A model generated the notes under the pieces. That model did no database searches. It was not told where the DNA came from and worked only from the letters and a program-made list of their open reading frames with translations. A stretch of 64,000 nt of DNA from Tetradesmus obliquus. Taxonomy: Eukaryota > Chlorophyta > Chlorophyceae > Sphaeropleales > Scenedesmaceae. The position numbers and the translations under genes are program-made. The stretch lies in assembly GCA_030272155.1 (NCBI GenBank), contig CP126191.1, positions 1,882,501 through 1,946,500 of the forward strand. The letters run 5' to 3'. This document shows, piece by piece, positions 1 to 64,000 of this stretch; within the stretch, counting starts at the first letter, position 1; the number at the start of each line of letters is the position of its first letter.

Positions 1-266
1 GTAGAGCTGGCCCACCACGTTCATGGCGCCCTTGCTGAAGTTGAGCGTGATCGTGATCTGGTCCTTACCAAGATAGTTGTCGTGGAACACCTGGCCGCAA
101 ACATCGGACACGGGTAACAAACAAACATTGGATCATTGTGATGGATGCGAAGCGCGTACCACTGTAGCAGCTAACCTCGCTGTCTGGAGAACCAGTTGGC
201 GGCTAGCTCATCCGCCAATGCAGAACACATTCAGGCCACCGGCAAGGCACTTGCAACTCACAGCAA

Positions 267-321
<55 letters not shown>

Positions 322-451
322 GTTGCCTTACCAGTGACTCTGGCAGGTACTGCCTGCTGCGCCACATCACCCAGCCCAGGCCGGGGTACACCAGCCCAAA
401 CTTGTGGCCTGAGGCGTTGATGGACATCACGTTGGACAGGCGGAAGTCCCT

Positions 452-511
<60 letters not shown>

Positions 512-2280
512 TATTCTTGTTGAACCAGTGGTGCAGCAACATCAACAACCCAGCCTGCTGCGCAGCCTGCCCGCTGCTGTTTCGCCTCACCACTTCATGC
601 CTGGGAACACAGAGGGCGTCAATGTGCAACGACCCAACCTGCTGCATTGCCACCCAAGGGTGCTGCCGGCAGCCTGCCTGCTTACTACCTCTGCTAACCA
701 CTTTATGTCTGGGAGGAAGAAGGGTGCCATTGTACAACTATCCAGCCTGCTGTAATGTCACCCAAGAATGCCTGCCCGCTGCTTTGTCTCACCACTTCAT
801 GTCGCGGACCACGCAGGGCGCCATTGTGCAACCACCAAAGCTGCTGCAATGTCACTCAAACTCCCCCTCACCACTCACCACTTCATGTCTGGGAACACGA
901 AGGGCGCCACGAAGCCGCCGCTGGCTGCGTCCACGTGGATGCACAGCTGCCAACCGGTCTCTTCATTCTTGGCAGCCACCAGCGAGTCAAGCTCCTCCAC
1001 ATCATAGAAGTGGCCCTGCAGCAGAGGTGAAGTGTGCACAATTTGTGAGTGGTTTGTGAGCGACACAGGGCATGCAGGAGGGTGATTGACTTGATGCGCA
1101 TTGCACAGTATGCTGGTGTGGTGGAGGTAAATCTTTACATGCCTGCGCTTGTGTGTCTCAGTGCATTGTTGCTGCTGCTGCTGCTGCTGCTGCCAGCTGG
1201 TTGCTGGTGAGGTGCTGCCGCCAGCAGGGCAGCGTGCATCTGCGCATGTGCATGTTCATGCTGCTGTGCAAGACACGCTGCAGCTGCTGTACATACTAGT
1301 GCTGTGGCGCGCCACAACTCACTGTGTAGGTTGTGCCTAGGATCGCCACCACACCTGTTGGGAGGCGCAGGGGCAGGTGGCAGCAGCATCCGTAAGTGTT
1401 CATGGTGGAGCAGCCAACTGCCGTTGGACCACACCATGCGTCATCTGTGCCCGTCTGCGCACACAGCCGCTGCCGCAATGCCCAAGCGTGGCAACCAGCA
1501 TGCAGTGCGTCATGCTGCTGCAGGCAGTGGCATAAGCTGGTTGCGTCAGCACAGCTGTATGCGGGGCCTATGGCCATGCTGTTGTCAGAGCAGTCCAAAG
1601 AGACGCAAACGTAATAGGCTGTGTGAGACGTTACACAAAGAGTTGACCGACCGCATGTACATTCCTATGCCGGCTGCTCACCGATGGTGTTCTCATCACA
1701 TGCAGCAATGAGGTCCTCATTTAATGCGTGGTAGTGCCCTGGCCTGTTGGTCACCCACTGCACACAGCAGGCAGCAGCAGGCAGCGCCAGCAGTTGCTCT
1801 CTAAGCAGTTCGCCAGGCTTACTACAGCTGTCCAGCTCCAAACATTGCTTGCAAGTGGACATGCATGCGCAGCGGTGACACGACTGTGTGAAGTCAGCCG
1901 CCAACACTTGGTCTGCCAGTTCTTTGTTGCAGCAGCTCACCTTTGGCTCGATCTCAAAGTACCTCGTCAGCTTTTCCCACACCTGCAGCGAAATGACAAT
2001 ACACAAGTGCACATGGGTGCAAGGGATCAAGTATGACAGGGGCACATGCCGCACTGTTGCAGCTGCTGCTGCCAGCCACTGACAGTGTGTGGGGGCTCAC
2101 ACCGTAGAGCCGCGTCCAGTTCCCCGACACCGTGTTGCATGCGGGCTGCACCGCGTGCATACCACCATCTGCTGGCCCGCTCACCTCCCAAAGCCTCGCT
2201 GCTGCGCTGTCGTTGCTGCCGCTGTCGCTGCTGCCGCTGTCGCTGCTGCCGCTGTCGCTGCTGCCGCTGTCGCTGCTGCC

Positions 2281-2335
<55 letters not shown>

Positions 2336-2518
2336 ACTCACCACGTGCGTCTCCGTGCCCATCACGATGTTGGGCCGGCTGGCGTTCAGCCCCGCCGCCT
2401 TACGCCTGTCCTGCCAGCGCCGCTTCATGGCAAGGCCTGCCAGCAGCACTGCCTCGCTGCTGCCCACAGTGTCAGTGCCGGTGGCCTTGGAGGCGCCGAG
2501 GTCTGCAGAAAAGTTGGT

Positions 2519-2558
<40 letters not shown>

Positions 2559-3556
2559 TGACGGCAGCCGGCCCCAATTGTGAACTGCTGTGGTGTGTGC
2601 TGTCAGCGCAGATGCAGCAACGAGGGCACTGCTGCAGGGCGTCCTGTTGCTTGCAATACTGTCAGTGTGTCTGGAATGCAAACCTGCCCTGTTGCTGGGC
2701 TATTCCGCTTTCGTGCAGGCCTGGCCTTTAGCTAAGTTCCCGGCGGCTCACCGGCGTGCCACAGGTCAGCCAGCATGGAGACGCACATCTCCTTAATCTT
2801 CTCTGTGCTTGGGTACTCCTCCGTGTCGATGTACTGCGCAGGAGCAGCGGCAACATGTGGGTCACTTATGCTGTTTATCGTGCAGCCAGCGCTGTGTATG
2901 GAGGCGTTTCAGAAAAGCATAAGTTCGACAGTCAGGGAGTGCCGCAGCAGCAGTGCTCAAGCGACTCAGGTGCAGAGCTGGGCTATCAACAATGCCCCTG
3001 CACGTGTATCAAGTTGGTGATGCAGGTGAACTGCCTGCCGGGGTCGCGGCTGCGCCCTGCAAAGCATCGCATGCATCTCTGCATCTGCTGTTGCTGCTGC
3101 TGCTGCCTCTGCTGGCGTAGCTGCGGGTGCAACTTGGCATGCGCGTGCTCACGTTGACTGCGATGGCTGTTCATGCAGTTGCATGCAGTGGCCTGTGCAA
3201 GCATATGTATGCTCACGTTGACTGCGATGGCCTCTTCCATCAGCTCACGGCACCTGCCACGCCACACAGCAGCGCAGCCCAACACACCAAACAGTACAGA
3301 TGACAGCCGGCAGGTCAGTGCACGAACGATAAGAACATGTTGCCAAGTTGCAGGCATATTGGGCATGCTGTCGGTGCTGTTGCATACATGTGTCATGCGC
3401 TATTTGCTGCTGCTGCTGCGTTTGCTTGTATGCTTCTGACTATGCTTCATTCAACACAACAGCACCGTATTCAAGTGGCTACTGCATGGTGTGAGCCGCA
3501 CAATAGACCGCTACATTGGTCCCATGGCATTCTGCCTGGCAGGTGCATGTATGGCA

Positions 3557-3592
<36 letters not shown>

Positions 3593-5217
3593 TGCTGCTG
3601 TCGCAGTGCGCACACAGCCCCTGCAGCCGCTGCGGCCACATGTCAGATTAACAACACCCATGCGCATGTCACAACAGCATCCACAGCCGTGTGCCCCCGC
3701 TCACTCGGGCTCCATGAAGGTGGTCACGAAGGAGGCCAAGTTGAGGCGTTGCGTTTGCTCATCTGCTTCCAACACTGTAACCAACAACACAACACACCAC
3801 AACAGCACTTGGACTCCTCTTGCGCACTCACTCGGGCTCCATGAAGGTGGTCACGAAGGAGGCCAGGTTGAGGCGCGGCGTGGCGTCAAGGTTGCGCAGG
3901 CCCTGGATCTGCGAGGCCGCCATGCGCGGCTCAATGGAGCGCTGCGGGAACTTGCTGGCGTCAATCGCCTCCCACCTGAGGACAGGTAGGTAAATCTATA
4001 TAATAAGTGTAGCACTTTGACTCGTGTTACGATTGTGATGTGGTGTGTGGATGTGCAAAATGTGCAGCGACATGCGTGGTGCTCCCAGCAGCTGCGTCAC
4101 TAGCTGGCTAGCGGCTAAGTGTTGCTGCTGCGGCATCCACATCTGCAAAGGGGAGCTGCTGCTCATGCAGCTGCACAGGAGTCGAGATGAAAGACAATGT
4201 GTGACACAGGTATGGGCAGGAGGGCGGCAGCAGAGCTTGCATGCCATGCATGCCATGATGGCAGGGCGGGTGACTCAGCAGCTGCAGGTACCCGACTGCT
4301 GTGCTGCATGCTGATGCTCCTAGAGCTGTGTGTAGCGCGTAAGTTGGCAATGATTGATTTACTTGTGTTTGATCAGCATGGTGAAAGTATATGCTGGCAG
4401 CATGTTCACGGAACGTAGTAACTCACAAGAACCGTGGGATGCAGAGCCCATCGACGCCACCATTGCTTGCATCCGCGCACGCCATAATGTCTATCAAAAA
4501 CTTGATGGTAAAGCGCACAAGCAGGCGCGCACGGAACGAAGCAGCAAGTCAAGCTTGGAGGAGCTGGGTGTTGCAAAGCAACTTGCCGTATTTCACAGTT
4601 CAGGACAGCTATGCGCCTGATAAAAGGCGCTAGTATCCGTCAATGGCATAACAGTGCCCATTACATGGGAAGTTACCCAACGGTCAGGGTTGAATCAAGG
4701 ATCCTGTCATCAGAAGGGTGCGATGACGGATGCCTGGTAACAACCCTAGGTGGTGCAACATGCACAGGTACTCAGAGATTGTTATTTTGCATGTTGCTTT
4801 GAAGTAAGAACTGAACAGCCACGGGCGGAGCATGAGAGGAAGTCAGTCACCGTACTGCTGTCGCCACGCTCGGGGTTGCGGCTGCATCCAGGCGTATGCT
4901 AGGTACATTGTAGATGGTTCAACTCATATTTCGAGTGAGCATGCTAATCGAACGGCTGCAACTCACTGATAACTCGTCTGGCTGGTGTCACTGGTGCCAT
5001 GTACAGCCAGGGCGGGTGGCACCAGCAGCCTGAGTCTGATATATTCTGGCGCCTGCCATGTGGGGGACTTCACAACTTTAAAAAGCCAAAAGACGGGTTC
5101 AAGATTACACACATACCAACCTTTATAATCAACGCTGATGGTGCTGCCGCCAGCAGTGCCAGTGCGGGCCGGGCAGCTGGCATTGCCACGGGCCACGACG
5201 GTCTGGAGTGACTCCAT
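1..5217 (-). CDS. GAD: Glutamate decarboxylase, PLP-dependent (C-terminus outside window)
   Basis: Converts L-glutamate to GABA and CO2, normally a cytosolic PLP enzyme. Exons by homology and phase: 5117-5217, 3832-3975, 3217-3253, 2752-2833, 2342-2502, 1941-1982, about 1682-1740, 1323-1354, 879-1015, 332-449 and <1-90. Family landmarks read in order: [15 protein letters not shown] (exon 2), [10 protein letters not shown] (exon 4), [14 protein letters not shown] (exon 5), [12 protein letters not shown] (exon 6), CDENTIG then [10 protein letters not shown] (exons 7-8), [14 protein letters not shown] (exon 9), and [15 protein letters not shown] (exon 10), whose Lys codon at 401-403 should carry PLP. 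Exon 11 gives [12 protein letters not shown]. The start at 5217 ([11 protein letters not shown]) is inferred: its GTATGT donor joins exon 2 in phase. The joint between exons 6 and 7 does not close in phase, so a microexon there is probably missed. Any calmodulin-binding tail lies beyond base 1. Family assignment is very secure; the first exon is moderately so. Confidence 0.9.
270..320. repeat. CAG microsatellite
   Basis: An uninterrupted CAG run in the GAD intron between exons 10 and 11. A second run at 452-508 abuts the acceptor of exon 10 (CTG on the coding strand), acting as the intron's 3' tail. Confidence 0.95.
585..835 (-). repeat. Three decayed copies of the 3' edge of GAD exon 9
   Basis: Within the intron after exon 9, about 585-640, 695-745 and 788-835 each resemble the exon-9 end around 879-930. 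Each keeps the donor side (caccacttcatg on the plus strand) followed by a degenerate version of the FVFPDMKW coding stretch, spaced about 90-110 bp apart. Seen directly by eye; percent identity was not computed. Confidence 0.75.
2206..2333. repeat. 15-bp minisatellite merging into a CTG tract
   Basis: About five units of ctgctgccgctgtcg run directly into an uninterrupted CTG run, inside the GAD intron just after the exon 5 donor. The gradation from a 15-mer to a pure triplet suggests slippage growth from one seed. Confidence 0.9.
3146..3170 (-). repeat. Copy of the 3' edge of GAD exon 3
   Basis: The 20-base core tgctcacgttgactgcgatg occurs here and again at about 3210-3229, where it spans the donor of the 37-nt exon 3. 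The offset is 63 bp. This is a short copy of an exon edge placed downstream in the next intron. Confidence 0.7.
3698..3752 (-). repeat. Copy of the 3' edge of GAD exon 2
   Basis: About 50 bases including the donor and the coding stretch for [15 protein letters not shown] are repeated almost perfectly from 3826-3880, offset about 128 bp. The copy keeps a usable GTGAG donor but has no complete exon. It lies inside intron 2. Confidence 0.85.
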
Positions 5218-6229
5218 ACCGTCTGGAGTGCAGGGGCCCTGCACTGCAGTGCTGCAGCAGCAACAACAACACAACACCCACTTCTGTTTTTTTTTTTTAT
5301 TAACAAACTATGACCAACACAACACCCACTTCTGCACTCGTGAAGGTGCCACTGAAAATCCGTCATAACATAATGAGTTGCACCCCGTTGCTGCCTGCTC
5401 CTCAGGAGCAACAAGGCTTGTTGGAACACGGCAGCCATGAGCAGGCCCGAACCTGCATGCATGCCCTTGCATGCGCCGTTGCTACTGTGCCGCCCTTCTA
5501 CTAAACCTGAGACAAATGTCACTGGTAATCCGTTCAAGATACATTCAACATCAAAGTGCAAGCATGCATCAACTTTACTGCAGCCTGACTTGCAGCACCT
5601 GCTGGTCTGTGTCATGCATAGTGCAGCTGTGGGTGGGCTGAACTCCACACCCAGCCAGTCAGGTCCCTACCAGAGGTGACTCTGGTCATGTGTGCATGTA
5701 TGCTTGCAACCAGAAACAGTGCGCATTCACGTGTCAACCATGGTTGACATGGACGTGGACTCGTACTCAATGCATAATTGCTGCGTTCTCGCCATGCCGC
5801 ATCCATGAGCACGCGAAATTTCACAGCATTCACCATCATTGTAGCTGTTGGGTTGATCAAACTGCTGTTGAGTTTGAACCGCACTGTACAACACCAGGCT
5901 GATTGAACGCACAGCAACTGCGCAGGAAGCCTTTGCACAACATGCATTGCTGCACACCCCCTCCAGAGGTCTCCTGGACAAGCAATGCTTGAAGGTGCGC
6001 AGCTTGGCATTTTTCATGCTAGACTGTCCATCTTTACACAATGCTGCAAAACAGAAATTCAGTCTGCAAGCATTCAATGCAGAGCGGCATTGGCCAGGGT
6101 CAGTTTGCTGTCTGTTTTCAAGACAGCCTAGATGCAGTTTCTGAGGACCAATGTAACAGCACAACTGCCTGACACTGCGATGGGCAGCAGTAGCTGCTGT
6201 ACTGTGACAAGTATAAAAGTCAACTGATC
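5218..6229. other. Intergenic: GAD upstream region and haloperoxidase 3' flank
   Basis: No convincing gene was found on either strand. The stretch is AT-richer than the exons around it, has a short T run near 5287-5300, and a TTACA at 6034-6038, which is TGTAA on the minus strand, the usual green-algal polyadenylation signal, about 195 bases past the haloperoxidase stop. Confidence 0.5.
6034..6038 (-). terminator. Possible TGTAA polyadenylation signal of the haloperoxidase gene
   Basis: TTACA on the plus strand reads TGTAA on the gene strand, about 190-195 bases after the TGA at 6230. TGTAA is the common chlorophyte poly(A) signal; a five-base match alone is weak. Confidence 0.3.
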
Positions 6230-9200
6230 TCATGCCATACGCCTTCCCAGGTTGATTGTTAGACCAAGCTTCTTGACGCCTGTGCTGCTGCTGCCAGGTG
6301 CTGCAGGCGCTCCTGCTGCTGCTGCTGCCCCAGTCGCTGCCTGCTGCACGGTTGCACCGCCGCTGCAAGCCGCAGACACAAAGGTAGATGGCATGTTGAC
6401 AGCTGCCGGCTTGTTTGCGGCAATGCGGTCAAACACCTTGCCTCCGATAATGCGCCCAAGCTTCAGGCCATCTGCATTTGCGCTTGGGAAATGCACGCCG
6501 CCAAACGTGCGGGAGTCCCCTACCTCCTGAGCAGCAGCAGTAAGGCTGCTGTAGCTGCGATTGAGCCAGGGGGCGCCCTCGGATGTGAGGGTGAATGTAA
6601 CACTGTCTTTGTTGTTCAGCGTCCTGAGCAGCACCTCCAGAACAGCGCCGACAGTCGCCTGAAGGGCAGAGCAGAAGCAGCAGCAGCAGCAGCAGCAGCA
6701 GCACAGCACGCGATCAATGGTGTTTCTCGTACTGATGCATGCATAACAGCAGCGACTTTAGGCATGGTCATGAAGAGGCTCTCAGGCCACAGCGCTGGCA
6801 GCTGTCACTGCCCGCCACAGCTGCTGCAAGTGCCGCACTTGATGCAGTTGACTGCATTAGTGGCTTCACCGCTGCCAGCCTGGCATCTTCAAAAGGCCCA
6901 CACTGCCTGCAGCTGTCAGTGCAGATTGCAGTTCCCGCAAGTGCCGCACTTCAAAGTGCATCAGTGATGCATGTGACTGCATTTGTGGCTTCACTGCTGC
7001 CAGCCTGGCATTGGACAGCCCACCTGGTGTCCACTGGGGTACTCAGGGTGTGGCGGCGTCCTCAGCAGCGGCATCCAATCTGTTGCTGCTGCTGCTGCCG
7101 CTGCTGCTACTGGCACACCCGGGGCGCCCTGCGCGAAGGCAGTGATGGGCCGCCAGTGCAGCATGGAGTACTTGACCTTCCAGCCCGCAATGGATGCGTC
7201 GTAGCTGGCAGCGCCGGCACGCGCAAAGAACAACGCAGAGTCGGCGACAGAGTAGTCCTGGGGCAGCACCTGCAGCAGACACCAGATTGCATGGGTTTGG
7301 TTGGTCCGTGTATGTGGCACGTACCGGATGGCGCGCTGCTTCTGCTCACCAAAACATGGCTGTGTATGCAGTGTTCTGCTTTACCAACATACTTAAGCGA
7401 ACACAAGCCAGTTTTGGTGTATGCATTGCAAAAAATCCTTGAAGGTTGTACACGACAGTGCTGATGTGTCTGCCAAGAACAGTGTGATGGTGTTGGTGAG
7501 TGCAGTAATGCAGGTGGATGTGCTGGCGGCTGCTGCTGATGATGCAGCTGGTGTAGCCGCACCTCTCGTGAGATGTCCAGCCATGCGCCTGCAATGCCAC
7601 TGGTGTTGGCGCCTGCAGCCCAAAAGAAGGCCGAGTCTGCGGCGCGACACAGACAGCAACACCACCAGATGAGGGAGCCAGCAACAGTTCAGTGATACTC
7701 TTTTGTGTTGTCTTTAAGTCTAATGCAGTGGTGCCAAGCAGCGTGGCAGCAGCAACATCTGCCACAACATGATCAGCACAAACAGCTGCGCGAGTCAAAC
7801 TGCCACAGGCGGTGCCACCAGATATGGTGCGGCTACAGCCGTCATGCATCTGCTGTGGAGTGGTGGGCTAGCCGGCTGGCTGGCTGGCCCACCTGTGTCA
7901 TACTGCTTGCGTGTCTTGCTGGCCTTGCTGCCCAGCTCGTAGGTCTGCGCGTAGTCGTCCTTGGCGGGCTGGAACACAGGGCCCGCGCTGGCGTCCTGCG
8001 GCGGTGACAACTGATGCAGCACGTTGCTTCACTGTATAAAAGGCAGGGCCATTGGCTCAGCTTGACAATCCAGTGATATGACCACGACTCATCAAGCCGC
8101 TCTATGTGGCTATGTTCATTTGCGATAACCCTATGCGTAAGCGCAGCAGTGCATGTTGCTGCAGGTAGTCTTCAAAACCCGCTGAGCTTGTACGCCAGCA
8201 CAGCACATTACTCATTCTTGGTAAGTCATGCCAGGCGTGCTGTGTACTGCCGGCACCTGCCAATGGCTCAAGGCTGCAGCAGCACACCTTGTTGTATGCC
8301 ACGGCATCCACCTGCTGCTGCGGCACGATGAGCGGCGTGGTGTCAGCCAGCTGCGGGTACAGCGCAAACTTCTGCTCCGGCACAAACTGCCCACAGCAGC
8401 AATTGCAGCAGCAGCAGCGGGGCTATCAGCGAGGAGTGCTGCGGTTTGAGCGCACAGTGTGGCCGCTTTGGCTGCGTGGCATGCCTGCATTCTGAACACA
8501 CGAGCTGCCAGCAGTGCCGCTAAGGCACATGCTGCGCATGAAGCGCAGGCGGTGGGGCGGGCAGACTGCATCAGAAGACACCATCACCTGAGCAACATAC
8601 ATCCATAAGCAACACACATCCATAAGCAACATACATCCATAAGCAGCATACATCTCTGCCATCTGAGTGTATTGCGCCATACAGGACGGCCGTTGTAATT
8701 GTTGATGCTGCTGTCTCACCTGGTAGGCGAACTTGGTGCCTGGTGCTGCTGGCTTGAAGTCTGACAGGCTGGTGCTCTCATCAGCGGCCCTGCAGCATCA
8801 TTTACCAGCACAGCAGGCCAGCCGAGTGATGGATGACGCGCCATGTGTGTGTTGGCGTGCATGGCTGGGTCACCGCTTAAAATGTACTGCACTGCTGCAT
8901 CTCTGTGCAGCAGGGACTTGCGGCATAGAGGCAGCCAGCTAAACTAACTGGTGATCTCCACCGACGACTCGCAAGCGTACATCAGATGGAGGGGCCAGCA
9001 GCTGTCTGTCATGGCAGCAGTGGAATGACAGTGCTGCCACATCATAGCCCCTACCTCTGCTGCAGCATGGCCCTTGCAAGCGGCACAGCCACCGCGTTTG
9101 CTGCCTGCCGCTGGTCTGCAGGCACTGCCATCAGCTGCTTCCTAAGCAGCATGTCCCACATGGGCTGACGCGCACTGCACAGGACGAAAACAGCAGCATA

Positions 9201-10320
9201 TTCGGCAGCCTTAGGACGATGTGTCTTTGGCAGAGATGCCCAAGTGCCAACCACGCGTTGTATGTGTCTGCCTGAGCTGTAACATGCAGGACTCGTGGTG
9301 GCAACTGCTGCACCACCTAGTACTGCACTCCTGTGCATGCTGCCTTTGCACAGCAAACGCGTCTGTCGTCATGACACCAGCCATCGCTATCACCAGGGTT
9401 TTTTTGGGCTTGCATGCAACACGTTACTGGACCTAAAACAGATTAGTCATCATGAAGTCGGATGCCACATGTTCATATGAAGCTGCAGTATTGCGAGATG
9501 ACTGCAACCCTGGTGTCTGGCAGCAGCTGGCACTCACGGGAAGCTTGCAGACAGCACGGCGTGCCCAGCAAACGCTGCAGGCAGGCAGCAGCAGCAGCAG
9601 CAGCAATGCGCAGTTCTGTGTCAGGTGTTCAGCGGAGAAGGGCAGCACTGCTCATGCAGAATGTTAGCTGTAGTAAGTATACACACTGCGACCTGCTTGC
9701 CTGTGTTGTGGTGCTGCAGTGTCACTATGCACAGCTGCCAGCAGCGACACACAGCACATGCGACAAGAAACATAGCCTGGGCAACAGTGTGGCATCACTC
9801 ACCAGCCAGGGCGTTGGCTGGGGCTCCTCCCTGGGCGATGGCCTGATGCATTGCAAGGCCAGTCAGTGCGTAGTACCTGGGGCGATGGAGGGCGCAACGA
9901 CATGGTTCCAACTGTTGAGAGATAAAAGTGGGGCGCAGCGGCCAGCTATCCCCAGCCTGGCAAGGCATGCCATGATCACAATGCCTAAGCAGGCAAGCCA
10001 GCCTGCTTGCCACTGCACGAATCAACTGCAAACGGCTGCAACAGCTTACTTCTTGCATGCACGCTGCAGGAGGATGATCCTTGCCGGCTGTGAGCACCAG
10101 GTCGCACTGTGTGAGGCCTGGCAACAGGCCTGGTCATTGCTTGATCTAGAAGGCCTCACCTGGCAGCCAGTTGGTTCGGAATGCCATCAGTAGCAACGTT
10201 CAACTGGGTAGCATTCACCCAGTCCGTCACTACGTTGCTGAGCTTAGCCTGGGCTGTGCTGCTGCCAAGCACCAGCAGTGCCGCAACAACAGCAAGTGCT
10301 GCTGTAGCAGGGCGTGTCAT
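6230..10320 (-). CDS. Secreted vanadium-dependent haloperoxidase / PAP2-family protein
   Basis: Exons: 10160-10320, 9803-9876, one ending 9055 (5' edge unresolved, about 9164 or higher), 8720-8789, 8288-8386, 7893-7968, 7563-7636, 7024-7269 and 6230-6658 (TGA). The start MTRPATAALAVVAALLVLG is a clear signal peptide, so the product probably enters the secretory path. The vanadate/phosphate site signature is complete: K-x6-RP (KYSMLHWRP) and PHPEYPSGH in the 7024-7269 exon, then SRTFGGVH in the last exon. Other family blocks are RYYALTGLAMHQAI, FFWAAGANTS and ALFFARAGAASYDASIAGW. Members oxidise halides with peroxide or act as acid phosphatases; sequence alone does not decide which. A poly-Ala insert sits just before the TDWMPLLRTPPHPEYPSGH block, and a low-complexity Ala/Ser/Gly tail follows the domain. 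Confidence 0.88.
6796..7014. repeat. Tandem duplication of about 122 bp in the last haloperoxidase intron
   Basis: Positions 6796-6893 and 6918-7014 share long blocks (for example gccgcactt and tggcttcac-gctgccagcctggcat). The proximal copy abuts the donor at 7023, so this resembles the exon-edge copies elsewhere but is mostly intronic. Confidence 0.7.
8592..8652. repeat. Short tandem repeat, about 17-bp unit
   Basis: Three to four units close to agcaacatacatccata lie in a haloperoxidase intron. It is a simple minisatellite with no sign of function. Confidence 0.85.
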
Positions 10321-11618
10321 TTTGGATCTGCCGGCAGCGACATCAGCAGACAACACAGACCCAGTGGTATACGAACTGCAATGATTGATCAGTATGCATC
10401 GTATTTGGCCACATGAAGCACGCCACTGTTTGTGCAGCATGGCAGGGCTGGCAGAAGTCACAGTGCCCCTCAGCATGGCTGACCAATGTCCGTCGAGTTT
10501 GGTCGAATTCGATGGCTGCTTGCGATCGGCTTATCGAAAACGTGTTGAGAACTGGCCTGACGAATGAATGCAGCGCCTGATCACCAGCGGCAGAAGTGCG
10601 TGGACCGCGCAACAGGCTGCTTGCGAAATGGAAGGCAGGCGAACGGATGGTCTGTCTGCAAGAAATAGATTTGTGTCCGGATGTTGTACGCGTTTACCGC
10701 ACGCGCGGAGGGTGGCGGTGGCTCAATGCAGTACGATGTACATTGTGCATTGTAGACACTCCGACAGCTTATGATGCAAGATCTCCTCCTCAGTGCGTAC
10801 GATCCCTTCTCTTTGTCTTCTATCCAAATTTCACGCTCTCGGTATCATTGCCATCCTTGTCGATGGTCTCGCTTTGGTCCAAGACTGGTCTGTGTTGGGT
10901 CTTATTGTTGCATCCAAGCTACTGCAGCACTACTCAAGTCGCTCTATGCTGGGGGACATCTAATGATCATTATTTTGTATCTGAGAAGCGTGCAACCGCA
11001 CGATCGTCTATGCTGCAGGCGCCAGCAAAGTGACTGGTCCAACCATGGCCAGTGAGTCACCAACAGGGCAGGGTGCTGATACTGGCAGCACCCTGAAGTC
11101 TGATGCCCGATCCAACCCATCAAACTTGGGTATATAATTCCTTGTAAACAAAGTGTGCTAGATAGGTCGGTTTCAGGCTGTCAGCCGGAGCCATGTTTGT
11201 GCCCAAGCATCAGTCCAAGCTTCATGCTGTACGCACAGCAGGTATACATACCTCACTGCTACACCAGCAGCGCTGCTGTTGAACATCATTGACCTGATCA
11301 TACACCTAGGTTTCATGCTGTCACAGCAGCAAAGGCTGCAAAGTATAACACATATTGGTGATGGATGACACCGCGGGTTGCCAGGCACAACAGATCAGCA
11401 CTTGACCATCGACGTGTTTGAGCAATTCCACTTACAGATCGTGGACTACAAACGATTTTACTTCAAACTGAAAGCTCCGTGTGCTGAGAAGGCCTGCAAA
11501 ACAGGGAGCCCGGTGCCTCCGGGTAACCGGCAAGCAACCCAACGTCTTTCGCGTGATACCAAACTTTTTGTCCTTGTTACAATGAAGGTATCACCATTCG
11601 CATGAAGAGGGGCCAGCC
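10321..11618. promoter_or_regulatory. Divergent upstream region of haloperoxidase and receptor kinase
   Basis: The two genes point away from each other across about 1.3 kb. TATATAA at 11131-11137 could serve the kinase gene if it has a long 5' leader; this is only a motif match. No coding region was supported in the interval. Confidence 0.4.
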
Positions 11619-14138
11619 ATGCAGTCAGCCTACACGCAGGCAGCGCTGGTGGTGCTGCTGCTGTTCCTGGCACCTTTCTGGGCAGCTGCAGCGGAGCCGG
11701 GCAGTCGCAGGCTGGGTGACACTGCTTATGTAGTTCAGGAGACGTCACAGCCGGCTCTGCTTCATGCCTTGATGAACGCCAGTGTCTCACTGTTGGAGTT
11801 CCAGGTGAGTCGGTTCACACAGCTGCGGGAGTTGCACACCAGCACAGCAACGATGTGCCCACCAGCAGTAGCATATCATGCCACCATATGTGCACACGGT
11901 CTCAGATGGAACAAAGGCTGCTGTGCAGGCAGGCACCGTGCAGTGGCAATGCAAGGACACCAGGGCGCCTCCTGCAACAGCCCTTCAAGGCTTGCATACT
12001 CACATGATGCTGTAGCAGCCCACAAGGCAGCTGGCATGCAGCACAGTGCATGCACGCCGCAACTCCTGCTGTTTATGTGATGTGATGCAGATACCAGAGT
12101 TCACCGTGGTCGTTGCGGCTTGGACGTGAGTCGTGTTGCAAGGGTGCTTGATGTACTGCATGCTGCGAATTTCCTGCAAGTCGAGAATGTTCTCACGCAA
12201 CTGGCATGCTGGTCGTGCGGCAGCAGGTTGTGCTTGCTGAAAGATAGAAACCGTTGTGTTTGCAGGTCCGCAGGTTAATTGTCTTCTCCGCCCAAGCACA
12301 CAGCCTGCAGCTGCTCAATGCTTTGTTTGCATGTGGCTGCTGCGGTCCCTGCAGGTACATTACACAGACAGCGCAGTTAATGCTGATGCGCAACTTCACG
12401 ATTTCATCATCAGCACAGCCGCCAACAGTGTTTGACTTTCAGTACCTGGACCGCAGAGTGCTGCTGGGGGATGGGGCCACAGAAGTTGTGTTCTCTGTAG
12501 AGAATATAACACTGGCAAACGTCAGGTACGAGGCTGCAGTGGCTGCTGCAACCGGACTCCAGTGTCGCCGCATTGCTTCACAGCTAGCAGCACAGAGCGC
12601 TAGCAGTACACAGCGCAGCAGACAGCAGGCGCGGTGCTGATGCCATGTACGATCATGGCTGAGCAGTACCTTGGTGCTTGTGTGCTTAAACCAGACTGCA
12701 GCACAGTCGTAGGATATGCGTCGCACTAAAGCTCAGCAGCAGGAGCTACTGGGTTTGTAGCTATGTTCAAACCATTAGCAGCATGCACTCATGCCGTGTG
12801 GCTTTCCTGCAGCCTGTACCATACGTGCTGCTGCTTCCTGCAACCCTTGTAACTGCTGCTTGCAGGAAGAACAGCTTTGGCATCGACTTTGTGCAGAACA
12901 CCCGGGGCTCAACAGTGATGTTGCGAAACGTGGTGCTTGTGGAAACAGTATGCACTGCAGCCCCCGCAGTTGCGATTGCTGGTGCCATGGCGCAACCATC
13001 TCTTGCAGGACACCCGCCCAACAGCGTTCAAATCGTGCCCAACACATGCGTGCAGCTGCCAGAAGGCCGCCGCTGCTTTGCCGATAGCTTGCACTTCAGC
13101 TATTATGCAGCAAGGGCAAAAGGACACCAGGGCGGTTACACATTCGTGAAGCGCAACACCACGCGGGTGTGTCTGTCGTACATTGATCCAGAGTGCCTGA
13201 GGTTGAGTGGCAATGACATGGACTACTGCTGGATGCAGCAGGCGGTGAAAGTGCAGCCGTGGCTGCAGCAGGGCCCAAAGCAAGCGGCACAGCTCTCACC
13301 TGGCGCTAAAGCAGGCATTGCTGTTGCAGCAGGTGCGCTCGTAGCCGGCTGGCGTTGCAGCAGGCTGCTGGTGTGGTGTGTGGCGTCTTGTTTGAGGGCA
13401 CGCAAGGCCATCTGCAATAATTGTGCAGAGCAAGCAATGCAGAGTTGATACACATCCTGAGCAATTAATGGAAGGGCTTCACACAAAACTTGAGTACAGC
13501 ATAGCCTGTGACTAGGATACTCTGCGCGTGCTCAGCTGCTCGGCGCCTCAGTTCACAGTTTGTGGGTGCCACGTTACATAGCTCCTGGCGGGGCAACACG
13601 AGATGCTGATCGCTGTGCTGCGCTGCCGCTTCCAGGTGTAGTGACTGCAGCAGCAGCGGGTGCGCTGCTCTGGTGGTGCCGCCGGCGCAGGCACACACAC
13701 AAGCTGCCGACAGCAGAGGACAGCATGAAGATGGCAGGGCTGCACTGTGACGTGTCAACCAACAGCAAGCAGTCAGGGTGAGGAATAGTGGTGCCTGCCT
13801 AGTGCTATTGCACGAGGTTTTGTTTCTTTTGCTGCTGGTAGCACAGGTGCAGCTCCAGCGGTGCATGTGACAGTTCACTGCCGCAGCTGCCTGCAGCACG
13901 AGAGCTTGCTTCCCTGCTTTGTTGAGCATTGTATCCTGCTGCAGTCTCCAGGAGCAGTCAGCCACGTTACTGCAGGAGACGTTGTGCATGCATGCTTGGC
14001 TCTGCTGCTGATGCTCTGCTGCTGACTCTCTGCTGCCCGTGCTGTGCTGCTGCAGCTCGATGTACTCTGTTGGGCCGCCCTCCGTAGTGTCCGTCCCGGG
14101 GTCATCATCCATTGCAGGTGGCGTGCAGCTAGGTGAGC

Positions 14139-14172
<34 letters not shown>

Positions 14173-17100
14173 AGCAGCTTGCCGGCATCCCTGCCACCCA
14201 GAGCTGCCCATGCTGAGATGTTTTTGCTTGCACAACCACAGAGCTCTGCACTGCAAACCGTGTGCGATGTGTTGGTCAGCGTCTGCCTGCATGTTTGAGT
14301 GGCGAATTGCAGGCGCCACGCACCCTCCACTTGAGCCACGGCAATTTTTTGGTGCAAGCACTGCCCACCGCCTGTTTTCTTTCCTGCAGGGGTACTGCTG
14401 GGAGCAGGCAGCTTCGGCAGGTGGGCTTGCTTGCAGGGTGTGGCTGGGGAACAACGTGTCAACTGCACCCAGTGCTACTAGTTTATATATCACCCTGTCC
14501 CTTGCCAGCTGTCAACAGACGGCTGACTGCTGGCGTAGCTTTGCACAGAGTAAAGCTGTAACCTTCCTAGCAGCATCTGCGGTGCTGCGCGCATACACTG
14601 CTTGTCAAAATCCTGCTCTTGCTATGCGTCTGCAGGGTGTACCGCGGCAAATGGCACTCGAATGATGTGGCAATAAAAATTATGTCAACCAGCCCTGCAG
14701 AGCTGCCAAGGGTTTTGAAAGAAGCAGAGATCATGATCGGCCTGCAGCATGACAACATTGTGCGCGCACTGCACTGCATGGTGGTGGACAAGCAGGCAGC
14801 GCTGCACGGCAGCGGCATGCCTGCTGCTGAGTGCAAGGTGCGGCTGCTGCACTTCTGAATCCTGCATCGCTAGGCTTCTGCCACATCGTTTGGTTCGATT
14901 GTACTGCAGCAGCGTCCTGGTTTACAGTAGTGGTCGCGTGGGTGCTGTGCAAGCCGCCCAAATGGTCCTATTCCTGCACGCTTCATGGATGATATAACGT
15001 GTGCAGCTGTGTGTCACATGTCTTTGTTTTGCTGTGTGCGGAGTGCAAGGTGCGGCTGCTGCGCTGCTGGATCCTGCACTGCTACGTTTTAGCTGCCTCA
15101 TTCTTTCTATCGGTGCTGCAGCAGCGCCCTGTTACACAGGACTGGTTACGCGGGTGCTGTGTAAGTCGCCCAGTTGTCATTTTGCTGCCACTCCTTGTGG
15201 ATGAATTAGTGTGTGCGGCTGTGTTACACATGACTGTATCGTGCTGTGTGCGTGCAGGGCAGCGTCAGCGACAGCTGGCAGCTGCGTCACGGCAGCCACA
15301 GCAGCACTCCGGCTGCTAGCTCTGGGGATACTGCTGCTGCTCAGCCGCAGCAGCATGCAGCAGCAGCAGCAGCCGGCTCTCACTGTGCTGCTGTCAAGGG
15401 TCAACCGCTGGGACACCAGCCCAGCAGCTGCAGCTTCGGCGTCGCCGCAAAGACACTCCCTCATGCTGCACATCAGCCTGGACGACCGGCCTCGCAACAT
15501 CAGCAGCAGCAGGGGCACGATCAGCAGGAGCAGCAGCATCTGCAGCAGCAGCAGCATTCACAGCAGCAGCAGCATTCACAGCAGCAGCAGCAGAGTAGGA
15601 GCTTGTCTTGGTTTGGCAGCGGCAGCCTCGGCAGGCTTGGCAAATCTGGCAGCCTCAGCAACAGCAGCAGCAAGCTGGCAGCTGCCGTCAGGGGCTTCCT
15701 GCACAACAGCAGTGACGCAGCTGCTGTTGGTGCTCCTGCTGCCGCTGCTGCCGCTGTTGACAAGGACATTGCTGCATCAACCACCAACAAGGCACCTGAT
15801 ACAGGACAACAGCAGCAGCAGCAGCAGCGGCAGAAGAGGAGGGACTCCAAGCACGTTGAGCTGCCTCCTTCAGGGAAAGATGAGCTGCTGACGTACCCCG
15901 GCTCCAGCGCTGCTGAGCGCACGCCTGAGAGGGAGGAGGTGGAGGTGAGTGTGCGCGCCTTGCAAGTCGACCTGCCAAGTCTGCAGCTGCATGAGCTTGT
16001 CATGGCTGATCTCTTGCTTGAAGTGCCGGCTAATCAAGTAGGAAGGGAACTGAGGAGGTGTGTGTGCACCCTGCCTTGTCAGCCTGCCTGCTGAGCCTGC
16101 TGCGGGTACATGTGTGTGCTGCTGGCCACGGCCTTGCGATGCTTGGAGCTGTGATTTATCCTGCGTGTGGGCCTGTGCAGGTGTGGCTGGTGATGGAGCT
16201 GCGCGGCTGCAATCATGCGCCCACCACGCATGCACCATGTGCTAAATTACTGCTTTCAAAATCAGGTTGCCGTCACGTGGGCCTGCTGTAGGTGTGGCTG
16301 GTGATGGAGCTGTGCGGCTGCAACCATGCGCCCAGTACGCATGTGCCATTAGCAGACATTACTGCTTTCAAATAAGCTTGCCGTAACGTGTGCCTGCTGC
16401 AGGTGTGGCTGGTGATGGAGCTGTGTGGCTGTGGCACGCTCAAGGAGGCGTATGGCACGCCGCGTGACACCATGGCCATGGCGCGGCTGGTGTCACGACT
16501 GCTGGAGGTGGCACAAGGCATGGCCTTCCTGCATGCCCACAGCGTGCTGCACGGTGAGCTGCGCTGGCGCTGGCCCTGCTGCTGCTGCTGATGATGATGC
16601 TGCTGCTGCTGAGGTGCATGCTGAGGTGTTTGTGAGCGTGACAAGATGGCCTGGGTCAATGCATAACATGTGTGCTTTATGCATGCAGATGGTGCGCCAC
16701 TGCGCACACAGCTGGATGTTAAGCATGTTGCTGCTGCTGCTGCTGCTGCTGTCTGCAGGGGACTTGAAGGCCGCCAATGTGCTGCTCAAGAGCACCATCT
16801 ACAGCAGCTTTGGCCAAGTGAGTGGCACCTGCATAAATGCGCAGTTGTGCACCTCACTGCGATGCAATTGGTACCTCAACCCTTCACTGCATCTGTGCCT
16901 CATCGGGGCGGTGTGCCAACTCAGTCCATCCTCAGCCCCCTGTCATACGACACATCTACAGTGTGCCAGCTGTGAAACCCGCCACCTGCATTCACATCAC
17001 GACATTTTGCACCGTTATTTGTTTGCTATATGCTTGTTATTCCTGCAGGTGTCGAAGATCAGCGACTTTGGGCTGGCGTCGCGGCTGCTGGACGGCGCCA

Positions 17101-17662
17101 CGCACCGCAGCACGCAGACCACCGGCACCATCAGCCACAGCGCGCCCGAGGTGCTCACCACGGGCCGCATGAGCCCAGCAGCAGACGTGTACTCCTTCGG
17201 CATCATGAGTGAGTGGCAGACGGACAGGCGCCGTCTGCCTTGGTGCAATAGCCGTTATGGTGCTGACTTGTGCACGGTGCCAGTGCCTTCAATCACAGTG
17301 GTGTGGCCATGCCATGAATACCTGCTGTAGAGCACTACTTTTGGCGTGCAAGCCGCGGTGCTTGCTGCTGCCGGCAGGGGCCGCTTGCAGCCGCAGCAGC
17401 TCTGTCTTAGCCCATGTCTACCTGACGCCACTGCCAAACTGCACCAGAACATCACTGTGCCTGGTGCCATTGCTGCTGCTACAGTGTGGGAGCTGTTCAC
17501 GGCCTCCTCCGCCTTCAAGGGCCATTTTAACAGTGATGCTGAACAGCACACTGCCTTGCATTGCTGCTGCTGCCGCTGCAGCTGCAGTGTGGGAGCTGTT
17601 CACGGCCTCATCCGCGTTCCAAGGCTACTGCGACAGCTGACACCATACATCACACTGCCCTG

Positions 17663-17713
<51 letters not shown>

Positions 17714-19169
17714 TGCAGTGTGGGAGCTGTTCACGGGCTCTTCTGCCTTCAAGGGCCACTTTGGCAACGTGGTGCAGCGCGTGGTGGCGGGCGAGCGCCC
17801 GCCGCTGCCTGAGGAGGCGCCCGAGGAGTACTCCCTGCTCATGACCAGCTGGTGCGCGCTGCTGCTGCTGGTGGTGGTGGTTGGGAATGTTTGTGCGTGC
17901 TGCTGTTGTGTTTGTGTGCTGCCTTGCCTGAGGAGGCGCCAGAGGAGTACAACCTGCTCATGACCAGCTGGTGCGTGCTGCTGCTGCTGCTGCTGCTGGT
18001 TGGAATTGTCTGTGTGGTGTTGTCGTGGCTGCATGCTGCCTTGCCTGAACCTGCATGACCAGCTGGTGCGTGCTGCCGCTGCTGCTGCTGCTGCTGGTTG
18101 GGAATGTTTGTGTGTGCTGGTGTTGCGTTTGTGTGCTGCCTTGCCTGAGGAGGCGCCTGAGGAGTTCAACCTGCTCATGACCAGCTGGTGCGTGCTGCTG
18201 CTGGTGGTGGTGGTTGGGAATGTTTGTGTGTGCTGCTGTTGTGTTTGTGTGCTGCCTTGCCTGAGGAGGCGCCCGAGGAGTACAACCTGCTCATGACCAG
18301 CTGGTGCGTGCTGCTGCTGGTTGTGGTGGTTGGGAATGTTTGTGTGTGCTGCTGTTGTGTTTGTGTGCTGCCTTGCCTGAGGAGGCGCCAGAGGAGTACA
18401 ACCTGCTCATGACCAGCTGGTGCGTGCTGCTGCTGCTGCTGCTGGTTGGAATTGTCTGTGTGGTGTTGTCGTGGCTGCATGCTGCCTTGCCTGAACCTGC
18501 ATGACCAGCTGGTGCGTGCTGCCGCTGCTGCTGCTCCTGCTGTTTAGGAATGTTTGTGCGGAATGCTGTTGTGTTTGTGCTGCCTTGCCTGAGGAGGTGC
18601 CCGAGGAGTACACCTTGCTCATGACCAGCTGGTGCGTGCAGGACTGCTGCTGCTGCTGCTGCTCCTGACACATGTTGTTATTTGTTCTTGGTGCCCTGGT
18701 TTTGCATGCTGCCTTGCTTTGCGTTGCAGCCCACAGCCCACAGGAATGCACGCAAGCGACGCAGTACTTGCCCGTGCATCCATATAAATGCAATACAATC
18801 TCACTGTGAACACTGCTGCTGACCAGCATCACATTGCTGTCGTTGCGTGCTGTTGCCTGCTGTTGCTGTTGCCGCAGCTGGTGTGCAGACCCGCGGCAGC
18901 GGCCCTCATTTGAGCAGGTGGTGGAGTGCCTGGGGCTGATGCTGCAGAGCTTCTGCCACCTCACACAGGAGCTGGCAGTGCTGCCAGAGGCAGCAGAGGC
19001 GGCGGGCGAGGAGGGCACTGCTGCTGCTGCTGCTGCTGCAGGCAGCGGCGGTGGGCTAGGTGCTGTGGAGGGCCTGGCAGTAAAGCAGCAGCAGGGAGTT
19101 GGGGGTTCAGGGTCGGGCTCTGAAAGGAGGAGGGTCTTGGCAGAGTCGCGGCATGTGCAGGACCTGTGA
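11619..19169 (+). CDS. Receptor-like protein kinase, TKL class, with HGDLK catalytic loop
   Basis: Predicted about 909 aa from exons 11619-11804, 12091-12125, 12355-12524, 12866-12947, 13009-13332, 13636-13777, 14056-14132, 14390-14420, 14636-14837, 15258-15944, 16403-16553, 16759-16817, 17049-17208, 17719-17851 and 18879-19169 (TGA); phases agree throughout. A signal peptide (ALVVLLLFLAPFWAAAA) is followed by a Cys-containing ectodomain of about 240 residues with N-glycosylation sites (NFT, NIT, NTT), perhaps beta-helix-like. One membrane helix (GVVTAAAAGALLWWC) is followed by RRRRH, giving a cytoplasmic C-terminal side. The kinase has GAGSFG, VAIK, the alpha-C Glu, hinge VWLVMEL, HGDLKAANVLL, DFG, APE and DPRQRPSF. 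All catalytic residues are present, but Arg of HRD is Gly, so activation-loop control should differ from RD kinases. A Gln/Ser-rich insert of about 230 aa (15258-15944) splits the N-lobe before the hinge. The ligand is unknown. Confidence 0.9.
14826..15258 (+). repeat. About 215-bp tandem duplication covering the GAECK/GTGCGG donor
   Basis: The donor of the 14636-14837 exon and the following intron sequence recur from about 15046. Matching blocks include gagtgcaaggtgcggctgct, a shared gcagcagcg-cctg stretch and the tail ttg-tgctgtgtgcg. The second copy provides another donor ahead of the next acceptor at 15257. Confidence 0.75.
16170..16402 (+). repeat. Two upstream copies of the kinase hinge-exon acceptor and 5' edge
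   Basis: About 111-bp units starting near 16170 and 16281 each contain tgcag or tgtag followed by gtgtggctggtgatggagct, the same as the true exon at 16403. Both copies then read into GCNHAP instead of GCGTLKEA and meet a stop, so using either as the acceptor would truncate the kinase. Confidence 0.9.
17456..17718 (+). repeat. Two upstream copies of the subdomain-X exon acceptor and 5' edge
   Basis: Copies beginning 17485 and 17588 carry tgtgggagctgttcacgg plus part of the following codons, matching the real exon at 17719. They diverge after about 45 bases; the second reaches a TGA quickly. The true copy is preceded by a long CTG tract. Confidence 0.9.
17803..18640 (+). repeat. Minisatellite of eight exon-3'-edge copies (about 115-bp period)
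   Basis: The coding end of exon 17719-17851 (PLPEEAPEEYSLLMTS plus its GTGCGC donor) recurs near 17927, 18045 (partial), 18144, 18257, 18373, 18485 (partial) and 18584. Full copies keep cctgaggagg, the EEY codons, ctcatgaccagctg and a GTGCGT-type donor. Two partial copies share the same internal deletion, and the 17927-18045 pair is nearly identical to the 18373-18485 pair, showing that blocks of units have been duplicated together. Confidence 0.92.
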
Positions 19170-21100
19170 TATGTTACACGTGTATGTGAATACTTTTGAG
19201 GCATTGCGTTGTGTGATTAGGGTGTTGCGCATGCCTCTGCTGCCAGGAGCGAGTGCTTTGCATGGCTGTGATGATGCCTTGCGCGCATTTGTGCACGCAG
19301 TACATCGTGGTGCTGGAACTGCATGTGTTGGCTGCTGCATGGATACTATTGATGCTTGTGTGAGAGACTGCAAGAGGAAGTTAGGGGTTGCCTGGGCATG
19401 CCAAGGACATGTGGGAGTTGGGTCACACTTTTTGGTTTGGGGGGGTTTCTTTTGGGTCACATTTGGTACTCTTGTGTTTGACAATCGCATCGGGGGAGAA
19501 GCTCAGCTGGGATAGGAGGAAGTATTGCTGCAACTGCAACATGTGTCTTCCAGCCATGCATTTGTGAGTGATGCAGTCAGGCCTGTTGACTGGCCACAAC
19601 ACCCAGCGGTTGATTGCAGCTGCTGCGGTGTTTGCGTGCTGCCGCCTTGCTTGGCTTGTGGCGCACACATATCCGCTACCTACCAGGCAGCGGCACAATG
19701 TGTACTTAGTGTTGGTTGTGCATGTGCTCTTTTGTGCACGTGCTCACCTGTCTTTACACACATCATACTCTGCCGCAACTGTGATTTTTGGCCACATTTG
19801 GCCACCACAGTACTGTTGTTGCTGCCCCACAAATTGCGCCGCTCTGCGGCAGGGAACCGCATACACAGGCACCACACAACACGCACATCAATTTGTGGTT
19901 TTGCGCACAACTGCTGCACATCAGCAAGTACAACAGCTTGGGTGCTGTTTCTGGTGGTTTTACCAATCGCGGTTAAGGGCCCCTCTGTTGCTCTTGTGCG
20001 GGGGCTGCACTTGATATGAACAAGCTGAGCTGCGCTGACGCTTCTCTGCTCATTGTGATGTACATATGCTTTAGGGGGCTGATGTACAGAGCTGCAAGAG
20101 CATGAACACAAGGTGGATTGTGTGTGCACTGCAGCTGTAGCATTCAACTCGCCAGCGGTGCATACTGAGGCATGTGTGTTGCGGGTTGCTTGCTTGAGGG
20201 TTGAAACTCCAACGTGCAGAGCTGGGACCTTTGTGCCTTTGAATCCTCTGGCCTTGTTGTGCATAATTGCAATGGTGCCTGCAGCGCCCCAGGCTGTGCC
20301 GCTGCTGTTGTACAGCGGTGCTGCTGCAGCTGCTGCACCCCCAGCACTGACTGGCTGCATGGTGACATTCGAGCTCGTCATCACAGTGCATGCGTTGCTT
20401 ACATGCACTGCATTTCTCAGTGGCACTGCGAAAGTGGCAGCTTTTAGCGCTGCGCCATGTCAGCCTGCGTAGAATGTTACATTGCTTGGGCATTGCCGTG
20501 GTGGGGCGTTATGCCAATGGCCCGGCCTTTTTATTGTTCAGCTGTCTGCTTGTGACTAGCAGTTGTGCATAAGTACAGCTGGCAGGACCTTTTCGAATCT
20601 TGTGACAGACCTTCCGTCACAGCAGCTCTGCTAGCAGATGCCAGCGCAGCGCAGCTGTGGTGATGACGCAACTGGTAACATCAGTGCTGACATCTGCTGC
20701 AAGGCTTTTGAAAGCGTCTCGGATTCCTTTGCTGCTGCTGCTGCTGCTGCTGCTTGCTTGGTGCACCACATGGTGCCTGCATGCGTGATCAGAGAGTGTT
20801 TGCCAGTAGAATGCTGGCACACGTGCGGGGACACGGGCGTGGGGATTGCCAAATGGGCCAGTGCAAAATTCGCCTCAAATTCGCTTTCAAAAGCCTCCAC
20901 GTGGCATATGTGGCACAACAGCAAGCGCCACACAAGTACCGCATTCTGGAAGGGCCACCAAGCACACGCGCGCGCGCGCGCACGCACGCACGCACGCACA
21001 CACATCATTTCGCTAAACATACAGGACACGCAGCGCACAACACGTGCACACACATGCACCAGGCCTGCAGGCTGCCACAGCGCAACCCATCACAAATGGC
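19170..21100. other. Intergenic, no supported gene
   Basis: This holds the 3' flank of the kinase and then unassigned sequence. Several open frames of 60-250 codons occur on both strands, but none shows a recognisable domain, and composition is unlike the coding exons nearby. A CG/CA dinucleotide microsatellite lies at about 20965-21003. Confidence 0.45.
20965..21003. repeat. CG/CA dinucleotide microsatellite
   Basis: A run of alternating purine-pyrimidine (cgcgcgcg then cacgcacg and caca) of about 38 bases. Such tracts can adopt Z-DNA in vitro; nothing here indicates a role. Confidence 0.9.
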
Positions 21101-21112
21101 TCCACACTAGCT

Positions 21113-21540
21113 AGCAACAGCTACTCCTGCTTGCGCAGCCTGCAAAAGCGGGTAACCCAGCGCAGCCAGCCCCGCCTCTGCCAGCCCAGCAGCCACTGTC
21201 ATGCTTCCCCCCAGCAGCCGACGAAACACTCACTGACAATGTGGCACATTTTGAACCCGTGCCACCAGCGCCATCCTATGCAGCCCTACACACGATTTGG
21301 TCACCATGAAAGGCAGCCCTACATGAGCTGGCTAGTCCTGCTTCCGCAGATACCCTAGATCCTGGAGCCCCGCCTCAACCACCCCCGCCCACGCCACCAT
21401 GCCCGCCCCCACCAGCCGCGGCACACTCAGTGACTGCTCTGCAGGCTGTTCAACAGGGTGCCCTGGTCAAACCAGATCGCACACGGCCTTAGCAGCAGCA
21501 GCCCCCAACCCATGAACTGGCCCTGCACTTGCCATGAGAG
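21113..21540 (-). repeat. Two decayed downstream copies of the terminal exon of the SnoaL-like gene
   Basis: 21364-21540 matches most of the last exon (21606-21780), including the stretch coding VGAGMVAWAGV-EAGL and a final stop, but with frameshifts. A second, shorter copy at about 21113-21190 retains EAGLAALGYP and a LRKQE-stop-like end. Both lie 3' of the real stop, so they may be transcribed as 3' UTR or be alternative last exons. Confidence 0.8.
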
Positions 21541-21578
21541 CCACTATAGCGGTTGTTTCGTCCACCAGCTAGGTACAG

Positions 21579-23138
21579 CTACTCCTGCTTTTGCATGTAG
21601 CCCAGAGCAGCCAGCCCTGCCTCAATCACACCCGCCCATGCCACCATGCCCGCCCCCACCAGCCGCCGTGCACTTGTCAGCAAGCTGTTCAGTGGCGTGC
21701 CTGGGTCTGTGCGGATTGCGTACAGCCCCAGCGGCAGCAGCCCGAAGAAGATCATCTGGTCATGCAGCTCCTCCTGAAAAGCTAAGCGTGGTGCGCTGGG
21801 GCCGTCAGCCGGAAAGGGCTCAAACTGCATCACCTGCGTGCTCCACACCTGCGTGCATCAGACAGAGTAGCAACAGAAGCAGCACAACGCAGATACGAGG
21901 TTGAAGCGGCCGAGCGAGACACAGACAGTATAAAGAGCTGCTGCGCTGCTGCATGGAAGCGCTAGTTCTTTGACGTAAGCGCGCACACTGGCATGATGGC
22001 AGCCAACCCACTTGCAGCACAGGCAGCACTCAATCATGTCACTCGCCCAAACTAGGGGTTGCATGCAGTTCACCATTTGTGAACTGAGTGGCACCTCGCT
22101 GAGTCAGGCACGTATTGGACTGCACCCATGACACACTCTGTCTGTGCTTGAAGCAGCTGCGACCCTGAAGCAAGCATGTCAAACCAACCAAAACTGTGGC
22201 AACTGTTGCTGTCGCTGCTGCCGCCGCAACCAAATTAGTTGCAACTGCGCACTGCACATATCAGGCGGCAATGGCATGCTGCCAGGTCATTCAAGAATCA
22301 ATGCACCACACCTTCCATGCTGGTGCTCCAAGCAGCTCATCCAGCCATGCCAGCAGCGCCGCACTTTCAATCCAATCAGTGGCAAATCACTGTTGCCGTC
22401 ACTGCTGCTGTCTCAAGCCAATCGGCCCGTCCCGCTGCACTGGACGTTTCATGTAATGATGGCACGCTGACAGGCATGCTAGATGTTTATGTGCAGGTCA
22501 ACTACCATACAGGTGCCAATTTTGGGAGAGCGCAATGCACCGCACCTTCCAGGCTGGCGCCCCAAGCAGTCCATCCAGCCACGCCAGGGGCGCCCAGTGC
22601 TGCCACGCCGACAGCTGCACCAGTGCCTGCAGCTTCTCTCCATCCCATGTCACATCGCAGCTGAGGGAGTGCACATCGTTGCGCTGCGCTGCGCGGCCTG
22701 CCAGGAACAGCACCCAGAAGGCACTGATGGCGTGCCTGCCGTTGAGTTCGGCGGCTGGGTACTGGAAGCGCGCATCTGGTGTGTAGAGCTGCTCAATGAC
22801 GGCCTTGTAGTCCTACAAAGGCATGAGAGGATGTGTGCCAGGTTCAACAGTGCCCGCTGTTGTTGAACCTGCTCCTCTCAAAACCTGGCATCACCCTGCT
22901 TTGCAGACAAACGGCGGTTGCATCCATGTAACGCGTAGCATGTGCATTGCAGCTTGGCACTTTACAGTGCAAGTATGCATACCTGTATGTGTGCCAGGTC
23001 GTAGGTGAGGAATTGGTGCAGCAGCTTGGGCAGGTTGGTGCGCATGTTGTCCTTCGTGAGGGGGAAGAAGGCGGCTGGGTCCCCAGGCAGGGTAGTGCCC
23101 CCAGGGTTCTTGGCTGGCAGGGGTTCCAGAAGAGACAT
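21579..23138 (-). CDS. SnoaL/NTF2-like domain protein, about 225 aa
   Basis: Three exons in phase: 22983-23138, 22546-22812 and 21579-21833 (TAG stop). The protein starts MSLLEPLPAKNPGG; an in-frame ATG at 23222 would add 28 low-complexity residues, so 23138 is preferred. Exons 1-2 give the NTF2-like fold pattern: a helix (LPKLLHQFLTYDL), then DYKAVIEQLYTPDARFQYP, then LNGRHAISAFW and strands with the W-D and W-x2-H-W spacing. The C-terminal exon adds a hydrophobic helical stretch (MIFFGLLPLGLYAI) and ends YMQKQE. Such domains act as small-ligand binders, isomerases or scaffolds; no catalytic residues can be assigned here. The position divergent to the SNF2 gene gives no functional hint. Confidence 0.7.
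22300..22365 (-). repeat. Copy of the 3' edge of SnoaL-like exon 2
   Basis: The end of exon 2 (GLLGAPAWK plus donor, 22533-22600) is repeated here at an offset of about 233 bp with scattered substitutions; the shared plus-strand core is atgcaccacaccttcca-gctgg. The copy is inside the next intron. Confidence 0.8.
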
Positions 23139-23987
23139 GTTGCTGCTGTTGCTAGTGCTGCTGTTCAACTGCAGCGCTGTCGGGTTGCTGCTGTGTGCCT
23201 GCGACTGCTGTGAAGCAAACACTTGGCAAAGCTATTGAGTTTGCAAAGCGTGTTACAACTTGCTTCCCAATAGAGGCAAGATTTGAGGTTATCCAGGCGC
23301 GCCTTGACCTCACAGCTGTAGCTTGTGTTGTCCTTGGGGTGCCAGGTCAGCAGCTGAGAGCTAAGGCAACCGCAGGTAAGAGGTATCTAGGCTTTGCAGA
23401 TGCTGAAGGTGCAACATGTGCAACGCAGTTAAAGTGCAGCCTGTTGTGTAGCTTCGTCTAGTCACAACCTGCAATCATAACCTGCGCTTTCGAGGATTCT
23501 CGTCACACACCTACCTGGCAGCAGCACCTGCTGCAGGCAAGTTGCCGGTCAGGTCGCTAGTCATGCACACGACTGAAACGCCAAAGACAATAGTTAAATT
23601 TTTGTGCATCACCGTTGATGTGGTCGCAGTCACCGGATACCTGGTGACGAAATGACAACCTTTGAATGCGTTCAACTGCTGTTATAGAGATGCTCCTACC
23701 TGCATCAACAACAGACACACGATCCAGTCATGTTCGATGGTCTTACCTAAACAGATAGTGTCCTGCTGCGTATGTGCAGTGAAGATGCCCGATGCAAGCA
23801 GTCACCACAGACAGAACGCCCCGGCCATGATGTAGCTGCGTTGGCTGCCACAGGCCACATGAAACATATGAAAATGAGGATTTAACCTCACGACGAGTAG
23901 CTACGGGCTATCACCAGAAGCTCCGATTTGAGCAACAACACACAGCACACACAGCAGCAGGCTGCATTCCGGCCCCTAGACGCAAAC
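23139..23987. promoter_or_regulatory. Divergent upstream region of the SnoaL-like and SNF2-RING genes
   Basis: About 850 bases lie between the two start codons. The part after 23460 is AT-richer than the surrounding coding DNA. No TATA box or binding motif stands out, and no other gene was supported. Confidence 0.4.
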
Positions 23988-26327
23988 ATGCCGCCGAAAC
24001 GAAAAGACACAACAAGGAGAAATGGTTTGACACTGCTGCCGGACCCTTCAAAGGACCCAGATGCGATCAAGCTGGGCACCCTGGCCTTCCCTGTCAAGGT
24101 GGGTGGCGCTGCGCTTTTCAGGCTGCATGCTCCATACATCTGGTGTCAAACAGCCAAATAAGCGTTGTCAATGGTCGGATGCTACGAAGGCTGATTGTGC
24201 CGGTGAATTGCCAGCAGCTGAGCTGAGCAGCAACAGTGCTGCAACGTGAGGATCGCCAGCTGCTACTACGCCTGGCGTCCCTAGCACTGCCCACCTGAAA
24301 CCAATGCTGCTGTGTCTTATCTCACCTTTCACTAACGCTGCAGGCCACAAAAGGCTACACCATCAACTCGCTCAAGGCCAAGCTGAAGAAGCATGGGGTG
24401 GCAGTCACCAGTGCCAGGCCTGCTGCAGCCAGCAGCAGCGGCGCCCCTGCCTACTTTGACATCAACAACCTGTTTGCTGTCGATGTTATGCACGGCAGCA
24501 GCTTCCAAGTGCCGCGCCACCTCAGCATTGCCGCAGACAGCATCGATGCAGCAATGGGTGACAGCATGCAGCAGGCGCTGCGCAGCATCCAGGTGGGCGT
24601 CAGCAGGAGCAGGCAGGCCGGTGGGTGCGAGTCAGCAAGCAGGCAGGCAGGGTATGTGTGGGGCAGGGTGGGATGAAATTTCCTGCAGCTGCGAGCCAGC
24701 AAGGCTCTGCCGGCTCTGCGTAGCGTCCAGGTGTGTGCGGGCAGGCGGGATGGGCAGGGTGGCGTGCTGTGCCTGCAGCTGCGAGCCAGCATGAGTGATG
24801 CAGAAACCACTGCACAGAATCGTTTGCCTGCAGCATCACAAGCGTTGACACTCCTGCCCTGAGCTTCAGCTGCAGGAGTGCTGCAGCTCGTAGCAGGTGC
24901 AGGGATGTATGCCGAACTCACAGCTTTGCTGTTGTGCCGCGCTCTGCTGCTGCTTTTTCTGCAGGTGCTGAGCCCCGGCGGGCGCCTCACCACACTCATC
25001 GTGCGCCTGCCCAGCAGCGTCAGCGCAGCCGCAGCAGCAAATAGCATCTTGGTGCAGTCCAATGAGCTACTGGCCCAGGCAGCAGCAGCGGCAGGATCCA
25101 GCAGCAGCAGCAGCGCTAGCCAGCAGCCGCGGGTTGTAGACTGCCACCTGCTGGCCTACACCACCAGCAGATATGAGTACCCACAGCGCAAGCCTCAGCA
25201 GGGCTTCAGCAGCAACCCCGGCGCAAGCAGTGCAGCTGCTGGCCAGCCTGCCCCAGCTGGTGGGGTGGGCGATGACCAGGTACTGCAGCAGCATGTAACT
25301 GCTTTCAAGAAGCGGAGGGACGGCTTGCTGGCTGGCAGGGCGCAGCTGCGAGAAGTGGATGCTGCAGAGCAGCTGCATGAACCCTGGTGGTTCCAGAACG
25401 AGCTGCTGGTGCTGCTGTTCCCTGCAGACCCAGCAGCAGCAGCAGGAGAAGCAGCAGCAGATGTGCGAGTGGGGTCGAAGCGTCCTGCAGCGAGCAGAGG
25501 GAGTGAGGAGGAGCAGCAGGCGCAGCAGCTGCATGTGCTGGTGCTGCAGTCTGTAGAGGGCAGTGGCAATGATCGGAGTGAGGGCACGCAGATGCTGCCG
25601 CTGCTGCTGACGCTGCCATCCGACTTAGTTGGAGAAAGCATCGTCAGGCACGCGATGCAGGTTGGTGCCCAGGATGGCAGATGCATGACCAGTATCTGCC
25701 CACCTGGGTGTCTGGAAATGCGTCCGTGGTTGTTCATGTAGGGGCAAAGAAATATGATGGTGTCCAGACCCATGCTGAAGTCCACCTCTCTCACTCTCTT
25801 GCACTTGCTCACTCACTCACTCACTCACCCACTCACCCATTCAATCACTTACGCTATCTCTCTATCTCCTGATGTGAAGCGGCGGAGCTCCACCTCATTG
25901 AGCTTGTGCAGTGCCTTGATCCTCACCGCCAAAGTGCGTCAGCTGGCATCTTGTGCCTTTGCCTCGCAACACAGCTGTGCTGTGCTGCTGTGCCTGCCAC
26001 TGTTGCTGCCTGCAGGAAACCCTGCTGCAAACGCGGGGCTGGCTGCGCGGAGGGGAGCAGGAGGGCCTGCGACACATGGCTCGTTGCAAGCTTGAGCAGA
26101 AAGTTGAACGCGCACGAGCAGTCCGTGATGCTGCCAAGGCGCTAGCAAAGAGCGAGCCCGACAGTGCTGAATATCAGGTGGGCGGCAGCAGCAGCTGCTA
26201 AGCAGCAGCCAGCAGGAGCAGCCACGTCCTACTAAAGCTGGATCTGCGCTGCTGGCGTGCATGCAGCAAGCTCACACCATGCACAGGCTTCCACAATCAG
26301 CCACGTCCTGGGCAAAGCGCAAAATTC

Positions 26328-26394
<67 letters not shown>

Positions 26395-29300
26395 ACACAC
26401 ATTGACATGCTATGCTTCGTTTTCAATGTGACTGCTCCTCTTTGCCTGCAGCAAGCTGCGCGGGACGCGTCTATTGCTCTGCGAGCTGCCAAGGAGGCTG
26501 CCCAGGTGCCAGACAGCCAGCTGGAGCTGCAACTGACCCCAGACGAGGTACATGTGTACACAGACGCGGCGGCTGTGAGCACAGGCGTGGAGTCAGTTGT
26601 GGCCATGGACGTCTGGAGCGGCCGCAGCGTGTCAGAGTACCTGAGCTCGAGAAGGGATGAGGCCAGGGCGCAGCGGGCATGCCTGAGGCTATCTCGCGTG
26701 ATGGCAGGCGGCAGCCAGGAGTCACTGCAGCTGCTGGCAGAGTTCAAGGTGCTGCTGCTGTATGTCAGCTGGCAGCACACACACAGAGCAGACGCAACCA
26801 AGCCAGAGCGCTTCAGCTGGCGGCAGTCCTGTGTGGACACAGAAGAACAGCAGCAGGCAGCAGGTATGTATCATGTACGTGCGGACGGCACGGTGCTGTT
26901 CTGGTAAACTTGCTGCAAGTGGCTTGCCACCCACTCTGTGCCCTGCTGACGTTATGTGTATGTGCTATGCAGCTGTGCATACCTGTGATTCAGCAGCAGC
27001 ACCAAGCGACAATGTACGCCGCCTTCCGTTGATTCATGGATGCGTTTCCATGCAGTGTCTGCTCAAAGCGTTAATGGACTTCAATTTGCTGCACCTACGG
27101 CATTGCAGCTGTCTACATGCGGCAACGCAGCTGGATAACAGCACGACTCAGTCACTGCCTGGCTGCCTCCTGCACTGCTGCCGTGGCGCCTGCAGAGTCT
27201 CTGTTCCAACAGACATCTGCAGTAACGCAAGCCTTTGATGACGCCTACAGAGAGCAGCAGGACTTCCTGCAGGTTGTAAAGGAGCTGCAGCAGCTGTGCA
27301 CCTTCACACACATCAAAGGCAGCGGCAATGCACGCGGCTACAGGCTGCGGCCTTGCGTTGCTGTCGGGGTGGACCTGCTGTCGGGCGGCAGGGGCAGGAC
27401 TGCGCGCGAGGGTATTGTGAAGTTCACGGTGAGTAAATGTGCACTGTGGATATCGCGTGAGTGAGAGGGCACCGTGAAGTTCACAGTGAGTGTAACAATA
27501 CGCCCTGAACCAGTGGGGCATAGGGTGTCATTGCGATGACAATCTGATAGTTTGATAGGGTGATGACGTAGAGTGCAAGGCACCGCGAAGTTCACTGCGA
27601 TTTCTGGAAGGCGTTGTGATGTTCACAGTGGTGCATACTGTTGTTTTTGTGTACATGTGATGCATTGGTGACACTGCCACAGCACCATCTGCATGGTCTA
27701 CAGCCTCAAGGATAGGCATGGACCCCACAACTATGCTGCTTCAAACAGGCACACATGACATGCTGGCATGCATTACAGTATCTCCCGACAGACAGAGAAC
27801 TGATACCTCACCATGCCCGGCCTGCATTTACTGTGCTGCAGGTGTGGACGTGGCCACACAGCAGCCCACCATCGCGCATCCACCGCACCATTGACAGCAT
27901 GCCTGGGGAGGCAGCACACCACAGGCCCTGGGCCTTTTCCACACGTGAGCCCACAGTCCAGCTTCAGTTGAACCCAGTTGATCCGGCTGTTCATGTCATA
28001 AGCATACACAGATGCCATCGTCATGCAACAGCCATCATCATGCAACAGCCATTTCGGATGAAAGTGAGATCACCTGTGATACCCACACTCGATTTACCGA
28101 AGTGTAATATGATGTGCTGGCAGCACTTGTCTGCCTGTGCCCACCGGCAGCTGTGCGTGCTGCTGAGAGTGGCACGGAGCAGTAGCCACTGCACGCAAGC
28201 ATTTGTGATCTGTAAGTACCAGGAAGCTTCTGCTACCAGCTGCAGCTCTGCTGCTGGGCTGCCCATTCATCAGCTGCACTACTGCCAGGCTGCAGCTGCT
28301 GTTGCTGAGCGGCTGTGTAAGCACGTACATGCAGGCGCTTCATCTGTTGTGCTTTTACTGAAGCTGCCGGTCGCTGTATGTGTGGCTTTCTGCTGATGCT
28401 GATGCTGATGCTGATGCAGTGTCAGCTGCGGCTGACTTTGGAGGGCAGTGGAAGAATAAGGCGTGCACTATCAATGACCTGGACAGGTGAGCGCTGCAAT
28501 TCAACCCATGTGCAGCACTCTAACACGCACTTCCGCCATTTCAAGCTGTTTGCTGTTGCTTTTAGTTGAGGTGCACGCAAAATCAGGAGCAAAGATGAAG
28601 ATGTGCGCCCTGCCAACAGAAATTAGTTCACAGCCCTGAACACAGCTGATGCCATTGCTCCATCACACACCAGTTTTGAAGAATCCTGTGACATGTTATG
28701 TGTTGCAGGGACCCCTGGCCGGGCGGTGTGCGTCCTGCAAGTGACGCTGATGCCCCCTCATACCTGACAAGGTCCTCTCAGAAGCCACTGAGCCAGCGGC
28801 TGCTGCTGCAGCTGAGCAGCGGCCTACCCCTCAGGGCCACCCTGCGGGAGCTGCTGCAGTAGCAGGGCGGTGATGTCAGCGTGTTTGATGAGTGGCTGCA
28901 GCAGGCTGCAGAGTGGGACGGCTACAGCAAGCGAGACAAGGAGGCAGCACCGCTGCTGGTGCAACTGCTGAAGACAGGTGGGCGGCTGGCAGCTTGGCCA
29001 GCCTCGGTTCTGGAGTCTCCTGCCTTATGCGACCCTGCAATGTGTGCATGTGCCTACATGCCCAGCCATCGTGCTGCCTGGTTCCAGGTGGACCCCTTGC
29101 TGGCCGGTACACCATCTGCTGCTGCTCAAAGCGGCTCCAGTACTATCAGCCCCCACTGCAGCCCAATATGTTGTTGTCATCTTGCCGTGCCTCTGCAGGC
29201 CCCCAAGAGCCCGCGCAGCAGCCGCGCGGCTTTGCAGCCGGGCTGACTCTGAAGCCGCACCAGCTGCAGGCGCTGGCGCTGATGCAGGCGGCTGAGGCGC

Positions 29301-32300
29301 GGCCGCTGGGCTTCAATGATGTGGTGTGGCGGGAGGTGACACTGGCCGGGCGCAGGTGCGTAACATTATATTCAGATTATGATCTGCTTGTGCAGGCGTA
29401 CGCGAATATCCTTCCGGCTGTGTTTTGCTTGAGCTCGAACTGCAGAGGTCAAGATAGTGTGGCTCTTGCTATGGACAGCTGCTGCATCAGCAGCTGCTTC
29501 TCGTATCGCCGCAGCCCTGCTGCTGATGCTGATGCCCCTACTGCCGCTGTGCTTCAGTAATGTGGTGTGGCGAGCGATGATGCTGGCCGGCGCAGGTGCA
29601 TGGTAGTGTGGTGTGCCTGTGTATGTTCGCGAGCATGGCGTGCTTGTGCAGGTGCAGGTGTATGTCCTGCCTGCTCTGCCCTCTGATGTGGGTTGACGAG
29701 CACAGAGGCCTAGATCATGTAGCTCTTGCTATGGACAGCTGGTGCATCAGCAGATGCTGCTGCCACTGCTGATGTCTGCTTGATGCTAGTGCATCTGCTG
29801 CTGATAATGCACCCGCTGCTCCTGCTGCTGCTGCTGCTGCTGCTCCCGCAGCTGGTGGGTGAGTCTGGCCACCAACAAGATCAGCAGCAGCCCACCACCC
29901 AAGCAGGCCACAGGAGGCATCCTGGGTGAGACTCAGCACACTGGAACTGTATGCTGCAGCTGTGGTCTTGCTGATGCGTCCGTCCGTTGTACTCTTGTTG
30001 GATAGCATCAATGCTATACTTTGCTGCAGCTTGAACCGCAGCAAGCCAGTGATGTATCCAACCCTAGGCCTGGTCTGCCTGCCATGCTGGTCAACCAGCA
30101 GGCGTTGGCCCTGTTGCAAACCCAATAGAGTCACACCAACAATGCTCTTTAATGCGACCCTGACATCAATCCCACGTATGTTGATTTGTGACCCTGCAGC
30201 CCTGGAGATGGGCTTGGGCAAGACGCTGTGCTGCCTGGCAGTCATCCTGGCCAACCCCGCACCAGCTTTTGGACCTGGCAACACAGCACCCGGCTGCTTC
30301 CTGCCTGACGAGGCGCTGCTGCAGCAGCCTGATGGTGATGCAGCAGCGGATGATGATGCCAAGTCATGCGATGAGGATGAGGCAGATGAGGAAGCTGAGG
30401 AGGCAGATGCAGCGGCTGGGGAACCTGCTGCTGCTGCTGCTGCTGCTGCTGTTGAGAGTGGTGGCGCTGCAGAAGGGGATGGTGAAGCACAGCAGCAGGG
30501 TGAGGAGGAGCTAGCGGCAGCAGGCGAAGATGCGAGAGGCAGGCAGCAGCAGCAGCAGCAGGATGATGATGTTGAGATGCGCGATGCAGTGGACCACCAC
30601 CACCAGCAGCAGCAGCAGCAGCAGCAGGGGGTGGCTGGGCAGCAGAAGGAGAAGCCTCAGGGCTCTCCTGGCCAGCAGGACAGGCAGCAACAGCGCGATC
30701 AGGCACCTGGCACTGGCGAAGGTACTGCTGCTGTTGCTGCTGCGGGTGGTACAGCAGCTGGCACCAGCACGACACCAGCAGGAGTGTCTGCAGGTGGCGG
30801 AAGTGCTGCTGGTGCTGCTGCTGCTGTTGGGGAGGCAGCAGCTGGTACAGCGACAGTGGCTGGGCTGGGTCCGCTTCGGCTGCGCTACAGCAGGGCCACG
30901 CTGGTGGTGTGTGCTGTGAGCCTGGTGGGGCAGGTGAGAGGGCTAGATGTAGTGGGCATACTAAGATGAACCATAGGCGCGAGGCTGCCTCACCACTGGG
31001 GCACAGTTTGCGCGGGGCTGGTGGTTCTGTTGCTGGAAAGGAATACAAGGCAGAGGCTGCCATGGCATCGCACTAGGTTCAATTGCACCCTTTGTGTGCT
31101 GTTGCGCATGCTGGCGTCTGCTGTTGTGCTTGGTGCACCTGACGTCGCGCTTGTGTGCCTGGCTGACGATTCTGCTGCTGCCGCTGCTGCTGCTGCTGCC
31201 GCAGTGGGCTGACGAGGCTGACAGGCGCACTGCTGGCAACCTGCGCATCTGCCAGTGAGTAACTAGGAGCCCTAATGATGCGCTTGCTGCTTTGTACTGC
31301 CCCATCGAGCACTCTCGCCAGCAGACTGGGGTCTGGTTGTGTTGGGCTTGGCGGACCGTGGGCCTGTATGGGACTACCAAGGGACCTGCTATCTGCAGAT
31401 GCAGTGCTGCAGCTGCTGAGGAACAAAACAGCAGCATGGACACCCACGTGCAGCAGGGGACCTGACAGCAGCATGTGTGAATGATGCCGCCCAGTCCTGC
31501 AAACCGCCCGCAGCTCACTGCCTGCCTGCCTGCCTGCCCTGCCTGCCTGCCTCGCCTCAGGTACCATGGCTCGGGCCGCTTCAAGTACTCAGAGGAGCGG
31601 CTGGCAACAGACTTTGACAGTGAGTGCAGCAGCAGCAACAGCAGCAGCAGCAGCAGCAGCTTGGCCAGGGTGGCGTGTACCTGTCTGCAGTGACAATGTT
31701 GCAGGAGAACGTGGCAGTGCTGCCCTGGTGCACGTTGCATGCAATGCCTGCCTAGCTGATAGAGCATCACACACATTGTTGGCAATGTCAGCAGCAGCAG
31801 CAGCAGAAGCAGCAGCGTGATCAACAAGGTGCAACACACTGAACTAGCTTGTGATGCCTGCTGCGTGTTGCCTGCTGCGTGCTGTGCTCCTTGCTGCAGT
31901 CGTGGTCACCACCTACTCCATCCTGTGCGCTGAGTTTGGCGGCAAGCGTGGCAGCAACAGGTTCTCCGCCTCTGGCAGCCCCTGAGCCACATCAGATGGG
32001 TGAGCGTGGTGGCTGCATGCTTGTCAAACTGAGCATCAGGCTTGTGATGGATGCCTGGCCCTGTTGCACTGAGGTTACAGCGTTCCAACAAAAGCATTGC
32101 ACTGAGGCAAGTCTTACAATACGAGCACGGCCTGCTGCAGCTGCAAGCTCACCCTCGAGGACTGACTCACGTCTCTGCTGCTGCTGCTGCTGCTGCCGCC
32201 GCCGCCATCCTCTTGTTGGTTTCACATGCTGCAGCATCGCATCATCTTTGATGAGGTGAGCAAAGCAGCCTGCAGGTAGCAGACAGCACCGCCGCAATGC

Positions 32301-35300
32301 ACCCAGCGGCGCACAGCCTCCCTTGCTTGCCTGCCTGCTGTCTGCACTACATTGCTTGCAGCATATGCGGGGTAGCGCTACAAATGATGATGCGCCCTGC
32401 ATAATGTTACGTCAAATGACTTTTGCAGCAAACACAGCTGCTTTCATGGGTTGCATACACCAGAGTGCATAGCGTCTTACAAAGCCACCGCTGCTGCTGC
32501 TGCTGCCGCTGCCAGGGTCATGTGCTGAAGAGCAAGGCCACAGGGCAGTCCCGTGCCGCGTGCAGCCTGGTCTCTGACAGGCGCTGGATCGTCACAGGCA
32601 CCCCAAGTGAGCTGCTTGGAGAGGACCCAGTGCAGTTGCAGATGGCAGTGTTGCATGTGTCACAAGCAAGCTCCCCCTTTTCACTCAGCGCGCTGGCATG
32701 CCCTGCACAAACTAGCATGATGTGGTATCAGGCTGCCGCATGAGACCTGACGGTTCAGCTGCTGTACTTAGCCTGCCAGAGGCAACCTGCATGATTCGCA
32801 GCTGCCAGCAGTAGTATGTTAGCACAGTGTACCTGAAAGGTACTACCTCATACTTAATGACACACGTTGCGCTGCTGCTGCTGCTGCTGCTGCTGCAGTT
32901 GACAGCGAGGTGGAGGAGTTCCATGGCCTGCTGCTGGCGCTGCAGGTGCGCCGCCACTGCTTTGAAAGCGCTGGCCATTTTTGGTTGAGTGCACATAACC
33001 AAACGATGTGCTCACATGCTCAGCACCCAAACATCATCAACTCTCAACTCCCAACAGCTGTCACATAATTTTGTTACCAAACCGCTGCGTTGCACCTCCC
33101 CAACATGAACTTTACAACATGGCCTGCAGGTGTGGCCCTTCACGGACGGCAAGTTTGCCTCTCAGCACCTGTCAGCAGGCTTCAAGGGAGCCAACCTCGC
33201 CCACAGCCTGGCTGGGGCGGCGCGGCAGATGCCGCTGCTGCACCTGCTGCGCAGCGTCACTGTGCGCTACACCAAGGAGGTGCTAGAGCTGCCGCCAAAG
33301 ACAGTAGAGGACGTGCCAGGTGCGTGGCTGTTGAGCGGGATGTAACTGTTTCTGTTTTTAACTGGGTTATCAATATGTGCAAAAGTACTGCTTGGCACCA
33401 TAGTACGCAAAGGAGGGCAGTGCACAAGGCAAACAACTGCACTTCCTGCAGCCGGTTGTGATGTTTCAGTGGCACCTCCTGCTTGCCCCCACCTGTCGTG
33501 ATATCACCGTTGCTGTGCAGTGTACCTGAACGCTGCGGAGAAGGCCGCATATGGCAAGGCGTGGCGCTCCGCAAAACAGCAGTGGGAGGTCATGCGCAGC
33601 AGCGCCAGCGCGCACAGATGCCGGCTGCGCGCGATGACGCTGCTGCAGCCGATGCGGCGCATCTGCTCCGGCGGCAGGTGCGCGCTGGGTATGCTTTGCT
33701 GCTGGCGGCTGGCCGGCATCGTGTTGATGGTGTTGACGATACCACGGCTAGCATTTGTGCCGCTGACAGGGAGTGATCGCCTGGCTTGTTGTGTTGGCAT
33801 GTTGAAGCTGCTGTGGGGCTGATTCATTGCCTGCGGCTAGAGCCCTGATATGAACCTGCAGCCATGTGCCACATCATATATGGCCAGCTGCAGCAGGCCA
33901 GTTCGTGCTCGGCTGCATGCCTGCGAAGAGGGTTCTTTGACCCCATTTGCAATCATGTGCTGCCCTGCAGGCTTTCGGAGCGTGCGCTCACTGTGCGAGA
34001 CTTTGCTGCAGAAGCAGCAGCGGCTGATGCAGCAGCTGCTGCCCCTGCTGCTGCTGCTGCTGGCGAGGATCTAGACGAGTCAGTGGCGGGTGCTGAGGGC
34101 CCTGCAGGGGCTGCTGCGGAGTGTGGCGTGTGCCTGGATGCACCTGAGGTGCCCATGGCTGCGCCGTGCGGCCATGTGTTCTGCAGGGGCTGCATCACAG
34201 ACGCGCTCAAGGAGGATCGGAGGTGCGCTGCTGCTGTGGCATTCGCTGGTTATGTAAGCGCTACCTGTAGTCGGGGTATGCTCTGCATTGCCATTGGCAG
34301 CATGTGATGGTGAAGTAGAACTTGAGTTCCCCTCGCAGAGACGGCTCTGCTGCGTCTGACTGGTTGTATTGGCATACGCCTGCAGCTGGGACACAAACAT
34401 CAAGTGCTTATATCAATTAAAGTCAATGCATTGCATGGGTTGTTGTGGCTGCAGGTGCCCGCAGTGCGCGCTGCACCTCACGCTCAGCGCGCTGAGGCCG
34501 CTGCGCATCATTGCGCCGGTGGGAGCCGCGGCATCAGCAGCTGCAGGCACCTCTGCAGCTGCTGCTGCCGCCGGTTTGGCTGTTGATGAGGGCCTGGAGA
34601 CTGTGTGTGACAGCAAGCTGCAGAAGCTGCGGCAGGTGCGCTGCCAGCTGGAGATGGTGTGTGCATGGCATTGCAGCAATGCATCACGGCGCTACAAAGG
34701 CAATTATGACGACAGCAGTCGAGAGTTCAAGTAGTGCAAACACATTCGAACACATGATGCCTCCGCGTCTTGCTGCATGCTGCCTGCTGCTTGCACCTGT
34801 GCGTGTTGCCACGTGCAACAGCGCAGCGACTCAGTGCTGCTGCCGCCTGTGTCTGCTGCGTGCTGCTGCAGGAGCTGCTGGCGATGCGTCAGGCTGACGC
34901 CACAGCCAATGCACTCATCTTCAGCAGCTTCCAGCCCACAGTGGACTTCCTCAAGCAGGTGCTGCAGCATGACTCAGCACATCAGCATCAGAGATTGAAC
35001 ACGGTCTGCTTGCAAAGGCCCGCCTCACTGCAGCAGCTGTAGTGTGATGCACTGGACGTTTGTTAGCAGCAGCTCTTGCGAGCGTGCCTGGCAGCATGGT
35101 GCTGCCACTGCAGCGCTTAAGAAGCACTAACATGTGTGCATTGGCCTACAGCAAGCAGGTATCGAACAGCAATTTGTTGCGATGTCAGCATGGCCGAATG
35201 CGGTCATGTTGCAGGGTAAAGAGCTGCAGCGTGATTTGGTGGCTGACACTGTACTGCTGCGTGTCCTGCCTGCTGTGTTCTTGCCTACACCTGCCACCTC

Positions 35301-36753
35301 TTGCCTTGCAGCTGCTGCCTGTCTGGGGCTTCAGCTTCAGATACATCAACGGTGAGCCGGCGCATGCATGATTATGGGCTCTCGGCAAGGTCTCTTTGCC
35401 TAACAGTTTCACTGTTGCATGTGCTGCTGCCAGCCAGCACATCGCTACTTGGTGATGCAATCGTGACCGCCACTGCTTCCTGTGTTACTGGCCTGCCTTG
35501 CGCCATGTGTGTGTTTGTAAGCATCTACACTTCTCCTCTATCCTGCAGCCCTCCAACCTGTGCGTGTGTGCGTGCTGGCCTGCCCCTCTCCCCTGCCCCT
35601 CTATGCTGTGCAGGTGCCATGGCCATGCACCAGCGCACGCGCGCCATTGAGGCGTTCCAGCAGGACCCGCCCACCACAGTCATCATCCTCACTCTGCGCA
35701 GGTGAGCGGCACATGTGGCCCACAGCGTGCCTATCCTGTACATGCAAGCCGGTCGCCCGTTGCAACAGCACTCGGTTGCCGACCGTGCAGCTTACGTTTG
35801 CCGCTTGCTGCATCTTTGGGCAACTGATCTCGTGCCGCGCTCTCCTTATGCTTGCATCATGCGTTAATGCTGCAGCACCCCGCGCGGCATCAACCTGCTC
35901 GCGACCAGCTACATTACCTGCTGGAGCACATCCAGCCTAATGCCCTTCCGGATGTTGATGCCGTTTTTCCTGTGTATGCAGCGCTGCCTGCGGCATCAAC
36001 CTGACCGCGGCCAGTCATATCTACATGCTGTAGCACATCTGACCCCATGCACTCAAATATGATGCCGTTGTCTGTGTACGCAGCGCCGCGTGCGGCATCA
36101 ACTTGACCGCAGCCAGCCACATCTACCTGCTGGAGCCGTGCCTCAACCCGGACGTGGAGGCGCAGGCCATCGGGCGCGCACACCGCATGGGGCAGAGCCG
36201 CGCAGTGGTGGTGAAGCGGCTGTACGTCAAGGTGGGCGCGGCTGCAGGGTTGTAGGGTTCTTGCTGGCGGCCAAGTTTTTGCATATGTGCGGCTGGCTAT
36301 ATAGTGCGGCTGGCTGCAACAAAAACCAACAGCAGATTATGCTTGCATTGCTGAAAGGATGTGACTAGTGCGCAGCTTATGTGCGTCAGTTGTGGATTCC
36401 GTATTCACGGCTGCCTGAAGGTCGAGCTTTAAGTGTAACGTGCACACTAACCACACCCGGCTATTGCTGCCGCATGCTGCTGCTGCTGCCACCACCGCAG
36501 GGTTCTGTTGAGGAGCGCACCATGGACCTGTCTGCCCTGTTGATCTGCCCACACCCTGCCTTGCTGCTGCTGCTGCTGCTGCTGCTGCCGCCTCTGCAGG
36601 GTTCTGTTGAGGATCGCACCATGGACCTGTCTGCCCTGTTGATCTGCCCACACCCTGCCTTGCTGCTGCTGCTGCTGCTGCTGCCGCCTCTGCAGGGTTC
36701 TGTTGAGGAGCGCACCATGGACCTGTCTGCCCTGTTGATCTGCCCACACCCTG

Positions 36754-36790
<37 letters not shown>

Positions 36791-37205
36791 GCCTCTGCAG
36801 GGTTCTGTTGAGGAGTGCACCATGGACCTGTCAGTCCTGGACCTGTCAGTCCTGCTGAGCTAACCACACACACTGCCTTGCTGCATTGCTGCCGTAGGGC
36901 TCTGTTAGGAGCGCACCATGGACCTGCCTGCTGTCCTGATCACAGTGTGCCTTGCTGCTGCGCTGCTGCTGCCACCTCCGCAGGGTTCTGTTGAGGAGCG
37001 CACCATGGACCTGTCAGCCACAGCAGCAGACCGGCTGGCTGCCAAGGGCCGCGCGCTGCTGGGCACGCTGAAGGGTGATGAGGGCAGCCTGTGGCGCGGC
37101 AACATGAATGCACTGCTGGAGGAGTACGAGCTGCCGGGGCAGCCAGGTGGGGAGGGCCAGCAGCAGAGGCAGCAGCAGGGGCAGCCAGAGGGTGAGGCTG
37201 CTGCT

Positions 37206-37237
<32 letters not shown>

Positions 37238-39818
37238 AGAGGAGGAGGAAGAGGAGGCTGGTGCAGATGACAGTGAAGCAGCAGCGGAGGGGTTTGGTGA
37301 TGATGGGCTGGCATCAGATGGTGAGGAGCAGCAGGGTGAGCAGCAAGGGGGTGGGGAGCAGGTGGATGAGGCAGAGGGGGAGGAGCCGGGACGGGATGAG
37401 GCTGCAGCAGCAGCAGCTGCTTCAGATGACGTGCAGCATTCAGAACAGCAGGAAGAAGAAGGAGAAGAAGATGAAGACGAGGACGAAGAAGAAGAGCAAC
37501 AGCAGCAGCGCAGCCAGCAGGATCAGCAGGCTGATGAGGCAGCAGGCGGTGAGCAGGGCCAGCAGCAGCAGCAGCGCAGCTTTGATGATGATGACGATGA
37601 CTGTGATGCAGATGCAGATGACATCTACGATGCAGCTGGTGGAGGCAGTGATGAGGACGAAGAAGGTGACAGCAATGATGCTGCTGCCTCTATGAGCGAG
37701 GACGAAGAAGATGAAGCAGCAGCTGCTGCTTTGCTAGAGGCTGCTGCTGCTGCTGTGTTAGATCAGGAGGAGGCGATTGCAGCTGCACAACGCGCAGCGG
37801 CAGACACAGCAGCTTACACGCAGCTGATGGACGCCGCAGCTGTCGCCGCCGCTTCAACCGTGGCTGCCAGCTTTGCTGCAATGGTAGAGGCAGATGCAAG
37901 CGACTCAGACAGTGGCAGTGAGACAGACAGCGGAGACGAGGAGCAGCAGCAGCGGCGGCAGAATGCAAGTGAGGTGCGTGAGCTGGTGCAGCGTGGGGTG
38001 GCTGGATGCCAGCAGCGCATTCAGCAGACGCTGCAGCAGATGCAGCAGGCCGTCACTGGCATCCTGCCAGCATCGCTGCCTGGCAGAAGCACTGCAGCAG
38101 CAGCAGCAGCAGCAGCTGCTGGTGGCGCTGGTGGTGGCAGCATCAGTGAGGGTGAGGACCTTGATGCCTGTCTGGAGCGTGCCCTTGATCGCCAGCTGGC
38201 AGCACACCAGCAGCAGCAGCGGCAGGAGCAGCAGGCGGCTTGCAGCTCAGGTGCCAGGTCACAGCCACGCGGCGATGCAGGCGGCACTACCGGCACGATT
38301 GCAGCTGCAGCTGGTGCACGTGATGGAGCAGCTGCAAAGGTGCCTAGCCAGCCGAGCAGCAGCGGTCAAGCAGCGGCAGGCTATGCTGCTGGTGCAGCAG
38401 CTACTAGTAGCCCAGGGGTTGCAGCCGCTGCTGGGTGTGCAGAGGCACATGCGGCAGAGCCAGCAGCAGCAGCCGCTGTGCATGCAGGACAAGGGGTGAC
38501 AGAGGAAGGTACAGCAGATGCAGCAGCAGCAGCTGAAGTAGCGAATGGCGAGCGGCAGCAGCAGGGCTGGGCTGGCCGCAAGCGGCGCCGGCAGGCCTGG
38601 CAGCAGCAGTGGGAGGTGCGGCAGCGTGAGCAGCTGGCTCAGCTGGAGAAGGTGCGCAGGCTGCAGCAGCACACTGAAGGGCAGCAGCAGCAGCAGCTAG
38701 CAGAGCAAGATGAAGAGCAGCAGCAGCATCAGGATGAAGGGCAGCAGCCAGCTGAGCAGGATGAAGAGCAAGAGGCGCAGCCAGCTGCGCTCAATCAGCA
38801 CGCAGAGGAGGGGCAGAAGGTTGCACAGCGTGCTGAGAAGGCATGGGAAGAGCTGCAGCAGCAGGAGCAGCAGCTGCTGCAGCACCTGCGGCCCAGTGCA
38901 GCAGCGGCTGCAGCAGCACCTCCTGGCAGCAGGGTGGGAGGCCGCATGCCGCTGAGCTCTGTGGGCAACCTCGCGGAGCCACCTGCAGCAGCAGCAGCAG
39001 CAGCAGACGTGTCTGGCAAGGACCTGCAGCAAAAGAACAGAGGTGTGCAGGGCCCTGCAGCATCAGTGGTGGCAGCAGCATTGCCAGACGCTGCTGATAT
39101 GGATGCAAGTGCACAAGATGCTGCCGCAGCCAGTGGTGGCGATGCCGGCGTGCCACTTGCTACCAAGGAAACATCTCGTGACGCGGCAGCAGAAGCAGCA
39201 GCAGATGATGGAGCAGCAGCGGCAGTACGTGCCACCACAGCTGAGGCGAATGGCCACATGGAGGATGCAGCAGCAGCAGCAGCACCAGCAGCGATCACCG
39301 CTGCATCAGCAGGCCAAGATAAAGAGATGCAGAACGCAGCAGCAGAGGCTGCAGCAGCAGCAGCGCTCAGTGCACCAGCACGCGCTGATGACCCGCTCTG
39401 TGCTGAGTTCACTGTGCAGCTCATGCTGCAGCTAGGCTACAGCTGGCAGCAGACTGATGCGGCAGAGTCCAAGCTGATGATCGCAGCAACCAATGCAGCA
39501 GCTGCAGCAGTGGCGCCAAGCGCTGCTGCTGGTGGTTTGGCTGCTGCCGCCTTTGTGACGCCGGCTGCACCAGGTCCTGCTGCCGCAGCGGCGGCGGCTG
39601 CAGCAGCGACAGCAGCGCATGCGGCGCAGCGCTGGCTGCTGCAGTTCAATGGTGGCTTGCTGAGGAGGCATGCCAGGCTGGCAGCAGCAGCGGCAGCAGC
39701 AGCAGGGGCAGGGTCGGAGGGTGTGGGTGTGGCAGGGGCTGTTGCTGGGCTGAAGGGGTGGATTGACACGCACCTGGCTGCTGCTGATGTTGCCGCAGGT
39801 GGTGCAACCCACACCTGA
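23988..39818 (+). CDS. Giant SNF2-family helicase with RING finger (Rad5/HLTF/SHPRH class)
   Basis: About 2,500 aa from some 28 exons; key ones are 23988-24098, 24344-24592, 24965-25660, 26452-26748, 27196-27428, 29200-29354, 29853-29926, 30200-30933, 31205-31253, 33130-33318, 33970-34222 (RING start), 35614-35701, 36084-36231 and 36984-39818 (TGA). Helicase blocks in order: TNKISSSPPPKQATGGIL, LEMGLGKT (Walker A), VVVTTYSIL, RIIFDE, RRWIVTGTP, then RING CGVCLDAPEVPMAAPCGHVFC with CPQC, then ALIFSSF, ACGINLTAASHIYLLEP and QAIGRAHRMGQ. RING between motifs III and IV is typical of PCNA-ubiquitinating Rad5/HLTF/SHPRH enzymes in nuclear damage tolerance. The N-terminal 800 or so residues match nothing I know. 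An acidic/Gln insert follows motif I, and the last exon adds about 900 residues of Ala/Gln/Asp/Glu low complexity. One in-frame TAG near 28859 is unresolved. Some small exons (25884-25934, 27842-27944, 32170-32257) are tentative. Confidence 0.88.
24715..24750 (+). repeat. Copy of the 3' edge of SNF2 exon 2
   Basis: ggctctgcgtagcgtccagg here matches ggcgctgcgcagcatccagg at the exon end near 24579-24594, including the donor. It lies about 136 bp into the next intron. Confidence 0.65.
25803..25850. repeat. CACT tetranucleotide microsatellite
   Basis: A run of tcac/cact units with two interruptions in an SNF2 intron. No functional sign. Confidence 0.9.
26330..26394. repeat. CTG microsatellite (about 21 units)
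   Basis: An uninterrupted CTG run in the intron about 60 bases upstream of the acceptor at 26451. It is one of the longest pure triplet tracts in the window. Confidence 0.95.
27469..27632 (+). repeat. Three decayed copies of the 3' edge of the 27196-27428 exon
   Basis: The exon end gtgaagttcacg plus GTGAGT recurs near 27471-27490, 27580-27600 and 27605-27632 as accgtgaagttcacagtgag, ccgcgaagttcactgcga and gtgatgttcacagtgg. The donor is intact only in the first copy. Confidence 0.75.
29552..29594 (+). repeat. Copy of the 3' edge of the 29200-29354 exon
   Basis: The stretch encoding FNDVVWREVTLAGR with its GTGCG donor (29309-29354) reappears with several changes about 242 bp downstream in the same intron. 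The copy starts cttcagtaatgtggtgtggc. Confidence 0.85.
35876..36083 (+). repeat. Two upstream copies of the helicase motif V exon acceptor
   Basis: Copies starting 35876 and 35982 resemble the true exon at 36084 (SAACGINLTAASHIYLLEP). Each follows a cag acceptor; the second has TAG in place of a Leu/Glu position. Spacing is 106 and 102 bp. Confidence 0.92.
36501..36983 (+). repeat. Five upstream copies of the last-exon acceptor and 5' edge
   Basis: Copies start at 36501, 36600, 36696, 36801 and 36898; the true exon begins 36984. Each of the first four has ctctgcag or ccgcag followed by ggttctgttgaggagcgcac (GSVEERTMDLS) or a near match and then a CTG tract. Spacings of 99, 96 and 105 bp are all multiples of three, and the frame stays open across the first four copies. 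The fifth has tag as acceptor and a one-base loss. Confidence 0.95.
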
Positions 39819-40923
39819 AAAGCTGCTCACTGCATGGCTACACTGAGGTGGTTTCGCTGATGAGTTGGGAGAGCATGGCGTTGTGTATGTGTATACACCA
39901 TGTCATGTGCAGGAATGTAGAGTTGTGTTTCACAGTTGCTGGAGTTGAATGCTGTTTGCGGCAGTTGGTATGTCAGAATGCGGTAATGCGCTGTATGCCG
40001 GCGCCGATGGTGCTGTGTTGGTGTGTTTTGATTGCGTCGCTGCTAGTGTGTGCACCTGAATTTGCGCAGCGCATCACACGCAGTCTCTCCGTCAACAGCA
40101 GGCCGTGGCACAGCCAGCTCACCCAGCATGCTTGGTTGTGGGAGGAGCAAAGGTGCCCTGCAAATTTGTGCAGCCGTGGCAATAAACCATCACACTCACC
40201 GTTATCATCATGTTGTCGATTGTTTGTATCAAAACGCCACAAGCAACATGCTGCCAGCTGAACCTTGACTGCTGGCACATCTGTTTATGGGGCTGCCAGC
40301 TGCAGGTTGGAAAGGGTTTGAGTGGATGGGATGTGGCAGTGGTGGTACCGGCGACCGATTCTCCGTGTCGACTTGATTGTCATGGTTGCAGCTCCTTTGT
40401 GGTCTTACGTTGAATGTGGCTGAGCGCAAGCTTGCCTAAGAACAGGCTGATGAACATCATTGTTGAATGAGCCAAGCTGGCTTCCCTATCAAGCCAGTCT
40501 ACCGTATACCAATGGTGAAGTTGGCGATGTCATGTTCCTATCAGTGAAACAGTGTAACAGGGTGCCTGATGCGTGAGATCAGAGCCCAATGCTGCCGCCT
40601 CTGGAGCATTGTGGGCACTTGCAGGTTGCTGCTGCAGTCGCTGCCAGTGGTCTTGGATGTTATGCGATTGCAGTCCTGCATTGCGGAGCCATACTATAGA
40701 ACTGCCTTAATGCAGACAGCGTCTTGAGTGTCCTGGGTAAGGATACACGGGGGTACTGCTTGGTTGCGCTTGCATGTCTTACCAGACACAGCCTTGCAAC
40801 CAAATGAAACAAGTGATGTCCCAGGGATTGCCAATTCCCGGGGAATAACACCACTGCTTAGGTGGGAGACTGCTCCGCTGGGACCATTGCAACTGCCACA
40901 GCAGCTCAAAAAAATGGCACGCA
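39819..40923. other. Convergent 3' flanks of the SNF2-RING and MIP genes
   Basis: No coding region is supported. TGTAA at 40553-40557 could end SNF2 transcripts about 735 bases after the stop. The two genes converge here, so 3' UTR overlap is possible. Confidence 0.45.
40553..40557 (+). terminator. Possible TGTAA polyadenylation signal of the SNF2-RING gene
   Basis: A TGTAA lies in the 3' flank about 735 bases past the TGA. It is a bare pentamer match to the algal signal. Confidence 0.25.
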
Positions 40924-41062
40924 TCAAACCAAAGGCAAGTCTTGGTAGGCAGCATGAGCAAGGTTGGGCATCCAGCCAACAACGTGATCACACCCAGCAG
41001 CTGTGCCAGCACCAACTGCAAGCCCTTCGGCCTTCGTGTCCGCTGCCGCAGCGAGTGAGTCA

Positions 41063-41094
<32 letters not shown>

Positions 41095-44000
41095 TGGCTG
41101 CAGCACATCGCAGCCTCCCAGCAGCTGCATCACTGTATGATGTCCTGGCTGGAAGCAGCCACTACGCAAAAGCACAGTCTTCAGCTGCCTGCCACCACCA
41201 ACCTCACCATCGACCGCCCCTACACCTCTGCTGCTGCTGCTGCTGCTGCTGCTGCAGGTTACTCTACCAGCAGCGATGCTGCTACTGGCGCGTCCTCGAC
41301 TCAGCAGCTGCTGCTCAAGCTCCAGCTGCTTCCAAGCAGCAGCAGCCAGCAGCTTCGCCATAACATATGCTGCCTTGCCACCCCCCACAGGCCCTGCTGC
41401 TGCCAGCTCCTCAATTTCATCCAGCTGCAGCACACCAGGCGGCACTGACTGGCAGTGAAGCTCACTGCAAACTTCACACACCAGCTGCTGCATCGAGTGA
41501 CTGTGAACTTGATCATCACCAACGCTGTCTGCAGTTACGTCGGTATCCCATGCTGGCCCTTCTTCTTCTGCTGCTGTGACTTGTAGGTTGTCTGCCATCG
41601 CTGCAGCAGAACTAGAAATTGGTGCATCACCACCTGTCTGACTGACACCTACTGGTGCAGGCTGCCTTGCTTTACCAGCAGCAGCAGCAGTGTGCAGCCG
41701 CAGGTCTGCCTGCGCCTCCAGCACCGCCTGGTGCAGCCTCATGCTGCTGCAGCCGCCAGGCGCGGTCAGCAGCAGCTGCGGCAGCTGCAGCGCAGTGGCC
41801 TGCGGCAGCGGCACGCCCAGCCGCTCATGACGGCTCAGCATCTGCAGTCACGCAGTGCAGCATGCAGCAGCCGTAACATATCAAACATGCCTCATTTTGA
41901 AGAGCAGATGGTGTTCGTATCACAGCCTGCGTGGTGCTGCCAGGCACAACAGACATTGCGCGAGATCTCCCCAGTTGATCAGTGAGCTCTCCGCGCCATG
42001 CGACTGGAGGCTTCATTGAAACCAGCAGCCACCTAAGATGGTGACCATCATCACGTCATCACACATAACAGTTAATGCACATTCTGCAGACCATTTTCAA
42101 TGTGGCTTTCAGAATAATAATCTTACAGGTCATGCCATCGCCTCACCATGAGTGCTGCCGGGTGGCGCGCGTAGTGCTCCATCAGGTGGCTGCTCAGCTC
42201 ACGCACATCCAGCCCGGCAGCAGGGCCGGCCAGCAGGCAGGACCCAGCAGGGCCCAGCGGAGCGCATGCCCCTGCCGCTGCTGCTGCTGCTGCTGCTGCA
42301 GGCTCTGCTGCTACACCATCAGTGCTGCTGCTGCTGCTGCTGCTGCTGTTGTTGACAAGGTGCGCTGTTTCAGCACCGTGTGCGTGCAGATTAGCAGCAG
42401 GGCAGAGGTATGACAGTGCATGGCCCAGCTCATGGAGCAGCGCCTGCAATGCAGCAGGACCAGGCAGCATCAAAGGTGCCGGCTCCTCTGCCTGCTGCTG
42501 CTGCTGCCGCTGCACTGCCAGGTTGGCTGTGCTGCTTGTGCGAGTTACTGCTGTACTGCATTGCCCAAAGCCTAGCAGGGGCTTTGCTGTTGGGATAGGC
42601 AGCCGGATGATCACTGATCCAGGTGAGTAGGCTGGTTGTGATGCAGATATTTGTTGGCTGCTGCTGCTGCAGCAGCTGCTGCTGCTGCTGCTGCTGGGGT
42701 GGCCAGCTGGTGTGGGCAGCTGCAGCAAGCAGCAGGATGGAAAGCCCCAGCCTGCCACCAGCTCAATGAACACATGGCCAAGCAGCAGTGGCTGCTGCTG
42801 CTGCTGCTGCTGTTGCTGCTGCTGTTGGCAGTCTGCATCCAGCAGCACCAGATGCATCACATGCTCTCCCCAGGATTGTACACTACCACTGTGCTGCACT
42901 TGCTGTTGCTGCTGCTGTTGCTGAGGTTCGTCCAGTCTGCCAATCGGCTGTTTGCTGCCCACACCCCCAGCAGCAGCAGCAGCTGCTGCTTCACTGTCTG
43001 CTGGCAGCAGCCTAAGACCGCAGGTGGCAGCCAGCAGCCCATCAATGCGCTCAGTGAGGCCAGGCAGTGTGAAGTAAGGGGCCACATCCCGCGCCCAATC
43101 CAGGTCAGATAACTGCTGCGCCTGCAAGGGCGGGAGAAGTTTAAATTTACATCATGTGCAGCTCTCAGAATAGCAGGTGCTGTGCGCTTGCAGGCAGCAG
43201 CTGTTTGTACTTCATGATGTGCTGTGGGCATGGAATGCAAGCGCCTGCGTGGCTCACAACATTCTTGTCAACACTGGAGATCAACAGCAAACCATGCTGA
43301 CTTGCAACAAAAAAATAAAAGTAACACACCATGATTGTCACTTTATGCTGCCACTTTCGCCATGCTTGGCTCTCACTCACCACATCCTGTGTGGCATATG
43401 CCAGGTCCCACGGGTCCAGCTCAGCAGCAGCCTCCACCCACCTGAGCATAGAAAGTCACACAATAATATGAGATTACTCTCAAGTAGGGATACGTAACCC
43501 CCAGCAACACAGCCACAGGTGTCAGCCACTCTCTAACACCTGAACCTCGGGCAGCATGAAAGACAAGCAACACAGCCAGAGATTGCGTGCATTCCCGCAC
43601 CTGCCAGCTGCCCTGGCCCGCCTTGCTGCCAGCTGCTGTAGCTCTGCCAGCTCAGCAGCAGCATGCTGACTCAGCACAGGCTGCAGCTGAGTCAACAGGC
43701 CCGATGATTAGCTGGCACTGCCCACTCACCTGCCTGCTGCCCTGGCCCGCCTTGCTGCCAGCTGCTGCAGCTGTGCCAGCTCAGCAGCAGCATGTTGACT
43801 CAGCACAGGCTGCAGCTGGGCCAGCAGGGCTGCTGCTGAGGCAGGGCTGCCCAGGCAGCTGCCACACAGGATGAGGCCGGCATAGCTGGCGGCGCCGTGC
43901 TCGGCAGCCAGGTGGCGCCTGAGGTTTAGGATGACCGCTAAAACCTGCAGGAAATGCATGGTTACGTGTGGAGCGGTTGCAGAGCACGCAGCTGGGGGTG

Positions 44001-44691
44001 CGGCTAGCTGTTGTTACACAGGCTTGATGCCTACCTCTGCAGAGTGCAGCAGAATGTCATGCCGAGGCATAGTGGCCGACAACTACAGGTACTTGCATCC
44101 ACAGCAGGCACAGCTGCATGCTCAACATGCTGCGGGGCTGCAGCCAGAGTCCTGCTAAACCAAGCCTACCTGCTGTTGCAGCAGCAGCAGAGGTGCCAGG
44201 CCCTGGAAGTACATCAGCTGCCGCACGCCTGCATTGGGGTGGTGGCGCAGCAGCAGCTGCACGACATCTGCTGAGGCACGCAGCAGCTGCAGCGGCAGCT
44301 CAACTGGCCATGCCACACTGCTGCTGCTGCTGCTGCTGATGTCTGTTTGTAATTGCTGCTGCTGCTGCTGCTGCTGCTCTTCCTGCCAGTACTGCAGCAG
44401 CTGCTGAGCTTGGTCCGTCATGCTGATTGTATCTTGCAGCAGCAGCAGCCCCCCGTGCCCCTCATGCACCTGCAGCTGAACCCCAGCTGAAGCATCAGAC
44501 CCAACCAGCACCCCTAGCATCTCGGCTGCTGCTGCTGCAGCTGGTGATTGTGCTGGCACCGGCTCAGGCTTGCTGTTGGCTGCGGATGCTGCTGCGCGTT
44601 TTAGAACATTAGGCTCGCACCCTGCGGTCAGTGGAGTTTCAACAGCACTGGCAGCAGCTGGCCAACTTACAGCTGCCAGGTCTACCCAAGG

Positions 44692-44729
<38 letters not shown>

Positions 44730-46002
44730 CTGTGCCGAGCTGCTGCTTGCCTGGGCGCCTGTCCAGCCCTGCCTCTCTCAGCAGCGGCTGCAGCACTGCC
44801 GCTTGGTCATCTGTCATCAGCAGCAGCGGGGCAGCAGCTGCAGCGCTGCCTGTGCTGCTGTTGCTGACGGCTGACAGTGTGGCAAGAGCACTGCGCAGCA
44901 GCTGCTTGGTGCTGGCGGTACCGCTGCTGCTGCTGTGGTTGGTGGCTGTTGCTGGCACTGCATCTGGTGACTGCCGGCTGCCTGCTGAGGCTGCTGCAGC
45001 ATCGTGTGCTGCTGCTGCTGCTGCCAGGGGTGGCAGCCAGCTGCATGCCAGCAGCTGCCTGCACAGCATCAGCTGCTGCACCAATGCACTAGATGCCTCA
45101 CTGACCCTGCCACTGCTGCTGCTGCTGCTGTTGATGTGACTGTCAATGGGGATGGTGCTACTTAGTGCAGCATCCACTGCTGACAGGCTCTGTTGCAGCG
45201 CTGTCACCCGCAGCTGTTGCTTGCTTGCTGCGCCTGTGTCTGCAGCAGCAGCACTACCTGCCTGCAGCAGCTGGCAAGCATTGCTGGCCGGGGCTGCTGC
45301 TGCTGCAGCAGCACCTGCTGCCACAGCCAGCCCAGGTTGTACCTGTACAAACTTGACTGCACTTCTGCTGCTGCTGACGCTACTGCTGCTGCTGGGATCA
45401 AATGCCAGCTGTACTTGCTGCAGATCTTCATCACCTTGCAAGGCTGCCGCCCCAGCAGCAGCTGCCGCAAGTTGCCCCATTGTTTGTGCTGTCGCCTCCA
45501 ATAGCTGCTGCAGCAGCCGCCTACTGGCAAACACAGGTGCTGTGATGCTGCTGACATGCTGCAGCAGCTGCTGCGCTGCTTGCTGCTGGCTGGGGTCTGC
45601 TGCATAGTCTGCAAAGTAGCCTGCTGGCCGCAGCAGGTTGGATCTGGCAAGCTCCAGCGCAGCAAGCAGCTCCATTATGTGGGGACCTGGCAAATGGTTG
45701 CAGGTGCGAGTGACAGCAGGCGGCACCGGCACCTTGCTGACTACAGTTGTGAAACTGCGCAGCAGGTGTATGGCAGGAAGAACAGCGCCTAGTAATGCAG
45801 CATGTGAACCGAAATTTAAGACAGTTCAATGGCTCGCCATGGATGTTGCATGTGACCTGGGCTCAAATAGCCTCAGGCTGCTGCTGCAGCACAGCTGGGG
45901 GATGCTGGCTCCCAGCATGCATGACGATGCTGCCTGTTAGCGGCATGCGTGCTAACAAGTGCTTGCCAGGTACAGATGTCAGATTTTGGTTGGCTGTCAA
46001 TC

Positions 46003-46040
<38 letters not shown>

Positions 46041-46609
46041 TGACACCCACCTGGTGCCAGCTCAGCAGCCAGCAGCGCATCCACCAGCTGCTGCAGCTCC
46101 AGCAGCTGCGCATTGCTGCACAGTGGAACACCCGTGGCATCATCCAGAACAACAGGTTCATAATTAAAGGTAGAACTCTGCTCTGCTGCTGCTGCTGCTG
46201 CTGATGCTGGTAGTGCTTCTGCGGTTGCTGCTGCCTGCACTGTTCTTGTGTGATGCGTAGCCTTGGTGCGCCATCCTGACGCGTTGCAGCCTACGTAAGC
46301 ACACTGCACGCTGACACACCGTATGCTAGAGTTCTGACAAGAATGCAGAAGAGCAGATGGGGTGAAGAGTGGCTTCTGAAAAGCTGCGGTCCTGGTCAGC
46401 ATGGATGGCGGCATGGGCAAGAGCTGTACCGCTGCTGCCACCCCTGTCCCTCCTGCTAAGCCACCATTTGCTAGCAACAGGCCATAGCACGTTTGGGCTA
46501 CTGCTTTGAACAACTCAACGAGCAGGAGCCTTGACGGGGACCTCTGGGGTTGTGGTGAATGGAGAGCAGCTTGAGCCCTCAACCCTGGTCCACCTGCTGC
46601 ATGTGACAA
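40924..46609 (-). CDS. Mitochondrial intermediate peptidase-like M3 metallopeptidase
   Basis: Six exons in phase (46051-46609, 44170-45686, 43730-43944, 43381-43441, 42147-43121, 40924-41841; TGA) give about 1,414 aa, roughly twice the usual length. M3-family blocks appear in order: APGPHIMELL, RRHLAAEHGAASYAGL, LDPWDLAYATQDV, VAPYFTLPGLTERIDGLL, LLHELGHALSYL (zinc site HELGH, codons 42420-42434), DVRELSSHLMEHY (likely third-ligand Glu) and MLSRHERLGVPLP. MIP trims an octapeptide from proteins already cut by the matrix processing peptidase. The N-terminus from 46609 is Arg/Ser/Leu-rich and poor in acids, as expected for a transit peptide. The extra length is Ser/Gln/Ala tracts from CAG/CTG repeats, including inside the catalytic domain between HELGH and its downstream Glu. 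The C-terminal part of the domain is divergent, so activity is not certain. Confidence 0.85.
43599..43700 (-). repeat. Copy of the 3' edge of MIP exon 3
   Basis: About 100 bases match 43731-43832 (coding LSQHAAAELAQLQQLAARRARAAGR end plus donor), offset about 132 bp. The shared run includes gccctggcccgccttgctgc. A one-base change creates a stop-like tag in the copy. It sits in the intron downstream of the real donor. Confidence 0.92.
44693..44730. repeat. CTG tract coding poly-Ser in MIP
   Basis: The plus-strand CTG run reads as AGC serine codons on the gene strand, inside the large second exon. It is one of many expanded triplet runs in that exon. Confidence 0.9.
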
Positions 46610-46837
46610 TGGCTAGCTGTGTGCAGCTGTGCTGCTTTGCAAGCATACATGCTAGACTTTAGACGAAGTTTTTAACCGTTTTCTTCTGCTTAGTAGTCCC
46701 TGTGGCCGATTCCTGTTGGAGTTCAGCAGCAGTTTACTGTCCCTTGTTGCTGCTTCGGCGCTTTTCAACCTTTTGATTATATCAACGCACTTGAGATAGT
46801 GTTAACACAATAGATCGGCTGCAGCAGCTGCAGCAGG
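46610..46837. promoter_or_regulatory. Compact bidirectional promoter between MIP and Ariadne genes
   Basis: Only 228 bases separate the two start codons, so both 5' UTRs and core promoters must fit here. The centre is AT-rich (about 46655-46800, including gattatatcaa near 46775) against GC-rich flanks. No further element can be named. Confidence 0.6.
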
Positions 46838-47924
46838 ATGTCCAGTGACGATGAGTACTATGACTCGGATGATCAGATGTCGCTGGAGGACAGCGACGAG
46901 GATTATGGCTTTGATACCACTGGCGACGAGGCCGCACAGCGCAAGGTACGTGGCCAGGGCCAGGGATTCAGTTGCCTAACCTCGGTTGCAGGGCTATCTC
47001 GCCCACTGCTGCACTCTTTCCCTGCCTGCAGAGCAAATACGAGGTTCTGACTAGGGCAGACATTCTTAGGCGGCAGAAGGAGGCTATTGAGCAGGTCACG
47101 TCCATTCTGGGCATCTCAGACGACGATGCATCAAGGGTCCTGCGCAAGTACAAGTGGTAAGGCACCTTGACAGCTGTGCAGGAGGCTGCAATAGCTGTGC
47201 TGTATTGGCTACTAACCCATCTCCTCTGCTACAGGGATGCAAACCGCGTGAATGAGGAGTGGTTCTCAGACATGGACGCAGTCCGTGCTGCTGTGGGCAT
47301 GGTGGATGAGGCACCAGAGCCCTCAGGCAGCTCAGACAAGGTGGGGTGCTGCAGCTGCTGCATGATTAGCAGCTGCACATAGTAATTGCAAGCGCTGCTT
47401 GTGCTTGGGAAATGCTTATGGCCTGCGTAAATGATCAGCAGGCGGCGTGCTGTGTGTGCTGTGCAGAGCAAGCGCAACAGCAACAGCGAAAGCAGCCGGC
47501 AGCAGCATCATATGCCTCCGCATGCAAATCTGTATTTCTTCTGCAAAAGGGCAGCATCTGCAGAGTGTGGCGGTACGGTGCTAACAGCGATATGGCATGG
47601 TTGAGTGGCTGATCTGCTAGCCATGCAGAGATGTGCCGGCTCTGCAAGCGCAGCAGCAAGCAGATGCATGGCAGCAGGCGACCCGAGGCTGCATTCCAAT
47701 TGTCGGGAAGTGCACCACAGCAACTGCATCATATACGTATGAGCAGCAACACACACTGGGCCCATATGCAGCAGCGATAGGCCCCTCTTCATCAACCTTG
47801 GACGCTATTGGCAGCTGCTGCCTGCTTGGGCGCTATCCTTGAGTATGTCTTCGCCGACGTGTCTCTCCTGCAGCTGCATATGTTAGACCTCTTTTGCCAA
47901 CGCCAGTTTGCACGCTTGCTGTGT

Positions 47925-47964
<40 letters not shown>

Positions 47965-48236
47965 ACCTCATGCAGTGCATGATCTGCTTTGAGGAGCACC
48001 CCCGCAGCGCCATGCGCAGCGCCGCCTGCAAGCACGGCTTCTGCACAGACTGCTGGTCGGGCTACCTAGCAAACGCAGTCAGCTGCGGCCCCACTGTGCT
48101 GGACCTGCGGTGCCCGCTGCCAGACTGCAAAGCAGAGGTGTGGCCAGCAGCAGCAGCAGCAGCAGCAGGGGGCGGTGGGGCAGAGGTGTCAGCCTTTAGG
48201 AGTGTGGCTGGCAGTGCTTGCTGGTTGGGCGCAAAG

Positions 48237-48276
<40 letters not shown>

Positions 48277-48902
48277 TATATAGCAATGGACTGGCAGCAG
48301 GTAGCTTGCACTTGCTCGCTGGTCGTGGGTGTGTTTGGGGCTTCTCGCCACGTCCATTTTCTCTTGCAGCAGCTGCAGCTGGTGTCGGCCGCCATGCTGT
48401 GCCAGCGCAGTACCTTGCAGCTGCGCTGAGCCTGCTCACCACAGCCCTTGCCACCTGAAGTCGTACATGTTCAGCTTGATCAAGCTGTATGCTGCTGCTG
48501 CGTCTGCGCCTGCGTCAGGTGCCTGTGGCGCTGGTGCACGAGGTGCTGCAGCTGGAGCCCAAGACTGCGGAGCTGGTGCCGCGCTACGACAACTACGCGC
48601 TGCGCAGCTTCGTGGAGGACAACAGGGCCATGGTGTGGTGCGTAGGTGAGCGACGCAACAGCGGCTACGTTTGGCTTGTTTTGCTGCGGCTGTAGACGGC
48701 TGGCGAGCGGCAGTGGGGCATGGCTGCGGCGGCTGCTATGCGCCTTTTGACATCCACGCTCAATGGTGAGGTTCTCAGTGTAACCTGAGGAGCTAATCAG
48801 GCAGCTGGACAGTGTGGTGGAACCCTTGCCCAACAGCAGGCTTGGCAGGAGATCTGGGTGAGCAGGGCATTCAGGTTGGGCACACACAGCAGCTTGACAC
48901 GC

Positions 48903-48935
<33 letters not shown>

Positions 48936-49075
48936 TCTGCTGCCAGGCGTCAACTGTGAGAACGCTGTGGAGTGCTGCGTGGACAGGGCTCCCGATGAGC
49001 CGCTGGACGTGGTCTGCAGCGGCTGCGACACCACCTTCTGCTTCAATTGCAAGGAGGAGGCACACAGGCCGGTGA

Positions 49076-49108
<33 letters not shown>

Positions 49109-52100
49109 AGCAGCAGCAGCGGTTGCAACGGCAGCAGCAGCATGTCGGTGAGCAGCTGGGCAGGTGCAGCCGGCTGTGGCGACAGCAGTAGCAGCATGCT
49201 GGTGGGACAGCCAAGACAGCAGCAGCAGCAGCGGCAGCAGCAGCAGCAGCTGTGGCAACAGCAAGACAGCGGCAGCAGGCCCCCTTCAGCAGCCGGCGCA
49301 ACAGTGGCGCAGCCGGCAGGTGCACCGGCTGCACAGCGCAGGCCAGAAAGTGGAAGGGTTTTTCAATTGGCTTGGGGCCGTTTGGCCAGCAATGAAAGGG
49401 CGATAGGGGCGTAGCAGGGCAGGTGCCTTCAGCTTGCGCAGCAGAAGCACAGCATTCACCTGTTGCAGGTGCCATGAGCGGTCTGCAGCGCTAACATCGT
49501 CTCGAAGCCTGCTTGGCACTTGCCACGCTTCACACTGCCGGCTGCCACCTTGCTGCCGCTGCTGCTGCTGCTGCTGCTGCTCCAGGTGTCGTATGACACT
49601 GTGTGCAAGTAGATCACCAAGAACAGCGCTGAGAGCTAGAACCTCAACTGGATGTTGCTGCTGCTGCTGCTGCCGTGATGTCGCAGGTGTCCTGTGACAC
49701 GGTGCGCAAGTGGATCACCAAGAACCGCGCTGAGAGCGAGAACCTCAACATGATTTTGCTGCTGCTGCCGCCACCACTGCATCTGCCGCCGCTGCTGCTG
49801 CTGTCGCGCCGCAGGTGTCATGTAACACGGTGCGCAAGTGGATCACCAAGAACAGCGCAGAGAGCGAGAACCTCAACTGGATCCTGGCCAACACCAAGCC
49901 CTGCCCCAAGTGCCACAGGCCCATAGAGAAGAACCAGGGCTGCATGCACATCACATGCAGCCAGTGCAGGCACGAGTTCTGCTGGCTGTGCAACGGCACC
50001 TGGTCGGAGCACGGCGAGCGCACTGGAGGCTTTTACGCTTGCAACAGGTGCGGGCGAGCAGAGGGCTTCCGTGCTGTATGTATTGTCTAGAAAGTCTCAT
50101 GCGGCAAGCTGTGCAAGCATGCATGTGCTGCTCAAGTTGGCAGGCAGTAGTATAGCATCCGGGATGTGGGTTTGTGCATGAAGTGTTTCCTGCTGGTTGG
50201 GCCCTTGCTGCTGGTGCTGATGCACTGGCGGCACCCTTCTGCCCAGCTCCCCTTTGACCTCTTCGACCGCCTATCAACAGCATGCACCTTACTATCAATC
50301 TTGCTGGCTCTGCTGCCTGGCGGGCCGCAGGTACGAGGCTGCCAAGAAGACGGGCGAGTACGACGGGGAGCAGCGGCGGCGTGAGAACGCCAAGCACAGC
50401 CTGGAGCGCTACATGCACTACTTCGAGCGCTGGGACGCACACAACAAGGTGCGGCGGTTGATTCAAATACTTGACAGTGAGCCTAGTCACACGGAAAGAG
50501 GGTCGTCGTTGTGCGCTAGTGTGTGCTGCACAGGCGAACCATGTACAGCTGAGGTGCACGCAGCATGGCGTGGCAGCTGGCCCTTGTCTCCTGATCAGAA
50601 GCACGTACTTACGCCTGCTGCTGCTGTGCCGCTGCTGTCGTCCCTGCAGGCGCGCGACAAGGCCCGCAAGGACGCTGCTCAGTTTGAGGCGGAGAGCCTG
50701 GAGCAGCTGAGCGACATGACCAAGACGCCCACCAGCCAGCTCAAGTTCATCAAGGACGCGTGGCGACAGGTGCGGCGGGGGCACTGCATACGCACACTTA
50801 TTGCTTTGGCTTGTGCGCTCCTGCATATGTCCCACTCCGTATATGGGTGTTGTGTACCCTGGGTTTATCGCGGGGTGACAGAAGAGCGCGCAGCATGCAT
50901 TGCATGCATGCTTGCGCCTTGCTTTGCTGGTGCGGTTCCTGTTCGCACTCGGTATTTCTGATCCGCGCACAAGTTGTATTTTGCTGCTGACAGCCATGCA
51001 CATGCTGTTTCCCTGACGTCATTGCTGCTGTTGCTTCCCGCCACCTTGCTACTTCACCCGCTTTCTCCACGCCGCCAGGTCATCGAGTGCCGGCGCATCC
51101 TCAAGTGGACGTACGCGTACGGCTACTACAGCTGGCCGGACGAGGAGGACGCAGCCATGGGCCAGCGGCGGCAGTTCTTCGAGTTCCTGCAGGGAGACGC
51201 GGAGCGCATCCTCGACCAGGTGCGCACTGCACTGCCGAGTGGTTCTGCCAGACGGACAGACTGCACTTTGCATCAAGGGCCTGTCAGCAGGCTGCATGCG
51301 GCCTGCTCCTGATGCCTCCTCATCTCTGCTCCACTGCCGCTGCCACCCCTGCGTGCTGTCTGGGTTCCTCTGCTGCAGCTGCACGAGAGGGCGGACATGA
51401 AGCTGCGCTTGATGCGCGACAAGTTTGCACAGGCCTGCCCTCTGCTCACATTGCTCTGTCACCTGTCTTGCCGCACCTTATCTCTACAATGCAGCTGCAC
51501 GAGTGGGCGGAGATCGGCTGTGCACGCTGCGCGATGAGTTCGCTGCAGGTTTTGCTGGCGCCTGCTTACATCTTGCCATCTGTCCGCCTGCTGTTACCTT
51601 CCTTGCTGCACCTCCCTTCTTCTACAGCTGCACGAGTGGGCTGAGATGAAGCTGCGCACGCTGCGTGACGAGTTTGCGGAGGCTGGGCTCATCCCCGGGG
51701 AGCGCTTCCAGGACTTCCGCAAGCACCTCATCGGGCTGACCGACGTGACGCACGGCAGCTTCGACAAGCTGGTGGCGCAGCTGGAGCGCGGCTTCGAGGA
51801 CATGCACAAGTGAGCAGGAATCACACATGCAACAGCTCCTTTTGCCTATCAGTGTTGCCTGCGAGTGTTGGTTGCGAGTGTTGGTTAGTGGTGGTGTTAG
51901 TGCAGTGTTGTGGCTTTGGGGTGTTGCATCGGCTGCAGAAGGTGAGGATGAGGCGAGGTTGACGGTGTGCATTGACAGTACAGGCTGAGGATAGGGCGAG
52001 TGAGTTCCTTCGTGTGCAAGTGCATGGGTGGGCTGTTGAAGCGTGGGGTGGCAGCTTCGACAAGCTGGTGGCGCAGCTGGAGCGCGGCTTCCAGGACATG

Positions 52101-52717
52101 CACAAGTGAGACCAGGGGGATTGGGATTTCCTGGGTGATTTCACCCTGCACAAGTGATGTGGCAATGAGGGTGACGTCTAGGGTGACAGTGAAGTGGCTT
52201 GGGTGCAAGGAATGTGCTGTGGCACCAGGGGATGGGGCTGACATGGGGGTGATGGTGTGCCGGCAGGTGGAACTGCAGGTGTAAGAAGCTGGTTGACCAG
52301 CAACAATTCGACTGCTGTTTTCTGGCAGCACCCTCACCTCCTTCTCTGCTGTGCGCGTGCTATGCGCCGATTGCTGCTGCTGCTGCCTGCAGGCGCTACG
52401 CAGGGCAGCCAGCAGAGGACGAGGCAGGCAGCAGCGCGGCGGCAGCTGCAGCAGCAGCAGCCAACGGCGCAGGCAGCAGCCGTGCAGCAGCAGCCCGCGG
52501 CGGCGGGCGTGGTGGCAAGCGGGCACGCACGCGAGCAGCAGCAGCAGCTGGTGGGGGTGCTGCTGGCGCTGATGGTGTGGATGATGATGAGGTTGATCCA
52601 GTGACAGGCAACTTAGTGAGGGAGCAGGGCTTCTGGAAGTGCAACCACTGCACTGTGAACAACCTGGACCTAGCAGCTGACACGTGTGAAGTGTGTGGCC
52701 TGCCGCGGCCCGAGTAG
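46838..52717 (+). CDS. ARI: Ariadne-type RBR E3 ubiquitin ligase
   Basis: Twelve exons in phase give 623 aa: 46838-46945, 47032-47156, 47235-47340, 47976-48137, 48519-48645, 48947-49071, 49815-50047, 50331-50448, 50650-50769, 51079-51219, 51628-51809 and 52393-52717 (TAG). It starts with an acidic leader ([13 protein letters not shown]) and a UBA-like helical segment ([20 protein letters not shown]). RING1 is CMIC...[10 protein letters not shown]...CPLPDC, the IBR contains [12 protein letters not shown], and RING2 is [19 protein letters not shown]; the Cys at 49941-49943 is the expected catalytic residue that forms the ubiquitin thioester. The Ariadne helical domain follows ([17 protein letters not shown]), then a Gly/Ala/Arg linker and a C-terminal RanBP2-type zinc finger ([10 protein letters not shown]...CEVCGLPRP). 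Architecture and length match plant ARI proteins. Partners are E2 enzymes and possibly neddylated cullins, from family knowledge only. Confidence 0.95.
49586..49814 (+). repeat. Two upstream copies of the Ariadne RING2-exon acceptor and 5' edge
   Basis: Copies start at 49586 and 49687, ahead of the true exon at 49815. Each runs about 70 bases (cag then gtgtc-t-tgacac and the ITKN codons). The first has two in-frame TAG codons; the second is open and keeps [21 protein letters not shown] before diverging. Confidence 0.95.
51379..51627 (+). repeat. Two upstream copies of the Ariadne 51628 exon acceptor and 5' edge
   Basis: Copies start at 51379 and 51495 (cagctgcacgag followed by a degenerate version of [12 protein letters not shown]). 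The first is open for about 20 codons; the second carries indels. The true exon starts 51628. Confidence 0.92.
52046..52105 (+). repeat. Downstream copy of the 3' edge of the same Ariadne exon
   Basis: Sixty bases coding [18 protein letters not shown] with the GTGAG donor (51750-51809) are repeated with one change about 296 bp downstream. This exon is therefore duplicated at both edges. Confidence 0.95.
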
Positions 52718-52815
52718 TGGATAGGAGGTGTGTAATTTGTGAGCAGCTTGCTGTGTGCGTCCTGCTGAAACAGATGTGTACAGTGGGCTGCGCTCCTGGT
52801 ACTGAGGCTGGGAGC

Positions 52816-52853
<38 letters not shown>

Positions 52854-54158
52854 GTGAGGAAGCACCAGCTCCAGCTTGTGTGCAGGGCTGTAGCATGGTT
52901 GCCTGCTTATAAGCAGCGTGCCTGCACATGGATGTGCTGCTGAAGGTTGCTGCTGCAAGTCATGCATTGGTCATACGAGTTGCATCACCACAGGCCTGCT
53001 GTGCTGCTGCCCCCCGGCAATGTCTGTTTCAGCAAGGAAGTGGTGCAGCAGAGGAGCCACAGCTGTCTAGCTTGTGTGGCCTGCTGCAGATGTGGCTGGG
53101 CAGCGTAGCTATGCAGGCTGCAGTCATGGGTACCTATGCAGCAGCTGCATGGAGCTGTGCAGTCTCTGGCATGCAGTAGTAGCAGGTGCGGTGCAGCTGC
53201 TTGTGTGGAGGTTCAGCTTCCACAGCTTCCACAGGTCGTAGCAGCAGGCTCCTGTGCAGCAGCTGCATAGGAATGGCCTGTGAAAGCGTTGATGCCTGGT
53301 GTTTGTTCTTATTGCAGCAGGCGTGTACAGTGGGTGTGAGTTGAGGATGTGGGGCCTGGTCTGGTTGTACAGCTGCTTGTTTTTGTACACGTGTACAACA
53401 TGATGCAGTGCTCTGCTCAGGGCTGGTGGAGAGGAGGCCCTTGTACCACGTTGGCAGGTGCTGTTGGCATGACCATCTGCACTCAAATCATGGATGTGTT
53501 GAGGGGTGCATGTGCATGAGCTACGCAGCGTACTTTCAGTCTTGCTGCAACACTGCATGAAGTGTTGTAGACATGTAGTCGTTGCTTCTTGCATAAGGTT
53601 GCTGACTCTGCAGCAGCTATTGTTGATACACGTGTGATGATCAGGCTGATGTTTTTATCACGGGTTTTTGCGCATCAGCACAAGCGTGGCGCTTCTACCA
53701 CGCTGCTGTCACCGCATGCTGTTGACAGGGTAATTTATGACAGCCATTACTTGTACCACTGCCCTCGAAACTTCCTTGCACAGGCCCAGCGCTATGCCAG
53801 ATAGTTGCATCCTCAGCGATGTCAACGGCAACATGCAGTTTCTACGCATGCATTGCTGGGCCGGCTGCAGCCTGTCCACCATAGGTGAGCATATGCTGCA
53901 GCTTAGGTCGCTGCGCCAATCCCTCAAGAGCGCTTGAATAGCCTTGCAGCGCTGGGCTGTCACTGGACTAGGTCTAACACCCTAACAGTTGCTTTGAATT
54001 CTTTCGTGTGAAGAAGCGGCAGCTAGACTGCTACAACATATTACTATCGTGATCAATAATCTTCGTGTTTGATTCTGGCAGCTGTCGTTTCACCGGTACC
54101 TTCAGTGCCTTCTCGGAGGTTGTCAACAGTGCTAAACGGGTATCAATGATCATCAGTC
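52718..54158. other. Intergenic, no supported gene
   Basis: This contains a CAG run at about 52818-52853 and short degenerate repeats rich in gcagcagctgcat near 53140-53270. No domain or convincing coding exon was seen. The last 200 bases are AT-richer and should hold the promoter of the next gene. Confidence 0.5.
52731..52735 (+). terminator. Possible TGTAA polyadenylation signal of the Ariadne gene
   Basis: TGTAA occurs only 14 bases past the TAG stop. That is short for an algal 3' UTR, so it may not be the signal used. Confidence 0.2.
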
Positions 54159-56690
54159 ATGGCGGACACATACCCTTCTGATTGCTATGTTTCACCGGAA
54201 TTTGGAAGTCTACCTGGAGAGGTGTTGGCTGTGCTGCCAACGGACGCACACCTGCAGCTGGAGCTCGCTTACAAAATTACCTGCCATGCATACGGCCAAC
54301 AGGTGAGGATTGCATAACTCGGATAGGGTTCAGCTGGTAGCTCGCTGCCTGCAGTTTCCTTGCCCCTGCCCTGCTTACTGTGCTGCACTCAACAAGCATG
54401 CTGCTGTTGATGCTGTCACACTGTGATGCTCAGGTATCAAGGCTTGAGCGGGAGGGCCAGCAGATGCAGGAAACCCTCTCGCAAAACCAGCAGGTCATCA
54501 AGTCGCTGGAGCGCCGCGTGGCTGGCCTCGAGTCAGAAATGCATGACCACCAGCAGCGGGTAGGTGCAACAGCACGCCTGCCTGTCAGCCTACACGCAGT
54601 ACTGTTGTAAAGAGCTAACAACAAACAGCAGATGTTGGGGCTGGCAAGGCAGGCGAAGTGCAGCAGCAGCCCTTTCCACAAAATCAGGCGCTGTAGCACA
54701 GAGCAAAGGCACACAACGTGTGCAGTTCTTCAGCTTGGCCTCTTGCTGTCTGTTTGCAGGCACGGCAGGGCTTGGCAGAGCAGCACAAGCTGGTTGCTGA
54801 GAAGAACGCGCTGATCGAGACAGTGAAGCGCCTCAACCGGGAGGTGGCAAAGCTGGAGCACTTCAAGAAGAACCTGCTGCAGCAGCTGCAGGATGATGAC
54901 GAGGTAAGTGGGCAGGGGGCACAGCTGCACGTTGCACGACATGGCGTGCTGTAGCTGCTTGCAGCCTGCGCAGTATTTTGCTGCACCGCTGTGCCATGCA
55001 GTGCAGCTGGATAATATATTATGTGCATTCAACTGGCTGTCGTTTTTGGCTGTGTTGCCTTTCGTGCTGCCGCTGCCCATGTTTGGCAGGCTGATGGCCT
55101 GCCACCATCTATGGCAGCTGTGGACCAAACCACTGAGCGGCTGGTGGCAGAAGTGCTGCAGAGCGCCGATGGCATTGCAGCGGCAGCAGCATCCAGCGGC
55201 GGACAGCAGGCAAACAGCCAGCAGTACAGCCAACAGCAGCAGCAGCGCTACGCACAGCAGTACAATGAGCAGCAGCCGATGTTGCAGCAGCAACATCAGC
55301 AGAAGTTCAGCCAGCAGCAGCAGCGCTTTCAGCCTAGCAGCAAGGTGTCTCCCACCAAGGGGCTGCAGGCTGGAGCTCTAACAGCTGGGGGAGGTCGGAG
55401 GCATGGTAAGCATGCAGCAACGGCTCTGTTCAGCAAGTCATCTGCAACTCAGTATATGTGTGACAGCCCCTACAAAGATCATCATGCAGCAGCCCACCTG
55501 ATGACGCTGCTGTGTAGATGCACCTTTGATTGCGTTGCCGCACACTGTGTCACACATACGGAATCTTTGTGCGCAAACATGTTTCCACACCCCAACGCCC
55601 TTGTCGTCCGTACTTCCCTTGTTCATGGCAGGCTCGCCGGGCAGCAGCCCAAACCAGCAGCACCCCTACGCCGCCTCACACTTCCAGCCTATCAAGTCAG
55701 CAGCTGTGGCCAGTGCTCCCACAAGCCCATTAGGCAGCGAGGTGGCCCTGCGATATCCCCACAGCGGCCCGCAGCAGCAGCTGCTGCTGACGGTGGCGGC
55801 GGTGGCGGTATCAGCACACAGATGGGTGGTGCTGTGAGGTTTGCAGTCAACAGCAGCGGCGCAGGCTCCACCCCAAGCAGGGGTGGCACAGCTGGCGTGG
55901 CTGCTGCTGCTGCCGCAGATGCTGCTGCCGCTGGACGTGCAGCAGCAGGTGTGGCTGCCAGTGGTGGGGGCAGGGGTGCTGCTTCACCCCGCATTGATGG
56001 CAAAGAGTTCTTCAGGCAAGCCAGGTGGGTGCTTGCCCCTGCTTTTTGCAATAGAAGTCTCAGTGCGAGCATTTGCTGACAATTCCTGTTGTCGTAACTG
56101 CTACAACAGTAACTGTGCGGGTCTTTTGTGTTGCACGCCATGGTGTAGTCTAAATGCATCGTTGGCGACCCACAAGAGGCTGTCAAGCCTTTGAATTCAC
56201 CGCAGCAGCCAATCTCATGCACATGTCATGGATAGGCAGTGTATCTTCTCCTTGTGTATCGGCAGCTGATTAGAGCTGTGCAATGTCGTGCTGCTCCTAC
56301 CAACCCTGCAGGGCGCGCCTGTCGTACGAGCAGTTCAGCCAGTTCCTGGTGGCCATCAAGGAGCTCAACGCGGGCAGGAGCAGCAGGGAGGACACGCTGG
56401 GCGCGGCGCGCGCGCTGTTCGGGCCGGCAAACGGCGACCTGTACGGTAAGTTGGCCGCTGGTTGATGCGGAAGCAGTCGCACCTCCGCAGCCATCGCAGG
56501 TAGTGACGGCAGTTGCGCTGTGTCAAGTGGCAAACAGCAGCGGCATGCATCGAGCTAGGTAGAGATGTTGACAGAGACTTTGAGATGTGACGGGCCTCTT
56601 TATTGAGAACAGCACTGTGCATGCTGCTGCTGCTGTTGTGCTGCAGGGCTGTTTGAGGGGCTGCTGATGAGGCACCTGACCAGCCTATGA
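54159..56690 (+). CDS. At4g15545-like coiled-coil protein
   Basis: Exons 54159-54302, 54434-54559, 54760-54903, 55090-55405, one ending 56024, 56312-56445 and 56647-56690 (TGA). The conserved N-terminal block LPGEVLAVLPTDAHLQLELAYKI is followed by a coiled coil (SRLEREGQQMQETLSQ and the KRLNREVAKLEHFKKNL block), a Gln-rich linker, and the conserved C-terminal block EFFRQAR, RLSYEQFSQFLVAIKELNAG, LFGPANGDLYGLFEGLL. This is a land-plant and algal family of unknown function. Exon 5 is ambiguous: the acceptor at 55632 gives a Ser/Pro-rich frame that ends before EFFRQAR, whereas an acceptor at 55658 keeps the frame and gives about 424 aa. Either alternative splicing or a one-base indel explains this. 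Confidence 0.85.
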
Positions 56691-57822
56691 GGAGGGTCGA
56701 CTGACAGGCGCACGTCAAGCTGTATTTGGCAGCTCGCGCTGCAGCTGGTGCACCGCTGCAGCGGCAGCTGCTGTCAGCACATGTGCGCTGCGCATGGCTA
56801 TGCGCATTTCGTGCTGCAGCTGGGGCCAGGAAGCAAGTCATTTCCCAGTAGGAACGGCGCTGTTAAGAGTTGTTGCAGCATCTCAGCTGTGATCGCTTCT
56901 GCGTATTGACAGTGATCACTGCTTGGCTGGTTCAACATCACTGGGATGTCTTGAGACGGGGCTAAGTTATGCCTGAGCTCTGTAGTTGCGGTATCCAGCA
57001 AGATGGGCTGGGCCCGTTCACCCGGCGGTGCATTGAGCACCTCCTTTTGATTTGTATGCGGTGAAACTCCGATGTGCTGGCAGTGCTCTGGTTAGTTTGG
57101 CAGAATAACTGTATTTAGCGCATCCGGTGGAATGATATTCAGGAGGCAGCCTGCCAGGCATGTCGAACAACCAGTCTGGTTGTTGCAGTCTGGTTGTTGC
57201 ATCCTGTTGAAGTTGAGGCCCAGCCAGTGCCACTGGTAACCGGGTTACTCGCTACAGGCTGCAGGCCACCTTCCTGATGCACGTCAAGCAAGCTGATTGG
57301 CGTTCTCTGACGTCCAAATTCGAATGCTGGTTTCGTGGCTTTTGCTGTAGCATACTGTTTGGCAGAAGTGCCTCTCATTCCTGCCATCATGTCAGCACTG
57401 GTGACCAGTGCGTGCAGTGCGTGTAAGTCCGGTGATAGTGCGGAACGGCCGGCTGTTATTGAAAGCTGTATTTTCAAGGGTTTTAACCTGGATTTAGGTT
57501 GCTGTATGTCCCGCTGCTACAGGATGCTCAAAAACCTGGTCGGCAACCTGGCTTCCTACCTGTGGTAGCATCAGGCTGCTGCCGAGTACGAACGCTTTTG
57601 ACTACTACATATGTTCTGTTTCAGAGCGGTTCTCAACGGTTAGTCACCGCGACAGCACAGCTGTGAGTGACCGTGCTGCACGCCTCAGTCGGTGACGAGT
57701 TCACGTTGTACGTACGCTGAGTAAAACGTTTTTTGGACTTGTACATATCGGCTGTACTCGGACGGCTAGCATTGGCCGTACAAGATACTCAGCCCTCTGG
57801 GTCTTCGTTGCTTGCTGTCAAG
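56691..57822. other. Intergenic, no supported gene
   Basis: No domain-bearing frame was found. There is a small direct repeat (tctggttgttgca) near 57174-57202. The last 150 bases would contain the NLR promoter and 5' UTR; no TATA box is evident. Confidence 0.5.
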
Positions 57823-58075
57823 ATGGGAGGCCTGTGCTGCAAAGAACCGCAGCCATTGCAACCAAAGCGACAACCAGGGCAGAAGCAGAGGCAGCAGAAG
57901 CAGGGCCAGGGTCAGGGTCCCGGGCAGAAGCAGCACCAGCAGAAGCAGGGGCAGGGGCAGGGGCAGGGGCAGGACCAGCAGGGGCAGAGGCAGGACCAGC
58001 AGGACCAGCAGCAGGGGCAGAACCAGCAGAAACAGGGACAGGAGGTGCGGGGGCAGGACCATCAGGAGCAGGGAC

Positions 58076-58115
<40 letters not shown>

Positions 58116-58595
58116 TCCTCCTGCAGGCGACAAACCAGTGCTTGACGAGCTGCAGCTGCTGAAAGACCTGGAGCTGCTGGCTGGTAGCAGCACAGACGAT
58201 AACAGCAGCCCACCAGCCAATGGTCCAGTGCCTCAGGATGTGCTGGACCTGGTTGACCAGGCCCTGAAGGCACTGAAGCAGGCAGCTGTTCCCAGCAGCG
58301 GGGTGGCTGATGCGGTGCAGAGGGCAGCACAAGCAGCGCAGCCTCACGCCGACATCATGGCTGCAACGGCAGCAGCAGTCAAGAGCGCAGTGTGGGACGT
58401 GAGTTGACACCTCTGCATGAACTGCGCTGTGGGTTGTTGGGTCAGGAGACAGTTGATGTACAGTAACCTAGGGTTGGTGCGTGGCGCATACCTGCGTAGA
58501 TGCCAGGTTGGCCTCACCATGCCGACACCATCAGTTTGCAGTTCCCTCTCATAAGGAGTTGAAGCAGTAGTTGTTATGCACCGTGACTTTGCCTG

Positions 58596-58628
<33 letters not shown>

Positions 58629-61600
58629 CTTGCTCAGATGAAGGCTGGCGCCTTTGTGAGCGCTGAGGCCTGGCAGGCGCTTGGCCAGACAGCAAGTACC
58701 CTGCTGAGCGCTGGCAGCACCCTGAGCTACATTGAGCCCGTGTTTTCGCTGCTTGGCTACGCCATTAAGCAGTGGTCCACGTGCCGGGAGGTGCCTGAAG
58801 GGGCAGTAGACCTGCTACAGTGCTGCAGAGACATGCTGTTCGACCTCAACAGGGCATGGCCAAACATCACACTACAAAAGCAGCAGGAGCGGCTGCAGCA
58901 GCAGCTGCAGCAGGGGGATCGACAGGAGGGGGCCCAGGAGCAGCTGCAGCTGCTGCAACAGCTGCTGCCGCAGCAGCAGAAGCGACTGCAGCTCTGGCTG
59001 CGCGTTGTGGCGGATGCTGCAAAGGAATGCGTTGTTGTCACCAGCAAAGGGCGGGTGCTGAGGTGAGCCAAAACGGCCCGGTGGTCAAGTGGTGGTTCGG
59101 CTGCAAGCTATCACTTGAGGTCGAAGATTGGCAAGTGTTCACTGCGTATCTCTGCCATCAGGAGTCAAAGGCAAGCGCTTGTCTGATGCACTGCATCTCG
59201 TGCACATCGCAGCACATGCTTTGCGCACTGTAGACCCCTGACGCTGGCAGTCTGGCAGCTGCAGGAGAAGCAGTCACGTCAGCAGCAGAACTTCAAAGCG
59301 GATAGTCACATTGTCATGACCGCTTGAGATGGCCAGGGTACATGTGTAAATCTTGACAGCTGCAGTCGGGGGTGCATCAGCGTGTTGCTCAGTATGGCGC
59401 CTGCATGCCACTGCTGCTTGTAGGTTTTTGCTGGCAGAAGTGCACATGACTGACCTCACCAGCAAGAAAGAACTGCTGCACAAGATGCGGTTGGAGCTCA
59501 ACACCCTCATGACGCAAGCACTTGCAGACACAGCAGATGCACTGAGTGACAAGGCAGACGCTGTGCTGGCTGCTTGCCAGCGGCTGATGAGCTTGCTGCC
59601 ACGCTACCGGCCAGTGCCTCTACTAGCAGGCATAGGTGCGAGGCTGCATTGCACGTGTGCTGTGACTGTTGTACGACACACTCCGGCGTGTCGCAACCCT
59701 GCATGTATGTTTAACCTTGAACAACGCTGCTATTGAATCCAGCAGCTTGGCTGAGCTCATCTTGTCTCAGCCGTGGCCTTGTTGTGAGCTCGCATGTGTC
59801 AAACGATGCATGTGAGTGCATGTGACCGCCAGAATGTCTTGCTGCGCCAACATGTTGACAGCCAGTGGCTCTGCTGCCTGCGCATAGTGAACTGAACGGC
59901 TGTTTGCTGTCTTGCTGCTGCAGAGGGCAGGGAACCGCTGATCAAGGAGCTGCACATGCAGCTGCTCCCTGGCGCTGGTGTGCGTGGCCTGCTGCTGCAC
60001 GGCATGGGTGGTGCTGGCAAGACAACACTGGCTAGCATGCTTACAAGTCACCTGGAGCAGTCCGGCGCATTCCCGGGTGGTGTGTACAAGGCGTCAGTGC
60101 AGTCAGAAGTACAGTACATGGCTGACACAAACACGCTGCTTGCAGCACAGCGGACACTGCTGGAGCAGGTAACAGGCAATAATGAGAAGAAGTGCGGCGC
60201 ATTGGATGTGGGCGCGCAGATACTGGCAGAGGCGCTCAAGGCAAAGATGGAACAGGGTCCTGTGCTATTGGTGGTTGACAATGTGCCTGAGGGCAGTGGA
60301 GGCATCCAGGGGCTGCTGCCACAGAACCTTGAGGCGTGCATGGCAGAAGGGTGAGGGTGCAGCAGCTGATCATCACCAGCAGCAGTGATGTATATGATTC
60401 GCACAGTATCCCGTACCTGCAACAGTTATGTGTGCTGCTTTTTCTCCTGAATGCTGAAATTGGTGCAGGCTTGCCACTGTGAGCTTTTTCAACCAGCAGG
60501 CAAGAGCACATGACCACAGCACATGATCACAGCAACTGCATTGTTTTTTGACACAAAATTTTTAACATGCCGATGCATTGCATACAGCTGATGACGCTTT
60601 CTGCTCACTACCTTTCTTTTGTTTCAACAATGTTGTGTAGGAGTCGGGTGTTGTTTACGAGCCGGAACAAAGCAGCAGAGGGGCTGGAGCCGCAAAAAAT
60701 CACAAACCACCTGGTGGGTTCTCTACCGGCGAAGGAAGCAACACGAGTGCTCAGGTCTAACAGCGTGGACTTGAAAGGGCAGGAGCTCCAGCAGGCCCTC
60801 AAGTTCTGCGCTGGCCTGCCGCTGGCTCTGAGGCTATTGAATGGTGCGCTGCGTGGCGTTCTGCAAGCAGGGGGCGACTGCGATTCTATCATGCAGCGGC
60901 TGGCTAAAAGTGGGAACATCAGCTGCGACGACAAGGACAAGCTCTGGCAAAGGCTCACTTTCAGCGTGACATGCTTGTCAGAGGAGCTGCAGACAGCCTG
61001 GTTAGATTTGGTGCAGCTCTATGCAAGCCCCTCCTCTGGTCAGGGAGGTGCCGCAACATCATGCATTAGCGACAAGCTAGAGGCTCTGTTTGGGAAACAT
61101 ACCCTGCAAGAGCTTCAACAGCGGAACCTGCTTGTCATTCAGGGTGGGTACCATGCGGTGGTGCTGGTGCATGATGTCCTGCTATGCATGGCTAACAACA
61201 TGTGCGGGCCTAAAGGCGAGCAGTACCACGCGCACTGGAATGTTCTTGAATCTGGCAACGATCAATACCCCGATTATTGGTGCATGCCTCCGCCAGGCAG
61301 CGAGCAGTTCAATGCACAGTGGCCCATCTGCCCGCCTCCGCCTGGCAGCGAGCAGTACAGTGAACAGGGGCCCATCTGCCCGCCTCTGCCCAAAAGTGAG
61401 CAAGACCATGCTCAGGGGGCCATTTTCACGCCAACACTGGGAGTCGACTGGAGGTCATCGACATGCAAGGTGGGCCGCGCATAGTTTGTGGTGCTGCTGC
61501 AACATTGCACCAACCTGCTGTAAGCGTTCTATGCTATTCACTGTGTCCTCATTTGCCACAGACCAATATTGTCAAATCGTGTACGCAATGACCTTGGGGC

Positions 61601-64000
61601 TGAAGCAGCGCTTCGGTGTGCTTTGTTACTGCTTCAATTGGCAGAAAGCTGTTTGCTGCGATGTCCAGCATGCCTGCTCTACATAAGTAACTAGTGCCTC
61701 TGCAAGCTGAGTTGCTACTATTTCAAAAAAAAAACAGCGAGCTGATGTTGCATTGTATGCCGTTGCACCTCCTGCTGCTGCCGTCAGAGCACATGTGTGA
61801 GCGTCACTGCTGGGCGAGACGCCTGCGGCTGCATAGTCAGCGACCTGCCGCCCTTGGAGGACCTGCGCGTGCAGCGCGTGATACGCTTGGATGACCTGGG
61901 CAAGGTGCTCAGTAGGGGCACCAACCTGAGGTGCCTGGAGGTGACAGTAGACGCCAGTGCAGCCATGTCACTGGCTGCGGACAACATCGCCACGTTACCT
62001 TCCAGCTTGCGCGTGCTGGAATTGCTTGAAGATGGTTCACTTGACGATCAGCATAGCCCACACATTGCACGGAACTTTGGTGAGGTGCAGATGCAGCAAC
62101 TGCAGCACTTCAGTGGACGCCAGCGCAGCCATGTCGCTGACTGCAGAGAACATCGCCGCGGCATGCAACAGCCACAGTACTTCAAGCTTAGGCTGATAAA
62201 AGCGGCAAAGGTTTCAGATGCAATTTGTGAGCTGCAGGAGCTGCACACGCTGGACTTGGCGGGCTGCCACAGCCTACGTACACTGCCAGAACAGCTAGGA
62301 CGCTTGCAGCACCTGAAAAGGCTGGATCTGTCATGGTGCAACAAGCTGCAGGAGTTGCCAGAGTCGGTGGGCGACCTCAAACACCTGCAGCTGTTGAACC
62401 TGAGCAGCTGCAGCAGCTTGCAGTCATTGCCACTGTCACTTGGGCAGTTGCAGCAGCTTTTGAGGGTATGCTTCTTTCACTGCACCGGCTTGCAGTCGCT
62501 GCCAGAAACAGTAGGCGACCTGAAGCAGCTGCAGCACCTTGACTTCAACAGCTGCAGCAGTCTGCAGGAACTGCCAGCATCATTTGGCGGGCTACAGCAG
62601 TTGGTGCAGCTGGAGCTGAGTGCCTGCAGCAGCCTGCAGCTGCTGCCAGCGTCAATAGGCGAACTGCAGCAGCTGCAGCGCCTTACCTGTGCATGTGCAG
62701 CAGCCTGAAGTGCCTGCCAGCATCCTTTGGCAAGCTGCAGCAATTGCAGTCACTCACCCTGGTAGGCTGCAGCGGCTTCAAGACACTGCTAGAATCATTG
62801 GTAGGCGAGCTACATCAGCTGCAGTGGCTTGACCTGAGCTCGTGCAGCAGCCTGCAATGCCTGCCGGCATCCTTTGGCAACCTGCAACAGCTGGTGCAGC
62901 TGGACGTGCATAACTGTAGTAGCCTGCAGTCACTGCCAGACTCAATAGGTGAGCTGCAGCGGCTGCAGCAACTTGACCTGCGCATGTGCAGCAGCCTGCA
63001 GTGCCTGCCGGCGTCCTTCAGCAAGCTGAAGTGTTTGCAGTCGCTGTACCTAACGGGCTGCAGCGGCTTGGCGTCGCTGCCAGAATCAATAGGCGAGCTA
63101 CATGCGCTACAGCTGCTTGTGTTGCGGGAGTGCAGCAGCTTGCAGTGCCTGCCAGAATCATTTGGCAAGCTGCTGCTGCTATCGCAGCTGGACCTTGACG
63201 GCTGCAGCAGTCTGCGGTCGCTGCCAGAATCACTAGGGGGCCTGCAACGGCTGCAGCAGCTTGACCTGCGCATGTGCAGCAGCCTGCAGTGCCTGCCGGC
63301 GTCCTTCAGCAAGCTGAAGTGTTTGCAGTCGCTGTACCTAACGGGCTGCAGCGGCTTGGCGTCGCTGCCAGAATCAATAGGCGAGCTACATGCGCTACAG
63401 CTGCTTGTGTTGGGGGAGTGCAGCAGCTTGCAGTGCCTGCCAGAATCATTTGGCAAGCTGCTGCTGCTATCGCAGCTGGACCTTGACGGCTGCAGCAGTC
63501 TGCGGTCGCTGCCAGAATCACTAGGGGGCCTGCAACGGCTGCAGCAGCTTGACCTGCGCATGTGCAGCAGCCTGCAGTGCCTGCCGGCGTCCTTCAGCAA
63601 GCTGAAGTGTTTGCAGTCGCTGTACCTAACGGGCTGCAGCGGCTTGGCGTCGCTGCCAGAATCAATAGGCGAGCTACATGCGCTACAGCTGCTTGTGTTG
63701 GGGGAGTGCAGCAGCTTGCAGTGCCTGCCAGAATCATTTGGCAAGCTGCTGCTGCTATCGCAGCTGGACCTTGACGGCTGCAGCAGTCTGCGGTCGCTGC
63801 CAGAATCACTAGGGGGCCTGCAACGGCTGCAGCAGCTTGACCTGCGCATGTGCAGCAGCCTGCAGTGCCTGCCGGCGTCCTTCAGCAAGCTGAAGTGTTT
63901 GCAGTCGCTGTACCTAACGGGCTGCAGCGGCTTGGCGTCGCTGCCAGAATCAATAGGCGAGCTACATGCGCTACAGCTGCTTGTGTTGGGGGAGTGCAGC
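57823..64000 (+). CDS. NB-ARC-LRR (NLR) protein with N-terminal acylation motif; runs off the window
   Basis: Exons in phase: 57823-58398, 58638-59062, 59424-59635, 59924-60350, 60641-61469, then a long LRR exon from 61788. The chosen start gives MGGLCCKEP, a canonical N-myristoylation Gly2 followed by two palmitoylation-type Cys; an in-frame ATG at 57733 would bury it. Next come a Gln/Gly-rich spacer and about 210 residues that look like an alpha-helical bundle (WQALGQTASTLLSAGSTL, SLLGYAIKQWS, LLQCCRDMLFDL), reminiscent of HeLo/RPW8/MCAfunc domains by pattern only. NB-ARC motifs: P-loop GMGGAGKTT (60001-60027), kinase-2 VLLVVDNV, RNBS-B SRVLFTSRN, GLPLAL and an MHD-like VHD (61167-61175). 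LRRs are 24-residue plant type (L-x2-L-x-L-x2-CSSL-x2-LP). A one-base loss near 62684 shifts the frame; LRRs stay open in the new frame to base 64000. Likely an intracellular immune-type sensor, by analogy. Confidence 0.88.
57880..58112 (+). repeat. GGGCAG hexamer array and CAG tract in NLR exon 1
   Basis: Repeated ggggcagggg units encode Gly-Gln repeats, followed by a CAG run (58081-58112) coding poly-Gln. They form the spacer between the acylated N-terminus and the helical region. Confidence 0.9.
61265..61430 (+). repeat. Degenerate 22-codon tandem repeat after the NB-ARC domain
   Basis: Three to four imperfect units of the form CPPPPGSEQ-x4-Q-x2-I lie between the MHD-like motif and the LRR exon. 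Period is about 60-66 bases. Confidence 0.85.
61948..62160 (+). repeat. Internal duplication in the NLR LRR exon
   Basis: About 50 bases coding VDASAAMSLAADNIA (61948-61995) recur at 62113-62160 with about seven changes. The second copy is read in another frame by the continuous ORF, giving a non-LRR stretch, so an unrecognised intron or an old indel is likely here. Confidence 0.75.
62961..64000 (+). repeat. 288-bp near-identical LRR array (3.6 copies in window, continues)
   Basis: Units start 62961, 63249, 63537 and 63825. Unit 1 differs from unit 2 at about two positions; units 2 and 3 look identical. Each unit is 96 codons, exactly four 24-residue LRRs, so copy number can change without breaking the frame or the solenoid register. 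Upstream LRRs (62230-62960) are much more diverged. Confidence 0.97.

Follow-up and report, generated by a model that had tools for sequence, protein, structure and literature searches.

One tandem duplication that spans a splice junction has been described (PMC4974935) and, in the accessible part of that report, the duplicated segment brings its own splice signals and part of the copy becomes non-coding, as in the green alga Tetradesmus obliquus. However, the known event gave one new intron, whereas in T. obliquus decoys are found in existing introns, in many genes, and mostly at a distance from their source. Novel introns of Drosophila have been attributed to the tandem duplication of coding segments that include a proto-splice site (PMC2891723); as far as the accessible text of that study goes, the shared trait is an exonic duplication followed by the loss of one copy to the intron, and the difference is that the Drosophila introns are new and arise at proto-splice sites, whereas the T. 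obliquus copies lie at existing exon edges. In rice, duplications attributed to break repair may be tandem, partly tandem or non-tandem, with a source within ~200 bp of the break (Vaughn and Bennetzen, 2014, via PMC7407515). The short and nearby duplications of T. obliquus resemble them in these arrangements, but the accessible part of that account states no preference for exon edges, and in T. obliquus few copies are intron-only. Stwintrons and complex introns, described in the accessible sections of PMC8469720 and PMC7138796 as introns within introns removed stepwise, also carry extra splice signals inside introns; unlike these nested introns, a decoy of T. obliquus consists of half an exon and a single splice site. 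Among the titles and abstract openings listed in a literature search, from whose scope most subscription papers fell outside, no report of genome-wide exon-edge copies was found. Single cases are known elsewhere, and a genome sample so rich in exon-edge copies is unusual.

In T. obliquus, exon ends are repeatedly copied, together with their splice sites, into the adjoining introns and then decay, and decoy splice sites accumulate. In the window, as we call the whole stretch of 64,000 nucleotides analysed, self-BLAST returned 65 local direct matches vs. 5 local inverted ones (local meaning <3 kb apart, E<1e-3). Masking of simple repeats and clustering left 24 families, comprising 14 exon-edge, 6 exonic and 4 intronic ones. 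The edge families belong to the GAD (2), kinase (3), SnoaL-like (2, one of them in the 3′ flank), SNF2 (3), MIP-like (1) and Ariadne (3) genes (Table 1). Exon-edge copies in the genes of the window are a confirmed and real observation. The initial annotation had listed these same genes, and its estimate of about 30 short copies with an exon piece and a splice site was a fair one, our own tally from the match lists being ~27 non-exonic copies; the haloperoxidase gene, which it had set apart as a related case, has a match that is wholly intronic and beside a donor. The differing ages that it described are also evident, the youngest copy being identical at 60 of 61 positions (51754-51814 vs. 52050-52110) and the oldest at ~65-70%. 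In the window alone, edge families account for 10 of 12 when the partner is non-exonic (p=0.003) and for 12 of 14 with any partner (p=0.0007). Pfam matches identify the GAD, kinase, SNF2/helicase and Ariadne genes. For SNF2 and Ariadne, some domain scores fall short of the Pfam cut-off because single exons were scanned; the SnoaL and haloperoxidase (PAP2) matches are below it, a scan of whole frames found only the stronger domains, and the MIP-like gene gave no match in the Pfam scan.

Table 1. Exon-edge and related copies in the window (positions of the window; true starts marked "by eye" were assigned by inspection).
Feature	Interval	Strand	Remarks
GAD donor edge, exon 879-1015; decayed intron copies ~546-859	546..1015	-	P0122 matches exon 100%
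GAD donor edge, exon 3832-3975 (50 nt + gtgag); copy 3700-3754	3700..3975	-	94.5% identical, spacing 127
Haloperoxidase-like, duplications only in intron, just past donor of exon 7024-7269	6787..7011	-	counted intronic
Kinase acceptor edge, exon 16403-16553; upstream copies 16167-16320	16167..16553	+	
Kinase VWELF exon start and two upstream copies; true start near 17713 (by eye)	17461..17762	+	
Kinase donor edge at 17851 (..MTSW/GTGCGC, slash at the edge); array of five downstream copies	17806..18661	+	
SnoaL-like, last predicted exon; old 66.7% copy in 3′ flank	21139..21434	-	
SnoaL-like donor edge, exon 22546-22812; copy 22299-22360 (85.5%)	22299..22594	-	
SNF2/RAD5-like donor edge at 29355; copy 29543-29599	29302..29599	+	
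SNF2/RAD5-like acceptor edge, exon 36084-36231; two upstream copies	35871..36136	+	
SNF2/RAD5-like acceptor-edge array (..CAG/GGTTCTGTTGAGGAGCGC..) before true exon start near 36978 (by eye)	36451..37019	+	
MIP-like exon edge duplicated	43598..43863	-	spacing 129, 85%
Ariadne acceptor edge, exon 49815-50047; two upstream copies (CAG ends 49585, 49686)	49551..49882	+	
Ariadne acceptor edge, exon 51628-51809; two upstream copies	51369..51683	+	
Ariadne donor edge, exon 51628-51809 (56 nt + gtgag); copy 52050-52110	51754..52110	+	60/61 identical

The wider analysis covered 304 kb from seven places of the T. obliquus genome. Exon models came from a self-trained gene finder working from sequence alone, retrained with stricter penalties after early exon over-prediction, and one spurious intron of an LRR gene was taken out by hand. 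In an exon-by-exon check, made on the Ariadne model only, 9 of 12 reference exons were exact with 17 predicted (nucleotide sensitivity 0.97, specificity 0.85), one 14-nt exon of the reference set being itself erroneous and absent from the protein P0002. Local matches in the 304 kb were direct in 352 cases and inverted in 10. When the partner was required to be non-exonic (at least 80% of its length) and families were counted by their own matches, 39 edge families were found vs. 10 intron-only ones (p=3e-8), and when the partner could be an exon, 53 vs. 10 (p=1e-12), both against a random-placement null of 0.41 (0.406) that derives from an earlier, position-based count of 52 edge families, one of which (C5 24712) did not belong there. 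Removal of the densest block, C5, left 26 (non-exonic partner) or 31 (any partner) edge families vs. 8 intron-only ones. Plain tandem duplication simulated through the same BLAST step, under an assumed 0.12 indels per substitution and a uniform spread of ages, gave an edge fraction of 0.38 (900 placed). The rules separating edge from intronic families were fixed after the 304 kb had been inspected, and only a held-out 20 kb was analysed with frozen models, under the non-exonic-partner rule; it contained 11 edge families vs. 1 intron-only family (null 0.30, p=1.7e-5). Enrichment at exon edges, which the initial annotation had itself put forward as the test of its proposal, is thus borne out by 39 of 49 or 53 of 63 families in the sample and by 11 of 12 in the held-out sequence. 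The young sets comprise 22 or 33 edge families vs. 7 intronic ones, and the 39 edge families divide into 23 donors and 16 acceptors. Edge families occur in 6 of the 7 sampled places and at various ages, in agreement with the proposal of a genome-wide process made up of many events; the C2 block has no edge family, 8 of its 9 families being exonic and 1 intronic. A laxer count gives 66 edge families, and the strict rules drop some judged real by eye (36451-37019, which the strict sets lack because its array is called exon by the gene finder, and 51754-52110, missing from the set of 39). Three of the 13 intronic rows (W 29385, C8 1242 and W 6787) are merged with other families.

The direction of the copies is strict. 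Copies of 3′ edges had been described as lying downstream and those of 5′ edges upstream of the true exon, and this is so, for donors and acceptors respectively, in 39 of the 39 families with a non-exonic partner. In the any-partner set 53 families have a copy on the expected side, including 5 with copies on both sides, and 5 have one on the other side only; three of these last five are, by our own reading, decoys called exon by the gene finder. Predicted boundaries before filters numbered 58 for donor-downstream, 50 for acceptor-upstream, 35 for acceptor-downstream and 31 for donor-upstream, the last two groups including arrays and decoys called exons. The direct tandem duplication invoked to account for this arrangement fared less well, in that most two-copy cases lack a head-to-tail arrangement: of 23 two-copy edge families, 22 have a shared part that falls clearly short of the spacing (<0.9), as do 9 of 9 at identity of at least 88%, vs. 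17 of 121 simulated young tandem edge cases. The MIP-like pair is the sole two-copy case without a spacer, and many multi-copy families align head-to-tail. Weak similarity of the flanks (p<0.05) was found in 6 of the 22 spaced two-copy families (3 of 9 at identity of at least 88%), and therefore some spaced pairs may be degraded full-unit duplications; over 42 rows, in which one event appears twice, nine reach p<0.05, with about two expected by chance. At the SNF2/RAD5-like donor edge, the intronic continuation 29385-29501 / 29641-29761 indicates that the spacer is partly duplicated as well, and in the kinase donor array the match of the last copy goes no further than 28 nt into the intron. 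Among recent pairs, the shared sequence frequently stops 5-9 nt inside the intron; a sharp end of the copies at the splice motif was considered and set aside as suggestive only (9 of 26 vs. random ends, p=0.15). Splice strength at duplicated vs. other edges had medians of 6.98 vs. 6.36 for donors (p=0.036) and 8.22 vs. 6.90 for acceptors (p=0.09). Inspection by eye of the breakpoints of pairs with exon identity of at least 0.85 established no microhomology signature, and an R-loop idea found no support, the contrast in base composition between exons and introns being small.

Once formed, the copies look neutral, judging by their pattern of substitution. In 80 pairs, differences between the exon edge and its copy amount to 0.123 at codon positions 1+2 (632/5121) and 0.196 at position 3 (501/2554), vs. 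0.227 in the aligned intron (740/3257), the pattern being that expected from a neutral copy and a constrained exon. Decoy dinucleotides are intact in 36 of 43 donors (33.2 expected) and 30 of 37 acceptors (27.0 expected), and the spacing at 54 boundaries, 14/22/18 modulo 3, has no codon bias. Furthermore, the copies are absent from the available GAD and Ariadne proteins: in P0002, HK is joined to RYAGQ across the copy 52050-52110. The suggestion that the copies serve as alternative splice sites is not upheld by these data, though some low-level use may occur. Intron number was unchanged by the copies in the two genes checked, and intron gain by tandem duplication (the AGGT model), which predicts a new, unit-length intron between the two copies, was rejected for these genes, since the GAD and Ariadne copies lie inside one longer intron. 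Within arrays, the native spacer (0.856) and the exon-derived copies (0.854) diverge alike, in spacer alignments that are gap-rich (385 gap columns vs. 1383 aligned); very fast intron turnover was thus discarded as the cause of the spacers. The paralogous loci of C14, tried as a calibration of intron evolution, were too similar (~99%).

The reading that we favour, with about even confidence, is an exon-biased local copying by template switching in replication or repair, in which splicing hides the extra copy. A genome-wide mutational process would generate short (~40-140 nt) local copies on the same strand, mostly from exonic sources and placed ~85-300 nt off; the template switching would occur during replication or break repair, and the patch would be re-inserted nearby, often with a spacer. 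On the exon models, the copy of a junction-spanning source lies in the neighbouring intron and the modelled splice site is the outer one; the redundant copy and its decoy splice site decay at an approximately neutral rate, and arrays are present at some loci. These arrays may enlarge through later unequal exchange, purifying selection would clear exonic copies that are not in frame, and splicing would conceal those crossing a junction. The traits of break repair or template switching are present, the copies being short, local, on the same strand, often spaced and of varied ages. Most simply, the excess over intron-only copies may reflect exons being the preferred source, and exonic duplication families indeed number 27 vs. 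13 intronic ones despite selection. Exon-biased copying alone does not explain the presence of a splice site in nearly every copy landing in an intron, and a copy-and-paste model implies that exon-interior copies should be common, whereas only 3 families have exon-interior sources alone. It is rather unlikely that random tandem duplication with units of ~100-150 nt, in which only junction-crossing or intronic events persist and exon anchoring keeps copies recognisable for longer, produced the pattern: a single event of this kind is known (PMC4974935), unit lengths near 110 are found between genes too, and head-to-tail multi-copy families and the weak flank similarity of some spaced pairs agree with it, but the simulated edge fraction, the counts in the held-out and young sets and the spacers of two-copy families leave it already strained, and the equal divergence of spacer and exon-derived copies means that fast intron decay cannot rescue a pure visibility explanation.

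Somewhat less probable still is a copying anchored at splice sites and linked either to splicing or to pauses of transcription there, for example through junction breaks or with a fragment of pre-mRNA serving as template. The preponderance of junction-spanning families (39, vs. 3 exon-interior-only and 10 intron-only), the involvement of both donors and acceptors and the frequent stop of recent copies just inside the intron speak for it, but their end points do not cluster beyond random expectation and splice strength differs only slightly. Equally doubtful is the broader proposition that junction-tied duplication makes introns longer across the T. obliquus genome and provides a steady supply of cryptic splice sites; if true, splice-site birth in this lineage would stem from a junction-specific mutational mechanism and not from random mutation. 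The favouring of exon edges may have a cause linked to splicing or transcription. Selection for functional alternative or regulatory splice sites is very unlikely: GT or AG is intact in 66 of 80 copies, but neutral decay predicts a close 60.2, codon positions 1 and 2 are unprotected in the copies, neither their spacing nor the two proteins favour function, and one Ariadne copy upstream of exon 49815-50047 has stop codons. An artefact of assembly or polishing, or merged haplotypes, is more improbable again, given identities from 100% to ~65%, a codon-position bias typical of evolution, ordered arrays and a consistent direction on several contigs. Intron gain of the introner type occurs in some green algae, and remains of such mobile introns, or of transposons, could be envisaged, but we consider this the most improbable origin: the GAD spacer 3755-3826 and the Ariadne spacer 51815-52049, searched genome-wide, each had no match besides itself (the copied Ariadne segment had two matches), and in the cases inspected the copies have local exon sequence in common and no shared element. 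Among the matches listed for 13 spacers against the 304 kb sample, those to simple repeats were abundant.

Provided that the sample represents the genome (39 to 53 families per 304 kb), simple scaling gives ~13,000 to 18,000 exon-edge families in 104.7 Mb, and the species would be a natural laboratory for the lengthening of introns, for the origin of cryptic splice sites and for how the spliceosome ignores a near-identical neighbouring site. The origin of the copies can be put to the test through their strict direction, their excess relative to intron-only copies and the spacer. There is also a risk for annotation, as decoys can be mistaken for exons by gene finders; our own read several of them as exons (e.g., Ariadne 52055-52105, PurU and GCL).

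Copies of exon ends that carry their own splice donor or acceptor are a real feature of the Tetradesmus obliquus genome, over which they are spread, and they are mostly neutral decoys. The initial annotation had put their number at about 30, in introns or 3' flanks across most genes of the window, and this count holds, as 14 of the 24 window families are exon-edge, lie in the genes that it named and comprise about 27 tallied copies. Its proposal that the process acts genome-wide is also sustained, the pattern recurring in samples of other contigs and the edge excess being found in held-out sequence of contigs C10 and C16. The source assembly of the window, G000, has 104.66 Mb in 17 contigs, the window being positions 1882501-1946500 of contig C1, and the gene finder was self-trained on 304 kb, namely the window and 240 kb from contigs C2, C3, C4, C5, C8 and C14. 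In these 304 kb, with simple repeats masked, matches less than 2 kb apart were direct in 352 cases and inverted in 10, and they formed 115 families (24 in the window, 91 in the other samples), of which 66 were exon-edge, 27 exonic, 13 intronic, 7 intergenic and 2 mixed.

Checked on the Ariadne gene, the gene finder gave 9 of 12 exons exactly, with a nucleotide sensitivity of 0.97; it occasionally calls decoys exons. Among the edge genes of the window, Pfam matches were obtained for GAD, the kinase and SNF2/helicase; in the C4 and C5 samples four more genes were matched (Formyl_trans_N, Mito_carr, GCS2 and SelR). Ariadne was supported as well, by a match below cut-off; the SnoaL and haloperoxidase scores of the window were also below it, and the Pfam scan gave no match for its MIP-like gene.

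The strict edge set required a predicted exon of at least 60 nt, reaching at least 15 nt past the copied part, with at least 25 nt of exon shared. By each family's own matches, 53 families in the 304 kb belong to it, including 22 in the dense C5 block, and 39 have a partner copy at least 80% non-exonic; intron-only families number 10, three rows being merged. Units of these lengths, placed at random on gene models stripped of duplications, fall at edges in a fraction of 0.41, against which both 53/63 (any partner, p=1e-12) and 39/49 (non-exonic partner, p=3e-8) are in clear excess. The window alone gives 12/14 (p=0.0007) and 10/12 (p=0.003), respectively; the young subset has 33 edge vs 7 intron-only families (p=7e-8) or 22 vs 7 (p=1e-4), and omission of C5 leaves 31 or 26 edge families vs 8 intron-only. 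In the held-out 20 kb, analyzed with frozen gene models, 17 families comprised 11 edge, 1 non-exonic, 1 exonic and 4 other (null 0.30, p=1.7e-5). The C2 block had zero edge families, with 8 exonic and 1 intronic. The densities vary locally: 9 of 14 families are exon-edge in one very dense 10-kb stretch (L035), and the glutamate-cysteine ligase gene has five duplicated exon edges of the strict set, a number exceeded only by two very long predicted genes of the same C5 block.

Coordinates of the features discussed
Feature	Sequence	Strand	Position
SNF2 case with intronic continuation	window		29302
Other-side family	window		36451
Other-side family	C4 sample		24520
Other-side family	C5 sample		14484
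Ariadne gene	window		46838-52717
Ariadne exon before the junction	window		51628-51809
Ariadne exon-edge copy	window		52050-52110
Ariadne exon after the junction	window		52393
24-residue repeat gene	window	+	57900-64000
Glutamate-cysteine ligase gene	C5 sample (L024)		block 789-5470
Dense stretch L035	G000 C16		1500001-1510000
Near-identical loci L003-L008	G000 C14; C15		~1.38-1.50 Mb; 3.51 Mb

Donor copies lay downstream and acceptor copies upstream in all 39 families with a non-exonic partner, and in 11/11 held-out cases. When the partner may be exonic, 53 families are on the expected side (5 of these on both) and 5 solely on the other; by our reading, three of these five, those in the table, are decoys called exons. 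The spacing ranged from 83 to 296 and was at most 151 in 38 of 53 families, and over 54 boundaries its remainders modulo 3 were 14, 22 and 18. The shared part (38-138 nt) was shorter than 0.9 of the spacing in 22 of 23 two-copy families, and in 9/9 of those with at least 88% identity. Weak flank similarity (p<0.05) was present in 6 of the 22 spaced families, 3 of them among the 9; in the SNF2 case the intronic continuation is a separate match of its own, and in the other spaced families comparison of the flanks detected no spacer homology. Clear pairs are those of the C8 sample (38/38 identical), Ariadne (60/61) and GAD (94.5% identity). In a genome search skipping simple repeats and very common words, the Ariadne and GAD spacers matched only themselves, and the copied Ariadne source had two matches. 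Many multi-copy families align head-to-tail across more than one unit.

The protein records are consistent with decoys being passed over. The Ariadne model matches P0002, a T. obliquus protein, at 99%, and P0002 runs from one exon straight into the next (HK|RYAGQ), therefore the intervening copy is skipped; a 14-nt exon drawn in the model is absent from P0002. The several residue differences suggest that the window comes from another strain than the record. For P0122, taken as the GAD protein encoded by the window, 7 of 13 tblastn pieces were 100% identical among the matches listed, and residues 50-68 and 247-283 each match both exon and decoy, yet occur once in the protein.

A neutral copy of a constrained exon is expected to differ slightly more at codon position 3 than at positions 1+2, and about twice as much in intron as at positions 1+2. 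Over 80 exon-edge/copy pairs, the best per boundary, differences were 0.123 at positions 1+2, 0.196 at position 3 and 0.227 in aligned intron, an intron ratio of 1.84. In the 24 pairs most exon-alike (at least 0.9, with at least 20 nt of intron aligned) the values were 0.036, 0.107 and 0.200; we treat the resulting ratio of 5.5 as an effect of selecting low exon difference, although it would also fit copies that are partly constrained or have undergone conversion. Decoy GT was intact in 36/43 cases (expected 33.2) and AG in 30/37 (expected 27.0). Introns with donor-edge copies were longer (median 403 vs 258, p=0.02), those with acceptor-edge copies not significantly so (352 vs 262, p=0.22); donor scores were slightly higher at duplicated edges (p=0.036), and acceptor scores did not differ significantly (p=0.09).

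In this one genome, spaced two-copy pairs, self-only spacers and head-to-tail arrays together suggest that a copy would be born as a short local patch set further into the intron, arrays presumably being later growth. Plain tandem duplication seen through unequal decay predicts a lower edge fraction, 0.38, in 900 simulated duplications of graded ages, with exons constrained, copies free and the same BLAST step. Within arrays, spacer (0.856) and exon-derived copies (0.854) have diverged equally (unrelated sequence gives 0.71 in the same alignment), therefore unusually fast intron decay is not supported. The shared part frequently ends 5-9 nt into the intron, but ends drawn at random cluster there nearly as much (p=0.15, not significant). 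The edge excess is therefore not fully explained. If exons were the preferred source of copied sequence, scarce intron-only copies and many exonic duplications would be accounted for, but not the rarity of exon-interior copies in introns, where the interior alone was copied in only 3 families. A mechanism linked to splice junctions is a candidate that would cover both scarcities.

Published accounts describe a new intron in a potato gene from one duplication across a splice junction (PMC4974935), Drosophila introns born from duplicated coding sequence (PMC2891723) and, in a review, short tandem, partly tandem and non-tandem rice duplications with sources at most 200 bp from the break (PMC7407515). 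The ingredients of exon-edge copying are already known; the literature matches listed contained no earlier account of the density, exon-edge bias and spacer of such copies.

Other repeats are also present. Loci L003-L008 are ~99% identical, and several of them follow one another on C14 at intervals of ~33-36 kb, which suggests a mobile element or a segmental repeat of recent origin. CAG/CTG trinucleotide runs abound in window exons and introns (158 tandem-repeat rows) and produce long open frames in several frames simultaneously. The gene nearest the window end, in which leucine-rich repeats presumably follow a nucleotide-binding region of NB-ARC-like type, has 24-residue repeats of 72-nt period, with a 288-nt higher-order unit amplified toward that end.
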